From assembly GCA_963402885.1 (NCBI GenBank), contig OY727096.1:22053820-22117819 (forward strand): a stretch of 64,000 bases of DNA, given 5' to 3'. Within the stretch, counting starts at the first letter, position 1; each line of letters begins with the position of its first letter. The position numbers and the translations under genes are program-made. Below, piece after piece: positions 1 through 64,000 of the stretch. The stretch is from Antedon bifida (taxonomy: Eukaryota > Echinodermata > Crinoidea > Comatulida > Antedonidae). Below the pieces are notes generated by a model, which was not told where the DNA came from, ran no database searches, and saw only the letters and a program-made list of their open reading frames with translations.

Positions 1-29
1 TAAATAAACAAAAGGTAATGTATGTTTTA

Positions 30-280
30 ACACTATGGCCAACCTCTATTCAGGGGACCCTCAAGGGGACACTCCTAAAGGCCAATTTACACAGACGAGC
101 GGTAACAGTAAGTGGAAAACCGTGTAGCTTGTTCCACCTAGAATCTGTATCAATCTTGAGTGGAAACCATCCGTCTGCTCCACCTTGTGTGTAAATGGTC
201 ATAAGGAATAACAGATTCTATATTTTTATTACCATTACCGTTACTGCTCGTCTGTGTAAATTAATAGGGATTCTACTGTA
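30..280. mobile_element. pogo-like MITE, interrupted by a second element
   Basis: The left part (about 30-83) reads AACCTCTATTCAGGGGACC with GGGGACAC repeats. The right part (263-280) ends TAGGGATTCTACTGTA, the complement of the CAGTAGAATC-type end seen at 7057-7248. The two parts are separated by the inverted-repeat element at 84-262. The outermost left end is decayed, so the left boundary is approximate. Assignment to the pogo/Tigger group rests only on the resemblance of the end sequence. Confidence 0.5.
84..262. mobile_element. 179-bp inverted-repeat element (MITE) nested in another MITE
   Basis: The left end AATTTACACAGACGAGCGGT and the right end are inverted repeats over about 25 bp (right end read on the other strand: AATTTACACAGACGAGCAGT). 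There is no coding capacity. It lies inside the pogo-like element at 30-280 and so inserted later. The superfamily is not recognised. Confidence 0.7.
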
Positions 281-372
281 TCAGAAGCCTGTAATTGATG
301 GGATTTAATACAGACAGATGTGTTTTGAATATCACTTGTTATCCTATTTAAGAAATCTATTTTACATTTTAG

Positions 373-583
373 GATAAAGGAAGCATGTCTCTTACTGAAT
401 CTGAAAGCAGGAACTGCAATTCTTTTAAGAGATTTATTATTTAAACATCTTCACGACAACCAGAACGAACAAACAAGCCAGGCATCGACTGAGACAGCTC
501 TCCATGATGTTGGTGTGTTTAGGTTGAAAAAAGAGACCGCCGAGAGAATTCTGAATTTACGTACCGATTGGCCAAAGATTTAA
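373..583 (+). CDS. terminal exon of an unrecognised gene (partial)
   Basis: An acceptor (CATTTTAG, ending at 372) is followed by 69 open codons in phase 1 and a TAA at 581-583. The peptide begins IKEACLLLNLKAGTAILLRD, is leucine-rich and probably helical, and ends RILNLRTDWPKI. The rest of the gene lies left of the window. I do not recognise the family. Support is the acceptor, the open frame and the protein-like composition; the other two frames stop early. An AATAAA at 984-989 is a possible poly(A) signal. Confidence 0.55.
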
Positions 584-1264
584 CTTGTGTGAGTGTATGC
601 TTTGCTGTCCAAATGAGCAGGACAGGCTAGTATATGTTCAATTATGCAGTATTAATTCAAATATTTTAGAAGTAAACTTTTTGTTATAAATAACATGTAT
701 TTTCTGACGTACATAAGTATTGAGAATACAAGAAAAATGAGACTCTATTATAAAAGTGTATTTATCAAGAATTGGAACTAATAATTAATTTATTAAAATC
801 AGAGAAAATTGAAATTCTTCCCTGATTAAAATTAACACTAAACAATGACAATTTGAGAACATTTATTTAACATAAATCTTGTAATACTAATGATTAGTTG
901 ATCACTATGTGTGATCAGATGTAAGTAATTAAAATCCAACAAAATACAGTATTATTATGGTAGCTTGCCTCCATAGACATAATAATAAAAGACGTAATAT
1001 TAATATTATAATAGTATAATATATTTATTTATTTTATTCAAACAATAATGGTTGTCCATCCAGCAGAATCTGATTATTAGGGACCCTCAGAATAATACAA
1101 TTTATACATTTAATTAAATAATATTTACAGTAAAATAGAAATCAATTTAAATTGTATTCTATGTCTATGGTTTCCTCGCATTGTTCTGCTAATTAAATAA
1201 ACTGTACTTAAAGTACCATCATTGTTCTGTAGTAGTTTAATTGCTTTGTAAAACAACTTGATAT
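584..1264. other. AT-rich intergenic region
   Basis: This lies between two gene 3' ends. I see no coding signal. It holds a plus-strand AATAAA near 984 and three overlapping minus-strand AATAAA hexamers at 1024-1038, which suit the converging upstream and downstream genes. Confidence 0.5.
1024..1038 (-). terminator. poly(A) signal cluster for the 1265-2005 gene
   Basis: Three overlapping AATAAA hexamers are read on the minus strand, about 230 nt beyond the stop codon of the minus-strand gene at 1265-2005. Confidence 0.45.
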
Positions 1265-2005
1265 CTAAAACTTACACAAATGTATTTTACTTTGTCTGTT
1301 ATAAAGCGTTTTAGAAGAAGTTGATAAAATTTGCTTTAATTTCGGTTTCCAGATCCTCATTGGCTCTTCATGTTCATTTAAATACTTGGCATTATCGTCT
1401 TTAATATGCTTCACATTATGCTGTCCTACTTTGTTAAGCAGTAATAATGGAGAACAAAATTGTAAATGCGTTTTAACGCAAGTAATATGATGGTTTGGAT
1501 TGCCGTCTTCCATTATCTCTGTACAAGTAATATGGTGATAATCTTCGTCAAAATGTACCTTACATCTCGGCGTACTTAACTTTTCTGTTTGTAGACGTTT
1601 AAATAGTATATCTTCAAGTCCTGTGCGTCGCGGCATCTTCTTTTGATCTTGTGATCGTTTTTCGACGTTTTTTATTTTTCCCTCTCGTATTTCGGGTAAA
1701 TATAAATTCGTATCTATTTCACAGTTTTTAGGTTTTACTAATATTCCTTTCATAACCCGTTCATTGGTTTGACTGACTCTTTTGCCATGCGAACATTTTT
1801 TTACGGTTTCCTTAGAATCAAAGACATGCTTTCTATCGGTACGTTCGTCGTTCTTGTTATTTGCCCGTTCTCTGAGTACATTGCGTTTACTTGTCTGTGT
1901 GTTTATAGCAACTAACTTTTTCTGTGATACTTGAAGACAAGGTAGCTGGATTGTTGCCGATGACATTACAGCGACTTTACCTGTCTCCGTATCACCGATT
2001 GTCAT
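1265..2005 (-). CDS. single-exon orphan protein, 246 aa
   Basis: An uninterrupted minus-strand frame runs from ATG to TAA in an AT-rich region where chance frames are short. The product is basic and hydrophilic, with no signal peptide or membrane segment. It has a low-complexity N-terminal half rich in K, R and N, and a better ordered centre around PRRTGLEDILFKRLQ. Two closely similar HHITC segments (DYHHITCTEI and NHHITCVKTH) lie about 20 residues apart and look like a short internal duplication that could bind metal, but this is inference. A TATTTATA lies 46-53 nt upstream of the ATG on the minus strand. I recognise no family. It could be a fast-evolving gene or a retained intronless copy. 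Confidence 0.5.
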   Translation of the reverse strand: MTIGDTETGKVAVMSSATIQLPCLQVSQKKLVAINTQTSKRNVLRERANNKNDERTDRKHVFDSKETVKKCSHGKRVSQTNERVMKGILVKPKNCEIDTNLYLPEIREGKIKNVEKRSQDQKKMPRRTGLEDILFKRLQTEKLSTPRCKVHFDEDYHHITCTEIMEDGNPNHHITCVKTHLQFCSPLLLLNKVGQHNVKHIKDDNAKYLNEHEEPMRIWKPKLKQILSTSSKTLYNRQSKIHLCKF

Positions 2006-3405
2006 GATATATCCAAGTTAACTAACGTATGCACATTGCTTGACGATCCGTATAAATAGACCGCGTATCAATTACCTTCTCATTCGTGTGAATAGTAAAT
2101 CTAGATTCTGCTTGTCAGATGATCATCTAGAAATGAGTCCCTTACGAACTTTTCTGAACGTCGGCTCAAATTTGATGATATTAGTGTTTGTTTAGCAATT
2201 CTATTGTCTATCAAGTTGTTATACTTGCACCTGAATAAATTAATGTCGCTCTCTGACAAGTATCGATACGTGTAATAATCACCAATTTCTTATCGCAAAT
2301 TATCAGTATGCTATTTACCAATCCGTAGTACGTGCTTGCCATAATGCTGTTACGTCATGAGTTAATGGTTGTAATTTATCCACGTGGTATACAAAGTAAT
2401 TAATTCGTTCAAGTTCAAAATATTTATACCCGAACTTAAAATCGATGATTCTGTTAAGTGCATTGCGAAGGTTATTGGATAAGTGTTGGCTGTTATTACT
2501 CCTAATAGTTAGGCTGCTATTTAGGAGTAATTATATATGTTGTCCTAAATGCCTACTTCTTCATAATAGCCTTTATTCACTTTGCCATTCATGATTCAAT
2601 GACTCGTACTGTACTTTAATATCTGCTGTTTAAAAGTAAAAAGCTTTAGGTCTTGTTAGAGTACTTGACGGTCAAACATGACATCATTTAGTAACTCGGC
2701 AAGTTTTCTTTCGACGTAATCACATTGTCAATTAGAGTCGTTTTAATATCAATTTCCAATTTGTATGTCTAAGTGTGATAACTACAACAATTACAGTGAT
2801 TGTTAACAATATACCAACCTCTGTGTCTATTCATTAATCCACGGTACCGTGGCTACTTTTCGAAAATACTCTTTAGTTATCGATTTAATTACGTCAATTT
2901 GATAATATTGTATATGGCATAAGCTGTGCTTTCGTAAAACAGGAAAGGTCATTTTTATCATTAATTTTCAAGTTTATAGAATTAAATTTGATTGACGCTC
3001 TGATATTGAAAAGAATGAAAAGTTGAAATGCGTCAGTTTTAGATTTTATTTGTCACAAGTCACTTTCATATTGAAAACAATGTTCAGATTTGAGATACTC
3101 TCTGTGTCTGAGTAGCCTACCTGTCGCAGACTACGTTTGATTCGATCTTAGCGAAGATATTGAATATAATTAAGCTGGGCACCTCCGATGTACGTCGACC
3201 TACTTACACGATTTTGAAAGCCATTAAACTAAACTTTAGGCCTACAACCCAAGAAAGCATAATGTGGCACCATTTCGTCAATTAACATTAGGCCTATCTC
3301 GTTGCTGCCTTGGAGAGTTGTTAGTAAAACCTTATCCGGAACTTCCACCTGCGGCCTACCAAGTATAACTTGAAGTGACCAATATAGGCCTATCAGTGTC
3401 CTGAG
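2006..3405. other. intergenic region between head-to-head single-exon genes
   Basis: About 1.4 kb separate the divergent starts at 2005 and 3406. The stretch is AT-rich without long frames or clear repeats. It presumably carries the promoters of both genes, but no element can be assigned with confidence. Confidence 0.4.
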
Positions 3406-4281
3406 ATGCCAGGGAACAAAGTTCATTGGGGACCGTGTGTAACAAACGATCAAGACAAGAAACTCGGAGGACACAGATGGGACTGCAAACAATTGTTTCC
3501 AAAGTCGAAGCCATCGCTCGAAGTTGTGAAATCGAATTTTCCGGTTACCATCGGCCGTCATAACCTATTGCCAACCTCTTTAAAGCAAGTAATTTTATAT
3601 GAAAATGTGACGGAGAGTAGGTTGCTTGAACTAAAGCTTGAACGAATTCGCCATCAAGAGAAGAAGATTGCTGAAAGTTACGCAGCTAGAAAGACCAAGT
3701 TTATCAACACCGTAATAAAAACAAGATCATCTTTTACGGAAAGTTTGAATTTTAATTTCGATGCTAAAGAAAACTTTCCTGCTTTAATTAAGAGTAGTTT
3801 TGGATCTGTGACAAAACTACCAAATTTATTTACTTCGTCAGTAGACTCACATTCGTTAGGCTCGTCTAAAAGCGAACGTGTTGTCACGAAGAACGCGCGT
3901 GAACCGTTTAATGCGCCGTGCGCAAATTCAGCAAGTGGAAAAAGAATGAACTGCACGAAATGTGCCGTTACCACGGATAGAAAGCCAGTTAATACATCTA
4001 CTAGCTGTCCGTTCAACACGTTGCTACCAGATCTACCGTTAGTCAAACAACATAGAAATGAACGCAAAGTCGACCAACAAAGTTTTATACATATTCCGGA
4101 TGATGATTCAACCACTCTGCAGACGTCTAGTAAAAAATGCCTGAATGATAAAAGGTTTCTAGAACTTCAGAAAGTGCTCTTTCCTCCAATTGTGACAAAG
4201 CAGCAAAGAAGAGGTTCCGTCTACTCTAGAAGAACATCATTGCCGATTTTGGGTGCTAAAAAAGCATTTGGGAATAATTGA
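3406..4281 (+). CDS. single-exon orphan protein, 291 aa
   Basis: An open plus-strand frame runs from ATG (start MPGNKVHWGPCVTNDQ) to TGA. The product is basic and hydrophilic with no signal peptide or membrane segment. Residues around 70-98 (LELKLERIRHQEKKIAESYA) look like a charged helix or short coiled coil. The C-terminus is arginine- and serine-rich (RRGSVYSRRTSLP), with two RRxS-type sites that fit basophilic kinases. The shorter minus-strand frames across the same bases are taken as shadows because this frame is longest and more protein-like. It stands head to head with the orphan at 1265-2005. The first stop is followed by ATTAAA near 4443, a possible poly(A) signal. No family is recognised. 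Confidence 0.55.
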   Translation: MPGNKVHWGPCVTNDQDKKLGGHRWDCKQLFPKSKPSLEVVKSNFPVTIGRHNLLPTSLKQVILYENVTESRLLELKLERIRHQEKKIAESYAARKTKFINTVIKTRSSFTESLNFNFDAKENFPALIKSSFGSVTKLPNLFTSSVDSHSLGSSKSERVVTKNAREPFNAPCANSASGKRMNCTKCAVTTDRKPVNTSTSCPFNTLLPDLPLVKQHRNERKVDQQSFIHIPDDDSTTLQTSSKKCLNDKRFLELQKVLFPPIVTKQQRRGSVYSRRTSLPILGAKKAFGNN

Positions 4282-4564
4282 TACTGTAGGACCACCCTGA
4301 TATGACCTACATCTGCCTCTCTGTTTCTGCTCTCTTGTCAAATGTGGGTGGCGCAAACGCTGGTCTTATGGAGAGGGATGGGTGAAGAAAGCTATTAACT
4401 TCGTGACATTTTCTATACATTGTTTGTATTATAATGTTTGTGTATTAAAATCTTCAAATATATGATCTATAGTATTACGTAATATGTATTTTTTTCACAC
4501 TAAAATGTATACCGCCCTCTATAGTTCGAAACTTTTTTTACTACTCATCGTAATTTCTGAAAAC

Positions 4565-7500
4565 ATGTCGGGTACAGTGAATGTGTTAACTCCAAATGGA
4601 CGAAGACAAAATGTTAAATATTCTGCAAATATGACAATACTACAGGTAAGTTCTTCTTACTTAGCTTAACTTACATCTTGTATAAAGTGCATATGTATAG
4701 GACAGGTAGGACAAGCAGTGTAGGCCTACTACTAGCCTACTTAGGCTAGGCCTATTTCCAGCCTATATAATATTAATAGGCCTAGACTAGCCTTTTCCCC
4801 GTGCTTGGTTGGGAAAATCCCACAAACAAAGAGACTGGACCTAGGCCTAGGCCTAGAATCTCACAAACACGTTTTATGTACGGATCTATCTAGTCTAGGC
4901 CTTTTACTAGTAATTTAAATAGTTTTATTGTAATATTGTATTGTTGTTTGATTATAATAATAATAATTTGTGCAGTAATTTTACTTTTTTGCCTACTTTG
5001 AAGGAAATAAGATAACCTTTGTGTTTCATTTATGTTGTTTATAGATTATTGAAAATGTATGTGAGAAACAAGGTTATACAAGTGCTGAATATGACTTAAG
5101 GTAATTGTATCCAATTCTACAGAATAAAACAAAATGAAACCCTGATCAGTGTGTACATATTATTATTGCTACTATTATTGTTTACAAACAGACAATCAAC
5201 AAATCAGCGATTTTTATTATTAATCATTAGTTGCCTAGCAATCTCCCGATCTATGAATAAATTAATTTTGTTTTTTATTATTTTTTAGGCATCAAAGAAA
5301 GATTCTTGATCCAAAACTATCTGTGAGGTTTAGCAATATTCCGAACAATGCAAAGCTGGAGCTTGTTAAAGCAGCAACAGCTAGAACAGAGTCATGTATA
5401 CAGATTGCTCTACAGATGCCTGATGGACAGCGACTACAACATGCATTCTTACCAAGTAATACGTTGTGGGATATTATTCAACATTGGCAAAAGAAACTTG
5501 ACAGGTGCGTGTAATATTTTAAAACTTAGAATTGCAGCTAAGCTTACTGTAGGTTTTGATAGTGGACTAAAAGATTTTACATCTAATAGTGTTAGAGGTT
5601 GTGAAGATAGAAGGCATTAACTGAAGCCTTGATTGAGTGAATGAAATCCCAACCATATTTCAATTGTTGTTTATGTGTGTATTTATTTTTGATTTACAGA
5701 CAACTTCTTGCGGACAGTATTGAAGATGATAAAACAATGGAACTAACTCTTGTCTATATGACGCATACGGTAAACTTGTATTACTCATACGGTAAACTAC
5801 ACCCCTATTAAGGGGGCACCTTGGGAATACCTCTGAATATGGATTGCCCATATTATGGCCCTTGTTCATTTCACAGTAAAGAATTCCTGAATAGGAGTAT
5901 CCAGTGAATAGGGATTCCCCTGAATAAGGGTGTCCATTAAATAGGGGTGTTGTACAGAAAGAAATTGTATACCATATCATTATAATATTGATTCATTTTA
6001 TCCTTAACTGTGGTATATGTAATGTAATGTTGTTCGATTTATATAGCGCTTATACAATCAAGATTGTCCCAAAGCGCTGACATCTCAGTTTATTTTTCCT
6101 AACAGATAACAGGAGAAAATAAATTGAAGGATACAAAATTGAGGTCGTTGGGTCTGACAGGAGGTTCAGCCGTTATTCGTCTATCTGGACGTGCAATTGA
6201 CACCACCACGACTACAAATAACCGTATAGAAACAAAAGAGGATTTGGGTAAAAATAAATTAGATTCATCATCAATATCCTCACAAGATAATATGGACACA
6301 AGTGAAGGGCCTGAAAATACTTCACCCATGTCCCCACAAGCTATGGACATTAGTGAGGCGTCAGAAAAGGGTGCTAAAACACGTATTCAACAAAAAGATG
6401 AACAAGAAGGTGTTAAACAGACTGCTTTGAGTGAAGCTGTTAGGTCAGATAAAGGAGAGAGTTCAATCGGAGCTAATGTCAGTAGTTCTAAAGCAGCCGA
6501 TGTCAGAAAAAAAGTCACTAAGTCCGTGCCTGCAAGAGAGCCGTTGCAGCCTTCTGATTTGCGTTTAAGTGAATTTGCAAATTTTAAGGTATTGAAAAAT
6601 CTTTGTTTCATTCAGTCTATTGATATTGAGACCTTAGGTAATATTGCTAAATTAAGGAATAATAAATGTTTAGAAACATTTGTATTAGGCGCTATGAAAG
6701 ACAACCATTATTATTATTAGAATTAAAAGCTTTTAATGGAAAGCCTATGTTTTTATTTTCAGTTTCCAGAACCAGCCACCGACAGTAATATGCAAATGAA
6801 TACAGAAGAATTTAGTGAGGTGCTATCACAGGTAATGTATTACACAATATAATCCATCTGATTCGTCAAAGTCATAGCATTACATAGACTAGCAGATATA
6901 GTTTATTTCATCTCTCATAAACACTAAGATAAGTCAAACAGCAACCAGGAATAGAGGAAAAAAGATTGTTTGTAGTGTAAGAAAGTTCAATTAATTTAAG
7001 TTAATTTATATATATAAAAGAGTAGGATAGATCTGGACACACACAAGTAAGAAATGTACAGTAGAACCTCTGCTTTGGGACACCCCTATACAGGGAACAA
7101 CCCTATACAGGGGACACCCCTATTAAGGGAACAACCCTATACAGGGTATATTTTAAGTGATACTTTATTATGAAACAAACGAGAGGAAATACTGTACTCT
7201 ACAGCCAACCCTATTAAGAGGGCACTTTGCCCAAATGGTTCTACTGTATTCTATGAAAGGTCCTAAATAAATTTAAATTACATGTTTGTATTGATTTCCA
7301 CAGCCTTGTGACCGTGAGGCTGTAGTATTAGATTTATCAAATGAAAATACATCGGAGGTTAAGGACACTCCAGATACTGATGAATTCTTTGAAGTGACTG
7401 TTAATGATGTTAGAAAAATGCTTGCTGATTTAAAGCATCAAAGGTAATTAAAGTGAGTGGGGGAGGCTATTGAGGAGGTTCTAGTCAGGGAAGGGAAATT

Positions 7501-9382
7501 ATCTGGGTGGGGGGTGTCCAGAGTTGGGTGGGATGGTAGCCAAGAAGCACTTTATTCTGCTCTGTTTTAAAATCATATTCAGCATTTCTCATTATGTGGC
7601 TTGGGAGTCATGAGAAAAATCATACTTGATCACAGCTAGCATCAAATCCAGGGATAACTACACTGTCTGGTAATTTACCAAACCATTTAAAATATGTAAT
7701 AATAATTGTTGTTATTTAATACAATAGCACAAGTGATTCACCTTTGGAAACAACAAAAATGAGAGAGGATAAAGAAAAACAGAAAATGTTGCGTTACAAA
7801 AAAACTATCATTCGAGTCGTCTTCCCTGATAAAGTAATTTTACAAGGACTGTTTAGACCTAAGGAAACTGGTAAGAAACTAACGTATTGTTTATAGTCCC
7901 ATCATGGAGCATGATAATTCACCTTGATCTGTTATATTACACTTGATTAATTTCACTGTTCTTTGTTTTTATTAGTACAAGCCTTATTTGATTTTGTAAA
8001 GAACTCTTTAGAAGAACAAACACTGCAATTCTACCTATGTAAGTTATATGTCATGATACAATAACCAACAATGTTGTGGACACCCAAATAATGAAGGGAA
8101 AAACTTTGTTGGTTTCGAAAGTGCCACCTAATAGAGATTCTACTGTATTTTAATGACTATACTTATTTCTTCTTAGATACATCTCCACCAAAATCAATTT
8201 TAAAAAATACACAGGACAGCCTTTTTGCGGTAAGGTTAACATTTGATAATAAGTATGTAACTTAGTACAAACCAGTATTCATGGTGCACAATTGCGCCCT
8301 CTATAAGTCCAGGCTACAGCATCTTATAGTATTGTACCTGTATATCTTAGTAATATTTATTTTTTTATAGTGAAAATTTTTAAATGTTATGTCTCACAGA
8401 CTGGTTTGTTCCCAGCTGCTAAAGTCTATTTTGGATGCAAGGACAAAAGAGGTAAGTTAACATTAATAAAATTTGATTCCTAAAATGTATCATTTAAATG
8501 TACGATTTATTTTTAAAAATCCATCCATTTTCTACTTGTTTGTCAATACTAAACAGAAAAGACGCCAATCAAATACGCCAATTGTTACCAATTTGTTTTA
8601 GTAATGCTATATCACATTAATATATTTAACTTGCGCTTTCAGATTGCTGGCTCTCTCAATCTCTTCTGAGCTCAATAAAACCAGTAGCAGCAGTAAATGA
8701 ATCTTTAAAAAGGTAAACCACAAAATAATTTGCTTAAATATTACATGTTCAAAGCTCACAAGTTTAATCTAATGGATTAATAAGTATTTGTTTTTGTATT
8801 AGTGTAACAGGCTTTGTAGCGGAATCAGATAGGGCAAGCACATCACGAGGGGCGTCCTCTATCAATGCAGAAGGAACATCGCAATCACCGCCATCATCAT
8901 CAGCAGCCAGTAAGCGTCCATCTTCAAATGATTCAAGTGCAAACTCCAAAAAGATTCCAAAATGGTTCAAACTAGGTACATTTTATATTTTATTTTAGTA
9001 TAATATTCATATTAGAAAGGTATAATTCCCCTATCTTTAGTACCCCGGCTGTCTTACTAATACCCTGTGTAGGCCCACATTACTCTAATTTTAAATTATT
9101 ATTTATATACACAATATATAATACTTGTCTACTATTGTTGTATATATATAATACTTGTCTACTGTTGTTGTATATATATAATACTATAATTATTCACTAT
9201 TCCAGGGCCTGAAAGTTCTTAGATTTCTTTTGGGCACTGTGTTACTATAAAGATATTATATCTTTATATATTGCATTATTGTATACTTTTGTATTATTGC
9301 CCTTTTTGTGTATACCTGTAACAGTATACTTACCAGTGTGTTTATTTTGTTTGTTTTGGGGTTTTTTTTAGGCAAGCAATGA
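4565..9382 (+). CDS. ASPSCR1: ASPSCR1/TUG (UBX domain tether protein), 559 aa
   Basis: Coding exons: 4565-4645, 5045-5100, 5289-5504, 5700-5769, 6106-6588, 6763-6831, 7304-7443, 7728-7870, 7976-8038, 8177-8229, 8400-8451, 8643-8712, 8803-8975, 9372-9382. All junctions are GT-AG and the frame closes at 559 codons plus TGA. Residues 5-85 form the N-terminal ubiquitin-like fold (TVNVLTPNGRRQ, FSNIPNNAKLELV). A second ubiquitin-like segment contains SLGLTGGSAVIRLSG. A long Ser/Lys/Glu-rich linker (about 170-300) follows, then the conserved DEFFEVTVNDVR (351-362), a UBX domain (about 388-475) and a basic tail KIPKWFKLG. Length matches the vertebrate protein (about 550). In mammals the family binds the p97/VCP ATPase and retains GLUT4 vesicles; that role here is inference. 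An upstream in-frame ATG at 4484 was not used, because similarity begins at 4565. Confidence 0.93.
4705..4920. repeat. dense TAGGCCTA tract in ASPSCR1 intron 1
   Basis: This stretch carries many copies of AGGCCT and its variants, for example CCTAGGCCTAGGCCTAG near 4840. The same palindrome is scattered over the left half of the window (13980, 14235, 14510, 15985, 20865, 23340). No transposon ends are visible. Confidence 0.5.
5792..5955. mobile_element. decayed pogo-like MITE in ASPSCR1 intron 4
   Basis: It has inverted CCCCTATTAAGGGGGCACC-type blocks at the left and TTAAATAGGGGTGT at the right, with further GAATAGG units between. The terminal CAGT is not preserved. Confidence 0.45.
7057..7248. 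mobile_element. pogo-like MITE in ASPSCR1 intron 6
   Basis: The left end is TACAGTAGAACCTCTGC and the right end is GGTTCTACTGTA, an inverted pair bounded by TA. The inside has repeated CCCTATACAGGGAACA and CCTATTAAG units. Confidence 0.65.
8068..8151. mobile_element. short pogo-like MITE remnant
   Basis: The right end GCCACCTAATAGAGATTCTACTGTA-like sequence (ending at 8151) and an internal GTGGACACCC mark it as a deleted copy of the same family, in ASPSCR1 intron 9. Confidence 0.4.
9108..9184. repeat. 40-bp tandem repeat in the last ASPSCR1 intron
   Basis: Two near-identical units contain TATAATACTTGTCTACT followed by GTTGTATATATA. Confidence 0.7.
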
Positions 9383-9613
9383 AACGTTTAGAAGATAGAC
9401 TACTGTATCACTGATGGAATGACAACACAAGATAACTTCTATGTTTAATCAATGATATTTATTACAATATATACAATGAATGCATCTTGAAATAGTGATA
9501 ATATTAATAATCCAGTCACACAAAATAGCTGAAAACATAAGTTACTATTTCTATATTTCTCTGTTAATTTAATGCCTAATTATGCTACATACACAAAATC
9601 ATTATATTACGAC

Positions 9614-9619
9614 AATAAA
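9614..9619 (+). terminator. ASPSCR1 poly(A) signal
   Basis: A canonical AATAAA lies about 230 nt after the TGA at 9380-9382, giving a compact 3' untranslated region. Confidence 0.55.
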
Positions 9620-9895
9620 ATATTATTAAACGATTACTATTATTAAAAAAACATCTGGTGCCTACTTCCTTTTATTGATAAATTTATACTTTTTAATCAT
9701 CAATTTTTTCATTCTTGATTCGTTATATATTTTACTGGAATTTATTATGTTTACCTCATTTTCTTGAAGGAAGAAATAAATGTTAAGTTGAATTGAATTG
9801 AAAAAAACATATTTTCATTATATGAAGAATGCAGCTTGTTCCACTTTCTGGTCGTTCATTATTCATCATACAGCTGGTTTATTCTAAAGCTCTGT

Positions 9896-9953
9896 CTACA
9901 CTATAAAACTGGTTTGACACAAAAAGTGTGATGTGCCCAAATATGGTTGTGAT
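9896..9953. mobile_element. left half of a split palindromic MITE (copy 1)
   Basis: Begins AAAGCTCTGTCTACACTAT and runs to TGGTTGTGATAT, where the A/T-rich tail of the LINE begins. Its other half is at about 12329-12405. Confidence 0.75.
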
Positions 9954-12328
9954 ATTTTTTTTTATATTTTTTTTTTATTCAATTTCCAGGTAACATACAA
10001 AAATCATAAACATCATTCAACAAAACAGAACAAAAGTACTATCAGCACCTGCGGGTAACCAAAAGTGGATCAGTTCAAAAGAACTGCACTGTCGAGTGGC
10101 TTTCCCAACTAATAGTGATAGTCTAGATGAATTCGATATCAGTAATACATTTTTTCAAATCCCTTCTAAACCCCCCAAAGTTAAACAGGACTTTGTTACG
10201 AACTTCATGCGGGATACATTCCCATATTCGAGGGAAATTAACGAACAGGGAGTATTTAAATGCATTAGTTCTAGCATACATGTGTTTAAAGGTGGGGGAC
10301 TCTGGATACCGAGAATTAATTGTAAGGTATTCAAATATATCAAAATCAATTAAATTATGCAAACACTTAACTACAAAAATTATACTATGAAATTTCATTC
10401 TTTGAACCATATCTGGTAAATTTAGAATCTTAAGCCTGTCAGTGAAATCGCCTTCAACACACAATTTAGTAACCCGTCTTAATGACTTTTTAATAGCTAT
10501 ATTATGTTGTTTTTGATGTGGATCCCACACAGGAGCACCATATTCAATAACAGGTCGACATAGTGCATTAAAAAGTCGTAGTAAAATTTCGGTGTCATTG
10601 AAACCTACAACCCGTTTGATAAACCCAAGCATTCTCATAGATTTCATCGATCGATCATTAACGTGAGCAGACCATATTAAATCACGTGAGAAGTTAATAC
10701 CAAGATATTTATGTGAATAAACAGCTTCAAGGGGATTGGATTCGATTGTATTAATAAAATGAGGGATATAATTACGTTTCCTAGTTATGTGCATGACCTT
10801 ATACTCCTTTGCATTTAATTTCATTTTATTATCCTCACACCATTTGGAAATTTTACAAAGATCCTGTTGTAAGGTAAGTGCATCATGACGACTGAATACA
10901 GGTTTATAAATTACTGTATCATCTGCATACTGCTTCATAACAGAAGAGGTATTTAGAGGTAGGTCATAAACAAAGAGATTGAATAGAAGCGGGCCTAACA
11001 CTGATCCATGAGGAACACCCGAGCCCACTCTATCCCAATCAGAATGCTCCTTATTAAGAACAACACGTTGGAATCTGTCACTGAGAAAGGAGTGAAGACA
11101 CTTTAGGATAGATCCACATACTCCCATGTTGTGCAGTTTCTTGATTACTAAATCATGGGGAACACGGTCAAAGGCCTTCTCCCAATCAAGGAATATTGCA
11201 TCAATTACAGGAGGTTGTCTAACATCCATTGTTTGTGACCAATCATGATATAACGCTGAGGCCTGTGTAATACACGATCTACCTGGATAAAACCCGTGTT
11301 GCGTGGGACTAATAAATCCAAAAAATTGAAGATGAAAAAGAATGTTATCTGCTATAATACGTTCAAAAACCTTACCTATAATAGAACATAGCGATATGGG
11401 TCGATAATTATTAACATCGTTACGATTACCTGACTTAAAAATAGGAGTGATAGGAGTTTCCAATCTTTTGGTACAAAGCCGGCCGTTAAGAACTTGTTAA
11501 ACATTTTGCACAACACTGGGGCAATAATTGGAGCTGACATGGATAACATTTTAGGTGTATTCCCGTCTGGTCCAGGGGATTTGTTGGGTTTCAATGACAA
11601 TAGAGCCTCGAAAATAGTTTTTTCAGTAATATTAATGTTATTAAGGGGAACAATATCTGGGTGAACACAATTACAGATCTCATGGTTAACATTGAAATTA
11701 CGATTAGGTTCGTTAAAGTTTGACGCAAAGAATGTGGAAAATGCATTTACCGCATCGATATCGGAAACCAAGGGTATACCGTTAAAAACAAAGTTTTTGA
11801 CTTGTCCAGTCTTACGCCTTGTCTTAACATAACTAAAAAAACGTTTGGAGTCACCATTTACACAGGCGACACTTAATTTCCTAATATATTGTAAATGAGC
11901 TTTTTTTGTTAGGTTTCTTAATTTATTACTAAACTTTCTATATTTGTCCATCTTACTTGGGTTATGAGGATGACGATAAGCCTCTTTTAGCATTCGTTTC
12001 TTTTTACGAGCCATGGTAACCATTTCTTGAGTTATCCAAGCTGGCCTGTTTCTTTTTTTACTTTTGACTTTAGGGATACAATCGTTGATAGTGGCGAGAA
12101 AGAGGTCTTTAAAATTTTCCCACATTTCCTCACAGTCTGATTGTTCCAGGCACAGTCCCCAAGGAACCGCCCCCAACGTTGTAAAAAGATCGTCATGGTC
12201 ACATTTACTATATTGATAATAATATCTATCTACAGGTTTAACTTTACTGCATCTAGCGTTAATATTAAAATAAACCCCAAGGTGGTCACTTGTACTGAGA
12301 CCGGGATGACTTCTAAAATTACATACAA
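9954..12328 (-). mobile_element. 5'-truncated LINE (CR1/Jockey-like) inserted in a MITE
   Basis: The element reads on the minus strand. Its 3' end is the T-rich tract at 9954-9985 on the plus strand (an A-rich tail on the element strand). Its 5' end lies inside the end of the endonuclease domain, where the sequence switches to MITE sequence at about 12328. It is about 2.4 kb, so most of the 5' half of a full element is missing, as usual for aborted target-primed reverse transcription. No clear target-site duplication could be drawn because both flanks are MITE sequence. Confidence 0.85.
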
Positions 12329-12330
12329 TG
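10123..12330 (-). pseudogene. LINE reverse transcriptase, frameshifted and N-terminally truncated
   Basis: Two overlapping minus-strand frames cover it. The upstream one (to 11376) holds the end of the endonuclease domain (STSDHLGVYF), a basic linker (KKKRMLKEAYRHP) and the start of the polymerase (NKSPGPDG at about 11562-11586). After PKDWK the reading must change frame near 11455-11463. The downstream frame (10123-11463) holds NNYRPISL, FLDWEKAFDRVPH and the catalytic YADD (10919-10930). The usual VPQGS motif reads VPHGS. It continues through SHKYLGI and RPVIEYGAPVW, the thumb region common to CR1/Jockey-like elements. The frameshift and missing endonuclease make it inactive. The first residues of the upstream frame are translated MITE sequence. 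Confidence 0.88.
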
Positions 12331-12405
12331 TCATAATCATGTCCATATATGGGCACATCACACCTTTTTTTCACATAAAGTTTGATAGTGTAGACACAGA
12401 GCTTT
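12329..12405. mobile_element. right half of the split palindromic MITE (copy 1)
   Basis: Contains CATGTCCATATATGGGCACA and ends TTTGATAGTGTAGACACAGAGCTTT. Together with 9896-9953 it rebuilds the order of an ordinary copy of the family, with a LINE between the halves. Confidence 0.75.
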
Positions 12406-12618
12406 AATTCAATCAACCTCATTTTCAAAACATTCTGATAGCCGAATTTTTAAAACAAAATTAAAATCATCAAATCGCGAATAAGAGTACCGTATCCATC
12501 CATCATGTTCATGTTTTAAAGTATGTTTTTACAGACTATATTACAAACGGCAGTTTTCTTATAAAACGTTAGCAATGATGTCGCCAGACTTATACTAGGC
12601 CTATATTTTACTTTTCAT

Positions 12619-12624
12619 TTTATT
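12619..12624 (-). terminator. poly(A) signal overlapping a stop codon
   Basis: The minus strand reads GAATAAAATG; the TAA stop of the 12620-13216 gene lies inside the AATAAA hexamer. Confidence 0.35.
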
Positions 12625-13216
12625 CTAGTCCTAAATCGAAATCTTGGACGTTCTTTACTTTTGTATATATCTTAGTTGTTGCCACGTGTCCGTATTCGAT
12701 GAGTTTCATTGTTCCACCGCCTAAGTATCTTTTAGCCCAGTTCTTACTAAACGATTTTCGTCGTCGAGACAAAGATGTTTCGTCAATTTTCTCGTGACGT
12801 GACGTCTTTCTCTGATGCGCATCTTCAGTGGGTGGAGGTGCGTTGATGTTATACGAAATAACGCAATAGTAATCGTTACTCACGGTTGGATATTTGCGAA
12901 CGTATGAATGTGTCAGAGTTAAAATGCATATACCTTTATCAGATATCACCAAGTATTCTTCGTCCTCACGTTTTCTAGCAAGTGCGTTATTGACGTCATC
13001 GGGCGTAATAATTACGTATGCTTCGTCATCTGGTTCATCATGATTCTGCGAACATCGTCGTTCAGACTGCGCACACTCAGACTCACCAGATTCACATTTT
13101 GCGAGATTTGAGATATCTTCCATTGTAATCTCGCAATATTCATCATCTAATAATGATGCGATTGTCTCCGGAATACGACGACGTGACGTTTTTCTGTTCT
13201 TAGTCCTCTTTGACAT
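12620..13216 (-). CDS. single-exon orphan protein with four YxxI-like motifs, 198 aa
   Basis: An open minus-strand frame runs from ATG at 13216 (MSKRTKNRKTSRRR, a very basic start that could be a nuclear signal) to TAA. The product is hydrophilic with no membrane segment. A short acidic-aromatic motif recurs four times: DEYCEITMEDIS, DEAYVIITPDDV, EEYLVISDKG and DYYCVISYN. The C-terminal third is basic (SRRRKSFSKNWAKRYLGGG). The region has more CG dinucleotides than its flanks, which favours a real exon. I recognise no family. It may belong with the other two intronless orphans of this window only in style; no sequence similarity is visible between them. Confidence 0.5.
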   Translation of the reverse strand: MSKRTKNRKTSRRRIPETIASLLDDEYCEITMEDISNLAKCESGESECAQSERRCSQNHDEPDDEAYVIITPDDVNNALARKREDEEYLVISDKGICILTLTHSYVRKYPTVSNDYYCVISYNINAPPPTEDAHQRKTSRHEKIDETSLSRRRKSFSKNWAKRYLGGGTMKLIEYGHVATTKIYTKVKNVQDFDLGLE

Positions 13217-13416
13217 GATGTAATCGGAAAGGAAATCAACAATTTTCCGAACCTATAGACGAAAAAAATATGAAACAAATACATTATTGAATTTTCTCAT
13301 TTGTTACCTCTATGTTCATACAACCTTGTAAAATAACATTTTGTAGGCCTATTTGGTTTTTTTTCTCTTTCTTTCTAGCTCTCATAGTACCGACGTAAGT
13401 TCCTATAGGCGTACGG

Positions 13417-13614
13417 CTAAAGCATGGTTCCCACTAGAACGCATCGCAGCGACGTTTCGACGCAAGGTGCTGTATTGCGTAATCACAAGTGGGAACCGAC
13501 GATGCAACAGTGCTGCAAACATCGCAGGTTTGATTTCACGCAGGCGGGGGAAAACACAATTATTGGAAGGGCATTTGCTTATGTTGCGTAGATTGCGTGG
13601 GAACCAAGCTTTAG
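13417..13614. mobile_element. 198-bp inverted-repeat element, GC-rich
   Basis: The left end CTAAAGCATGGTTCCCAC and the right end (other strand: CTAAAGCTTGGTTCCCAC) form an 18-bp inverted repeat with one mismatch. Inside, GTGGGAACC recurs near 13490. There is no coding capacity; the open frame across it is incidental. The interior is CG-rich, unlike its surroundings, which suggests a young or unmethylated copy. Not the same family as the other MITEs here. Confidence 0.75.
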
Positions 13615-16082
13615 TACATTCACTTTAGGCTAGTCAACAACTTATCTATTATAATATAAAGCCTATTTATTTCAATAATAACACATAGGGTCAAAGCAAC
13701 AAAAAATCAATAGCAAGCCACGCATGATGGAAAATAAAATAAAATCCAGATAAGAATTTACGTTTGTGTTTAATCCCATTCCATTCAACAAAAGCAGATG
13801 ATCCATTAAACTATTCAATTCTAAAGAATGTCTACATCCCATCCCGAATTCCATACAAAGTTAATATAAAATAACAACAACAATCCACGTCATGCATACA
13901 TCTAAACATAACATATACTGATGTAGGCTTGTTTGGGGACAAAATAAGAACAAATATGCCTAGATAGTATAGCTATAGGCCTATATGAAGCATTTACTTA
14001 TATGTGCTCCTCGGATACTTTTGTAGGACAGATCAATTTCATTTCCGTTATATCGTTTTCATTAAAAAGAAAATTTCGTAACAATACCTCAATGCTATAA
14101 TTCTTGCAATTTAGGGCCGGAGCGGGGTCTTGGATCTGCCTATGAGATCAACAAGAACCAAATCACTTATTTTACCTGATGTTATAAAATGATCATTTTC
14201 GCAAACTACTATACACAATATACTGCTACAGTAGGCCTACTTAATATTTATTATACACAATTGATGCGCATTCTTATGTCTTTAAAATATTACGCATAAA
14301 TAAAGCAATTTATAGCATGGAACTATAATAGGTGAGGCCAATGCAGGAAGTTGTAATTAAAACTCCCTGGTCTATGTTTATATAGTAAACAACTTTTTAC
14401 CAAATAAGAACTCTATAATAATTATAACAATAACAACTCATTTAACAATCATTTAAGCCACGTAGACGTGTATAAGTTTTCCAATCGATTTTATCCCACC
14501 AACATAGGCCTATACTTGCAAATACTGTAGGCCTACTTAACTATAATTTATTTTAGTTCGTTTAATAACAAAACTTACCCCAGCAATTAAGTTTAGATTT
14601 CATCAAACGCTATCGACTTTTCACTGTCCAAAAGTACATAGTCGTAAAAATGAATCAATGTAGTGCTTTCTATGCATTTAGTACTAATAAGACCTTAGCT
14701 TGAAAGAAAAAAAATCACGGTCATTGGTTTTTAACTATACCTGGTATTTAGTTTTATGAGAAAACCGTTTTTTATAATAATCAATACTTGTGTTTAACGC
14801 CCCGTGACGGTCCATGTTTTTGTCAGTATTATTATCGATGGTATTATCAATAGACCTATAAAACCATAGCAAGGTCCTATGTCTGTTCGGTTAGTTCCTT
14901 ATTCAAACTGAATGAAAGGAACACAGTGTCTTTTGTGGATATTGTTTACTTGACTTACTTTTTAATTTGAAAATATGTCTATTTATAGGCCTTTAATATC
15001 TCTATTTATATTATTTCTTATTACAACAATATTTACTTCTGTATTTAGGAACTCTTCCAAATTAGATTGTGTGTGTTTTTAAAATTTATTTATTTGTTCA
15101 AATAGATAAATTTAAAAAAACAAACAAACTACGCTAACAATAACATGTGGTCATTTAGTAAAATAAATTGGCCAACAGCGAATAAAAGTACAGGTAGCTG
15201 ACTTTTCATAATGGAATCGTCCTGGATGACGTTAAAGGGGCTTGTCCTTGCGTCATATTGTTAGAAACTGTTCTTACTCCCTCCGTATTTTCTGTCTTAC
15301 CGACATAAAAAGTTTATAAATAAAAAAAACATTACATATTGTATTTGTGAAAGCTTACAAACATCTATCAAAATATATTTTTATAGAAAATGTGCTTACA
15401 TTGTCAAATAGTTAAAATGTTACTGCAAAATAAGCATGGAAGCTTATCAGGTTAAACAGCTAATTTGCATATCAACGTAAACAGAAAATCTCGTGGTTGC
15501 ATTTTCAAAACAAGTGGCTAGTGGTGATCTGCACGTACAATGTTTTGGGTTTTTAAATGCTGATTTCTTCAATTTTAATTGGTATGTATTTAAAATTTGA
15601 ATTCTTGTTAATTTATACATTCATTTGAGTACGATTTAGCCTTAAAATCTAAGCCTAGTATAGCCTGAACACGATTGTGTTTATTGAATTGATTGGCTAG
15701 CCTATTTTATTTACTGGACGATCGTATCGTGTTACTTTTTGGTAAAGAATGAAAGATGGTGATGACAACAACCGAGTTAGGTTAGCCCGAGATTTGTCAG
15801 TGCTACCTGGTCTTTCATAATGAATATTAGAAGAATGGGCAATTATATATAGCTAGGCCAGAGAATTTACCACACATAACTGGGCCTAAGTAGTACAGAA
15901 CTGGTTTTAACTGGATCTTTTAACACCATATCTCTGGAAAGGTTGGCCTGATAGAATATACTGTACAGTCTGTGTACACAGTAGGCCTATAAATTCACAA
16001 ACAAATTCAAAATTTAATTTACTTTACAGCTTTTTAAGAACTCGACTATCTTTTTTCCCCTAGAAATATTTAATACTTCAAG
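13615..16082. other. intergenic region upstream of SPSB3
   Basis: AT-rich sequence with scattered TAGGCCTA palindromes and no supported coding exon. It presumably includes the SPSB3 promoter and any non-coding first exon, which cannot be placed by eye. Confidence 0.4.
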
Positions 16083-18152
16083 ATGGTAAAGCTTGGAGGT
16101 AAGTTTACACTACAATTACATTTAACTACACCAATATTCATCAACATCTGATTCCCATGTGCTACATTCCAATTGGTCCACTACAGGTCCATGTCAGTTT
16201 CCCCCACAATCGGTATTAATCAATTAATTTAATTTACTACAACATTGTGTTCATGTTTGTTTTAAATTTAGGTGAAGGAAATTCTGTTGAATCATTGCAT
16301 GCTTTTAAAGAATATCACTCTGATGATTGGTGTTGGGATCCTTGCAACAAATCGTCCGATGTAGTTTTATCGACCAATCATTTAGCTGCATATTTTCATA
16401 CAGGTAAACATACTTGGATACGTTTGTTTGCATTGTCTTGCGGGGGGGGGGGGGGGAAATCCTTCCCCTGCCTTGAAACTAAATTAAGAAAATTAAAGAC
16501 TTGGCCAAAATACAGTGGGTCGTCAACCTTAAAGTCTGTCTACACCATCAAACTTTATGTGACAAAAAAATGCGATGTGCATGTCATATCACTACCATAT
16601 TTGGGTATATCACTACTATATTTGGACACATCACACTTTTTTTTTCAAACTAATTTGATAGTATAGACAGAGCTTTATACACATAATTCATTTGAGTGAG
16701 CGTACATCCACTATTCACACTTAAACATTGAACTTAAAAAATCCAAGGAAACTGAGTGAAAAGGACAGATGGATAAGTCAAACAAACAAAGATCGAAAAA
16801 ATCATAAAGCAGTCGCACCCTAGGATATGAACTTGCACAATAGTGTTGTGTCATTTATAGACTGATTGTTTAAACACGCCAAACAGAAGCAGAACAAATT
16901 ACAAACATGAATGTGAATTATGCATCGGGAAAGTGACACTTCAGGAAGGAATGTCACTCATAAGTTCCTGATTGAGGTCATCAATGGTGACACATATTAG
17001 GATTAAGAGATTTAGTGGTATTTTCCATATTAGTGGAATCAGGATATTGTCTTTTGATATTTCAAATTAATCTTATAAGGAAATCCAAGATAGTGACTTC
17101 ACAAAACAAAACAATTATAGTATAATTATACTTTCAGTCTTTCAGTTAATTATTATTCACTATCTTTCTCAAATATTGACTTTCTTTTGTCATTATATTA
17201 CAATAAAATCCTATTAAGGATAGTCCTAAGGGAGGGGTACTTTACTAAATGACAACAATGGTAATAATAAATGGTGTATGATTAAAATTGTTCCTTTTTT
17301 AGATCCAGTATATGAGAGTATTGGAACGGCAGGTGTGCGGGGAACAAAAGGTTTTAGGGAGGGTGAATACTACTGGGAGGTCATCTTCACAGAACCCCCT
17401 CTTGGTACGGCAGTTATGGTTGGTGTCGGTACATGTGAAGCTTTGTTACACACAGGCAATTATCAGTATGTAAACTTAATAGGTAAGTAATAAACAAACA
17501 AATTGCTAAAAGTAATGCATAGCAACTACCTGTATGTTTTATTATTGTTAGTGATACAGTACTTCAAACTTACAGTTAGGAAATATAGGTGGCAGTATAA
17601 CATTTACATTAAACATGATGGCAAGTAAAAAATGATTTACTTTTTCTTTAAGGTATGGACAGCCACAGCTGGGGTATATCACACAAAGGTACAATATGGC
17701 ATGATGGGAAATATCGTAACTACTGCGAGGCATTTTTTGATGAAGAAACTCGTATAGGCGTACAGCTAAACTTGTATAGTGGAACGTTGACCTTTTACAA
17801 AAATGGGGTCAACTTAGGGGTTGCATTTACAGGTTAGTAGAGGTACAATGTAGCTTGATGTTTGAAAAATAAGCAGAAGTTGCTAATATCAAACATAACC
17901 TAATTAACATATTTACTATTTATTACAGGGTTATCAGGAGAAAATATGGATGACATTTATCCACTTGCCTGCTCAACGTCGGCTTTGACAGAACTTGAGC
18001 TTGGAATCCGAACATCCCGAAAACTATCCCTCCAAGAAAAATGCTACTCTGCGATTTTAAATCGTATTGGCAACAGCAAAAGCAAAGTAGATCAATTACC
18101 ACTACCCCCTCTGTTAAAAGACATATTAAAGGGGATTGCTGTGTACAAATGA
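16083..18152 (+). CDS. SPSB3: SPRY domain-containing SOCS box protein 3-like, 243 aa
   Basis: Coding exons: 16083-16098, 16272-16403, 17303-17482, 17653-17832, 17929-18152. Junctions are GT-AG and the frame closes exactly. Residues about 10-195 form a SPRY domain: YHSDDWCWDP, then GTKGFREGEYYWEVIF, HSWGISHKGTIWHDG and GVQLNLYSGTLTFYKNG. The last 40 residues look like a SOCS box, with LQEKCYSAILNRI and then DQLPLPPLLKDILKG. SPSB proteins are substrate adaptors that recruit Elongin B/C and Cullin-5 ubiquitin ligase; mammalian SPSB3 is reported to act in the nucleus on cGAS. The substrate here is unknown. The vertebrate protein is longer (about 355 aa), chiefly at the N-terminus, so an upstream coding exon could be missing, though the ATG at 16083 gives a clean start. 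Confidence 0.9.
16442..16454 (+). repeat. 13-nt G homopolymer in SPSB3 intron 2
   Basis: An uninterrupted G run lies 38 nt after the exon 2 donor. It could form a quadruplex and is prone to length error in sequencing. Confidence 0.8.
16531..16676. mobile_element. palindromic MITE (copy 2), SPSB3 intron 2
   Basis: Near full-length copy: AAAGTCTGTCTACACCATC at the left and GATAGTATAGACAGAGCTTT at the right. The internal ATATCACTACCATATTTGG unit is duplicated. Confidence 0.85.
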
Positions 18153-20745
18153 GGGGTGTCCTAAATCTATTGGAAAACCTTGGAAGATCATGCATACCCC
18201 ATGCATACAGGACCTAAGTTGGTTGAATGACGACACAGAGACAAGTGTAGTGAGGAGTTGTATTGCAGAGTTCTATTGAGGATCCTTTGTTGATTAAAAT
18301 TAAGGAAGAGAATTGACAATTGAATTTGACCTCAATGACAGCTGACATGTTTTAGTGTCCAGTTTTGGAAGTGTTCATGATTATTGAAGTATATAAACTT
18401 GAAATATTTAGAGCAAAAACAATCAATAATATTATTTAGAAGATAGGTGTGAAATTATGGCTACCTAAATTAAGTAAGATTCTACCAAAGAGGAGAACGT
18501 TGCTTTCTAACATTCAGGTAACAAGTAAGTATTATACGGATTTGTTTGTACAGTATTAAATGAACAAAAAACACATCTATTAAGTACCATACTAACTCGT
18601 ATATAAGCCCATACTGATTTGTTTTACAAAACGACCAACATGAATAAAAGCTGAAACACTTTTAAAAGCCCATCTATGGATTAATTGAAGTGTAGCAGAC
18701 AACTTTTAGAAGTTGGTTGACAAAATCTCGAAATTAAGTGCAATAATTGCGTAGTATTTTTTGGCTGTTTGGTTATACCAGGCCTGGTTATATAAAGTAT
18801 AATTTTACAATTCACTTACTTATATTAAGTTTGTAATTTGCTCATTACAGTAATTGATAATTTCAATTTAAATATTTGAAATTATTATTATTTTTAGGCA
18901 GGCACGGGTCCAAAAATATAATTGTATTTGGACATTGGGATAAAGGTTCCTGGTTATAGGGAATGTGTGCTTGTATTAGATATTCCAAATTATAAAGTGT
19001 ACTGTGCTTTGTATATCTTCCGTACTCATCAACTGCTACTTTTAACCTTAGTTTAAAAGTATATATTTTATGAATCGAATATATTCTTATATATCAGTAT
19101 TTTGTTTGCAATTATTGCAATTTATTTTTCGAATATTTCGGATTGTTAAAAACATCTGTAAATAAATTACAATTACATTAAAAAGTGTATGAATAATGTT
19201 TTCTTGGAGCCATTTTTATGGCTCGTTTTGTTTAAGACAATTACTACCAAGTAGAATGAATGAATGCGCTGCTTGCACAGCATTTATTGTCAAATATATA
19301 AAATATTTAAAATTTGTACACAGACAAAGCTCTTAAAATCAAGCTTTTTACAAGAATGCATTTAAAATTTAGTAACGATGGACACTACTTGGCTTACATC
19401 CGTTTACAGTAGAAGACTGAATAACGGTACGAGTAATGTTTTAATAATAATTATGGGAATGGTTGTATTAGTTCTTACCTCTTTGATGATTTGCTGCACA
19501 AGTTGAAAAATACTGATGATCCAAATGAAAAATATTGATATCAGAAGTAAAATCCCAGTGAAATCTTGATAATCCAAGAGTAAGTAATGATCCAGCAGAA
19601 AATCTTGATGAACCCAAGTAAAATCCAAGAAGAAAAAATGAAATTTGATTTGATGTCGTGTGATGCAGCAAAATAATATATCTGTGATACTATTCGCTTA
19701 CTTCACACCAACCACACCTAAAAATAACATAATTTATAGATTGTATATAACATTTGATAAAATAAAACTAAAGACGAGATTTGGGATTGTAATATAATTA
19801 TTAAAACTCATATTCGAAGTACGGGCTTTTTAAATTTTCACAAGACATGAATATAATTTGATAAAACGAATCCTGTATTATTCCGGGTAACACTTACTTA
19901 CTTTCTGAAAATAATTATTCACTTGTTAGAAATTCGTCCAACGTGCCTATTGTAAGATTGTGTAATGTAACGTTTTAATGCAATTCGTCTACATAAATGG
20001 ATATCCACAACGATATTACACTTACACTGATTTTATAAAAACATGAGTGATAGGGCCTAATTATTTAGCTATATACATATGACTACTTACTTTCTAAAAC
20101 AATCCATTATGTTGATGTTCTCCTTACAGCGCAAATGTAACGTCAAGAATATAAAACGGAAAGCGATTGTCACAATAATATGTAAATCTTCAGCGCATTC
20201 CCTAATTGAATGAACAGTTAAGAATGTAAACCATTATACCGTACATGTGGCACGGTTTATCAGGTGATGGTATAACGTATAAGATAAAATCATTTTTCAA
20301 TGGGGTTTTTGTTAACAAATTAATAAAACAAGTACAATCAGAGTGGCGTATAGATAATATTACAGGAGGTATATAATACATTGTTTTCTTCATGCATTCT
20401 TCAATTAAAACTTCCAAATAGACGATAAATGTCTAAAACAATGTTAAGACAAGTCCAGAATATAAGTTAACTGTCACATTAATTTCGTTTAATGTAATAT
20501 TTATTTTATTCTAAAAGTGGACGCGTAACGTTTCTGTACTAAAATGTAGTGAAAAGAAAAAGAAGAAATTGTAGGTAAAAGTTTGAATTGATTTGTATTA
20601 ATTGAAATACATTTCTCATTTGAATATTAAATAGCAACTGCAAAAATGCAAAATTAAAATAAAGTTGAGGCGCAACGTTTTAATAGAGCGCCATCTAGAG
20701 TTTTAAAACTTTTCTTGAGTACTTGAGGTTGGATGATGAAAGAGA
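18153..20745. other. SPSB3 3' untranslated region and intergenic sequence
   Basis: AATAAA at about 18644 and at 19161-19166 are candidate poly(A) signals; the second fits a roughly 1-kb 3' untranslated region. From about 19200 I see no supported gene. The open frames at 19404-19671 and 20202-20417 have low-complexity products and no splice context. Confidence 0.4.
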
Positions 20746-22140
20746 ATGGTGGTTGCTAACATTGTACATTATAATGAAGATTCAATGATATGTAAAGATT
20801 GGTATTCCGAAAAGTGAGTTATCATTATATCTTTGGTAATTTAAGATCGTTGTTGGTTTTAGCATAGGCCTACAATTGAATGCTTACCCATCAGACCACC
20901 TGCCAGTGGCAGTGGTGGCAGCAGCTACTTAACCTGCAACTCTAGGCTTAGCAGCCTAAGACTAATTTGGGCTAGGCCTAGCTAACAGCCTATACTCAAC
21001 AGTGACCTAGTGGCATTTAGTAGCATTTTGGAGCATATCTCATAAAAGAGAGTATTAACTATTATTGAAAACATATTTCATAATTATTTATTCATTCTTA
21101 TTATAATTTCTCTATTTTGTTCTTAGAACATAACAACCATAGTGGTGGATCCAGGACTGTGACAAAAAAGTGTGATGTGCCCAAATATGGTAGTGATATG
21201 ACATCACCATGTCCATATATGGGCACATCACATTTTGTCACATAAAGTTTGATAGTGTAGACAGATCGTGCAAAACTGCTGCTGCTCAGATCTCTCTTAA
21301 TTTTGTAACTATTGCAAACAAAAACAGTGATAAAATAATCGCATTAACACACCGTGGCCATATAATAATATATATATAATAAATTAATATGTTCAACACA
21401 AGATATACTCATGTAGGATGTACAGATTGATTACATAATGTTTTGCTCATCATCCTGGTCTTACAGTTAAGTCCACTTCCTAACTACAAGGTCTTTCCCA
21501 CTACTGGTAGTAGGCTTGCTGTTAAAGCCTACTTAATCATTCTTCATGGAATTATAATGTTGTAAGACACTTCCAGGTTATCGGTGGTCTATTGAAATAA
21601 AGGTAAAGAATCAATGCATATAGTGAGGAAATATTGTATATTAATAATTATAATATTAATTCATTCAAAATTCTAACTATTCTTATTTTCCCTGGTAATA
21701 CTGCAGTGGAGCCGTCTCAACTTTTGTTAGTGACATTTCTATTGCTACCTGTGTTTGTTTCATTGGTTAGTTTTGGATTTAGCATGATAAATAAATTCCA
21801 TTTGATTGGAGCTGAGTAATAGAACTTCCTTATAAGCTGAGTATGCAAACAATACACCTCATGTTGTTTCATGGTTCACTAAGTTTCTTCAATTGTGAAT
21901 TTCCTCATGAACACAAACAGAAACCTGCAAGTGTTCACATTCTTTAGATGAATTTAATACAATATACATATTGTAAGACTATTTTTTATTACTGAGTAAT
22001 AATACTTTTACAGTTCACAAGTAGAGTACCTGGGTGCGTGTCTGTCTGGGTTGGTAGCTAGTATCATATCATCTAGTGCAGATTGTGTTACTGTCAGGAT
22101 ATCCTTCTTCATTGGAACCTCTGTATTTACTGCTGGGTGA
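20746..22140 (+). CDS. possible small spliced reading frame upstream of DAGLB, 81 aa
   Basis: Three segments join in frame with GT-AG junctions: 20746-20813 (start MVVANIVHYNEDSMICKDWY), 21707-21765 (VSTFVSDISIATCVCFI) and 22022-22140 (EYLGACLSGLVASIISSS, ending FFIGTSVFTAG and TGA). The exon containing the stop ends with a donor at 22150/22151. The DAGLB start codon at 22985 is preceded by an acceptor (TTGCAG, about 22956). So these exons may be leader exons of the DAGLB transcript carrying an upstream frame, or a separate small gene for a hydrophobic protein with one or two membrane segments. Phases match at both junctions (2 then 1). I recognise no family. This is an inference from splice signals alone. 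Confidence 0.3.
21155..21267. mobile_element. palindromic MITE (copy 3), left end lost
   Basis: Runs from GTGACAAAAAAGTGTGATG to TTTGATAGTGTAGACAG. It lacks the AAGCTC left end and the last few bases on the right. Confidence 0.7.
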
Positions 22141-22318
22141 CTCCAATCAGGTGAGGTGTTTCTATACACATTTTTCTGGCTGTTTTATATTATTGTTTTG
22201 AATTAGCTTTTTGCTTATTTATGCTGTATCTTGAGATCCAGACACTGATACCCACAGCATTGTCATTTTTGTCAGTAAATTGCCTTTAGAGATTTATACA
22301 CTTATACATACATTCACA

Positions 22319-22360
22319 TTTTTTTTTGCCGAACTAGTTTGATAGTGTAGACAGAGCTTG
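22319..22360. mobile_element. palindromic MITE fragment (copy 4)
   Basis: Only the right end remains: GCCGAACTAGTTTGATAGTG then TAGACAGAGCTT. Confidence 0.65.
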
Positions 22361-22984
22361 AGGTTTGATTCATCTTATTCATGTCAATTTCTGCACATAA
22401 GTAATATATCATAAAGCTATACAAATTGTCCATAATAAAAACTGTTCAGTATAGAGATTGAGAGGTACTACGTGTTACACTGTAGGCGTTATCTGTAAGA
22501 TTGATATATTTTCAACCAAGATGTATACAGTTAAAAGCATGCACTAATGAATAATGAATGTATTGTATGAAGCCTAATGGAACTCACAGCACTGTAATTA
22601 TTTAATTCACTTGCTTAGCAACAAGTCTCATTATCAAGTCAAATTTAATATCTGTTCGTTGATACTCTAATTATTAAATGGAATTCACATTGCTGTAGAT
22701 ATATCACCATTTTTAATGGATATTACCTCTTCTTAATAAGAAAGTCTTAAGTAATTGAAATTTATGATGTCTGAACTCCTCGAAACTCGGATGGTATTCT
22801 AAGTGACTTGCAGATAAGAGCCTACAAAAAGTCTACAAACAGTATTTACATGTTTATGAGGTAAATCACTCAGTTCACACTGTAGATTCAATATTGTAGC
22901 GGATTGCAATGGTGATATATAACCTTTCAAATTAATAATATTTTTAATTGCAGGTATACAACTTAAGACAGAATATATAGAAAT

Positions 22985-25900
22985 ATGCCGGCTTTGGTGG
23001 CATTCAACCGTCGCTGGGCAATAGGTAGTGATGATTTTGCGTTGTCTGGGGTTGTTCCCCTTCTTATTCGACTTGTATGGTAAGTAAAGTGTTGTCAATT
23101 ATGTGCCTTGATCATGTTAGTCAGTGTGTATCTGATTGCTACATAGCACAGTGGGTATAACTCAACACAAGCTGGGGTAATTTACATAGACAATGATCTA
23201 TGCAGTTGACCCATCTGAATTAGGTCTAGCCCACCTTTTGGTCTTCAGTGTAGGTATAAAACACATCTTTTTGATCCTCATGCAAGTCTAAAACCCACCG
23301 TTGGTCCACATATGCCAAAGCCTACCTTTGGTCCTCAGTAGGCCTAGGTCTAAGCCCACCTTTGGTCCTCAATGTAGGTCTTGGTCCTCATATACAGGGA
23401 ACCCCATCTTTTGGTCCCTTTCAAGTCTAAAACCCACTGTTGATCCTAATGTAGGTATAAGCCTTTGGTGCTCAGGCCACATTTTGATGCTTAAGAATAA
23501 GCCACCCTTTGGACATTTGGTCCCCATGCATAAGCCCACCTACCTATCCCAACTCAATACAATATTTACCAATCACTTTCCTATCTGTTTATTACTAGGT
23601 TCATAGTGGTTGCCGTCATCTTTACAGAACACATCGCAAGCCACGATCACTTTGAAAAATGCAATGCAAAAAGAATAACATTCACTTATTTCTTTGGATT
23701 CTTTACAATTATGGTTCTAACTATTATCTTTGAAATACTTATAATATACGTGAGCAGTCGAGGTACTATTATTGATACTCATCCACGCAGACACATTCCT
23801 CCTCTTTTATATTCTCGATTGTTTCTATACGTATTCGAAATATTACTGAGTATTCTTGGAATTGTGACAGTTTCTAGGAATTGGAAATCAGAAATGGACT
23901 GTGATAATGACGTGATGTCATTGATATTAGCGGTCGTTGTTCTAAGTTGGGCAGGACTACTTGTTAACCTTATTACTATATTTATTAAGTTTGATCCGTT
24001 GGGTCACATACGAGAAAAAGAAAAGCGCAAGCTGCACAAACGGATGCGGAGGAAGTCTTCTGTGAGGTCTGTGTTTAACGTTGAAACACCGAAAGCTTTA
24101 TGGGAACGCCGGTAAGAAAATGAATGTTTTGTGTTATTCTAATACTTTGTTTTTAACATGTGTTCAGTTATAACCCCATCCCACAGTTTGAAGTGTGGTC
24201 TAAAAACTAACATGTCTACCATGAATACTGGTAATAAGTGTGGAGGATTGCCACCAAAATGCTGTTTGAATTTATAAGAAATTTTAAGAAAATTTACAAT
24301 TATGATTTCAGGTGTCGTACAATGTGTTGTAATGTCAATGGTGATGAAAATGCTGGGGAAGCCTTTGCGGATGTCTCATCAATATTCGCACAAGTGTTTG
24401 AGGTGTGTAAATAACTTAATTCTTTAGTGATTTTTGCAACTAGAGTTTTATACCAATATCCCAATGTATATATTTATAATTGTCCGCATATTTTTGTCTC
24501 CTCAGGAGCACGATGTGGTAGCCTCGGATATTTTAGCTGGTCTAACGTTAATCCGGAAAGAGCACAAACTATTAAAGATGCAAGGCTGTATGCCGAAATC
24601 ATCCCAGTCTCATTTCCCAAAACTTACAAAACCATCTCAGCTTGTTACTGACGTGCTCCCGCGAGCCGTTCACTATCTGCAATATGCAATCAGTTCATAT
24701 GGATATCTTTTCTACCTTTTTGACAACATTGCATGCGGAATTTGTAAATTATGCCGATATAAAGATTGTATATGTTGTTGCTATGAAGATGATGATAATT
24801 GCGCGGGATACAACACAGCTGTTGTCAAGGAGATGAATGGATTGACAGATGATGAAATTGTTTATATTACTTATCAAAATAAAGTAAGAGGATTACAAAA
24901 TATTGATTTCAGATAGAGAAACACGATTGTAGCCACATGAATTACATCAATTAAGTATTAACAGTTTCACTAACAAGAATTCCAAAGATGTCAATCATCC
25001 CCCCCCCCCCCCCACCTACCCTCTCACAAAGCACACTTTAGCTCATGTGGCTACGGCCTTGCGAAGGGATGTGATGCTTCAATTACAATTTGCCTGTTAA
25101 ATCTATTTTTCAAAAACAGTGTTGGGAAATTAATAGAATAATTTTCTAGTGTTAAATCTACCTACGGTGGTCATCGACATTTGGGGATTGCATTAGAAAA
25201 TTAATTTTGCTTCTTCTTTCTTCTTAATATTCTATTTGTATATTATAACTAATAGTGGTTTTATCACTTTACTACTGTACGATTCATATGGGGTTAATTT
25301 CATTTTAAAGCTCTGTCTACACTATCAAACTAGTATGATGTGCCCAAATATAATAGTGATATGCTTAAATAGTGATATGACATCATATCCATATATGGGC
25401 ACATCACATTTTTTTGTCACATAGAGTTTGATGGTGTAGACAGAGCTTTACATTTAAACTTCTTGTCTTTCTAGATTTATGAAATACCATTTTTTGTAGC
25501 CGTGGATCACAAACATAAATCTATAGTCATATCACTACGTGGAACATTGTCAGTTGAGGTAAGCAAAACATGGACCAATTGGGATTTGAACCAATGCATA
25601 ACTTTGTACCACTTACCATCAAGCTAGGAATTTTAAATTTTTAAAGAGGTTGAAAAGATTCGGTACCACTTTACTATCGAGATAGGAATGTTTAAAGAGG
25701 TTGAAAAAACACAATTTTGATTTGCGTTTGTTTAAATACTGTGATAATTTAGTGTATGTAATAAAGTCGTTAGTAAGCAAAATATAATATGTTATTTTTC
25801 TTTCATAGGATGCACTGACAGATGCAAATGCAGATAGTGCCTTGATGATTGTTGATAACCAAAGGATGTACGCTCATAAGGGCATTTTGATTGTCAGCCA

Positions 25901-28055
25901 AAATGTTAAAATAATATTAGACAGAGAGAAAATTATTGAGAAAGCCTATGAAAAAGCAGAGGTGAGGTATTATTAAACTTTAAAAAACATGAAGGGTTGA
26001 ATGGGAGGGAAAAGAAAATGTATGGAAAAGGAACAAAGGTGTGGAAAAGGAAGGAAGGTGTAGAGAAAGCACCCCAACATGCAAAATTGATTGGCATTTT
26101 GGGAAAAGGAAGCAAATATCACTCCGCAATAACCCCTAAAATAATACCTTCTGATGTTTCAAAGTAGTGTAAAATTCATAAGTTTGTTTGTCTATAGAGC
26201 AATGATTATGAACTAGTGGTAACAGGACACAGCCTTGGTGGGGGAGCTGCAGCTATCCTAACAATACTTCTCAAACCTGATTGGCCAGACATAAAATGCT
26301 TCTCATTTGCATGCCCAGGAGGACTTGTCAGGTAAGGTGTGTGTGGGGGTTTTTTGTGTAAACATTGTTGTTTTTGCTTTATATATTTAGATGTTATAAA
26401 GTATTGTACAGAAAAGAATTTATGATTTCATTGGACGAAGTAAAAATGCTGCAAGAGCAGCGGATTATTATTATTATATTTTATGATTGAATTAAACATC
26501 AGGGGCCCGTATTTAAAGTCACACTAAATAAAGTAAAACATTTGTGTATTTAAGTCAATAAATATTTTTCCTTAAAAAGTATTCATAGATAGGAAGATTT
26601 TAAAAAGTGCCTGACAATATAAAATCTTGCTTTTGTGTATATTTGACAAGAAGTTGACAACTCTCACAAAAGTGGAACCATGAGTAAAGGCTACCTTTTG
26701 TCTTGGTATTTGTTGACCCCGCACTACATTATATTCTTCTTTTCAGTTCTGTGGCAGTGCAATATTCTAGTAGCTTTATCACCACAGTGATTCTGGGCAG
26801 TGATCTAATTTCAAGGTACAAAACAATGATTAATTTAAATATAATACAGTCAACTCTCCCAATAACGGACACCTTTGGGCTGGCATAATATGTCTGGTTT
26901 TCCAGAAAGTCTGGTATTCGGAATGTGTTTTTAATGGTGAAGGAAAAAAAACAGTCTGGTTTTGGGAGAGTTTCTGGTTTTTAGAGAGTCCGGTATTGGG
27001 AGAGTTGACTGTAATATATATGTGCAATACTGTCACAAACTCATATTTTTTGTTCCTTTTGTTGATAGAATGTCATTAGAGAGTTTAGAAGATATAAAAG
27101 GACAACTTATAAAGGCAGTGATGGAAACAGACAAATCAAAGGTAGTGTCTGATGTTATAGCAGAATACAAACTTAATTAACATCCTTGAAAATGTGAACT
27201 AAAATTGGGAATAATGTTGATTTTTTTTTCCAGTGCTCTCTGTTATCGCAGGCATGTTTGAGCGGTATGTGTGGAACGGACAAATATGATGCTTACGGAT
27301 ATGATGAGATGATGTTGACGGTTAATGACAACCAGAACTTGGAATGTCAGCATGATCAAAGATTAGATGGTAATGTAAGCTCATCATACCAGCATCTAGA
27401 CGATTGCGATGACAACACCATTGATGAGACTACTGGTCTTACAGCTGTTGATGAGGGTGACAAAGGGGAAGGTGACAATGAGGATGGTGACAATGGGGAT
27501 GGTGACAATGAGGAAGGTGACAATGGGGAAGGTGACAATGATGGGGAAGGTGACAATGATGAGGAAGATTGGGATAATGATGAGGAAGATGGGGATAATG
27601 CCAAAAATAGACAATTGTTTTTACCAGGCCAGATTTTATGGATTAAAAAGATATCAGAGGGAATTGAAAGGTTAGTATTTTCTTTTCAAAATAATAATTA
27701 CTGTTTTTTTAGTATATCTAGCGGCACATGGATACAAAATAAAAACTTTATGTGACAAAAAAATGTGATTTGCCCATAAATGGACATGATGATGTCACTA
27801 CCATATTTAGGCATATCACTACCATAATTGGGCACATCACACATTTTGTTAAGAAATTGAAATAATTTTCTATTGTCTTCTTCCAGAAACTCATGTTGTG
27901 GTAAACGACAATATGTTGCTACATGGGCGAAACATGGAGACTTTTCATCTATCTTAGTCAAACCTAGCATGGTCACGGACCACGTACCTTACAACTTGAT
28001 GAATGCAATTCATTTGATTATAAATGACACCCGTGAATCACATCAACAGGTCTGA
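22985..28055 (+). CDS. DAGLB: sn1-specific diacylglycerol lipase beta, 731 aa
   Basis: Coding exons: 22985-23079, 23599-24111, 24312-24402, 24506-24883, 25475-25558, 25809-25961, 26198-26331, 26747-26815, 27069-27141, 27234-27670, 27887-28055. The frame closes at 731 codons plus TGA. The N-terminus (FNRRWAIGSDD) precedes four membrane segments within residues about 20-190. The lipase domain has the nucleophile elbow GHSLGGGAA with Ser450, then LGSD with Asp502, and TDHVP with His708, the expected Ser-Asp-His triad. The enzyme cleaves diacylglycerol at sn-1 to make 2-arachidonoylglycerol. The short C-terminus fits the beta form, not alpha. Unusual: an acidic GD/GE/DN repeat (about residues 600-653) lies between the catalytic Asp and His. 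The cysteine-rich loop after the membrane domain (CRYKDCICCCYEDDD) is also visible. Confidence 0.93.
23215..23545. repeat. degenerate minisatellite in DAGLB intron 1
   Basis: About eight diverged units of roughly 35-45 bp are built on AAGCCCACCTTTGGTCCTCA followed by a TGTAGGTCT linker. Some units are truncated. The open frame at 23301-23606 comes from this repeat. Confidence 0.65.
24999..25013. repeat. C homopolymer, about 14-15 nt
   Basis: A long C run in DAGLB intron 4, followed by ACCTACCCTCTC. Confidence 0.8.
25307..25449. mobile_element. palindromic MITE (copy 5), DAGLB intron 4
   Basis: Near complete: AAAGCTCTGTCTACACTATC at the left, TTTGATGGTGTAGACAGAGC at the right, with TA on both sides. 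Confidence 0.88.
25572..25632 (-). mobile_element. tRNA-derived SINE head fragment
   Basis: On the minus strand TAGCTTGATGGTAAGTGG resembles an A box, and GGTTCAAATCC about 20 nt later is a canonical B box. No full tRNA fold or intact 3' end is seen. Confidence 0.4.
26845..27013. mobile_element. pogo-like MITE in DAGLB intron 8
   Basis: TACAGTCAACTCTCCCAATA at the left and TATTGGGAGAGTTGACTGTA at the right form a perfect 20-bp terminal inverted repeat bounded by TA. Internal CTGGTTTT and GTCCGGTATT units recur. Confidence 0.85.
27448..27602 (+). repeat. coding minisatellite (acidic repeat) in DAGLB exon 10
   Basis: About nine units of GGTGACAATGRGGAN (15 nt, encoding GDNEE/GDNGD) in frame, followed by GATGAGGAAGA units. 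The repeat keeps the reading frame, so length change would alter only the acidic linker. Confidence 0.85.
27738..27858. mobile_element. palindromic MITE (copy 6), truncated, DAGLB intron 10
   Basis: Body sequence from AAAACTTTATGTGACAAAAA to CACATCACACATTTTGTTAAG; both AGCTC ends are missing. Confidence 0.7.
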
Positions 28056-28610
28056 TAAACTGGTTATTCACACATTGAATAGTTTAGTACAGAATATGCT
28101 ATGACAATTGTTCCTATGGTAGGAATAAGGTTATAACAGAGGTACATTTAGCACAGGGCTATTAAGATGTGAAAAACCTTGTAGTTTTAAAAAAGGCTAG
28201 GTTGTATTTCTATTTTTTCTTTCATTTACACAATCATTATTATGAACATAAACAACTATATAATGAATTATGAGAATGACTACTTCATAATTGAAAATGA
28301 AAGTTATGAATCAACAAAAAAAACTTAGTGGTTAATGGATTATATTAATACAATGGTATTGCAAAATATAGGTTAGAGGAAGAAGTAAAAGTTGAATACA
28401 TTCCAGAATATTGTATAGTAGAACCACTTAATAACACATTATTGCTATATAAGCATTTCCTTCATTGCTTTTACCAAAGGATATGTGTAGACATTAAATA
28501 ATTTGATGATAAAGGATATTCATTTCCTGGTCAGTGAACTATTTTATGCATCACAACAACAATATTATAACTTAAACTTGTGTGTAAATAGTTGGATGAA
28601 TTCAAACTTT

Positions 28611-28747
28611 AAGCTCTGTCTACTATCAAACTTTATGTGACAAAACATGTGATGTCCATATATGGACACAATGATGTCATATCACTACCATATTTCGGCA
28701 TATCACACTTTTTTGTCTAACTAGTTTGATAGTGTGGACAGAGCTTT
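28611..28747. mobile_element. palindromic MITE (copy 7)
   Basis: Left AAGCTCTGTCTACTATCAAA (two bases lost) and right GATAGTGTGGACAGAGCTTT. It lies in the presumed DAGLB 3' untranslated region. Confidence 0.85.
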
Positions 28748-28848
28748 AGAATAAACCAATTGAATGATGAATAATGAATGATTCTTGTAAATAAATCAGA
28801 AAGTGGAAAGTGCCATTCTTCATTATAATGAAGATACTGTCACCAGAT

Positions 28849-28901
28849 GTCACATCACACTTTTTTTGTCAAACTAGTTTGATAGTGTGGACAGTGCTTT
28901 A
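28849..28901. mobile_element. palindromic MITE fragment (copy 8)
   Basis: Right half only: CACATCACACTTTTTTTGTC to GATAGTGTGGACAGTGCTTT. Confidence 0.7.
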
Positions 28902-29163
28902 GTCTACTTGATAGATGGCCGATCACTAGTTTCTCTCGTTTCGTTTAGTAAACTAAAGTAGTGATGTCATGGCACTCGTTTCCTCACCTTAATGTAGAAA
29001 ATGTTTTATATGTATATTGACAGTAGATTTTAATATATACAGTATATATGGTGATTTATGGTAAATTAATCTTTTGTAAAAAAAAATCAATACAGTTTAA
29101 TGTATACATTTTGTAGAATATTTAATTGAGAGTCTTGAATAATGTACTGTTAAAATACTTGTG

Positions 29164-29189
29164 AATAAAATTTTCAATTTTGAAATAAA
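29164..29189 (+). terminator. paired AATAAA, candidate DAGLB poly(A) signals
   Basis: Two hexamers 20 nt apart, about 1.1 kb after the DAGLB stop codon. Confidence 0.4.
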
Positions 29190-29265
29190 TGACCTTGTTG
29201 TGTGTAGTGTAGGAAACCCTAGAAATCTTTTATTGTTGAAATGGAATCTTTATGCGTGGTGTGTT

Positions 29266-29350
29266 AAGCTCAAATGTGATGTGCCCATATATGGACACAA
29301 TCACATTCAACTTTTTTGTCAGTGTAGTTTGATAGTGTAGACAGAGCTTA
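29266..29350. mobile_element. palindromic MITE (copy 9), internally deleted
   Basis: AAGCTCAAATGTGATGTGCC at the left joins quickly to the usual right end GATAGTGTAGACAGAGCTTA. Confidence 0.75.
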
Positions 29351-30745
29351 AAAGACAAATAGTAGAGCAATACATTTATCAACAAACTCAGTCTCAACTC
29401 AATCACAGCTTCTCACTAATACTGACCAGATCACTCCACTGTGGATATGTACACATATGCGCAAAAAAAAAAGTCAGCCAAAATTATTTTACTGTAAAAT
29501 ATAATCTTTTAAAATAGTTATTTTTACTTAATTAATTACAAGTTGGTCTATTAATGTATCTAAGTACAGTCTTAATGTATTACATTTTATACTTTGTTCA
29601 TAAATATATTAATATTATTGTTAATATAATAATGATATATATTAATGCATTATCACATGTGTATATTAATTGTTAAAAGTGCAAATTGTAAACAGATTCT
29701 AAGTCTGAACTATCGGGCTGCAGTTTTCACCTCCAACTTTCTGAATTGTGGAACTGAAGTAACTTAGATGGGACCTTGGCTAGTTTATTCCCATCCTTTA
29801 TCAATACCCACTAGAACTACTGGAGATACATACTTATAAATATATTAAGTGTTGAATGGGAGATTTGTACAGTGTGTGACTGCATGAGAATGACAATTAT
29901 TAAGGCTAGCCAACACTACTATACCTACTATACAATCATGGCTTTACTGTTTTGTCAATCAACTTTGCTATTAGTTTAATCACATATATTTATAATGCTG
30001 ATATTTATAAACCTAGAATTGTTTATTCTGTGTATAAATTAAAAATATAAATTTAAATATCAGAAAAATTTAGGGGGAAATATGATTGGTATTTGACAGC
30101 AAATAACAATTAACCATTCAAGTATTATGTCCAAGAAAATATATTAAAATTTACACAAGTATTCAGCTGATTTAAAAATGACCAATAACGTATAATATAT
30201 ATAATAATAATATATGCTAATTATCAGTAAAATATTAGTATTTATGAAATATGGTTATTACAATGATTTTTTAAAATATAAAAATATTAAAATAATTATA
30301 TATTAAAATATTAAAAACATTTAAATATATATACAAAGTGAATTTTTACAAATATTTTCTTTATCCCATTAGTTACAAGTATCATATCAACCATGTAATG
30401 TGAATGCATAATATTATGTATTAACAACAACAAACATTTGTAGATCTAATTTCAACTATAGTGTTTTAACAAAGCATTTTCATATTTACAATTTAAGAAG
30501 CATTGCTGCAGTAGATTTACTGTTGACATGAATGATGATTTAATATTAGTTATTAAAAATAGCTCTTTCTCGAAGACCCTGTTTCCACTGAAACACGTCT
30601 TTACAATATACACCAACAAAAACATATTCAACAAGTTGCACTGAATTTAAAAGCACCAAATACAAGGAAATATGATGATACATGATATATCATCACTTGT
30701 AGCGTCATGATATCACCATCTATCACCTTTTTTGGTATAAAGATA

Positions 30746-30972
30746 TCACTGTTTTGTGACTGTGAAGATGTCATCATCTACCTCAGTGTTTGGGCCTTCT
30801 GGTATTGATTGAAAAACATTGTCATACGGTTGTTTGCTTTTAGTAACGGTACAAACAAGCACGACGAGAAAGACGACTATTAAAATTACTAGGCCGGCTA
30901 TGATACCTATCCACCATGGCTCAACCAGAAACGAGTTGTCACTAGTGCTTGCAGCTGCCTCTGAATTTGGAG
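30746..30972 (-). CDS. terminal exon: membrane segment and cytoplasmic tail
   Basis: 74 codons plus TGA (complement of 30746-30748), entered in phase 1. After a Ser/Ala-rich stalk ([14 protein letters not shown]) comes a hydrophobic helix, [20 protein letters not shown], then VCTVTKSK as stop-transfer. The tail is about 33 residues, with QPYDNVF (a possible phosphotyrosine or sorting motif) and an acidic end near [11 protein letters not shown]. The tail is too short for a Notch-type intracellular domain. The preceding intron is the longest undisturbed one of the gene (30973-32625). Confidence 0.9.
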
Positions 30973-33900
30973 CTGAAAGATATTAAAAACAATTGAAATG
31001 TAAATATAGTTGTATTAAAGGGTATTTGTATTCTTACAAGCTCAGCCCTTGAACATGAAATATGATAAAATACCTTTGAGACTCGGGAGTATAACAATAA
31101 ACAATCCTAAAGAGAGGGCACTGCATAATTCTTTGCATATGTATTAAAACTTATAACATGTAAAAATCGATAAGAGTCGGTAATACATTTGTTTATGTTC
31201 GAGTGCATGTCTTTTTATCATGTTATGAGAGTGCAGTTAAAGAAACAGTATGTGTTCATCTGTACATGATTGAAGCAATTTAGTATAAAGGTTAAACCTT
31301 CTTTATCACACTAGTATCCAATATATAACTACTATTATAATATATTAGAAAACGTTATTTATTTATATTTGTTATTTATTTGTAGTAAGATTTTAATTAA
31401 AAACGACAGATGGTTTACGTTATAATACTTGTGTGCATCATTAGAAATATACTATGTCTGTTAATTGCATTATTTAATTATTATTTAATATAGACTTATA
31501 GACGTGATGATGGCCAAGTTGCTGTCCATTGCATTGCATGTATCATTCTCTGTATCTCTCTCATGCAAGAGGTTACATGAACGAATTAGTTAATTTTCAT
31601 CCCATTGAGCATAGAGCCACTCTTGTGGCTTACATTACCAAGTGATTCAACTGGTGAACACAGTGATAAACATCAGGGGCCTAAATGAACCAGAACACTG
31701 GGGTGACCTCCTACTTATTTCAAAAGAGGAAGTTAGGTTCTTTTAAGTGCACAGTAGCCCAAGAAGACTGGACTACATGAACCAATACACTGTTATGAAT
31801 CTTCTACTCTCAAGAGTAAATTCTCTACACTGAACTTATGGTTTATCTAAGAAAATGTATCAACAACATTGAGCTCCTCCCTCAACTGCTTGACCAATAC
31901 AAATCTATAAAAATTAGTTATCCACTTTGAATATCACCTGTATGCAGATTGTTAAGAAAAGAATTAGCGTGAATCCAGATGCAGACATCTCTAAAGTGTA
32001 ACTGGTTAGAGACTACTAGTTTACTTACATCAAAGAAAATCTGGTAAAAATCACTATATATCAACTATAAAAAATAATCACCAATTACTATTAGAAAAAT
32101 CTTTAAGACAATAAAACACTCAAAGTAGTTCTCCAATTACTTGACCTTTGACATGAAGTTATCAATATTCATTATGTTGATTATTTCAATGTAGCATGTT
32201 AGGTTGTGTAGAAAATGAACTCATGTCTAATAGCAAGTATACACCACACCATATTGTTCTGGTTGCAGGTCAAGTCAAATAAGGATCGTAAACCATAGGC
32301 ATAGAGTAATTGTATTATGTGCACTTCAAAGAACCCAAAACTAACAATTTCCTTGGGTATGTCGTGTAGCCTTTCCCAGAAGATTTAGACATTAGACAAA
32401 CTGTGTAAAAACATTCACAAAACAGCAAAGCCCATATAAACCAAGAGTATTATGATTATGGGTAAAAACAATTTTACCTTCTATTACTAACATTTTGATT
32501 AAAAAACCAAAAACAAGCAAAAATGACAATAAACTTGATTGAAAAATGAATGTAGAAAATGTCAAGTAAAATGTAGAGAAGTGGCACTTAATTAAGTGAC
32601 AGCTTTGGAAGGAATGTGTACTTACCAAATTGACAGTTAGTACCAGAGTAACCTGCTTCACATAGACACAGATAAGAGCCTACTTGATTCTGACATGTAC
32701 CTGTAACCTCACAAGGATTACTAGAACACTCATCAAAATCTGTCAAAAATAACAATGAAAATAAAAACGAATAATAATAACAAAATTGTGTATTACTATC
32801 AGGTTATGTTACTGGGCTGGTTGCATTGTTATGGTCAATTTTGATAAATTTTACCAAATAGAGTCCAGAGCAATTTATCAAAATCAAAAACATTGACTAA
32901 TACACATGCATATTGTTATTTTGCAGGGATGCCACCACGCTGGTCGGTGGTGGACGGGCCCCAAATAAATGAACATTTCATATATTGCGACGTGAAAAAT
33001 ACACAACCAATAAGAACTCAGAAATATTTGATTTGCGCGAACACATTTGCTAATGGAAAACAGGCTTTAGATAAAAAGAAATAATCAACAAATACTTCAT
33101 TTGCAAAACTGTAATAAACAATGATAAATCTCCCATATACAAAAATAAATTTATCTTACCAATTTCGCATCGATCTCCACTTATTCCTGGATAACAGCTG
33201 CAGATATACCCATTGGAAGAATCTATGCATACACCATTATTTCCACAGGGATTACTTAAACATTCATTAACATCTGAAAAAAAAAACAAAAAATGATTTA
33301 ACAAATTTATATTAAAAACCAGCCATCGGTAGCTTAAAAAATCCAATGTGGTTTATTCCTAGAAACACTAGGGGTGGCAGTTACTGATGAAAAAAGATGT
33401 TTAGTCTTAGTTGTCAAATCCTTATACAATATTAGGTTATCTTTACCAATATACACACATGGACATGTTTCTAAACTGAGTTAAAACTAGCTAAAGATTA
33501 CTGGTAGCCGACTGGGCCACAAAAACCATACCTGTAGCACAATTTGCACCTGAATATCCTGGTGGACAAAAGCAAATGTATCCAGAGTTTGAAAATGGTT
33601 GACATGTACCACCGTTTTCGCAAGGGGCTATGTCACAGTCGCTTCCAACAGCTAAAAACAAAATTTATAAAATGACGTCACTATTACAAACAGATGTAAT
33701 GTAAAAAAGTATCTTGGCATGATACAGTACATTTTTACTATAAATACTTATGGTATTAATTAAATATGGGGTGAGGAAAAGAGGTGGAGGTAGTCGGGGT
33801 GGGGGAGGGAAGATCATAAACATCTACAGACAAATAGTCAATATAATTAAACATTTGATTGTAAATCAAAATGAAGGTAGGATAAAGAAGTAAACTCACG

Positions 33901-36900
33901 TTGTTCGCATTGTGCACCTATATATTCTGCTGGACAGAAACACACAAAGCTATTTACTTGATCAATACAATTACCCCCATTCAAGCAAGGTTGACTTTGA
34001 CATTCATCGCTATCTATAAAAAGATACAAACAATTATTATGCTTTATTCATCAGCCCAGGGCATCGCACACAATTGCAAAATGTTTAGAAAAACCTGTCC
34101 AATGTACTCTAAACAATTAACCCAAATAATTTTAGACTTACCTATTTCACACAAATCACCCTCATAGCCGACAGTACAAGTACAGATGAAGGTTTCAGGT
34201 GAGGTTGCAATACAAGTTCCACCATATAAACAAGGATTCTCACGACAAATTACTAAAAACAAAAATGAATCGGGAGTAATGAATTATCATTTTCAAGAAT
34301 CAAAAGGCAAATTACTAAAAAATTTGCTGTAGAGTCATGTTGCACGCGACTACAAATTATGCTGTGGGTATCAGTGGCTGTATTTCAATGGAGATACAAA
34401 TAAAATGAGCAAAACGCTAAATAAAAACGATAAAGTAAAACAGCCAGAACAAATTTTCAGAGTTTTCGGGCAACATTAACACTTCCTCAGTGCAATAATT
34501 ATAAAGCTCTGTCTACACTTTCAAATTAGTTTGACAAAAAAGTGTGATGTGGCCAAATATGGTAGTGATATTCTCAAATATGGTAGTGATATGACATCAT
34601 CATGTCTATATATGGGCACATCATATTTTTTTGTCACATAAAGTGTGATAGTGTAGATAGAGCTTTATATAAGAAATATATCAGCAGAATAAAATATACA
34701 AATCAACATATTCTCTATTTGTCCTTTAAAACTAATATGATAATACTGTACTTACTAGGTTCTTCGCAGTTGTTACCCTGGAATGCTTTAGTACAACTAC
34801 AATAATACTGGTTTACACTATTTAAACATGTGCCACCGTTCATACATGGTTGACTTTCACACTCATCAATATCTGCCGTGTAAGAAATTATACAAAAGTA
34901 TGATAGTAAGTCGCAATTACTTCTGCTTCTTTTGATAAAGGCAAGTCAACAAGTGCACGCTTGATGGTCCAGAGGTATGGACCACAGTCAACTCCCCCAA
35001 TACCGGACACAATTGGTCTGGCCTAATATGTCTGGTTTTCTCTTTGAAAAAAAATGGGGACCTTTTGGTAGAGTTTCCTGTTTTCAGATAGTCCAGTATT
35101 GGGAAGGTATAATTGGTTTGAAATCATACACACAGAAGATTGAGTAAATTGAGTTTGTAATTTACAATCAGGTTATGTGTAATTCACTACCTACCCTACT
35201 GGGATTTCTAGCCTAGCATGTGTAAGAGGGTCTAAACCAACATGTGCTTACCTTGTTCACAGAAAGTTCCCATATATCCCGGTGCACACTCACAAAAGCT
35301 GATGCCATCTACACCTACTACACACATTCCTCCATTATAACACATTGTTGGCGTACAACCTTCATCGGTAGCTGGTTTTAAAAAAAACAACATGCTGACG
35401 TAAGTATTACTAAAAATATTCTGTGTTAGATGGCTAATTACAAAATTAATTATGCTTTCTAAACAAAGTTCACCTTTCAAAACTACTACTATTAATCATT
35501 ATCAATAACACCGTGTCCATATATGGGCACATCACATATTGTTGTCACATAAAGTTTATAGTGTAGACAGCACTTAACAAAAATTAACTCAGCATTTGCA
35601 TTCAAAATATACTTACAAGAACAGAACTGTCCAGTAAAGCCAGGCAGACAGGAACAAACTGTGTTGCCTTGTGAATCCAGGCTACATGATCCAAGATTCT
35701 GACATGGGTTGGGATTACATGCACCTGGAATAACAAAAACACATTACAAGAATAATGGAAGAGACGTAAATATTAAACGTTTATTTCTACACATCTAGCA
35801 ACAAGCATATGGCTGACTCACCTCCAATTATAGGAGGGTATGAAATCTAACTTGATACTTTGGTATTGTGGCATAAACAAGGATAGAACCATATAATTAT
35901 ATATATATAAAAGGTTGTCTTAAAGTTGGAAATTTTCAATATATACATACTTTGAGTTTCACAGTTTGTTCCAATATAATTGGTAGGACAATCACAAGTA
36001 TAGCTTTCAACGACATCATTACATGTTCCTCCATTCAGACATGGGTTACTATCACATGGGCTAGTAGCTATAGTAAAAGAAAATACACATATTAATATAA
36101 AATCATGTCTTTACCATAGAGTTAGTATATTACAACTAGAGTCATGCAGCAACACAGGCATGGTGATGGGTAATGGCATAGTAGATGTGATTGTATTCAA
36201 CTCTCTATATATAATAACTCTATGCTTATTTACAACTACAGAAAATTCGTTTTCTTGTAAAAGATCCATACTTTTTCGCTAAATAAATGTGAAATTGAAT
36301 CGAATTACAGCGAATAAATAAAAGGAAATATCATATATGTTCAGAATTGGACAGAAGTTGCTTCAATTTTATCAAGAATACTCTATTCAGTACTTTCAAA
36401 TAAAAAATATTTTCCAGTTTGTAAATTTCTTTATAGTTTACCAATGTTGTTGTTTATATCAAGGTTTAGTACTAAAATCTTTAGTACAGTATTATTAAAT
36501 ATTATTCCTACTTACTTTGTATTTCATCATCCTGGAGAGTTATACTAAATCCTCTTTCAGTTATAGCGTCATTTGCAATAAAACTAATGAACACTTTATT
36601 GTCCGTAGAAATAAAATTTTGCGGTTTATCTGGTCCTGAGTGTCTGACAACAAGCATTGATGTGTCGGCTGGGTTGTCGCCATTACCAACTTCCAACCAA
36701 TCATTCATAAGCTCAGTTGAGAAATCGTTGAATATGACACGTATTCTACGACCTTCAGCAATTGTGATAGTCCACAAACAGTTATCTCCGTTGTTGTAAT
36801 TTTCAGGGTAGTTATTTGAAGTCAGTACTAAGTTGTCATTAGTTGGTATTGTGTAGTCATTTACACACTGGCTTTCTCCTAATATAGGAACATAAAAAGA

Positions 36901-39900
36901 TAATATATAATTGATGATATTTCAAAGTGAAGTAAATTTAGGAAAATGACTACTGTCGAAAAGAGCCATGAAACTATGCCAATTTTTTTTTTTATGTTGC
37001 CCCTGCCTTTAGCAACTCAACTTGACTTTGGAATTTGTCACATGTCAGTTTCATTACGAACAAATTGGATCATTTATGTTACTCAAAAGTAATTAGTAAC
37101 ATATACAATAAAAATATTTAAAATAAAACAATTTAAAAGAAAGAGCTTTAGAGAGAAACTATGATTACATGAATTAACTTACGAATTTCACAGAAAGTTC
37201 CAGACCACTGCCCTTTACAAAGACATATGAATCCATCCACAAATGGAAAGCAATCACCACCATTAAGACAAGTATCATTTTGACATGTCGACTCAACTGA
37301 AATTTAACATTTTTACATTTATTCACATTATTTTGTGTGTTTTGGTTTAATTTTTAATTTATTTGTTCTGGACATGGTTATGTTCTGAAAATGATAAAGT
37401 AAAAAATGTATTTGTTCTGGATTGTACTTACTGGTTACTAGACATAAACATTACAGTATTTAATTTTGTTTATTTCTATAATTAATTTAATTGTGTACTT
37501 ACATGTGTCACAGTCAAAGCCAGTATATCCAGGTTGACAATCACACATGTAACTATTGGCTCCTTGGCTAAAACACACACCATTCACACAAGGATTACTT
37601 AAACAAGCATTTTTATCTAAAAACAGAAAACAGATATTTTTAGACTAAACTCAGTAGTTTAATACAATTACAACCTTGTTGGTGCAGTACCCGCTGCTTA
37701 CTTGGGCTTGAATCTAACCACTAGCCATCAGCGCAAGCTCAGTGGTCTTGAGGTATGAACGGCAGGCTAGTGATCTGGATTGGATTTGATTACTCAAATG
37801 TACTTAGTATGAAGTACAAATTACGTCAGAGTAGGGCAAAACACATGACCACTTACTTAACTCCCTGATGCAAAAGCTACTCCACAGTAGTTTAATACAA
37901 TTACAACCCTAGACTAAACTCCTTATAATGATAATTCAAAGAGGAAATGAAGTATAAAATGATAAAATAAGTAAACATGTTCAAAATAAAGATAATAGAA
38001 AGTCCTAGAAGTTCTTTTTGTTACATACCAAATTCACAGTTCGTTCCGTCATAGTTATCTGTGCAAGCACAAGTATAAGAAGTACAAGCGTCCTCACATG
38101 TACCTCCATTCTGACAAGGTGCGCTAACACAAGCAGAAACATCTAAACGAAATAATATAAATATACAGTACATGAATTAAAACTAGTATATAGCACAATG
38201 AAGTAAAACATACTGTAAACAATCAATCAATTACCAAAATAAACTGTTACAGCTATGGTGTAAATTTGATAAAACTCTGAATAATAAAATCTGAATTATA
38301 AGGAAAAAACAGGGTGTACAAAATGGAATATGTAAAAGCTTCCAAATATTGAAATAGGAATAGCAATGTTTTGGAGTAAATTGTATACTATGTTATTTAA
38401 AAACAATCAGTGTATCTATTGTTAACTGTAGCTATACACACAGAAATAGATTATATTAGGCCACAACAATTATTGAATGGTCTCCATAATCATACCATTT
38501 TGACAGAATTGACCAGAATGACAAGAGTCACAAGCACAGATGAAGTTTTCAGGTGTTGGCACACATGTGCCACCACTACCACACGGGTTATTTTCACAAA
38601 TATCTAACAATGAAAAAAAGGAAATTAAAAAATTATAAATTTAACATGAAGGCTATCATAATACAATGCACAGTTAGTTGGCTCTTCCATGTACAGATAG
38701 TGATCTTAATGTTTGTTTGTTGCCTACCACCCAATAAAGTGAGTTGAATAGTATGAGAATTGTGGTCTTTCAACTCTACTGTCACGCACGACACATTTTT
38801 ACATATTTTAACAAAAAGACCGATGAAATGTATTCATTATCTAATCTAATCTGTTAAATTAAACAATGTCATTTTATACTACTTACAATTTTGACAATTG
38901 TCTCCGGAATAACCGACAGCACATTCACAGGAGTAAAAAGAACACGAGTTTGTACATGTCCCTCCATTAATACATGGATTCCCATTGCACGCATTGATTT
39001 CTAAAAGAAATGATGAACAGAATTAGTATTGCTTGTGAGAGTCTAAAGCTCTGTCTACACTATCAAACTTTGTGACAGCAAAATGTGATGTGCCCATATA
39101 TGGATATGATGATGTCATATCACTACCATATTTGGACACATCATACTTTTTTTGTCAAACTAGTTTGATAGTGTAGACAGAGCTTAATAACAAAACGATT
39201 AAACAAACAAAAATATATCAGTTTGTAGAAAGTGCAGCCTGACTATGAAGTCAAGCTGAATGTAGTAAAACTAGTTGTTTATTACAACTATTATTTTTAA
39301 TTTTTAGTAGTGTCTGGCTAAAGCAAATTTTAAATGCTTACGTTCAGTGCAGAGTTGACCAGTCCAACATTCTTGGCATTGACATACAAAATCCTCTGTA
39401 TCTGGGCAACCATTATTACAAACACCTCCATTTTGACATGGCGATGAAGCACAGTTGTCTACAACTAAACAAATAACATACAATAGTTAATAATAATCGA
39501 CATTATAATAGCCTCTTTAACAAAATACTAATGACAATATATCTTTAATGTTAGTTTTTACGTTTACTTACGTATGTTACAGGTGCTGCCAGCCCAACAT
39601 TCAGAACACTGACAGGTAAATTCACCACATGAGTTTCCTTGGACGCAGTTACCTCCATTCATACAGGGCTGGGCCGCACATGCATTAATATCTATAAATT
39701 ATATAATTTCAACTTGAGTTAGCATTACAGCGTTCACTGGTTACTCAGATTGATTACGTTACGAAGAGTAAACACAGAGGCTTACTTATGTTTTGTGAAG
39801 AGGAGAATTACTGCAGCAACCAAAGAGAAATTACTGCAGTAACCCAAAGAATTTAGATTTATTAAGTCAAATCAATCAAGGTAATTGGAAAAAAAAGTTA

Positions 39901-42900
39901 CCTGTTTCACAGTTGGGACCAGATTTGCATACAGGACATGTACAGGTGTAACTACAGGTGGATGTTGATGCATCTAGCTGGCACACACCTCCATTCAAAC
40001 ATGGGTTATTTGGTTCACACAATGTTGCTTCTGAATTGAATAAAAACAAACAACGATTAATTATGTTCTATCACTAAACTGGTTTGTTTGTTTGTTTTGC
40101 GCTACCTATGTTGTTAACGTAATTACCTGTTTGGCATTGATTGCCACCGTAGCATGTTGGGCAGGTACAGGTGTACCCTTGACATAATCCATCAGGCACA
40201 CATTCACCCCCATTAAAACAAGGGTTGCTCTGGCATGGGTTCACATCTGAAATTGTAATTTTTTTAATTATATATATATATTTTTATTCAGCAAGTATTT
40301 ACCAAATATCATCTCTCTTAAGCTCTGTATATACTATCATACTTTATGAGATAAAAACAAGTGATGTGCCCATATATGGACATGATATCACTTCTATATT
40401 TTGGCCAAATTACACTTTTTTCTCAAACAAGTTTCATAGTATAGACAGAGCTTTAGAGGCAAGCACTTATTAGTTACTGAATGAATAATATTTGTTTGTC
40501 TTTATATTGTAAGGTGTGTATTAATTAGTGGATGAATCTTACTTGTTTGACAGTTAGTCCCACCATAGCATAGTGAGCACTGACATGAATAGGCTTGACA
40601 ATTAAATGCATCTACTTCACATACCCCACCATTTTGACAAGGGTTGGTGGAACAGCCATTCACACCTTGAGAAAAAAAAGAAACACAGTTTAAACTTCAA
40701 TATACTTAATAATAATATTAATAATAATAATAATAACTCTGATGAACTTATTCACTTAAATAAACCAAGGACACTAAAGCTCTGTCTACACTTTCAAACT
40801 AGTTTAAAAAAAAAGTGTGATGTTCCCAAATATGGTAGTGATATGACAACATCATTATGTCCATATATGAGCACATCACAATATTTTGTCACATAAAGTT
40901 TGATGGTGTAGACAGAGCTTTAGAAGAGTTTACAATCATTATTCTAACAAATGATTGATAGATAGCAAATGTAAAATTGTAAATAATAATAAAAGATGGA
41001 GAACATTTTTACTAAACTTACTGATTTCACAGAAAATTCCTGTATAGCATTGTGCACATTGACATCCAAAGTAACCGCAATCATTAACCGCTGGGTAGCA
41101 TTGACCTCCGTTTTGACATGGGTTACTCATGCATGAATTGGTATCTAATAAACAAAAACAACAGTATTTAGAGACTATGTAAAGTGATACAGTAAAATTT
41201 ACAGGACACTCTGGAAAGTTCAAAATGTATGGTTTTATTCAAATATTCAATAGTGTTGGTTATGTATGATAATATGAGATGTTTTACAAACCGATTTCAC
41301 ATCGATCACCAGTATAGCAACCACTACATTGACATGTGTAGTCTCCACATCCAACTCCACTCTCAGAGCAAACACCTCCATTGAGGCATGGGTTTGGACT
41401 GCAGCCTTGTGTAGCTGAAATAAAATATTTAACATAATTATAATGTGAATAAAACAATGAAGAAAAACTGTCACCACTTGACAATGGCAGATATAATACA
41501 TTCAGAGAGGTTTAGCCGAAGGCTAGAGGGCAGACTGTGTGGCAGTGAAGGTGGATCTTATTAAGAAATTCTCTACAAGATAGCTGTATTGGAGTTGATG
41601 ATCTAGCCTTCAGGTTTACGATCTTTGAATATATTACATCTTTCAGATGTGCTAAATTATTTCAATATCCAGGTCCAACAGAGATGGTTGCATTTGACCA
41701 GTCCTGTAGTATCATTACAAGTACCTCCTTCGTCATTCCCTCCTCTGTTACAGTAAACTAAAGCCTAATATTTCATAAACATATACTTTACCCATTTCAC
41801 ATCTGTCACCAGAGAAGCAACCAGTACATGTGCAGATAAAGACTGAGCAGCTAACCCCAGACGTTGAGCATACTCCTTGATTTAAGCATGGGTTTGATGC
41901 ACAGGGATTAGATACTAACAACATAAACAAAATAATAATTTTAGTAACAATGACTAGTAATCATTTACATCTGTACATGAAAAATTTTATTTTATAGAAA
42001 GTAAAACTATATTTGCTATTAAACTAACTTTTGGATTTCTTAAAAATCATATGTTTCTATATCCCCTCACTATGTAATGCAATAGATGCAACGCAAGGAT
42101 GCAAGTCCTCCGCAGGTGCTTTGACTAATCAGGCAACAGGTTATCCAATACTGTTTTATGATTGGTCAACTCCCTTGCATTCCAACTACATTGTTGCTTA
42201 AGCAAGGACATGTTTAAAGAAGAAGTGCTGCTGTCACCTCCTCAAATATTGTTTATTTCATTACTGGTATGAGTAGAAAAAATAAGTAGAAGTGAAGAGA
42301 ATTTCGAATTAACAACTTACATGTTTCACAGAAGTCACCAGTGTAACAATCAGAACATTGGCAGCTGTAATTACTACATGTGTTTACAGAAGATATACAG
42401 GTTGCACCATTCAAGCAGCCGTTGTTATCACAAGGATCCAAAACTATTAAAAGATAACATCATGTCAGTGTGAAAAGGTTTTATTTTTATTACAAGGATC
42501 AAAAACTATTAAAAGATAACATCATGTCAGTGTGAAAAGGAATTATTGTTATTACAAGGATCCAAAACTACTAAAATATAACATCTTGTCAGTGTGAAAA
42601 GAAAGAATTATGGTAGCTATTGAATGATAAGATTAAAACAGAAGCCACACTTTCACTCAAGATACATCTATTTACCTTCGTGAGCCTCAATCAATACTTA
42701 TTTTTATTGTAATCTATTTAGCTTAATTTGCAACTGCATAAGATGTAGACACATACAAAGCGGACAGAAAATTATAGTCTTTTGACATGTATAATGCCAC
42801 TACTTCACTGCCCATTTTGCATATTCAACTTACATGTTTCACAACTGGAACCTGTAAAACACTGTGGACATCCGCAAGTATAGCCAGAACATTGTCCAAC

Positions 42901-45900
42901 AACATTACACTGACCTCCATTTAAACAAGGGTTACTGGCACAAGGCTGTATACCTAGGAATTAATATAAATTGAATATCAATATTTGCTTTTTAAATCAA
43001 AGCACAATAAAAAAACGAATCAAAAAATGTGAATTATGATGTAATGATAATGGTAATACAGATGATATGATGGTGGTAATACTGATGATATGATGGTGGT
43101 AATGATGATGATGACTGTAATACTGATGATATGATGGTTGTAATGATGACAGTAATGATGATGATGATGATGATGGTAATACTGATGATATGATGGTGGT
43201 AATACTGATGATAATGATGATGGCAATACTGGGGCGGATTGCTATAAAACAGTCTTAACTCAAAAAATCAAAAAATGTGAATTATGATGTAATGATAATG
43301 GTAATACAGATGATATGATGGTGGTAATACTGATGATATGATGGTGGTAATGATGATGATGACTGTAATACTGATGATATGATGGTTGTAATGATGACAG
43401 TAATGATGATGATGATGATGATGGTAATACTGATGATATGATGGTGGTAATACTGATGATAATGATGATGGCAATACTGGGGCGGATTGCTATAAAACAG
43501 TCTTAACTGATGGTCTTAACTGCCCGATTAAAGCCGGCTTTATCAGATAGACGGTCTTACTAAAGCCACCCCTGTTAGACCATTGCTATAAAACAGTCTT
43601 AGAATAAGACTGCGTAAAGTAACAAATTGAGGGTGTACTTTGCGCGTAGAATACCAAATAACATAATGTTCATCACGCTTGTTCAATTCACAATCATAAC
43701 AGTACATACATTTCTACGCAAGAAAATCTATTTAAGGGCTATATAAGAATAAAATCAATGTTATTATTAAAAATCACTTAAAACTTGTTCAATTGTTTGT
43801 CTTTGACGATAAATAATATCTAAAAGCAACAAAAATAGAGGTTTAAGACTGGTTTAAGAATCCTTCGAGTAGGCTTTAATTCTAAAGACCGCTTACAGGT
43901 TAGACCGCGGTATAGCAATGGTCTATAATAAAGACTACTTGCTACGTCACGAATTATAGCCGGCTAAGCGCTAAGAGTAAGATCATTTATAGACCGCTTA
44001 TAGCAATCCGCCCTGGTGGCAATGATGACAGTAATGATGATGATGACTGTAATACTGATGATATGATGCTGGTAATACTGATGATATGATGATGGTAATA
44101 CTGATAATATGATGGTTGTAATGACAGTATTGATAATGATGATGGTAACACTGATGATATGATGGTGGTAATGATGACAGTAATGATGATGATAATGATG
44201 ATATTTATCATTTTGATGAAAATATAATAGCAAAACACCATCAAAATAGAATTTAAAAGTCAAAATCAGAAGAAAAACTCACTTATTTCACATGAATCTC
44301 CTTCCCAACAAGAAGCACAAGAACAGAAATGGGTGTCACACACACCTTGGAAACATACACCACCATTCTGACATGGGTTATTTAAGCATGTTCTTTGCTC
44401 TAAGCATTAAGTAAAGGAAAAAGAATACCACAAACATAAACAAATTATAACCCATAGAAACAGTAAAAAACATTTTAATTAACAAAATAAAAGAGAATTT
44501 CCCATAAACAAGATAAAATTAACAGAACAGAAATTAAGTCAGTGAAAATATAATTTAAAATAAATTTTAAAAATAATGATAAATTAAATAAATCTGAATT
44601 TTAAGCTCCTTCCACACTATCAAACTAGTTTGAAAAAAGTGTGATGTTCCCAAATATGGTAGTAACATGACATTATGATCATATTTTTTGTCACATAAAG
44701 TTTGATAATGTAGACAGAGATTAAAACAAATGTTTTTGGGAACACAACAAACTCCTAATGGATAATAGTGAGCCTTGAAATGGTGGTCTTATGGTGGAAA
44801 ATAAAGAAAAGAGGACATGCATTTTTTAGGTGAGGAATGGTTCTGGTAAAGTCTAATTTTTATTGGTCGATCACTAGGTGTCTAGCAATGACCAACTATT
44901 CACATTTAGTTTTGTCGAGGGAAATTTGAAAGTTCAATCTACATTTATCAGAATGCTTTTATTCAATTTCAGACTTTAACCGGGATATTAAAAATTGATA
45001 AAAAGTAAACTTACCAACTTCACAAAAGGTACCTGTAAAGCAACCAGTACAAGTACATGTATACGAGTCACATGATCCAGGCACTGGTGTACACGCTGCA
45101 CCATTCACACAGTTATTATTAAAACATGGGTCAGCCTCTGTAAAAATTAAAAAAATTGTTTAAAAACATACCATCTTCCCTGTTGATAAGGAACTGGAGT
45201 TACATAACCTTTTTCCAAACTTGTTTTTTTTTTTTACTAGAGTAATTTTGTTCTTTCATTGTAAATGTTATGTTTTTGTGCAGAGAAACAATAAAAACAA
45301 ACAAAACAAAGTTCCTGTTTTGGCGCCACATACCTTGTTCACAGAATTGTCCAGTGTAGCAGGCCGGACATATGCAGGAGACATCTGAGCAAGAGTTTCC
45401 ATTAGACTGGCAGGTACCTCCATTTTGGCATGGATTACTGTCACATCCATTAATTGCTGAAAAAGGGTCACATGACATTAATATATTTGCATTCAAGGGA
45501 TAAAAACAAACCAAACAGTGGTTGAATTACGAATTATATTTTTGCAGCCATTTGGCAACTTAGAAAACAATGTTGTCAGACACATACACACAGAAAGAAT
45601 ACAGATGTTTGAATCCATCAAGATTATGGACACATTCAAAATAAATAAATGTATATTTATAATTCAATTGGTCTGTAGATGGAAATTGGTCAATTGTAAT
45701 TGGAATGGTCTGCAAGCACTAACCTTCATCGCACAATACACCAGACCAGCAACCTGTACATTGACATGAGAAAGCTTGGCAGTTACCAGGAACTGATTGA
45801 CATAATGCGCCATTCTGACATCCAGAATTCTGGCAGGGATCCACAGCTAAAAAAAATCACAATATTCACATTACAAACACTGCATTCCAAGTTTGATTCT

Positions 45901-48900
45901 AGGTCTGACTCTGTTCCGATTAATATCATAACAAAATTGAACCCTTTCTTCATGTTAAATTTTCTCGTGTCAATGTATGTAAAAATGGTATTTTCTGTAG
46001 ACTCTCGTCTTTGTACAATTCATGTCTTTTAAAAAATAATTCTTTAGATATTTTTAACTGTAATTTTTCTCAATTTAAATGTATTATTAATGAAATTATT
46101 TAAATAATCTTTTTTTCATTTTGTATATATTTATATTGGCTCATATTTTATAGTTTAGTTATTTTATTTTCAACCTGTTATTGGTGTTTTACACTGTTGG
46201 TTTGAAATAAAGAATAAAGAATAAATAATACTTTAGAAATACTAACCTATCTCGCATTGATCCCCTTCCCAGCAGCCTTCACAGAGACAGACGAATGCAC
46301 TGCATGTAGTTCCTTGGGTGAAGCATTGGCCATTATTCTGACATGGTTGGCTACCGCATGGATCAACAGCTAAAAATACAAGTATTTTTGTACAGACAAT
46401 TAAAATATCTGCATAATTAGCAGGTCCTCAACTGATTTGAGCAAACCCTTGTTCCAGTTGTATAGGAATTAAGCATTGTATCATGTATAGTGTGAGTTGT
46501 ATTATATGCTCCTGATTGTGTATGGTATAATGTGGAAATACAGGAGCAGGCTGTGTCAATAGTGATAGAGACACACCCCATTAATTAAAGTATGCTACCA
46601 CATACTGTGTTATAAGTACTGGGATTGAGTACCTTATCACTAAACACTCATCCTCATGTACTCATCTGTCAAGAGCCTGTCTTTATTTAAACTCATTTCT
46701 CTAATATTGCTTTAAATTATACCATCATACCAACTAAGACTGGTCATATTATATTTTTAAGATTGCTAAAACGATTGGTTTTGATATCCATATACCTAGT
46801 ACTACTATATACTTACATATGGCACATGTGTCACCAGTATAACATGTTGGACAAAGACAGAGAAATTGTGTACAGTCATTCGCATCAACCGAACATATAC
46901 CATTCACACATGGATTGACTGCGCAGGGATTAATTACTGAAATGAAATAATCAGTGAATATACTACTAGACATGTATTTGATTTTCTAGGAATATGATCT
47001 GGTATTATTGAGAATATTTTTTTATATATATATAAAATGTAAAGGTGTAATATTTGTATTGGTTATATGAGGCGCCTTGAAGCTAAGGTGGTCTCACCCT
47101 GTGAGGCACCTTTGTGCAAAATATTGAATAAAAGGTGGGTATTATGTCCTAATGTGGGGAATGAGCTGTTAGCTGCTCATTGTATTAAGCCTCTGCATTA
47201 TGTGGCCCTTTCCTCACTGGTATATTTCAAAGCCAGTAACTTACGTGTACGACAGTGTGTTCCTGAGTAGCATGGTGTACACTGACATTGGTAAGTGGAA
47301 CAAGTTCCAGGTGCTGCACTAGTCATCATCATACATGTGCCCTCATTATTACATGGGTTACTCATACATGGATCGACAGCTATTACAAAGAAATTATACA
47401 AAGGTCCAAATTATCAAAAAAACATTCATACAGGTACCACATACAGCTCTGTCAACACTATCAAACTAGTGTGATGTGCCCAAATATGATAGTGATATGC
47501 CTAAATATGGTAGTGATATGACATCATCATGTCCATACATGGGCACATCACATTTTTTGTCACATAAAGTTTGATAGTGTAGACCGAGCTTTAGTCACAC
47601 ATTGGTCAACAGCTTAAATGTATTAAAGATGCAAATTAGCAAATAGAAATTACTGGATTTACAATGTAAAAATAGAAATTAATTTTGAGAAATATTAATA
47701 ATTTTTCATTTTAAAATGCTTTTCAACTTACCCTGAGAGCAGGTTGATCCTGTCCAGCAATTTGGACATTCACATATGTAACCAGGGCAACCACCAGATA
47801 CCTGTGTTGTTACTAAACAGGTTCCACCATTTGAACATGGGTTACTATCACAGGGGCTTATTACTTTAGGAAGAAAACAGAAAATATAAATAAATGAAAG
47901 AATCATAATACTTTCAGAACATATAAAAGCATGGTAAACACATACTGTTAAACCTTTCTATGTTTACTGGAAACAGTGGAAATTCAAGAAAGTCAGTCAT
48001 AGGGCCAAACCCAATCAAGCACACAACCATCATACATTTTGGAATAATATATTTAACTTGAAAAGATATCAATCATTTTGTGGAAATACAAGTCTGCATC
48101 TCCAGATATGGTGTAATGGCATCGAGACCATTACACCATATCTCTCTCTTTCTCCAGACATCTTCTCTGATAAATTGGGAAGACTGCAATTTGAATTCTT
48201 ACCATCTTGGCACATAATTCCTGTATAACAATCAACACAACTGCACACATAGGTTGAACAATCACCAGCTTGAATAATGGAGCTGCATACACCATTATTA
48301 GCGCAGGGGTTGCTGCTGCACGGATCAACAGCTGAAAAAAAATAATAAAAATGATGTAATGTGTTGTCTGCTAAAATTCAATTGCAAACAGTGTAAAGCT
48401 TTGTCTACACTATCAAACTTTATGAACAAAAAAAGTGTGTGCCCAAATGTGATAAAGTTTGATAGTGTAGACAGAGCTTAATACTGTACAATGGTGAACA
48501 GTTATAGTAAAATTGTACATAATGCAAATAATAGTACAGTATATTTATCTATAATTTATTTCTTTAATTGATACCTTGAAATGTTAAACATTTATTTTTG
48601 GTTCTGAGTGAGACTGTTTTTATTCCAGTGATCTGCAAATGGACTACATCCTCAAATAAAATGCACCTTTCTTCAGTTTTCAGACTATTCAGTACATTCA
48701 GGTTAGACAAGTGGTAATTAATATTTTGACTTACGTATAGCACATGTATCACCACTCCAACATCCAATACAATTACATAAATACTCAGTGCATACCCCAT
48801 TCACGACTGGCCGGCACTGACCTCCATTCGCACATGGCGAGTTCTCGCATGGATTTGTCTCTGTATACAAACAAACAAAATATATTTAGAAAGAATTTCA

Positions 48901-51900
48901 TGTCATAATAGAACAATAATACGCTCCTGAAGAGCATTAATTTCAAATAATTTTTCGACAAACTTACGTATTGTACAGAATTCGCCAGTGAAACATTCTG
49001 TGCATTCACACGTGTAGTCATAGCAACCACCCCCAACAACTTGTCGGCAGACTCCTCCATTTTCACAAAGGTGAAGAGAACATGCATCAATTGCTAAAAA
49101 AATTAAATCGTACACATTATTATGTTAAATAGAGTTTCAAATCAGATTTAAATAGATTGGGGAACAAATGTTTACATTTAATTGGATAAAGTTATCATAG
49201 TTACCTTGTTCACAAAATTGCCCATTGAAACATCCGTCACAACCACAGGCAAAGGTATTACAAGTAGAGGATCCCTGGAAGCATGTTCCGCCATTTAGAC
49301 ATGGATTTGAGTCACACGCATTGGGCACTGTAAAAGAAATAAGACAATAGTATATACGCATTATTGATAATACAGGCATACATAGCATGTCGTCTTCATT
49401 GACATGAGATAACCTGTTCCTAGGTCAAACAAATCAAAAGTGTTTTGTCTTATTTTTGGAATGTTTTCTGTCTTATTTGCTGTTATGATAATTGTTATTT
49501 ATTTATATATATGAATTGTAATTATCCAATCCTTTTTTTTTTACTATATTGATTTCAATAAAGATTATTTGAATTGAAAAGTTCCATAACATAGTACAGT
49601 ATACAGAGATTTGCTTAACTTTTGTAATGGATTAACCTTACAGTAGAGTACTTACAAACACCGCAGAGTTCACCAGTATAGCATCCACTACATATACAAC
49701 TGAATCCATTACACTCAGTGGGTGATGGCACGCAGACTGCTTCATTTCCACAGGGATTTGGTTCGCATGGTCTCGCATCTACAATGAAAACATTTTTTCA
49801 ACTTTATTTTATATACAATATTTTATCCTAGGTATTTACTATATACAGTAAATTTATTTACTACACAAATACTGTGTGTTAATCCTAAGCATTTAGTTTA
49901 CATATACAGTATTATACTTTCACATATTTACTCAAATATTTGAGACTTACATTCTTCACAGGTTACTCCTTGCCAGCATCCAGCACATTGACACTGGAAC
50001 TCAGTACATGAACCACCAAGAGAGGAGCATGTGGCACCATTCTTACAAGGAAGACCAGAACATGGATCTTGTACTATAAGATTAAATAAAATAAATCATC
50101 ATGCTACAATTGTTTTTCATTCAAATAAAAGAAAATATTTATAATCTTGTTCTTCCCACTCTACATTCTACAACCACCTTTCCTACATCCCAGCCATTCC
50201 TCATTTAACCCACATACACTAAATTTAATACTTACATATGTTGCAGTTTGGCCCCTGCCAGCATCCTATACAAGAACATGTGTAACTTTCACACATAGCA
50301 ACAGATGTGACACATGCTCCTCCATTCAAACAAGGATCATTGGCACAACCTCCAACATCTGAAGTACAAAGAATACAGATAAATACACCACTCAATAGCT
50401 ATAGTCACTGTTCAATAATTCATTCATATGGGATTGTCTGTTGTTCATCTCTGTTGATTAGTGTTTAATATATCATTATACTTTTTAACAATTATTTGCA
50501 TTACTCTATGTATGATGTATACATTTTTAAAGACATATTTGTATTGCATATACTATTGTTTTGCTCAATTTGATGTTATAACTTCTCTTTATGTTCAACT
50601 ACTATGTTTAACATTTTTCCTTCTGGTTTTATTATTAAGTCAGCCTAAACAATTTCTAACAATTTTATTAAAGTTTACCAAAAATACAAACTAGTGTATA
50701 CTCACAGTTTTCACAGCTAAGTCCTTCATAACAAGGTGGGCAAGTGCAAATATATGAATTACAAAGGTTGGTACAAGTACCACCTGCCTGGCATGGGTTA
50801 CTGGTACAAACATCAACAGCTAGAACCAAACAAATTATTGTATATCAAGAATTAAATTTGTTTTAAATATTTATATTGCATGTTTTTATGTGACTCTGGT
50901 TAATAAATAAAATCAATCAATAAATTAAGAACACAGTTTGTAGAACAAAAGAAAAATCTTACGTGTTTCACAGGTCGGACCTCCCCAGCATGGCTGACAT
51001 TCACAAATAAAATTTGGACAATTACTAATACATAATCCGCCATTTTTGCAAGTTTCCGCAGTACAAACATCAACGACTAAAATATATGAATGAAGTTTAC
51101 TGTTATAATCACTCTAAAAGTTGTAATCAATTATCATCATCAATGCAATCAGTATCATAATCACATTTAACTCTGTTAAATAACTATGATAATGAAACGT
51201 ACATGCCTACAGTTATATACTGATAAAATGATAATAAAATGATCAACATAAATTGAAGCATTAGTTTTCTTATTTATTTTTAAATTCAGAACAAGGGAGC
51301 ATTTCCCCTGCTGTGAACCCTCCTCTGTTTCTACCAGTAGATAGAAATAAAATAATATTTTCTTACCTTCTTCACAGTATGTACCCATGCTGCATCCATC
51401 ACATGTACAAGTGATACTGTTACACAAGCTATTCTGAGAACAACTTCCAGCATTTCGACAAAGGTTGTTAGATACACAAAGATCAATTCCTTTATAAAGA
51501 GAAAAAAGCAAAAAAAGTAGCTATCAAACTTAATAAAAACTATAATGGAAAATAGTAATTCATAATCTAAAGCTCTGTATACGTTATCAAACTTTTTTTG
51601 ATGATAATTCTGGGTTGTCTTACTTTGTTCACAATTGTTGCCAGTGTAACAAGGAGGACATGAGCAGGTCTGAGTGGTACAAGATGTCTGGATACATGTA
51701 CCACCAAACTGACAGGGACTAGTAAAGCATGGATCTTGCACTGAAAAATAACAAAAATCAATGTATACATAGGAAGCAATGACTAGTTAGTAGTAATTTT
51801 TATGTTTACACAAACAATTAATTGCTTATTAAGTATGTAAATTCACCATATCATCGACTGGAGCTAGAATCCACCAAAACTGTGTCTAGAGATTGAATGA

Positions 51901-54900
51901 GGAAGCGTGTCCCAATTAAAATGACGTAACTAATTCCTTCCTAGGTTGCAGTAAATCGAATACTACCTAATGAACAGATATTAGGTACATATACCATTCA
52001 CAAATTAAAAAAATACTTACAGATATCGCATACATTCCCTGTAAAACAGCCGTCACAGAAGCATTGATACTGTGTACAGTCACCGATTACAGGCTGACAA
52101 GCGCCACCATTCTGGCATGGATTGTTGTCACATGGGTTAATTGCTAAAAAAAAAAAAAATTTTACAAAAATATTTTGTATTTTTATTATGCCTTTATATA
52201 TACTTATGTTATCAATTGTAAATTTGTTATTGTGTAAACATAGCATTCAGTCTGGCCATGATTTATAATTTGAAATGTGGATTTTTATTACTGAAATAAA
52301 ATTGAAATTATTTATTATTATCTCTGAAAATGGTAAAATTAGCAATTTAGAGTTGCACACTGGAACTTACGTGTAGTACATGTCTCTCCAGTAAAACAAT
52401 TTTGGCATTGGCAAGTATAGCGTGTGCAAGAATCTGTTAGTTGGTAACAGGTTCCTCCATTTTGACATGGGTTAGTCTCACATTGATTTGTGCCTGAAAA
52501 TATACAAAGTTTGTTAAAACACCGACAAAAAAAGAAAATATTCCAAAAGTTGAATATATATTTTTCAATAGATACTACATAAAGTTTTTCACACTTGAAG
52601 AAAGTGTTTTCTAATATTTTTGTTTGGCTCCATACTGGATTTAACCGTTTGGTTACTCATTTTGTATCTCAATTAAGCCAATTAGCATTTAGATGTATAC
52701 AACCAGAGTCACTCTTCCCTGATACAACAAAGCTACTTATAATGTGTATGTAATTCAGTAGAGAGCATATTTGTTTAACTTACGTATATCACAGAGGCCA
52801 CCTGAATAGCATTCGGGACAAACACAGTTGAAGGCATAACAATCAACACTGCTTCCCACACATGCTCCACCATTAAAACAAGGACTGGTATCACATGGGT
52901 TAATTTCTAAATAAAAAACATATTAGCATTTTAAAAAGAAATCATTAATATAACAAATATTGCTTATAACAGTATCGTTTACATTCAATATCAAATATAC
53001 TACAAAATGATTTGATAGATAGATAGTACTGTAGGGTTTCATTGAATGCTTAATACTTAAGATTAATTTTCCATCTAAAATAAAAGTTGTTAGTTAGTAG
53101 CAGAGCTGTAGCTTGGTGGTTAACATGCTTGAGTTCAATCCTGACCTAGTGTGAGGGTTTAAATTCATCAACTCTTTTTAAACTATTTTTACTCTACTAC
53201 AGTCTACTCAAACTGAGACTTTATAAGCACAAAAAGATTATCCATCCTGTAATTGGCAAGTTTCTCGTTGTTGGATGGCAAACTTTCAAGCAAGTACGGT
53301 ACCTGTTTGGCAAACATCTCCAATGTGACAATTAACACATTCACAGCGATATTCCAAACAAGATACAGGCACACACAAACCACCATTTGTACAAGGACTT
53401 GATGAACAGGGGTCCAATTCTGAAAAAAAAACAACAAAAAAAGATTAATAATGCTTGACTTCATGCAGCTATATTGTGTGCTCCCCTTGACCTGTGATTA
53501 CATTGGAGTTGACTCTAAGTTAACTATATAACCTCTTTGGAAGTTGTATATGTTTGAGGGATTTCAGATAATGGTATAGCACAGCAATTGGATTGAGTTT
53601 CTTTTAGAACATACCCATTTCACAGAACTCTCCCTCGTAGCATTGTGAACAAATACATTGAGTTTCAACACATGAATTCTCTGCTGCTTCACAGAATCCA
53701 TTGTTTTGACAAGGATTTGGATCACACGGATTCAACTCTAAAAAAGCAAAAGATAAAAAAAACAAAAATAAAGCAAATGAGAAACATATGAAGTAATCAC
53801 TTTGTAGTTAAACACCAGTACCGTATCTGATGTTCTATTTTAAAATGGTATTCACCCTAATAAAAGAATTTTACCTATAAAAAAGTAAAGCAACAGTAAA
53901 AATACAGATTTGTTTTGTTTGAAGTTTGAACCCATGTATAACTTTTGTCACCATTATCTGATTTCATTGATTTGACAGTTTTCACCTTAATCTTACCCTA
54001 AAGCTCTGTCTACTCTATCAAACTTTGTGACAAAAAAATGTGATATGCCCATACATGGACTACACTTGGGCACATCATACTTTTTTTGTCAAACTAATTT
54101 GATAGTGTAAACAGAGCTTTAGTATTTGAACCCAGTACTCAATTGGTTGTCAGGAATCATAGTCAGTAAGCTACTTACGTATTTGACAGTTTGTTCCTCC
54201 AAAGCATGCATGGCATAAGCAGGTGAAGTCTAAGCAGTCATCAGACACAACACACGTTCCTTCATTTATACATGGGTCATTCTCGCAAGGATTAATAGCT
54301 AAAAAAGGTAATTCAATTTTATTAGGCTCATTATGATTACTTTAATCTAATATTCAACATTGTATACTAAAATCATAAAGATATGGTACTCACGAGTCTC
54401 ACAGTCTGGTCCACTCCAACACGACGTGCACATACATGTGTGGTAGGTACAAAAGTCCTCACAAGTACCACCATTTATACACGAGTTAATTCCACAAGAC
54501 GATAAGCCTAAAAAAATGTTACTCAATTGAATCACTGTTGTTATAATTAAAAGATTTGTAAGATCAAAGTTTTTAATCAATTATGCATAACAGCGCTGAA
54601 TATGACACTGCAATTAACATAGATAAATTACTGCATTAATTGCTGTAGAATGTACTTACGTATTGAGCAGTCATCTCCGGTGAAGCAAGTGCCACATATA
54701 CAAGAGACTTGTGGGCAATTACTTTGACATATTCCACCATTTTTACATGTTTCTGATGTACAATAATCTATCACTAAAAATAAAACAATAATAGTAGTAA
54801 AACACCAGATTATAATGTTAGAGCATACAAAGTATAACTCCTATTAAAAAGACCTCGGGACCCAGCGAAGTGTCCCTGAATAGGGGTTAACTGTAGTGTT

Positions 54901-57900
54901 AAAACATTTATTTCTGTTTCACAAGAAAGTGTCCCCTTAATAAGGGTGTCCTCTGTATAGGGGTGTCCCAAAGAAGAGGTTCTACTGTATGAGGGTAACT
55001 TACACTGATCACAATATCGTCCTGTAAAGCATTCTGTACAGAGACAAGAAGTAAGAACACAGCTCGGATCTTGCACACACTGTCCACCATTTTGACACAA
55101 ATTCTGTGTTGCACACAAGTCAGTTGCTACAAAATAAAAATGTTATCCATTAATGTTTACAAATAAAGATTTTTGTTACATAATTTTAAATTTCTAAACA
55201 CAGTGAGCATAATATTTTCAAGAAGGCTACAGTATGGGCTTCTTCTAATGTTCTCCATAAATATAAATTTAATTTTACCTACCAAATCTCTAAAACTGCT
55301 AAGATAAAATATAATTAGCCATGTAAAGAAGAATAGAGTACAGGCCTTATAGATTTTACAATGTATATGGTGATGCGTTATTCTACTTACGAGTTTCACA
55401 TTGAGCACCCTCATAACATGCTGGACATGAACAGGTGTATTGAGTACATCCATCTGGGCTACAAACTCCACCGTTAAAACATTGGCTTGGATTGCATGGA
55501 TCAAGCACTAAAATAAATTACAATTACTGTATTATATCTTTGGTGTTCTTAATAAAAAAATTAATTGAAGTTAAATAAGAAATATCAAGATTATGTTATT
55601 ACAGTCAACTTAGTTCAGATTTAAATCAGCTACAGTACAGGATACGTTCAGTAAATAATAAAGTATCTCTATAGGTTTCCACTGAATAGGAGTTGACCAA
55701 AGTGCTAAAACATATATATATCCCTCATTGTTTGTTTCTGAACTGGGGTGCTACAAAGGAGGGGTTCTATTTACTGTACTTACATATGTCACATGTTGGT
55801 CCTACATAACATCCAGTGCATGTACAAGTATACTCAGTGCAGGAGTTGTCTGCTGCGTGACAAAATGCTCCATTTTGACAAGGTGTGTTATCACAAGGAT
55901 CTATCACTGAAATGAAAAAAATGATACAAATTCATAGTAGAGCACCTAGAGTAAAGTTATTTAAAGAAAAGATGAGGACCCTACCCTAAAGCTCTGTCTA
56001 CACTATCAAACTGTATGTGACAAAAAGTGTGATAGTGTAGACAGAGCTTAAGGAATGAAGGGTCAAGTATCAAGTATGCTATCATAACATTGAATTCAGT
56101 TAATGTAATAATAATATTGATTTTTTCACACTTACAATTGGCACAGTTATAGCCTTCAAAGCAACCAGTGCAAGTACAGTTGTAGCTTTCACACGTATCC
56201 AAGCCAACACAAGCACCTCCGTTCATGCATGGAAAAGTCTCACACGGATCAATTCCTTAAGAAACAGAAAAAAGGTAAGAAAAAATGTAACGTTATTTTT
56301 CCTTAACTTCTAATATATAAGCCTATTCTAACAAAGTACCAACGTTATATGTTTGTAACATAAAATTTATTTTTAATGATTCAAAATTGTTGTTATGAGA
56401 TATGGGAAAGACAAACTAGAGAATCTTACTGTTCTGGCAAAAAAATCCTTCATAGCAAGCGGGACAAGAACATGTAAAGCTATCACATGTTTGTGGTACA
56501 CGTTGACAGGTACCGCCATTTTGACATAATTGAAACAAGCAAGGTGTAGTGTCTGAGAAAGAAAAAATAAGTAGGTAGGTTACAGTTGGTTGAAGTCGCC
56601 TCATTGAATCATAACAAATATCAGGTATAGCCTGTTTTCCACTTTGTAAATTTAGTTGTGTGAATCCAATGTTTTAACACAGAAACAAACTGCGCTAGGC
56701 TTTCCACTAAAAGAGCAAATAGCTGCTGAGCTCTGATCTGTTGCAAAATTGTTTGCTTTGAATAAATTTAAAAAAAACAGAATTTGTTGCAAAACAGGAT
56801 TTAGAAGATGAAAACACATGTGTATAAGCTGATGCCCTTCGATTCGTGTGAACAAATTCTCTTAGTGGAAAACAGGCTTAAGTCACAAATGGTAGGCATG
56901 CATGCATATTCATTGGGTTAGAGATTGGATAAAATACTTACAGATTTCACATTGGTCGCCACTGTAACACTCAGGGCATGTACACTGAAAGGCTTGGCAG
57001 GAAACTGATGAGGTGGAGCATGTTCCACCAGATAAACATGGCAATGAAAGGCATGGATCTTGGACTGTGGACAGGTTAATTAAAACATATTTTACTTTCT
57101 AGTTCAATACGACATTTATTTTTTATCAATAAAACACAGATACATATTGTCGCACAATTTTAATTATGTATTTTGTGAAACATCAATAAAAGAAGAAAAA
57201 TTCTAGCACTTACATTCTTCACAATTAACACCAGTGTAGCAAACTGGACATGTACACTGGTAATTCTGACAGCCCCTTTCTACACAAAAACCTCCATTTT
57301 CACAAGGGTTAGGCACACATGGTTGAAGCACTGCAAAAAATAAAAGTATCCATATGATGAACAATGTTCTTCATAAAGTATATAAATATTCTCATCAGTT
57401 TAAATTCAAGAATAAGACACAACCAAACAGTGCTCATTTGTTGGGGCTGCTTCTTCTTTGAGAAATGGACTATCTTCTTGAATGTGTACACAAACGAAAT
57501 ATGTACAATGGATCTCCAGTTTCACTGGAAGACTTGTTCTACTAGAACAATGGTCAAGAAGAGAATTGTGCTGATTTTATGCTTATACTTTGCAAGTAAT
57601 CCTTCCTTACCCGCTTACTCAACAATATACCCACTCCACCCTATAAAAAATGATTTTACTTACCATTTTCACAGCGAGTACCACTGTTACAGGTTCCACA
57701 AACACAGAAAAATGATGTACATCCGAATGTCAAACACTGACCATCATTTTGACATGGGTTAGAAAGACATGAATCAGTACCTTAAAATTAATTGTTTATT
57801 AATTATTAATTCATTGCTGTTCCACTGTACTATGTGAACAGTCACAAAAGTTTATATTTAAGTCTTTATCAAGCAAAATATGAAAGAGTTTTTCAATATC

Positions 57901-60900
57901 TAAAAAGTACTGTATATAAAAAAAATGGAGTTTGTTTGGATTATGATAAAACAAAAAAGGGGAAAACTCACTTATCTGGCAATGTTCACCCTCAAAACAT
58001 CCACTACATTGACATGAATATGTGTTGCAGTCATCACTAATTCTACACAGACCATGGTTTACACAAGGACTGTTTTCACATGGATTGATTGCTAAAAAAA
58101 AAAATTCATTCAACTTAATTAATATCAGGTTTGATAGGACCGTTCCATGTATTTTGAGGAATGTGCTCTACTTACGTATTTCACAGTTTACTCCAGTAAA
58201 ACAGCCTTGACAAGCACAAGTATAGGAGTTACAGTTGTTTGTACACATTCCACCATTTTGACAAGGACTGCCTTCACAAGCATCAATAACTAAATAAAAT
58301 CAAAATAAAATCAAATTATCAAACTACCGAAGAAAACTTTCAGGGGCGAATGCAAAAAAAAAACAACTATGATTGAAAAGTTAACGTTTGGCTGGTAGCC
58401 AGGGGCTGTATACTTCCCCCAAAGGCCACCCTCCCTTGTATAAATCCCTGACTTTTTCCAATTTGTAGCACTGCATAGGGTAAACTGCAAGATGAGAGAA
58501 ATGAGGAAAAGTACCTTTATTACAGTTACTACTATTATGGTAAATTAATATATTAAAACATTAAAAAAATAATTTCTAATGTAAGCTACAGCAACTATCC
58601 TGTTGATACTCAGTGGCGTAACACAGAGGCCTCTGAGGCCCTTGGTTCAGAAACCCTAAGTGGCCCAGCAATGCTTTAGATGTTTTCGACGTATTTTAAA
58701 GCCTGTTGCTTCCTCTGGGCTCTGCTCAGGGGCCTCTGTAAGCTCCGGAGCCTCTGTGTTACGCCATTTAGCACTCATAGCCGTTAACTGTATTAAATAG
58801 AGACAAACAAAATATATCATGTAACCTTTACTTAATGATAAGCTTACCAACTTCACAATTTGGTCCACTAAAACAATTTCCACACAAACATCGAGTATTG
58901 GGACATTCATTGACACAAGTACCCATGTTAAGACATGGGGTATTTTCTGCACATAAATCTCGAGCTGTAACAACAATGATGTAATAAAGTTATTGAAAAT
59001 ACAGTATGTGTGTAGAAATTTAATTCCAGAAGATACTAACACCACCATCTAGTTTTTTTTTTATCCTGTATGAAGGTTTTAATGTCACTATTTGTCACTC
59101 AACAATTAAAAGAAGTAATGTATGTCTGTTAAATATTGTTACACGACTCGTTTTTATTATATATCATTTCAGGTGAAATACAGTACATACAAAGATTTAA
59201 AAAGAATATCAGCATTACAAACAACGATTAAATGGCCAACTTTTTTTGTATTATTACATATTTAGGCAAATTGCCAAGGATAACCGTGAGCGAATTCATT
59301 CACTATCATTCTTAAAGGTGCCAATCATGTTCACAACAAGACAAACATATACACAAGATGCTGTACATAAACAAAGTCTTATTACAAGTCTTTGGGAGTG
59401 GAGTTGTAATTTGTCATTAGAACAAATCCCGACATATGACAGGACTTGAACCCAGGACCCTTGAATTGGTAGCCATGCACCATAACCACCAAGCCACAAC
59501 TACTCCACTCCACTTATTTCAAATGGGGTGCATATATTGTAATGTATATTGTACCACAGAGGTGCAATTGATAAATATACACTCTGTTATCAGTCTGTAC
59601 ATCCTATTGTACCAGCATCAGTAGGCCTGCTTGATTAATGCAGGGGTTACATGGGGTCACTCTTACCTGTCTCGCAAAAGTCCCCAGTAAAACAAAAAGG
59701 ACAATCACAATTGATTGATTGACACTCAGTTGTCATGGAACATACAGCGCCATTCTGACAAAGGTTCTGACTCAAGCAAAGATCGACATCTAGAAAAAAA
59801 CAAGTCAAAAACTAAAATGTCAAGACTATCAACATGTCAATATATGGATGGTGATGATGGTAGTGCGGCATTGATGGTTTGATTGATGATGGTGGGTATG
59901 GTGAATGATAATGGAGGTGATGATGATATTCATGCTGATAAACACTGTATTCTATATTATAACATACTCCAGAGTGATGAGATGAGTGTGAAAGGAAACT
60001 GCATGATGCTAACATACGAAAGTTCAACGATGATCGTTTGAAAACGATCAAGTTGAAATGATAACGATAGCGAGTACCTTTTCCTGTATATCGTTAACAT
60101 TTCAATGTTTACGTAGAAGATCGCCGATTATTGTTAACAATAGCGTTGAATAACGTCGACAGGAAAACAGGCTTAAGAATACCAAACATTTTTTCTGTTA
60201 ATTGATATTTTACTCATTTTTAGCCTTCATTGATTTTATATTTGATTGCTAATTGTACATATATGTTGATATTTTTTCTATCTGTAAAAATATATATGCA
60301 TCTCAGCCTTTGACTGCAATGTATGCTTTTTAATACCTTGAATAATAATAATAAAACAAACTTACTGACTGAACAGCTAGGCCCTGTGAAACATGGGTCA
60401 CAAGCACATGTAAACTGTGTACAATCACCAGGCACAGCACGGCATTCACCTGCATCTGAGCAGGGTCCACCTGCACACGGATCATCAACTGCAAAGTAAA
60501 TTTAACATGACATTTTAAAAATAATATTAATAACATATACAACAAACATATAGATTAGAAATAAACTTCAAAAAGATATTCAAAATCATCAACTAGTAAT
60601 CATTATAAAGAATACTAATAACAGAATAAATGAATTATTAAAATAATGATAAAGGATTATACTTACAATTTTCACAGAATGTACCACTGTAACATCCTGG
60701 ACATTGGCATGTAAGGTCAATGCATGACCCAGATGTAGGTTGACATACTCCTTGGTTTTGGCATGGACTTACAGCACATTGGTTTATTCCTGTAGGACAC
60801 AAAGCATACAAATTACAATGAAAAAAAAAACCCAAAACAAAACGTAGCTCTAAGAAAATTGACTAAATTAATTCTTACTTGATGCGCATGTAATACCCTC

Positions 60901-63797
60901 ATAACATGAATCACAGATACACTGAAATGAGAAACAACTCGTCTGAACACATGTTCCACCATTTTCACAATGATTGTTTGAGCATGGGTCCAACACTGTA
61001 AACAAAACAATAAGAATACACAATCATTTTTCATAAACATTGTGATGTTGGAGACCTAAAATTAATAAAACAGTGACCTTTTGTTTTCACGTTATTCCAC
61101 TATGCAGTGGAGTGACAACATTATTCTTAACTTAACAGCTGCCCTATCAATGTATACGTACATGTTTGGCAGTTGGTTGATGTGTAACATCCAGCACATT
61201 GGCACGTGTAACTTGTGCATGATCCAGGCACTTGTAAGCATGTTCCTCCATTACTGCATGGTGCTGCTGTGCAAGGATTTATCTCTACAAAGATAAAAAA
61301 TAAAATTATGTCCACACTATTTAGATGAAAAAAACAGTTATTTTACTACCATCGCAATAGCATAACAAAAATTTTAAAAATGAAATAATTGTTATAGCTC
61401 ACATTTCTATGATAACTAATTCTAGTGCTCTAGTGGCCCAAATGTGGTATTGATATGATGTCATCGTGTCCATATATGGGCACATCACATTTTGTTGTCA
61501 CATAAAGTTCGATAGTGTAGAGAGAGCTAAGGTCCTGTGTTCACATCATGTACTACTGCTAATTATTTACTCACCTGTTTCACAATTGGCTCCTGTAAAA
61601 CAGCCTTGACAGATGCATTCATACTGGTCACATGTGTTAGATGATATTGCACAGTTGCCACCATTCAAACAAGGTGTAGTCGCACATGGATCAGGCACTA
61701 AAAGATAATAATTTATTTGATATTTAGTTCCTTGTAAAAGATTCAATTAACATGAGGAAGAAAGAAAATGTAGATATATATAAACAATGCTGTGGGTATC
61801 AGTGGCTGGATAAACTATAAAATAGTGTGAAAAAAGTTAGTAAAAAAAAGTGTAAGTAAAAACACATGAGGTCATGACAAAATTATGCAGTAACTTCAGT
61901 AGATCAATTAAAAATAATACTTACATGTAGCGCAGGTCATTCCTGTGTAGCAGCCAACACATGTACAGCTAAAAGCTGTGCATGACAATGCAGTGCAAAC
62001 TCCTCCATTATCACATGGGTTGTTACCACAAGGATCTTGTACTGTTGAAAGAAAGAAAGAAAGAATGTTTTACATTGAACTATATGTTAGCCATTCTATA
62101 AAAATAATCAGTTAGCCAATCAGTTTCACTGCTTCTCTGTTATTACACACAACTCATAAAATACAGACTTTTGATTGAATGAGACTTAAACCACATTGTG
62201 AGTGTCAGCCAATCAGCTTGATTGCTTCTCTGTTATCACACACAACTCATAAATACAGACTTTTGATTGAATAAGACATCAGGTTGTCTCTAAAATCTGA
62301 CATGCAAATAAAACTTACAAACAGAGCAGAAAGTTCCAGTGTAACATCCTTGACAAATACAGGTGTATGCATCACATGATCCAGTTGTTCTTTGACAAAT
62401 TCCACCATTTTCGCAAAGGTTTCCGCTGCACTGATCCAAAACTTTAAAAAAATATCAAATATATTTCACAATGTAATTAATGGAAAGAAGAAATTATAGT
62501 ACAGTATGAAATATTATATTATAGTTATTACTATTATTAGTGAAATGGGCAAGTGGAAAAGACCATATCTAAAGAGCCAACAATCGGCACAGGTTTGAGG
62601 TCGACTATCTCCTAGTTCTGGTGGTGGAACAGAGAAAGACTATAAACTGCCAGTGTACACAGTTTGCCTGTGTGCACTTTAAAGAACCCAATCTCATTAG
62701 AGACGAGTAAGGGGTTTTGTGAACTTTGTCACAAAAAAGCCACCACCTATCTGATAGAACAGTGATTAATTTACTATTGGTAATCCTTGGCCATGTGCCT
62801 AAAGACTTATTAATTATAATTAAATGATTATTGTTTAAGTCAGTACTTACATGTACCACATGTACTTCCAATATAACACAATGGGCATTGGCATTCATAA
62901 TGTATACATGAGTCAGCAACAGGAGAACATGTTCCAGAATTGAGACATGGATTTACAGCGCATTGATCAATTCCTACAAGACAACAAATTGAAAAGCATT
63001 TATGTTTATAGTAAGCAGATGTCCAAAAGAATATTTAGAGAGCATCCATTGCCACATATCTAAACACTAAGCACACTAAGTTTTATTGTTTGCCTACATC
63101 CTTAGAGAAATTAATTTCTCATCAATGTCCAAAATGGATACAATTTCACAAAGCTATTATTATTATTCATAAATATATAATATTAATAATTTCTACTAGA
63201 TAGTTTGTACTGAGCTAACAATTTAGTAAAAAGCTAAGAAACAGACTTACTTGTTTCACAGTTGTTACCAGTATAGCATGACTGACACTGGCAATGGTAC
63301 AGGGTACATGACCCAGGTGTACGGCTACAAAATCCTCCATTTAGACATGGATTTGGGCTACATTGGTCCAAAACTAAACAAATATGAATTAATTTAAATA
63401 GGATTGAGTAATTCCATTCACAAATATACTAAATAACATACTCTACTCAATTGTCAAGCAAAACAGGCTAAGCATTGAACTTGACTGTTAGTTGATTAAA
63501 CCAAACCACAAAGTGGTAAAACGTGTTACTGGCCTGTCTTGTATACATATTTATATGCACAACTAAAAAATTACACAATATTAATTGTCATCAAAGAAAT
63601 TGAAATTGAAGACTTACAATTAGTTATGGACAAAATTACACAATATTAATTTTCATCAAAGAAAAAAGACTTACAAACAGCGCAGTTGTCACTTTCATAA
63701 CAGTTCTGACACTGGCAACTATACTGATCACATGTACCAGCAACTTGGCTGCACAATCCCCCAAATAAACATGGGAAGGAGTTACATGGATTTTGTA
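30746..63797 (-). CDS. giant type I membrane protein with at least 73 EGF-like domains and one CUB domain (5' end outside window)
   Basis: One minus-strand gene in 75 visible exons, all with GT-AG borders and phase-1 introns at both ends, so each exon is one domain. Order from the N-terminal side: 59 eight-cysteine EGF exons (63797 to 39342), three seven-cysteine EGF exons (39000 to 38029), two six-cysteine EGF exons, a CUB exon, nine six-cysteine EGF exons and a terminal exon with membrane segment and tail. That is over 3,000 residues in the window; signal peptide and start lie beyond 64000. EGF/CUB membrane proteins act in cell adhesion, as receptors or as matrix components. Many domains carry the C-x4-[ST]-C pattern used for O-fucose on Notch-type EGFs. 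Fibropellin and Notch are the nearest well-known architectures, but neither has this cysteine pattern, so I give no symbol. Confidence 0.9.
30973..32625 (-). other. 1.65-kb intron before the first EGF exon
   Basis: AT-rich intron without supported coding exons. Near 31735 and 32319 it carries pieces of an interspersed repeat (GTGCACTTCAAAGAACCC and its complement) that recurs at about 62680. Confidence 0.4.
32626..36067 (-). CDS. EGF gene: nine ordinary six-cysteine EGF exons next to the membrane
   Basis: Exons (plus-strand coordinates): 32626-32739, 33160-33273, 33532-33651, 33900-34013, 34142-34252, 34756-34872, 35252-35371, 35617-35724, 35951-36067. Those I translated have six cysteines in the normal C-C-C-C-x-C-x8-C spacing, with GY or GF before the last cysteine (for example [12 protein letters not shown]). 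Several begin with a calcium-binding signature: FDEC (first exon), DVNEC (second), DSDEC (fourth) and DIDEC (sixth). Lengths are 108-120 nt. They would form a rigid calcium-bound stalk between membrane and CUB domain; that is inference from the family. Confidence 0.9.
32900..33075. mobile_element. possible remnant of the AGCCTGTTTTCC-ended MITE
   Basis: The right end AATGGAAAACAGGCTTTAG (to 33070) matches the end of the elements at 56629-56878 and 60060-60177. The left end is not clear. The body is GC-richer than the flanking intron and yields an incidental plus-strand open frame. Confidence 0.35.
34503..34666. mobile_element. palindromic MITE (copy 10), EGF gene intron
   Basis: Long form, 164 bp, with the AAATATGGTAGTGATAT unit doubled. 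Ends AAAGCTCTGTCTACACTTTC and GATAGTGTAGATAGAGCTTT. Confidence 0.88.
34982..35113. mobile_element. pogo-like MITE in EGF gene intron
   Basis: Left CAGTCAACTCCCCCAATACC and right GTATTGGGAAGGTATAATTG. Same family as 26845-27013, with a decayed right end. Confidence 0.65.
35508..35577. mobile_element. palindromic MITE fragment (copy 11)
   Basis: Right half: TGTCCATATATGGGCACATC to TATAGTGTAGACAGCACTTA. Confidence 0.7.
36516..36878 (-). CDS. EGF gene: CUB domain exon lacking the second disulfide
   Basis: A single 363-nt phase 1-1 exon codes 121 residues with the CUB pattern: [18 protein letters not shown] at the start, then [26 protein letters not shown] and [19 protein letters not shown]. Only two cysteines are present (ESQC and DNC), which form the first disulfide of the family. 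The second cysteine pair usual in CUB domains is absent; at its first position the sequence reads MNDWLEV where many CUBs have CDYLEV-like sequence. The domain interrupts the EGF series and was inserted as a symmetrical exon. CUB domains mediate protein-protein contacts, often through calcium. Confidence 0.92.
37183..37616 (-). CDS. EGF gene: two six-cysteine EGF exons on the N-terminal side of the CUB domain
   Basis: Exons 37183-37296 ([12 protein letters not shown], ending [14 protein letters not shown]) and 37503-37616 ([11 protein letters not shown], ending [14 protein letters not shown]), each 114 nt. They keep the ordinary six-cysteine pattern. The first lacks the usual aromatic before the TG/SG turn in its exact place (GQW). 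Confidence 0.9.
38029..39000 (-). CDS. EGF gene: three seven-cysteine EGF exons at the transition
   Basis: Exons 38029-38142, 38496-38603 and 38887-39000. The outer and inner ones (38887-39000, [18 protein letters not shown]; 38029-38142, [18 protein letters not shown]) have an extra cysteine in the loop between cysteines 3 and 4 but not the one before the aromatic. The middle one (38496-38603, [18 protein letters not shown]) has the opposite: no loop cysteine, but the CxCxxC motif. They lie exactly between the six-cysteine and eight-cysteine parts of the gene. Confidence 0.88.
39045..39185. mobile_element. palindromic MITE (copy 12), EGF gene intron
   Basis: Near complete: AAAGCTCTGTCTACACTATC at the left and GATAGTGTAGACAGAGCTTA at the right, 45 nt from the exon ending at 39000. 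Confidence 0.88.
39342..42953 (-). CDS. EGF gene: eight-cysteine EGF exons, block 1 (10 exons)
   Basis: Exons 39342-39464, 39572-39691, 39902-40030, 40127-40246, 40543-40665, 41022-41144, 41292-41414, 41792-41914, 42321-42443, 42834-42953. Typical translation of 41292-41414: [12 protein letters not shown], then [20 protein letters not shown]. The pattern is C-x3,4-[PG]-C-x-N-G-x2-C-x(n)-C-x4-C-x-C-x2-C-[YWFHK]-x-G-x2-C. Relative to a normal EGF, one cysteine is added in the loop between Cys3 and Cys4 and one before the aromatic of the GY turn. The two probably pair. All phase 1-1. The first exon, 39342-39464, reads [18 protein letters not shown]. Confidence 0.92.
40319..40454. mobile_element. 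palindromic MITE (copy 13), EGF gene intron
   Basis: Diverged copy: TTAAGCTCTGTATATACTAT at the left and CATAGTATAGACAGAGCTTT at the right. Confidence 0.82.
40776..40921. mobile_element. palindromic MITE (copy 14), EGF gene intron
   Basis: Near complete: AAAGCTCTGTCTACACTTTC at the left and GATGGTGTAGACAGAGCTTT at the right; TA flanks on both sides. Confidence 0.88.
42430..42601. repeat. 62-bp tandem repeat that copies a splice acceptor
   Basis: About 2.8 units starting at 42430, 42492 and 42554, each ACAAGGATCMAAAACTAYTA followed by ACATCATGTCAGTGTGAAAAG-like sequence. The first unit includes the 5' edge and acceptor of the EGF exon at 42321-42443, so two extra acceptor-like sites stand in the intron. 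Confidence 0.85.
43019..43508. repeat. recent tandem duplication, 248-bp period
   Basis: 43019-43260 and 43267-43508 appear identical. Each unit holds a GATGATATGATGGTGGTAAT-type minisatellite and, at its right end, the first 30 or so bases of the inverted-repeat element starting at 43482. Confidence 0.88.
43482..44012. mobile_element. 530-bp inverted-repeat element inside a minisatellite
   Basis: The left end GGCGGATTGCTATAAAACAG and the right end (other strand: GGCGGATTGCTATAAGCGGT) are inverted. The element contains further inverted pieces (AAAACAGTCTTA, AGACCGC, TAGCCGGC) and no coding capacity. CTGG stands on both sides (CTGGGGCGG, CCGCCCTGG), a possible 4-bp target duplication. The superfamily is not recognised. 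Confidence 0.72.
44013..44212. repeat. continuation of the GAT-rich minisatellite
   Basis: The same units as at 43027-43230 (GATGATATGATGGTGGTAAT, GATGACAGTAATGATGATGA) continue beyond the transposon, showing that it inserted into an existing repeat array. Confidence 0.75.
44283..50358 (-). CDS. EGF gene: eight-cysteine EGF exons, block 2 (15 exons)
   Basis: Exons 44283-44399, 45015-45137, 45334-45456, 45724-45846, 46247-46369, 46817-46936, 47245-47379, 47732-47863, 48203-48331, 48735-48860, 48968-49093, 49205-49327, 49656-49778, 49951-50073, 50236-50358. The loop between Cys3 and the extra cysteine varies most in length: 47245-47379 and 47732-47863 are the longest exons of the series (135 and 132 nt). 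Representative ends are [12 protein letters not shown] (45334-45456), [12 protein letters not shown] (48968-49093) and [12 protein letters not shown] (49205-49327). All phase 1-1. The intron 48861-48967 is only 107 nt. Confidence 0.92.
44603..44722. mobile_element. palindromic MITE (copy 15), EGF gene intron
   Basis: Internally shortened: AAGCTCCTTCCACACTATC at the left and GATAATGTAGACAGAGATTA at the right. Confidence 0.8.
47445..47592. mobile_element. palindromic MITE (copy 16), EGF gene intron
   Basis: Long form with the AAATATGGTAGTGATATG unit doubled; ends AGCTCTGTCAACACTATC and GATAGTGTAGACCGAGCTTT. Confidence 0.87.
48395..48480. mobile_element. palindromic MITE (copy 17), short form
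   Basis: Only 86 bp: AAAGCTTTGTCTACACTATC at the left and GATAGTGTAGACAGAGCTTA at the right, with nearly the whole centre lost. Confidence 0.85.
50706..54773 (-). CDS. EGF gene: eight-cysteine EGF exons, block 3 (12 exons)
   Basis: Exons 50706-50819, 50963-51076, 51367-51489, 51624-51740, 52021-52143, 52371-52493, 52784-52906, 53303-53419, 53615-53737, 54179-54298, 54394-54507, 54660-54773. This block has the shortest members (114 nt), in which the loop before the extra cysteine is reduced to two or three residues, for example [18 protein letters not shown] (50706-50819), [18 protein letters not shown] (50963-51076) and [18 protein letters not shown] (54394-54507). In 51367-51489 the aromatic is replaced (GCSMGTYC). 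All eight cysteines remain in every one I translated. Confidence 0.92.
51569..51600. mobile_element. palindromic MITE fragment (copy 18)
   Basis: Left end only: AAAGCTCTGTATACGTTATC, then AAACTTTTTTTG, 24 nt from an exon. Confidence 0.55.
53095..53165 (+). mobile_element. tRNA-derived SINE head fragment
   Basis: AGCTGTAGCTTGGTGGTTAA resembles an A box region and GAGTTCAATCCTGACC a B box, in the usual spacing. No tail is recognised. Confidence 0.4.
54000..54120. mobile_element. palindromic MITE (copy 19), EGF gene intron
   Basis: AAGCTCTGTCTACTCTATC at the left and GATAGTGTAAACAGAGCTTT at the right, centre partly deleted. Confidence 0.85.
54832..54989. mobile_element. pogo-like MITE in EGF gene intron
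   Basis: Left end ATAACTCCTATTAAAAAGAC is decayed. The right end AGAAGAGGTTCTACTGTA is well kept. The inside has GTGTCCCCTTAATAAGGGTG and AGTGTCCCTGAATAGGGG. Confidence 0.65.
55004..59789 (-). CDS. EGF gene: eight-cysteine EGF exons, block 4 (12 exons)
   Basis: Exons 55004-55126, 55391-55507, 55784-55906, 56136-56255, 56430-56552, 56942-57064, 57214-57330, 57664-57780, 57972-58091, 58176-58289, 58848-58964, 59667-59789. Examples: [12 protein letters not shown] (55004-55126), [12 protein letters not shown] (56136-56255), [12 protein letters not shown] (57664-57780, aromatic replaced by Asn) and [12 protein letters not shown] (58848-58964). Exon 58848-58964 has one extra residue between the first two cysteines (CAENTPC). 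All phase 1-1. Confidence 0.92.
55988..56050. mobile_element. palindromic MITE (copy 20), minimal 63-bp hairpin
   Basis: AAAGCTCTGTCTACACTATC and GATAGTGTAGACAGAGCTTA stand only about 23 nt apart, giving almost a pure hairpin. Confidence 0.9.
56629..56878. mobile_element. 250-bp MITE with AGCCTGTTTTCCACT ends
   Basis: A 15-bp perfect terminal inverted repeat (AGCCTGTTTTCCACT / AGTGGAAAACAGGCT). The inside has no coding capacity. The same end occurs at 60060-60177 and possibly 32900-33075. Confidence 0.78.
59395..59515 (-). mobile_element. tRNA-derived SINE
   Basis: On the minus strand GTTGTGGCTTGGTGGTTATG (A box) precedes GGGTTCAAGTCCTGTC (B box) by the usual distance, followed by a non-tRNA body. 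This is the best-kept SINE of the window. Confidence 0.55.
59850..59935. repeat. GATGRTGG-rich microsatellite
   Basis: Imperfect GATGGTGATGATGG and GATTGATGATGGTGG units in an EGF gene intron. It yields an incidental minus-strand open frame rich in His, Tyr and Ser. Confidence 0.6.
60060..60177. mobile_element. MITE of the AGCCTGTTTTCC family, left end unclear
   Basis: Right end GACAGGAAAACAGGCTTAAG. The preceding sequence has AACGATAGCG and GTTAACAATAGCGTT inverted pieces; it is CG-rich for this window. Confidence 0.45.
60366..63797 (-). CDS. EGF gene: eight-cysteine EGF exons, block 5 (10 exons, gene continues beyond window)
   Basis: Exons 60366-60488, 60667-60789, 60879-60995, 61162-61284, 61575-61697, 61925-62041, 62319-62441, 62851-62973, 63251-63373, 63675-63797. 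All are 117 or 123 nt and phase 1-1. The glycine after the aromatic is lost in 61162-61284 (CYTSTNC) and in 63675-63797 (CYESDNC). The exon 63675-63797 is preceded on its 5' side by an acceptor (GTACTGTAG-type context, complement), so at least one more exon lies beyond 64000. Confidence 0.92.
61432..61530. mobile_element. palindromic MITE (copy 21), left end lost
   Basis: Runs from GCTCTAGTGGCCCAAATGTG to GATAGTGTAGAGAGAGCTA. Confidence 0.75.
62113..62278. repeat. direct duplication, 103-bp period, in EGF gene intron
   Basis: Both units contain AGCCAATCAG, CTGCTTCTCTGTTAT or its variant, ACACACAACTCATAAA and ACAGACTTTTGATTGAAT. A few substitutions and small gaps separate them. Confidence 0.8.
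62560..62790. repeat. interspersed repeat with GTGCACTTTAAAGAACCC
   Basis: The block GTGCACTTTAAAGAACCCA (about 62680) recurs as GTGCACTTCAAAGAACCCA near 32319 and in reverse near 31740. It is probably the body of a SINE; ends are not resolved. Confidence 0.4.
63566..63675. repeat. 65-bp duplication carrying a decoy splice donor
   Basis: AAAATTACACAATATTAATT and TCATCAAAGAAA occur twice, each followed by GACTTACAA. The right copy is the true donor (complement GTAAGTC) of exon 63675-63797; the left copy near 63612 is a duplicate donor without an exon. Confidence 0.8.
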
Positions 63798-64000
63798 CTG
63801 TAGAAAAAAAAAATTATATTATTAATAGTATTATCCCCATTTTCCACTTTCTCTGGGAAAAAATTAGAAACAAGTGTTTCTCTACTGATTTGTGTCATAT
63901 GGGGTCAATATATCCACCAGGATTTTCAAAATGGCTGCCATAACATACATTTTTTGGTCATATATCAGCTTCTACATCATGTATGGACATGATTTTGGTG

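What the first reader, a model, noticed from the sequence alone, without database searches (positions are those of the whole stretch)
39342..63797. A tandem array of at least 59 EGF-like domains of an unusual eight-cysteine type
Seen directly: each of these exons that I translated (about 50 of 59) has eight cysteines. Six match the normal EGF order. One is added in the loop between Cys3 and Cys4, and one directly before the aromatic of the C-terminal turn, giving C-x-C-x2-C-[YWF]-x-G-x2-C where a normal EGF has C-x-C-x2-G-[YF]-x-G-x2-C. Laminin-type EGFs place the extra pair after Cys6, and integrin EGFs place it differently again. The inference is a fourth disulfide tying the long loop to the C-terminal turn, as a repeated and conserved subfamily. 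I know of no named EGF class with this pattern.
Basis: partly seen in the sequence, partly recalled or inferred. Interest (0 to 1): 0.85.

Follow-up and report, generated by a model that had tools for sequence, protein, structure and literature searches.

The report
Disulfide-stapled rod of 59 EGF domains
A gene, probably from an animal, encodes at least 59 consecutive EGF-like domains that each carry two extra cysteines, and the evidence points to these cysteines bolting each domain to its neighbour, giving a long rod held by covalent bonds where many such rods rely on calcium.

Summary
On the minus strand, 59 one-domain exons (63797 down to 39342, phase 1-1) each encode an EGF-like domain with eight cysteines. 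Outside the cysteines the domains share 27% of residues (median), yet both extra cysteines are present in 59 of 59. The inferred fourth disulfide inside each domain is not supported. The extra cysteine in the Cys3-Cys4 loop (Ca) aligns with the hairpin residue that, in Notch, contacts the preceding domain; the other (Cb) replaces the glycine of the Gly-aromatic motif that contacts the following domain. After the array come a Ca-only, a Cb-only and a Ca-only domain. Pairing Cb(n) with Ca(n+1) leaves no cysteine over: 60 junctions have both, 12 neither, 0 mixed; pairing within domains leaves three over. Linkers at the 60 junctions are all six residues, and 0 of 59 array domains have the full calcium consensus. 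Best reading: each domain is stapled to the next, making a calcium-independent rod that continues into ordinary EGFs, a CUB domain and a membrane anchor. No disulfide was observed, domain pairs could not be modelled here, and the species is unknown.

The parts
39342..63797 (-). Array of 59 one-domain exons (D1 at 63675-63797 to D59 at 39342-39464), each an eight-cysteine EGF-like domain; 2392 residues in all; 58 introns of 84-1329 bp, median 277
63675..63797 (-). D1, the first domain inside the window; its Ca is predicted to pair with a Cb in a domain beyond the window edge
   Evidence: the prediction is inference
39342..39464 (-). D59, last domain with both extra cysteines (Ca at C4-8)
38887..39000 (-). 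D60: Ca only (glycine at the Cb position)
   Evidence: Pfam EGF E 1.1e-9
38496..38603 (-). D61: Cb only; linker to D60 is 4 residues, not 6
   Evidence: Pfam EGF E 2.7e-6
38029..38142 (-). D62: Ca only (asparagine at the Cb position)
   Evidence: Pfam EGF E 2.3e-7
37503..37616 (-). D63: ordinary six-cysteine EGF
37183..37296 (-). D64: ordinary six-cysteine EGF
36516..36878 (-). CUB domain exon
   Evidence: Pfam CUB E 5.6e-20; boundaries
32626..36067 (-). D65-D73, nine six-cysteine EGFs; D68, D70, D72 and D73 carry the full calcium-binding consensus
30746..30972 (-). Last exon: short stalk, hydrophobic stretch read as a transmembrane helix, tail of about 31 residues, stop codon
   Evidence: the transmembrane call and tail length are by eye

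Best explanation
The gene encodes a very large, probably type I membrane protein whose outer part is a rod of at least 59 Notch-like EGF domains. In each domain Cb (just before the packing aromatic, at the C-terminal end) forms a disulfide with Ca (in the turn of the major hairpin) of the NEXT domain. Each junction is therefore stapled covalently at the place where calcium-binding EGFs pack the aromatic of one domain on the hairpin of the next. The staple takes over the stiffening role of calcium, and the calcium consensus is broken in every domain of the array. The result would be a long rod (about 0.2 micrometre if the Notch repeat length holds), insensitive to calcium, continuing into ordinary and calcium-type EGFs, a CUB domain and a membrane anchor, most likely a surface tether or spacer. 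Shown: exons, cysteine positions, conservation, pattern at the array end, linker lengths, broken calcium consensus, domain order on the DNA. Inferred: splicing, the disulfide pairing, stiffness, membrane topology and biological role.
For: Junction counts over the 72 junctions D1-D73: 60 with both Cb(n) and Ca(n+1), 12 with neither (one of these has the CUB in between), 0 mixed. Counted within the 73 domains: 59 both, 11 neither, 3 mixed. The three odd domains are Ca-only, Cb-only, Ca-only, the one arrangement of eight that leaves nothing unpaired between D59 and D63. Linkers: 6 residues at 60 of 60 junctions with both cysteines; 7 of 11 at the others, CUB junction set aside (Fisher p = 3.4e-4 ignoring shared ancestry). 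Full calcium consensus: 0 of 59 array domains, 0 of 3 in D60-D62, 4 of 11 in D63-D73. The Ca column aligns with the hairpin Ile of Notch1 EGF12 and Cb with the Gly before the aromatic. [quoted passage not shown] In fibrillin EGF2-EGF3 the Gly of the Gly-aromatic motif is itself an interface residue (PMC3794157, passages). AlphaFold2 gives an EGF-like model, mean pLDDT 89.9, pTM 0.56, close to Notch EGFs (TM 0.83 to 9b3n, 0.84 to 9b3g). Non-Cys identity median 0.27, maximum 0.53, and both Cys codons are in use at Ca (41/18) and Cb (32/27).
Against: No disulfide has been observed. The end pattern rests on three domains: chance 1 in 8 given three single-cysteine domains; 1 in 91 for the two Ca and two Cb positions among 14 to coincide at this shift, a shift chosen after seeing the data. 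A covariation test on the 59 domains did not separate the models and was slightly higher within a domain (z 2.26) than to the next (z 1.67). Ca is displaced in D57 and D59. Part of the calcium site is still there: D/N at -2 in 49 of 59 and the aromatic before Cys4 in 48 of 59; the losses are at -4 (4 of 59 kept), -1 (5 of 59) and Cys3+2 (5 of 59). In Notch a junction to a non-calcium EGF can be bent (EGF5-6) or flexible (EGF9-10) (PMC4826273) as well as straight (EGF21-22; PMC12979247, passages), so the rod geometry is assumed. Linker lengths after D64 depend on splice sites chosen by script. The p-values ignore the common ancestry of the repeats.
Confidence: 0.72

Rival explanations
1. One reading: Ca and Cb of the same domain form a fourth disulfide inside each domain, a new self-contained four-disulfide EGF fold.
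For: Ca and Cb occur together in 59 of 59 array domains. The covariation score is slightly higher within a domain than between neighbours (z 2.26 against 1.67).
Against: D60, D61 and D62 each have exactly one of the two. In the canonical fold the hairpin turn touches the previous domain and the aromatic motif touches the next. Three Notch EGFs span about 100 Angstrom (PMC3415683, passages), which by my arithmetic puts the two sites of one domain some 25-30 Angstrom apart, far beyond disulfide range; this was not measured on a model. The model predicted from the array's own alignment resembles canonical Notch EGFs.
Confidence: 0.15
2. The extra cysteines bond between different protein molecules or stay as free thiols, making a cross-linked or sticky surface layer.
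For: Teneurin EGF2 and EGF5 carry cysteines that dimerise the protein covalently (PMC9058538, passages). [quoted passage not shown]
Against: Both extra cysteines align with neighbour-contact positions, occur strictly as neighbour pairs at the array end, and go with a fixed six-residue linker. None of these is needed for intermolecular bonding.
Confidence: 0.1
3. Artefact: a decaying or mis-assembled repeat array with no working product.
Against: All 59 exons are open and have splice-site candidates in phase 1-1. The domains share only 27% of non-Cys residues (median) yet keep all eight cysteines with both codons in use. Recent assembly duplication or decay would give the opposite picture.
Confidence: 0.02

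Closest known systems
Notch1 EGF repeats and other calcium-binding EGF tandems
   Same: Same EGF fold (TM 0.83 to Notch1 EGF20-24), best sequence matches in the PDB, aromatic in the Cys5-Cys6 loop and hairpin contact position.
   Different: The Notch EGFs aligned have six cysteines, and many of their junctions are stiffened with calcium (PMC4826273). The array has eight, and 0 of 59 domains have the full calcium consensus.
Integrin beta3 EGF1-EGF2
   Same: A disulfide between neighbouring EGF domains is described there, from the last Cys of EGF1 to the first Cys of EGF2 (PMC12383024, passages).
   Different: One junction, with framework cysteines of the integrin type, at a hinge. Here the proposed staple is at 60 junctions and uses two added cysteines in Notch-type domains.
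Scallop byssal protein Sbp9 (49 EGF repeats)
   Same: Long EGF tandem; [quoted passage not shown] PMC13348336, passages).
   Different: The papers use a six-cysteine EGF pattern and describe dynamic exchange helped by calcium; in what I read no dedicated pair of added cysteines and no fixed neighbour pairing is described.
Octovafibrin (octopus egg tether, 29 EGF repeats)
   Same: Long EGF tandem used as load-bearing material (PMC10336842, abstract).
   Different: Three intramolecular disulfides per EGF repeat (abstract).
Laminin-type EGF
   Same: Eight-cysteine EGF-derived module in tandem (recalled).
   Different: In the array only a six-residue linker follows Cys6, and no laminin-EGF family was matched.

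Membership tests
EGF-like domain (Pfam PF00008) | Six cysteines in EGF order and spacing, profile match | tested here: met
   Cysteine order in 59 of 59. PF00008 matched by 50 of 59 members at the lenient limit E up to 1, 9 not; D29 scores 25.6 bits against a cut-off of 21.5.
EGF-like domain (Pfam PF00008) | EGF fold | tested here: met
   AlphaFold2 of D29 with 59 sequences, mean pLDDT 89.9, pTM 0.56; Foldseek TM up to 0.84 to Notch1 EGFs, though 0 of 154 matches have E at or below 0.001.
Calcium-binding EGF | D/N-x-D/N-E/Q-Cys1, D/N after Cys3, aromatic before Cys4 | tested here: not met
   Full consensus in 0 of 59 array domains, though D/N at -2 is kept in 49; full in D68, D70, D72 and D73 of the 11 domains D63-D73.
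Laminin-type EGF | Seventh and eighth cysteines after Cys6 | tested here: not met
   The extra cysteines lie in the Cys3-Cys4 loop and the Cys5-Cys6 loop in 59 of 59; no laminin-EGF family among the 18 families matched. The defining feature is recalled.
Integrin-type EGF | Integrin cysteine order (pairing 1-5, 2-4, 3-6, 7-8; PMC12383024) | tested here: inconclusive
   Spacing is Notch-like and no integrin-EGF family is among the 18 matched, but pairing itself was not testable.
Inter-EGF disulfide staple (works like integrin beta3 EGF1-EGF2) | Disulfide between neighbouring EGF domains | not testable with these tools
   Indirect evidence only: 60 both, 12 neither, 0 mixed junctions. No coordinates and no folding of spliced pairs.
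CFEM (fungal eight-cysteine domain called EGF-like) | CFEM profile | tested here: not met
   No CFEM family among the 18 matched by the 59 members; its cysteine pattern is recalled only.

The most novel reading that the evidence does not exclude
A distinct class of EGF tandem, the stapled EGF rod, in which every junction is locked by a disulfide between two dedicated extra cysteines of neighbouring domains. It swaps calcium for covalent bonds as the stiffening principle, at 60 junctions inside the window (58 within the array, D59-D60 and D61-D62), and its boundary domains carry half a staple each.
Probability: 0.7. Interest if true: 0.8.

Novelty: new variant of a known kind. Interest (0 to 1): 0.7.

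Why it matters
Modular extracellular proteins are usually thought to keep their disulfides inside single modules (established view, recalled); the LDL receptor, for example, folds to 30 intradomain disulfides (PMC4500599, abstract start in listing). A protein with about 60 inter-module staples would be a systematic exception. It would pose a clear problem for oxidative folding, because each staple can form only once the neighbouring domain is present. It would also give a natural design rule for a covalently stiffened, calcium-independent EGF rod, testable with two or three domains. Cysteine-number changes in NOTCH3 EGFs are linked to disease, with mispairing as the leading hypothesis (PMC11883389, passages); here extra cysteines have been kept in pairs in all 59 domains seen.

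Tried and rejected
Intradomain fourth disulfide: rejected as the leading reading because of D60-D62 and the positions of the two cysteines. Pairing Ca(n) with Cb(n+1): leaves two junctions mixed at the array end (D59/D60 and D62/D63), read. Recent duplication or assembly artefact: rejected by low identity and mixed codons; there is no clear higher-order period, with mean identity 0.25-0.29 at every offset from 1 to 34. Covariation between Cb-loop and hairpin residues: inconclusive. Relatives elsewhere: the window's own genome is not held. A viral-contig scan with the CUB exon gave 86 pattern matches and no relative; the eight-cysteine domains themselves were not scanned against any contig or genome collection, because the tool could not use them. 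Solved structures: 105 distinct sequences matched the profile at E up to 0.01, 60 of them listed, and 38 matched D2 alone. I could read the five best alignments of each call; none has cysteines at both added positions. The other matches were not inspected. Mussel Pvfp-5beta was followed up: twelve cysteines in two EGFs, six each (PMC9314366, passages). Flatworm Mlig-ap1 'eight conserved cysteines' is a C8 domain, not EGF (PMC6410801, passages). The two additional cysteines noted for fibrillins are in an arthropod hybrid domain, not an EGF (PMC3306419, passages). Papers: ten searches.

Full report
What is there. The gene lies on the minus strand and enters the window from its high end. The full eight-cysteine pattern finds 58 domains, with no match on the plus strand and none in 20 mononucleotide shuffles. 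One more domain, the last of the array, had been clipped by the expression and completes the count of 59. Each domain is one exon of 114 to 135 bases. The script accepted only AG acceptors and GT donors in phase 1 close to each domain and found a pair for every one; phase 1 on both sides means that exons can be joined in any number without breaking the frame. The array is cut by the window edge.

How conserved it is. Outside the cysteines, pairs of domains share 27% of residues (median; 5-95% range 17-40%, maximum 53%). Both added cysteines are nonetheless present in 59 of 59, and the two cysteine codons are mixed at both (Ca 41 TGT and 18 TGC, Cb 32 and 27). I read this as old duplication under strong selection for eight cysteines. 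The aromatic after Cb is less constant: 56 of 59 have Y, F, W or H. Ca lies five residues before Cys4 in 57 of 59, with D57 and D59 shifted.

The rest of the gene. After the array come three domains with a single extra cysteine each (D60 Ca only, D61 Cb only, D62 Ca only), two ordinary EGFs, a CUB domain (E 5.6e-20; exon 36516-36878), nine ordinary EGFs of which four have the full calcium consensus, and a last exon with a hydrophobic stretch, a short tail and a stop. I read that stretch as a transmembrane helix by eye; no predictor was run. A hidden further domain between D59 and D63 is unlikely, since the whole-strand scan found none, but no transcript proves the order. Exon-intron structure and domain content point to an animal; the species was not identified.

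Fold. AlphaFold2 on D29 with the 59 domains as alignment gives mean pLDDT 89.9 and pTM 0.56. Foldseek matches it to Notch, Del-1 and clotting-factor EGFs: TM up to 0.84, rmsd 0.8-1.1 for the top Notch1 EGF20-24, EGF21-23 and Del-1 chains and 0.6 over 37 columns for Notch1 EGF4-7; 0 of 154 matches reach E 0.001, the domain being short. The best sequence matches in the PDB are Notch and Delta chains. In Pfam, 50 of 59 members match PF00008 at E up to 1, and no more specific family fits.

Where the added cysteines sit. In the profile alignment to Notch1 EGF8-12, the Ca column falls on the Ile of the hairpin of EGF12 and the Cb column on the Gly before the aromatic. Published structures say what these positions do. 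[quoted passage not shown] In EGF11-12 it is a Tyr packing on an Ile and a Gly of EGF12, and three domains make a rod of 100 x 24 x 20 Angstrom (PMC3415683, passages). In fibrillin EGF2-EGF3 the Gly before the aromatic and a proline of the next domain are both interface residues at a 4 Angstrom cut-off, and the proline lies between Cys3 and Cys4 (PMC3794157, passages). Identifying the Ile and Gly of the review with the hairpin Ile-Gly of the printed sequence is my inference. It follows that Ca faces the previous domain and Cb faces the next. With about 33 Angstrom per domain, the two cysteines of one domain should be some 25-30 Angstrom apart (my arithmetic, not a measurement; the structure tool returns no coordinates).

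The natural experiment at the array end. Going from D59 to D63, the extra cysteines read: both; Ca; Cb; Ca; none. If Cb(n) pairs with Ca(n+1), the junctions are paired, empty, paired, empty, and nothing is left over. Over all 72 junctions from D1 to D73, 60 have both, 12 neither and none is mixed (one of the 12 has the CUB in between). Counted within domains there are three leftovers. Given three domains with one extra cysteine each, one arrangement in eight fits. Treating the two Ca and two Cb positions among 14 as random, the chance of coincidence at this shift is 1 in 91, and the shift was chosen after seeing the data. This is good but small evidence, from three domains.

Linkers and calcium. 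The 60 junctions with both cysteines all have exactly six residues between Cys6 and Cys1; 7 of the 11 other junctions (CUB junction set aside) do, and D60-D61, which lacks both cysteines, has four (Fisher p 3.4e-4). Linker lengths after D64 depend on splice sites chosen by the script. Calcium ligands at -4, -2 and -1 together occur at 0 of 60 stapled and 4 of 12 other junctions (p 4.8e-4). The loss in the array is partial: D/N at -2 is kept in 49 of 59 and the aromatic before Cys4 in 48 of 59, while -4 (4 of 59), -1 (5 of 59) and Cys3+2 (5 of 59) are mostly gone. Both p-values ignore the shared ancestry of the repeats. The picture is of junctions held either by a staple, or by calcium, or by neither. 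In Notch, junctions to non-calcium EGFs can be bent or flexible (PMC4826273) or straight (PMC12979247, passages), so the stiffness of the stapled rod remains an inference.

A test that did not help. Mutual information between residues around Cb and residues around Ca was a little above chance both within a domain (z 2.26) and to the next domain (z 1.67), and offsets -3 and -1 gave 1.62 and 1.48. It does not separate the models, and the within-domain value is the higher one.

What is known. A disulfide between neighbouring EGF domains is described at one junction of integrin beta3, with framework cysteines (PMC12383024, passages). Teneurin EGF2 and EGF5 carry cysteines that dimerise the protein (PMC9058538, passages). 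Long EGF tandems serve as tethers and byssal material in octopus and scallop (PMC10336842, abstract; PMC6244088, abstract and passages). [quoted passage not shown] That is the nearest idea I found; it differs in having no dedicated added pair. In ten paper searches I saw no EGF class with these two cysteines and no fixed staple at every junction of an EGF tandem. That library lacks most subscription journals, I read passages rather than whole papers, and no animal proteome could be searched.

Verdict. I file the domains as EGF-like (Notch-type) and the array as a new variant of that kind. Its role as a stiff surface tether is an inference from length, composition and membrane anchor.

Noticed in passing
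window 17652-18149, + strand: SPRY domain (17652-17834, E 8.6e-12) followed by a SOCS box (17904-18149, E 8e-6): an SPSB-type gene (name recalled) in the same window.
   Followed up: partly
window 23534-26332, + strand: A stretch with several hydrophobic segments (by eye) and, further on, a class 3 lipase piece with a GHSLGG motif (26198-26332, E 4.4e-9); resembles a diacylglycerol lipase (name recalled). No PDB match for the two upstream pieces tried.
   Followed up: partly
window 10123-12449, - strand: Reverse transcriptase of LINE type at 10126-11496 (Pfam RVT_1 E 6.2e-30; PDB LINE-1 and R2 matches). An overlapping open frame at 11379-12449 has no Pfam match above its cut-off.
   Followed up: partly
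window 43018-43508, in the intron between D49 and D50: Two identical 248-base copies in tandem (100% match), in a simple-repeat region; possibly very recent or an assembly effect.
   Followed up: no
window 16586-16634, 27795-27840, 34544-34593, 47471-47520: Related-looking 21-base tandem units (GTGATATGCCCAAATATGGTA-like, or its reverse complement) at four places; probably one repeat family of the host genome.
   Followed up: no
window 39342-63797 (D1-D59): Notch-type sugar-site consensus: O-fucose form C2-x4-[ST]-C3 in 18 of 59 and O-glucose form C1-x-S-x-[PA]-C2 in 16 of 59 array domains (consensus recalled).
   Followed up: partly
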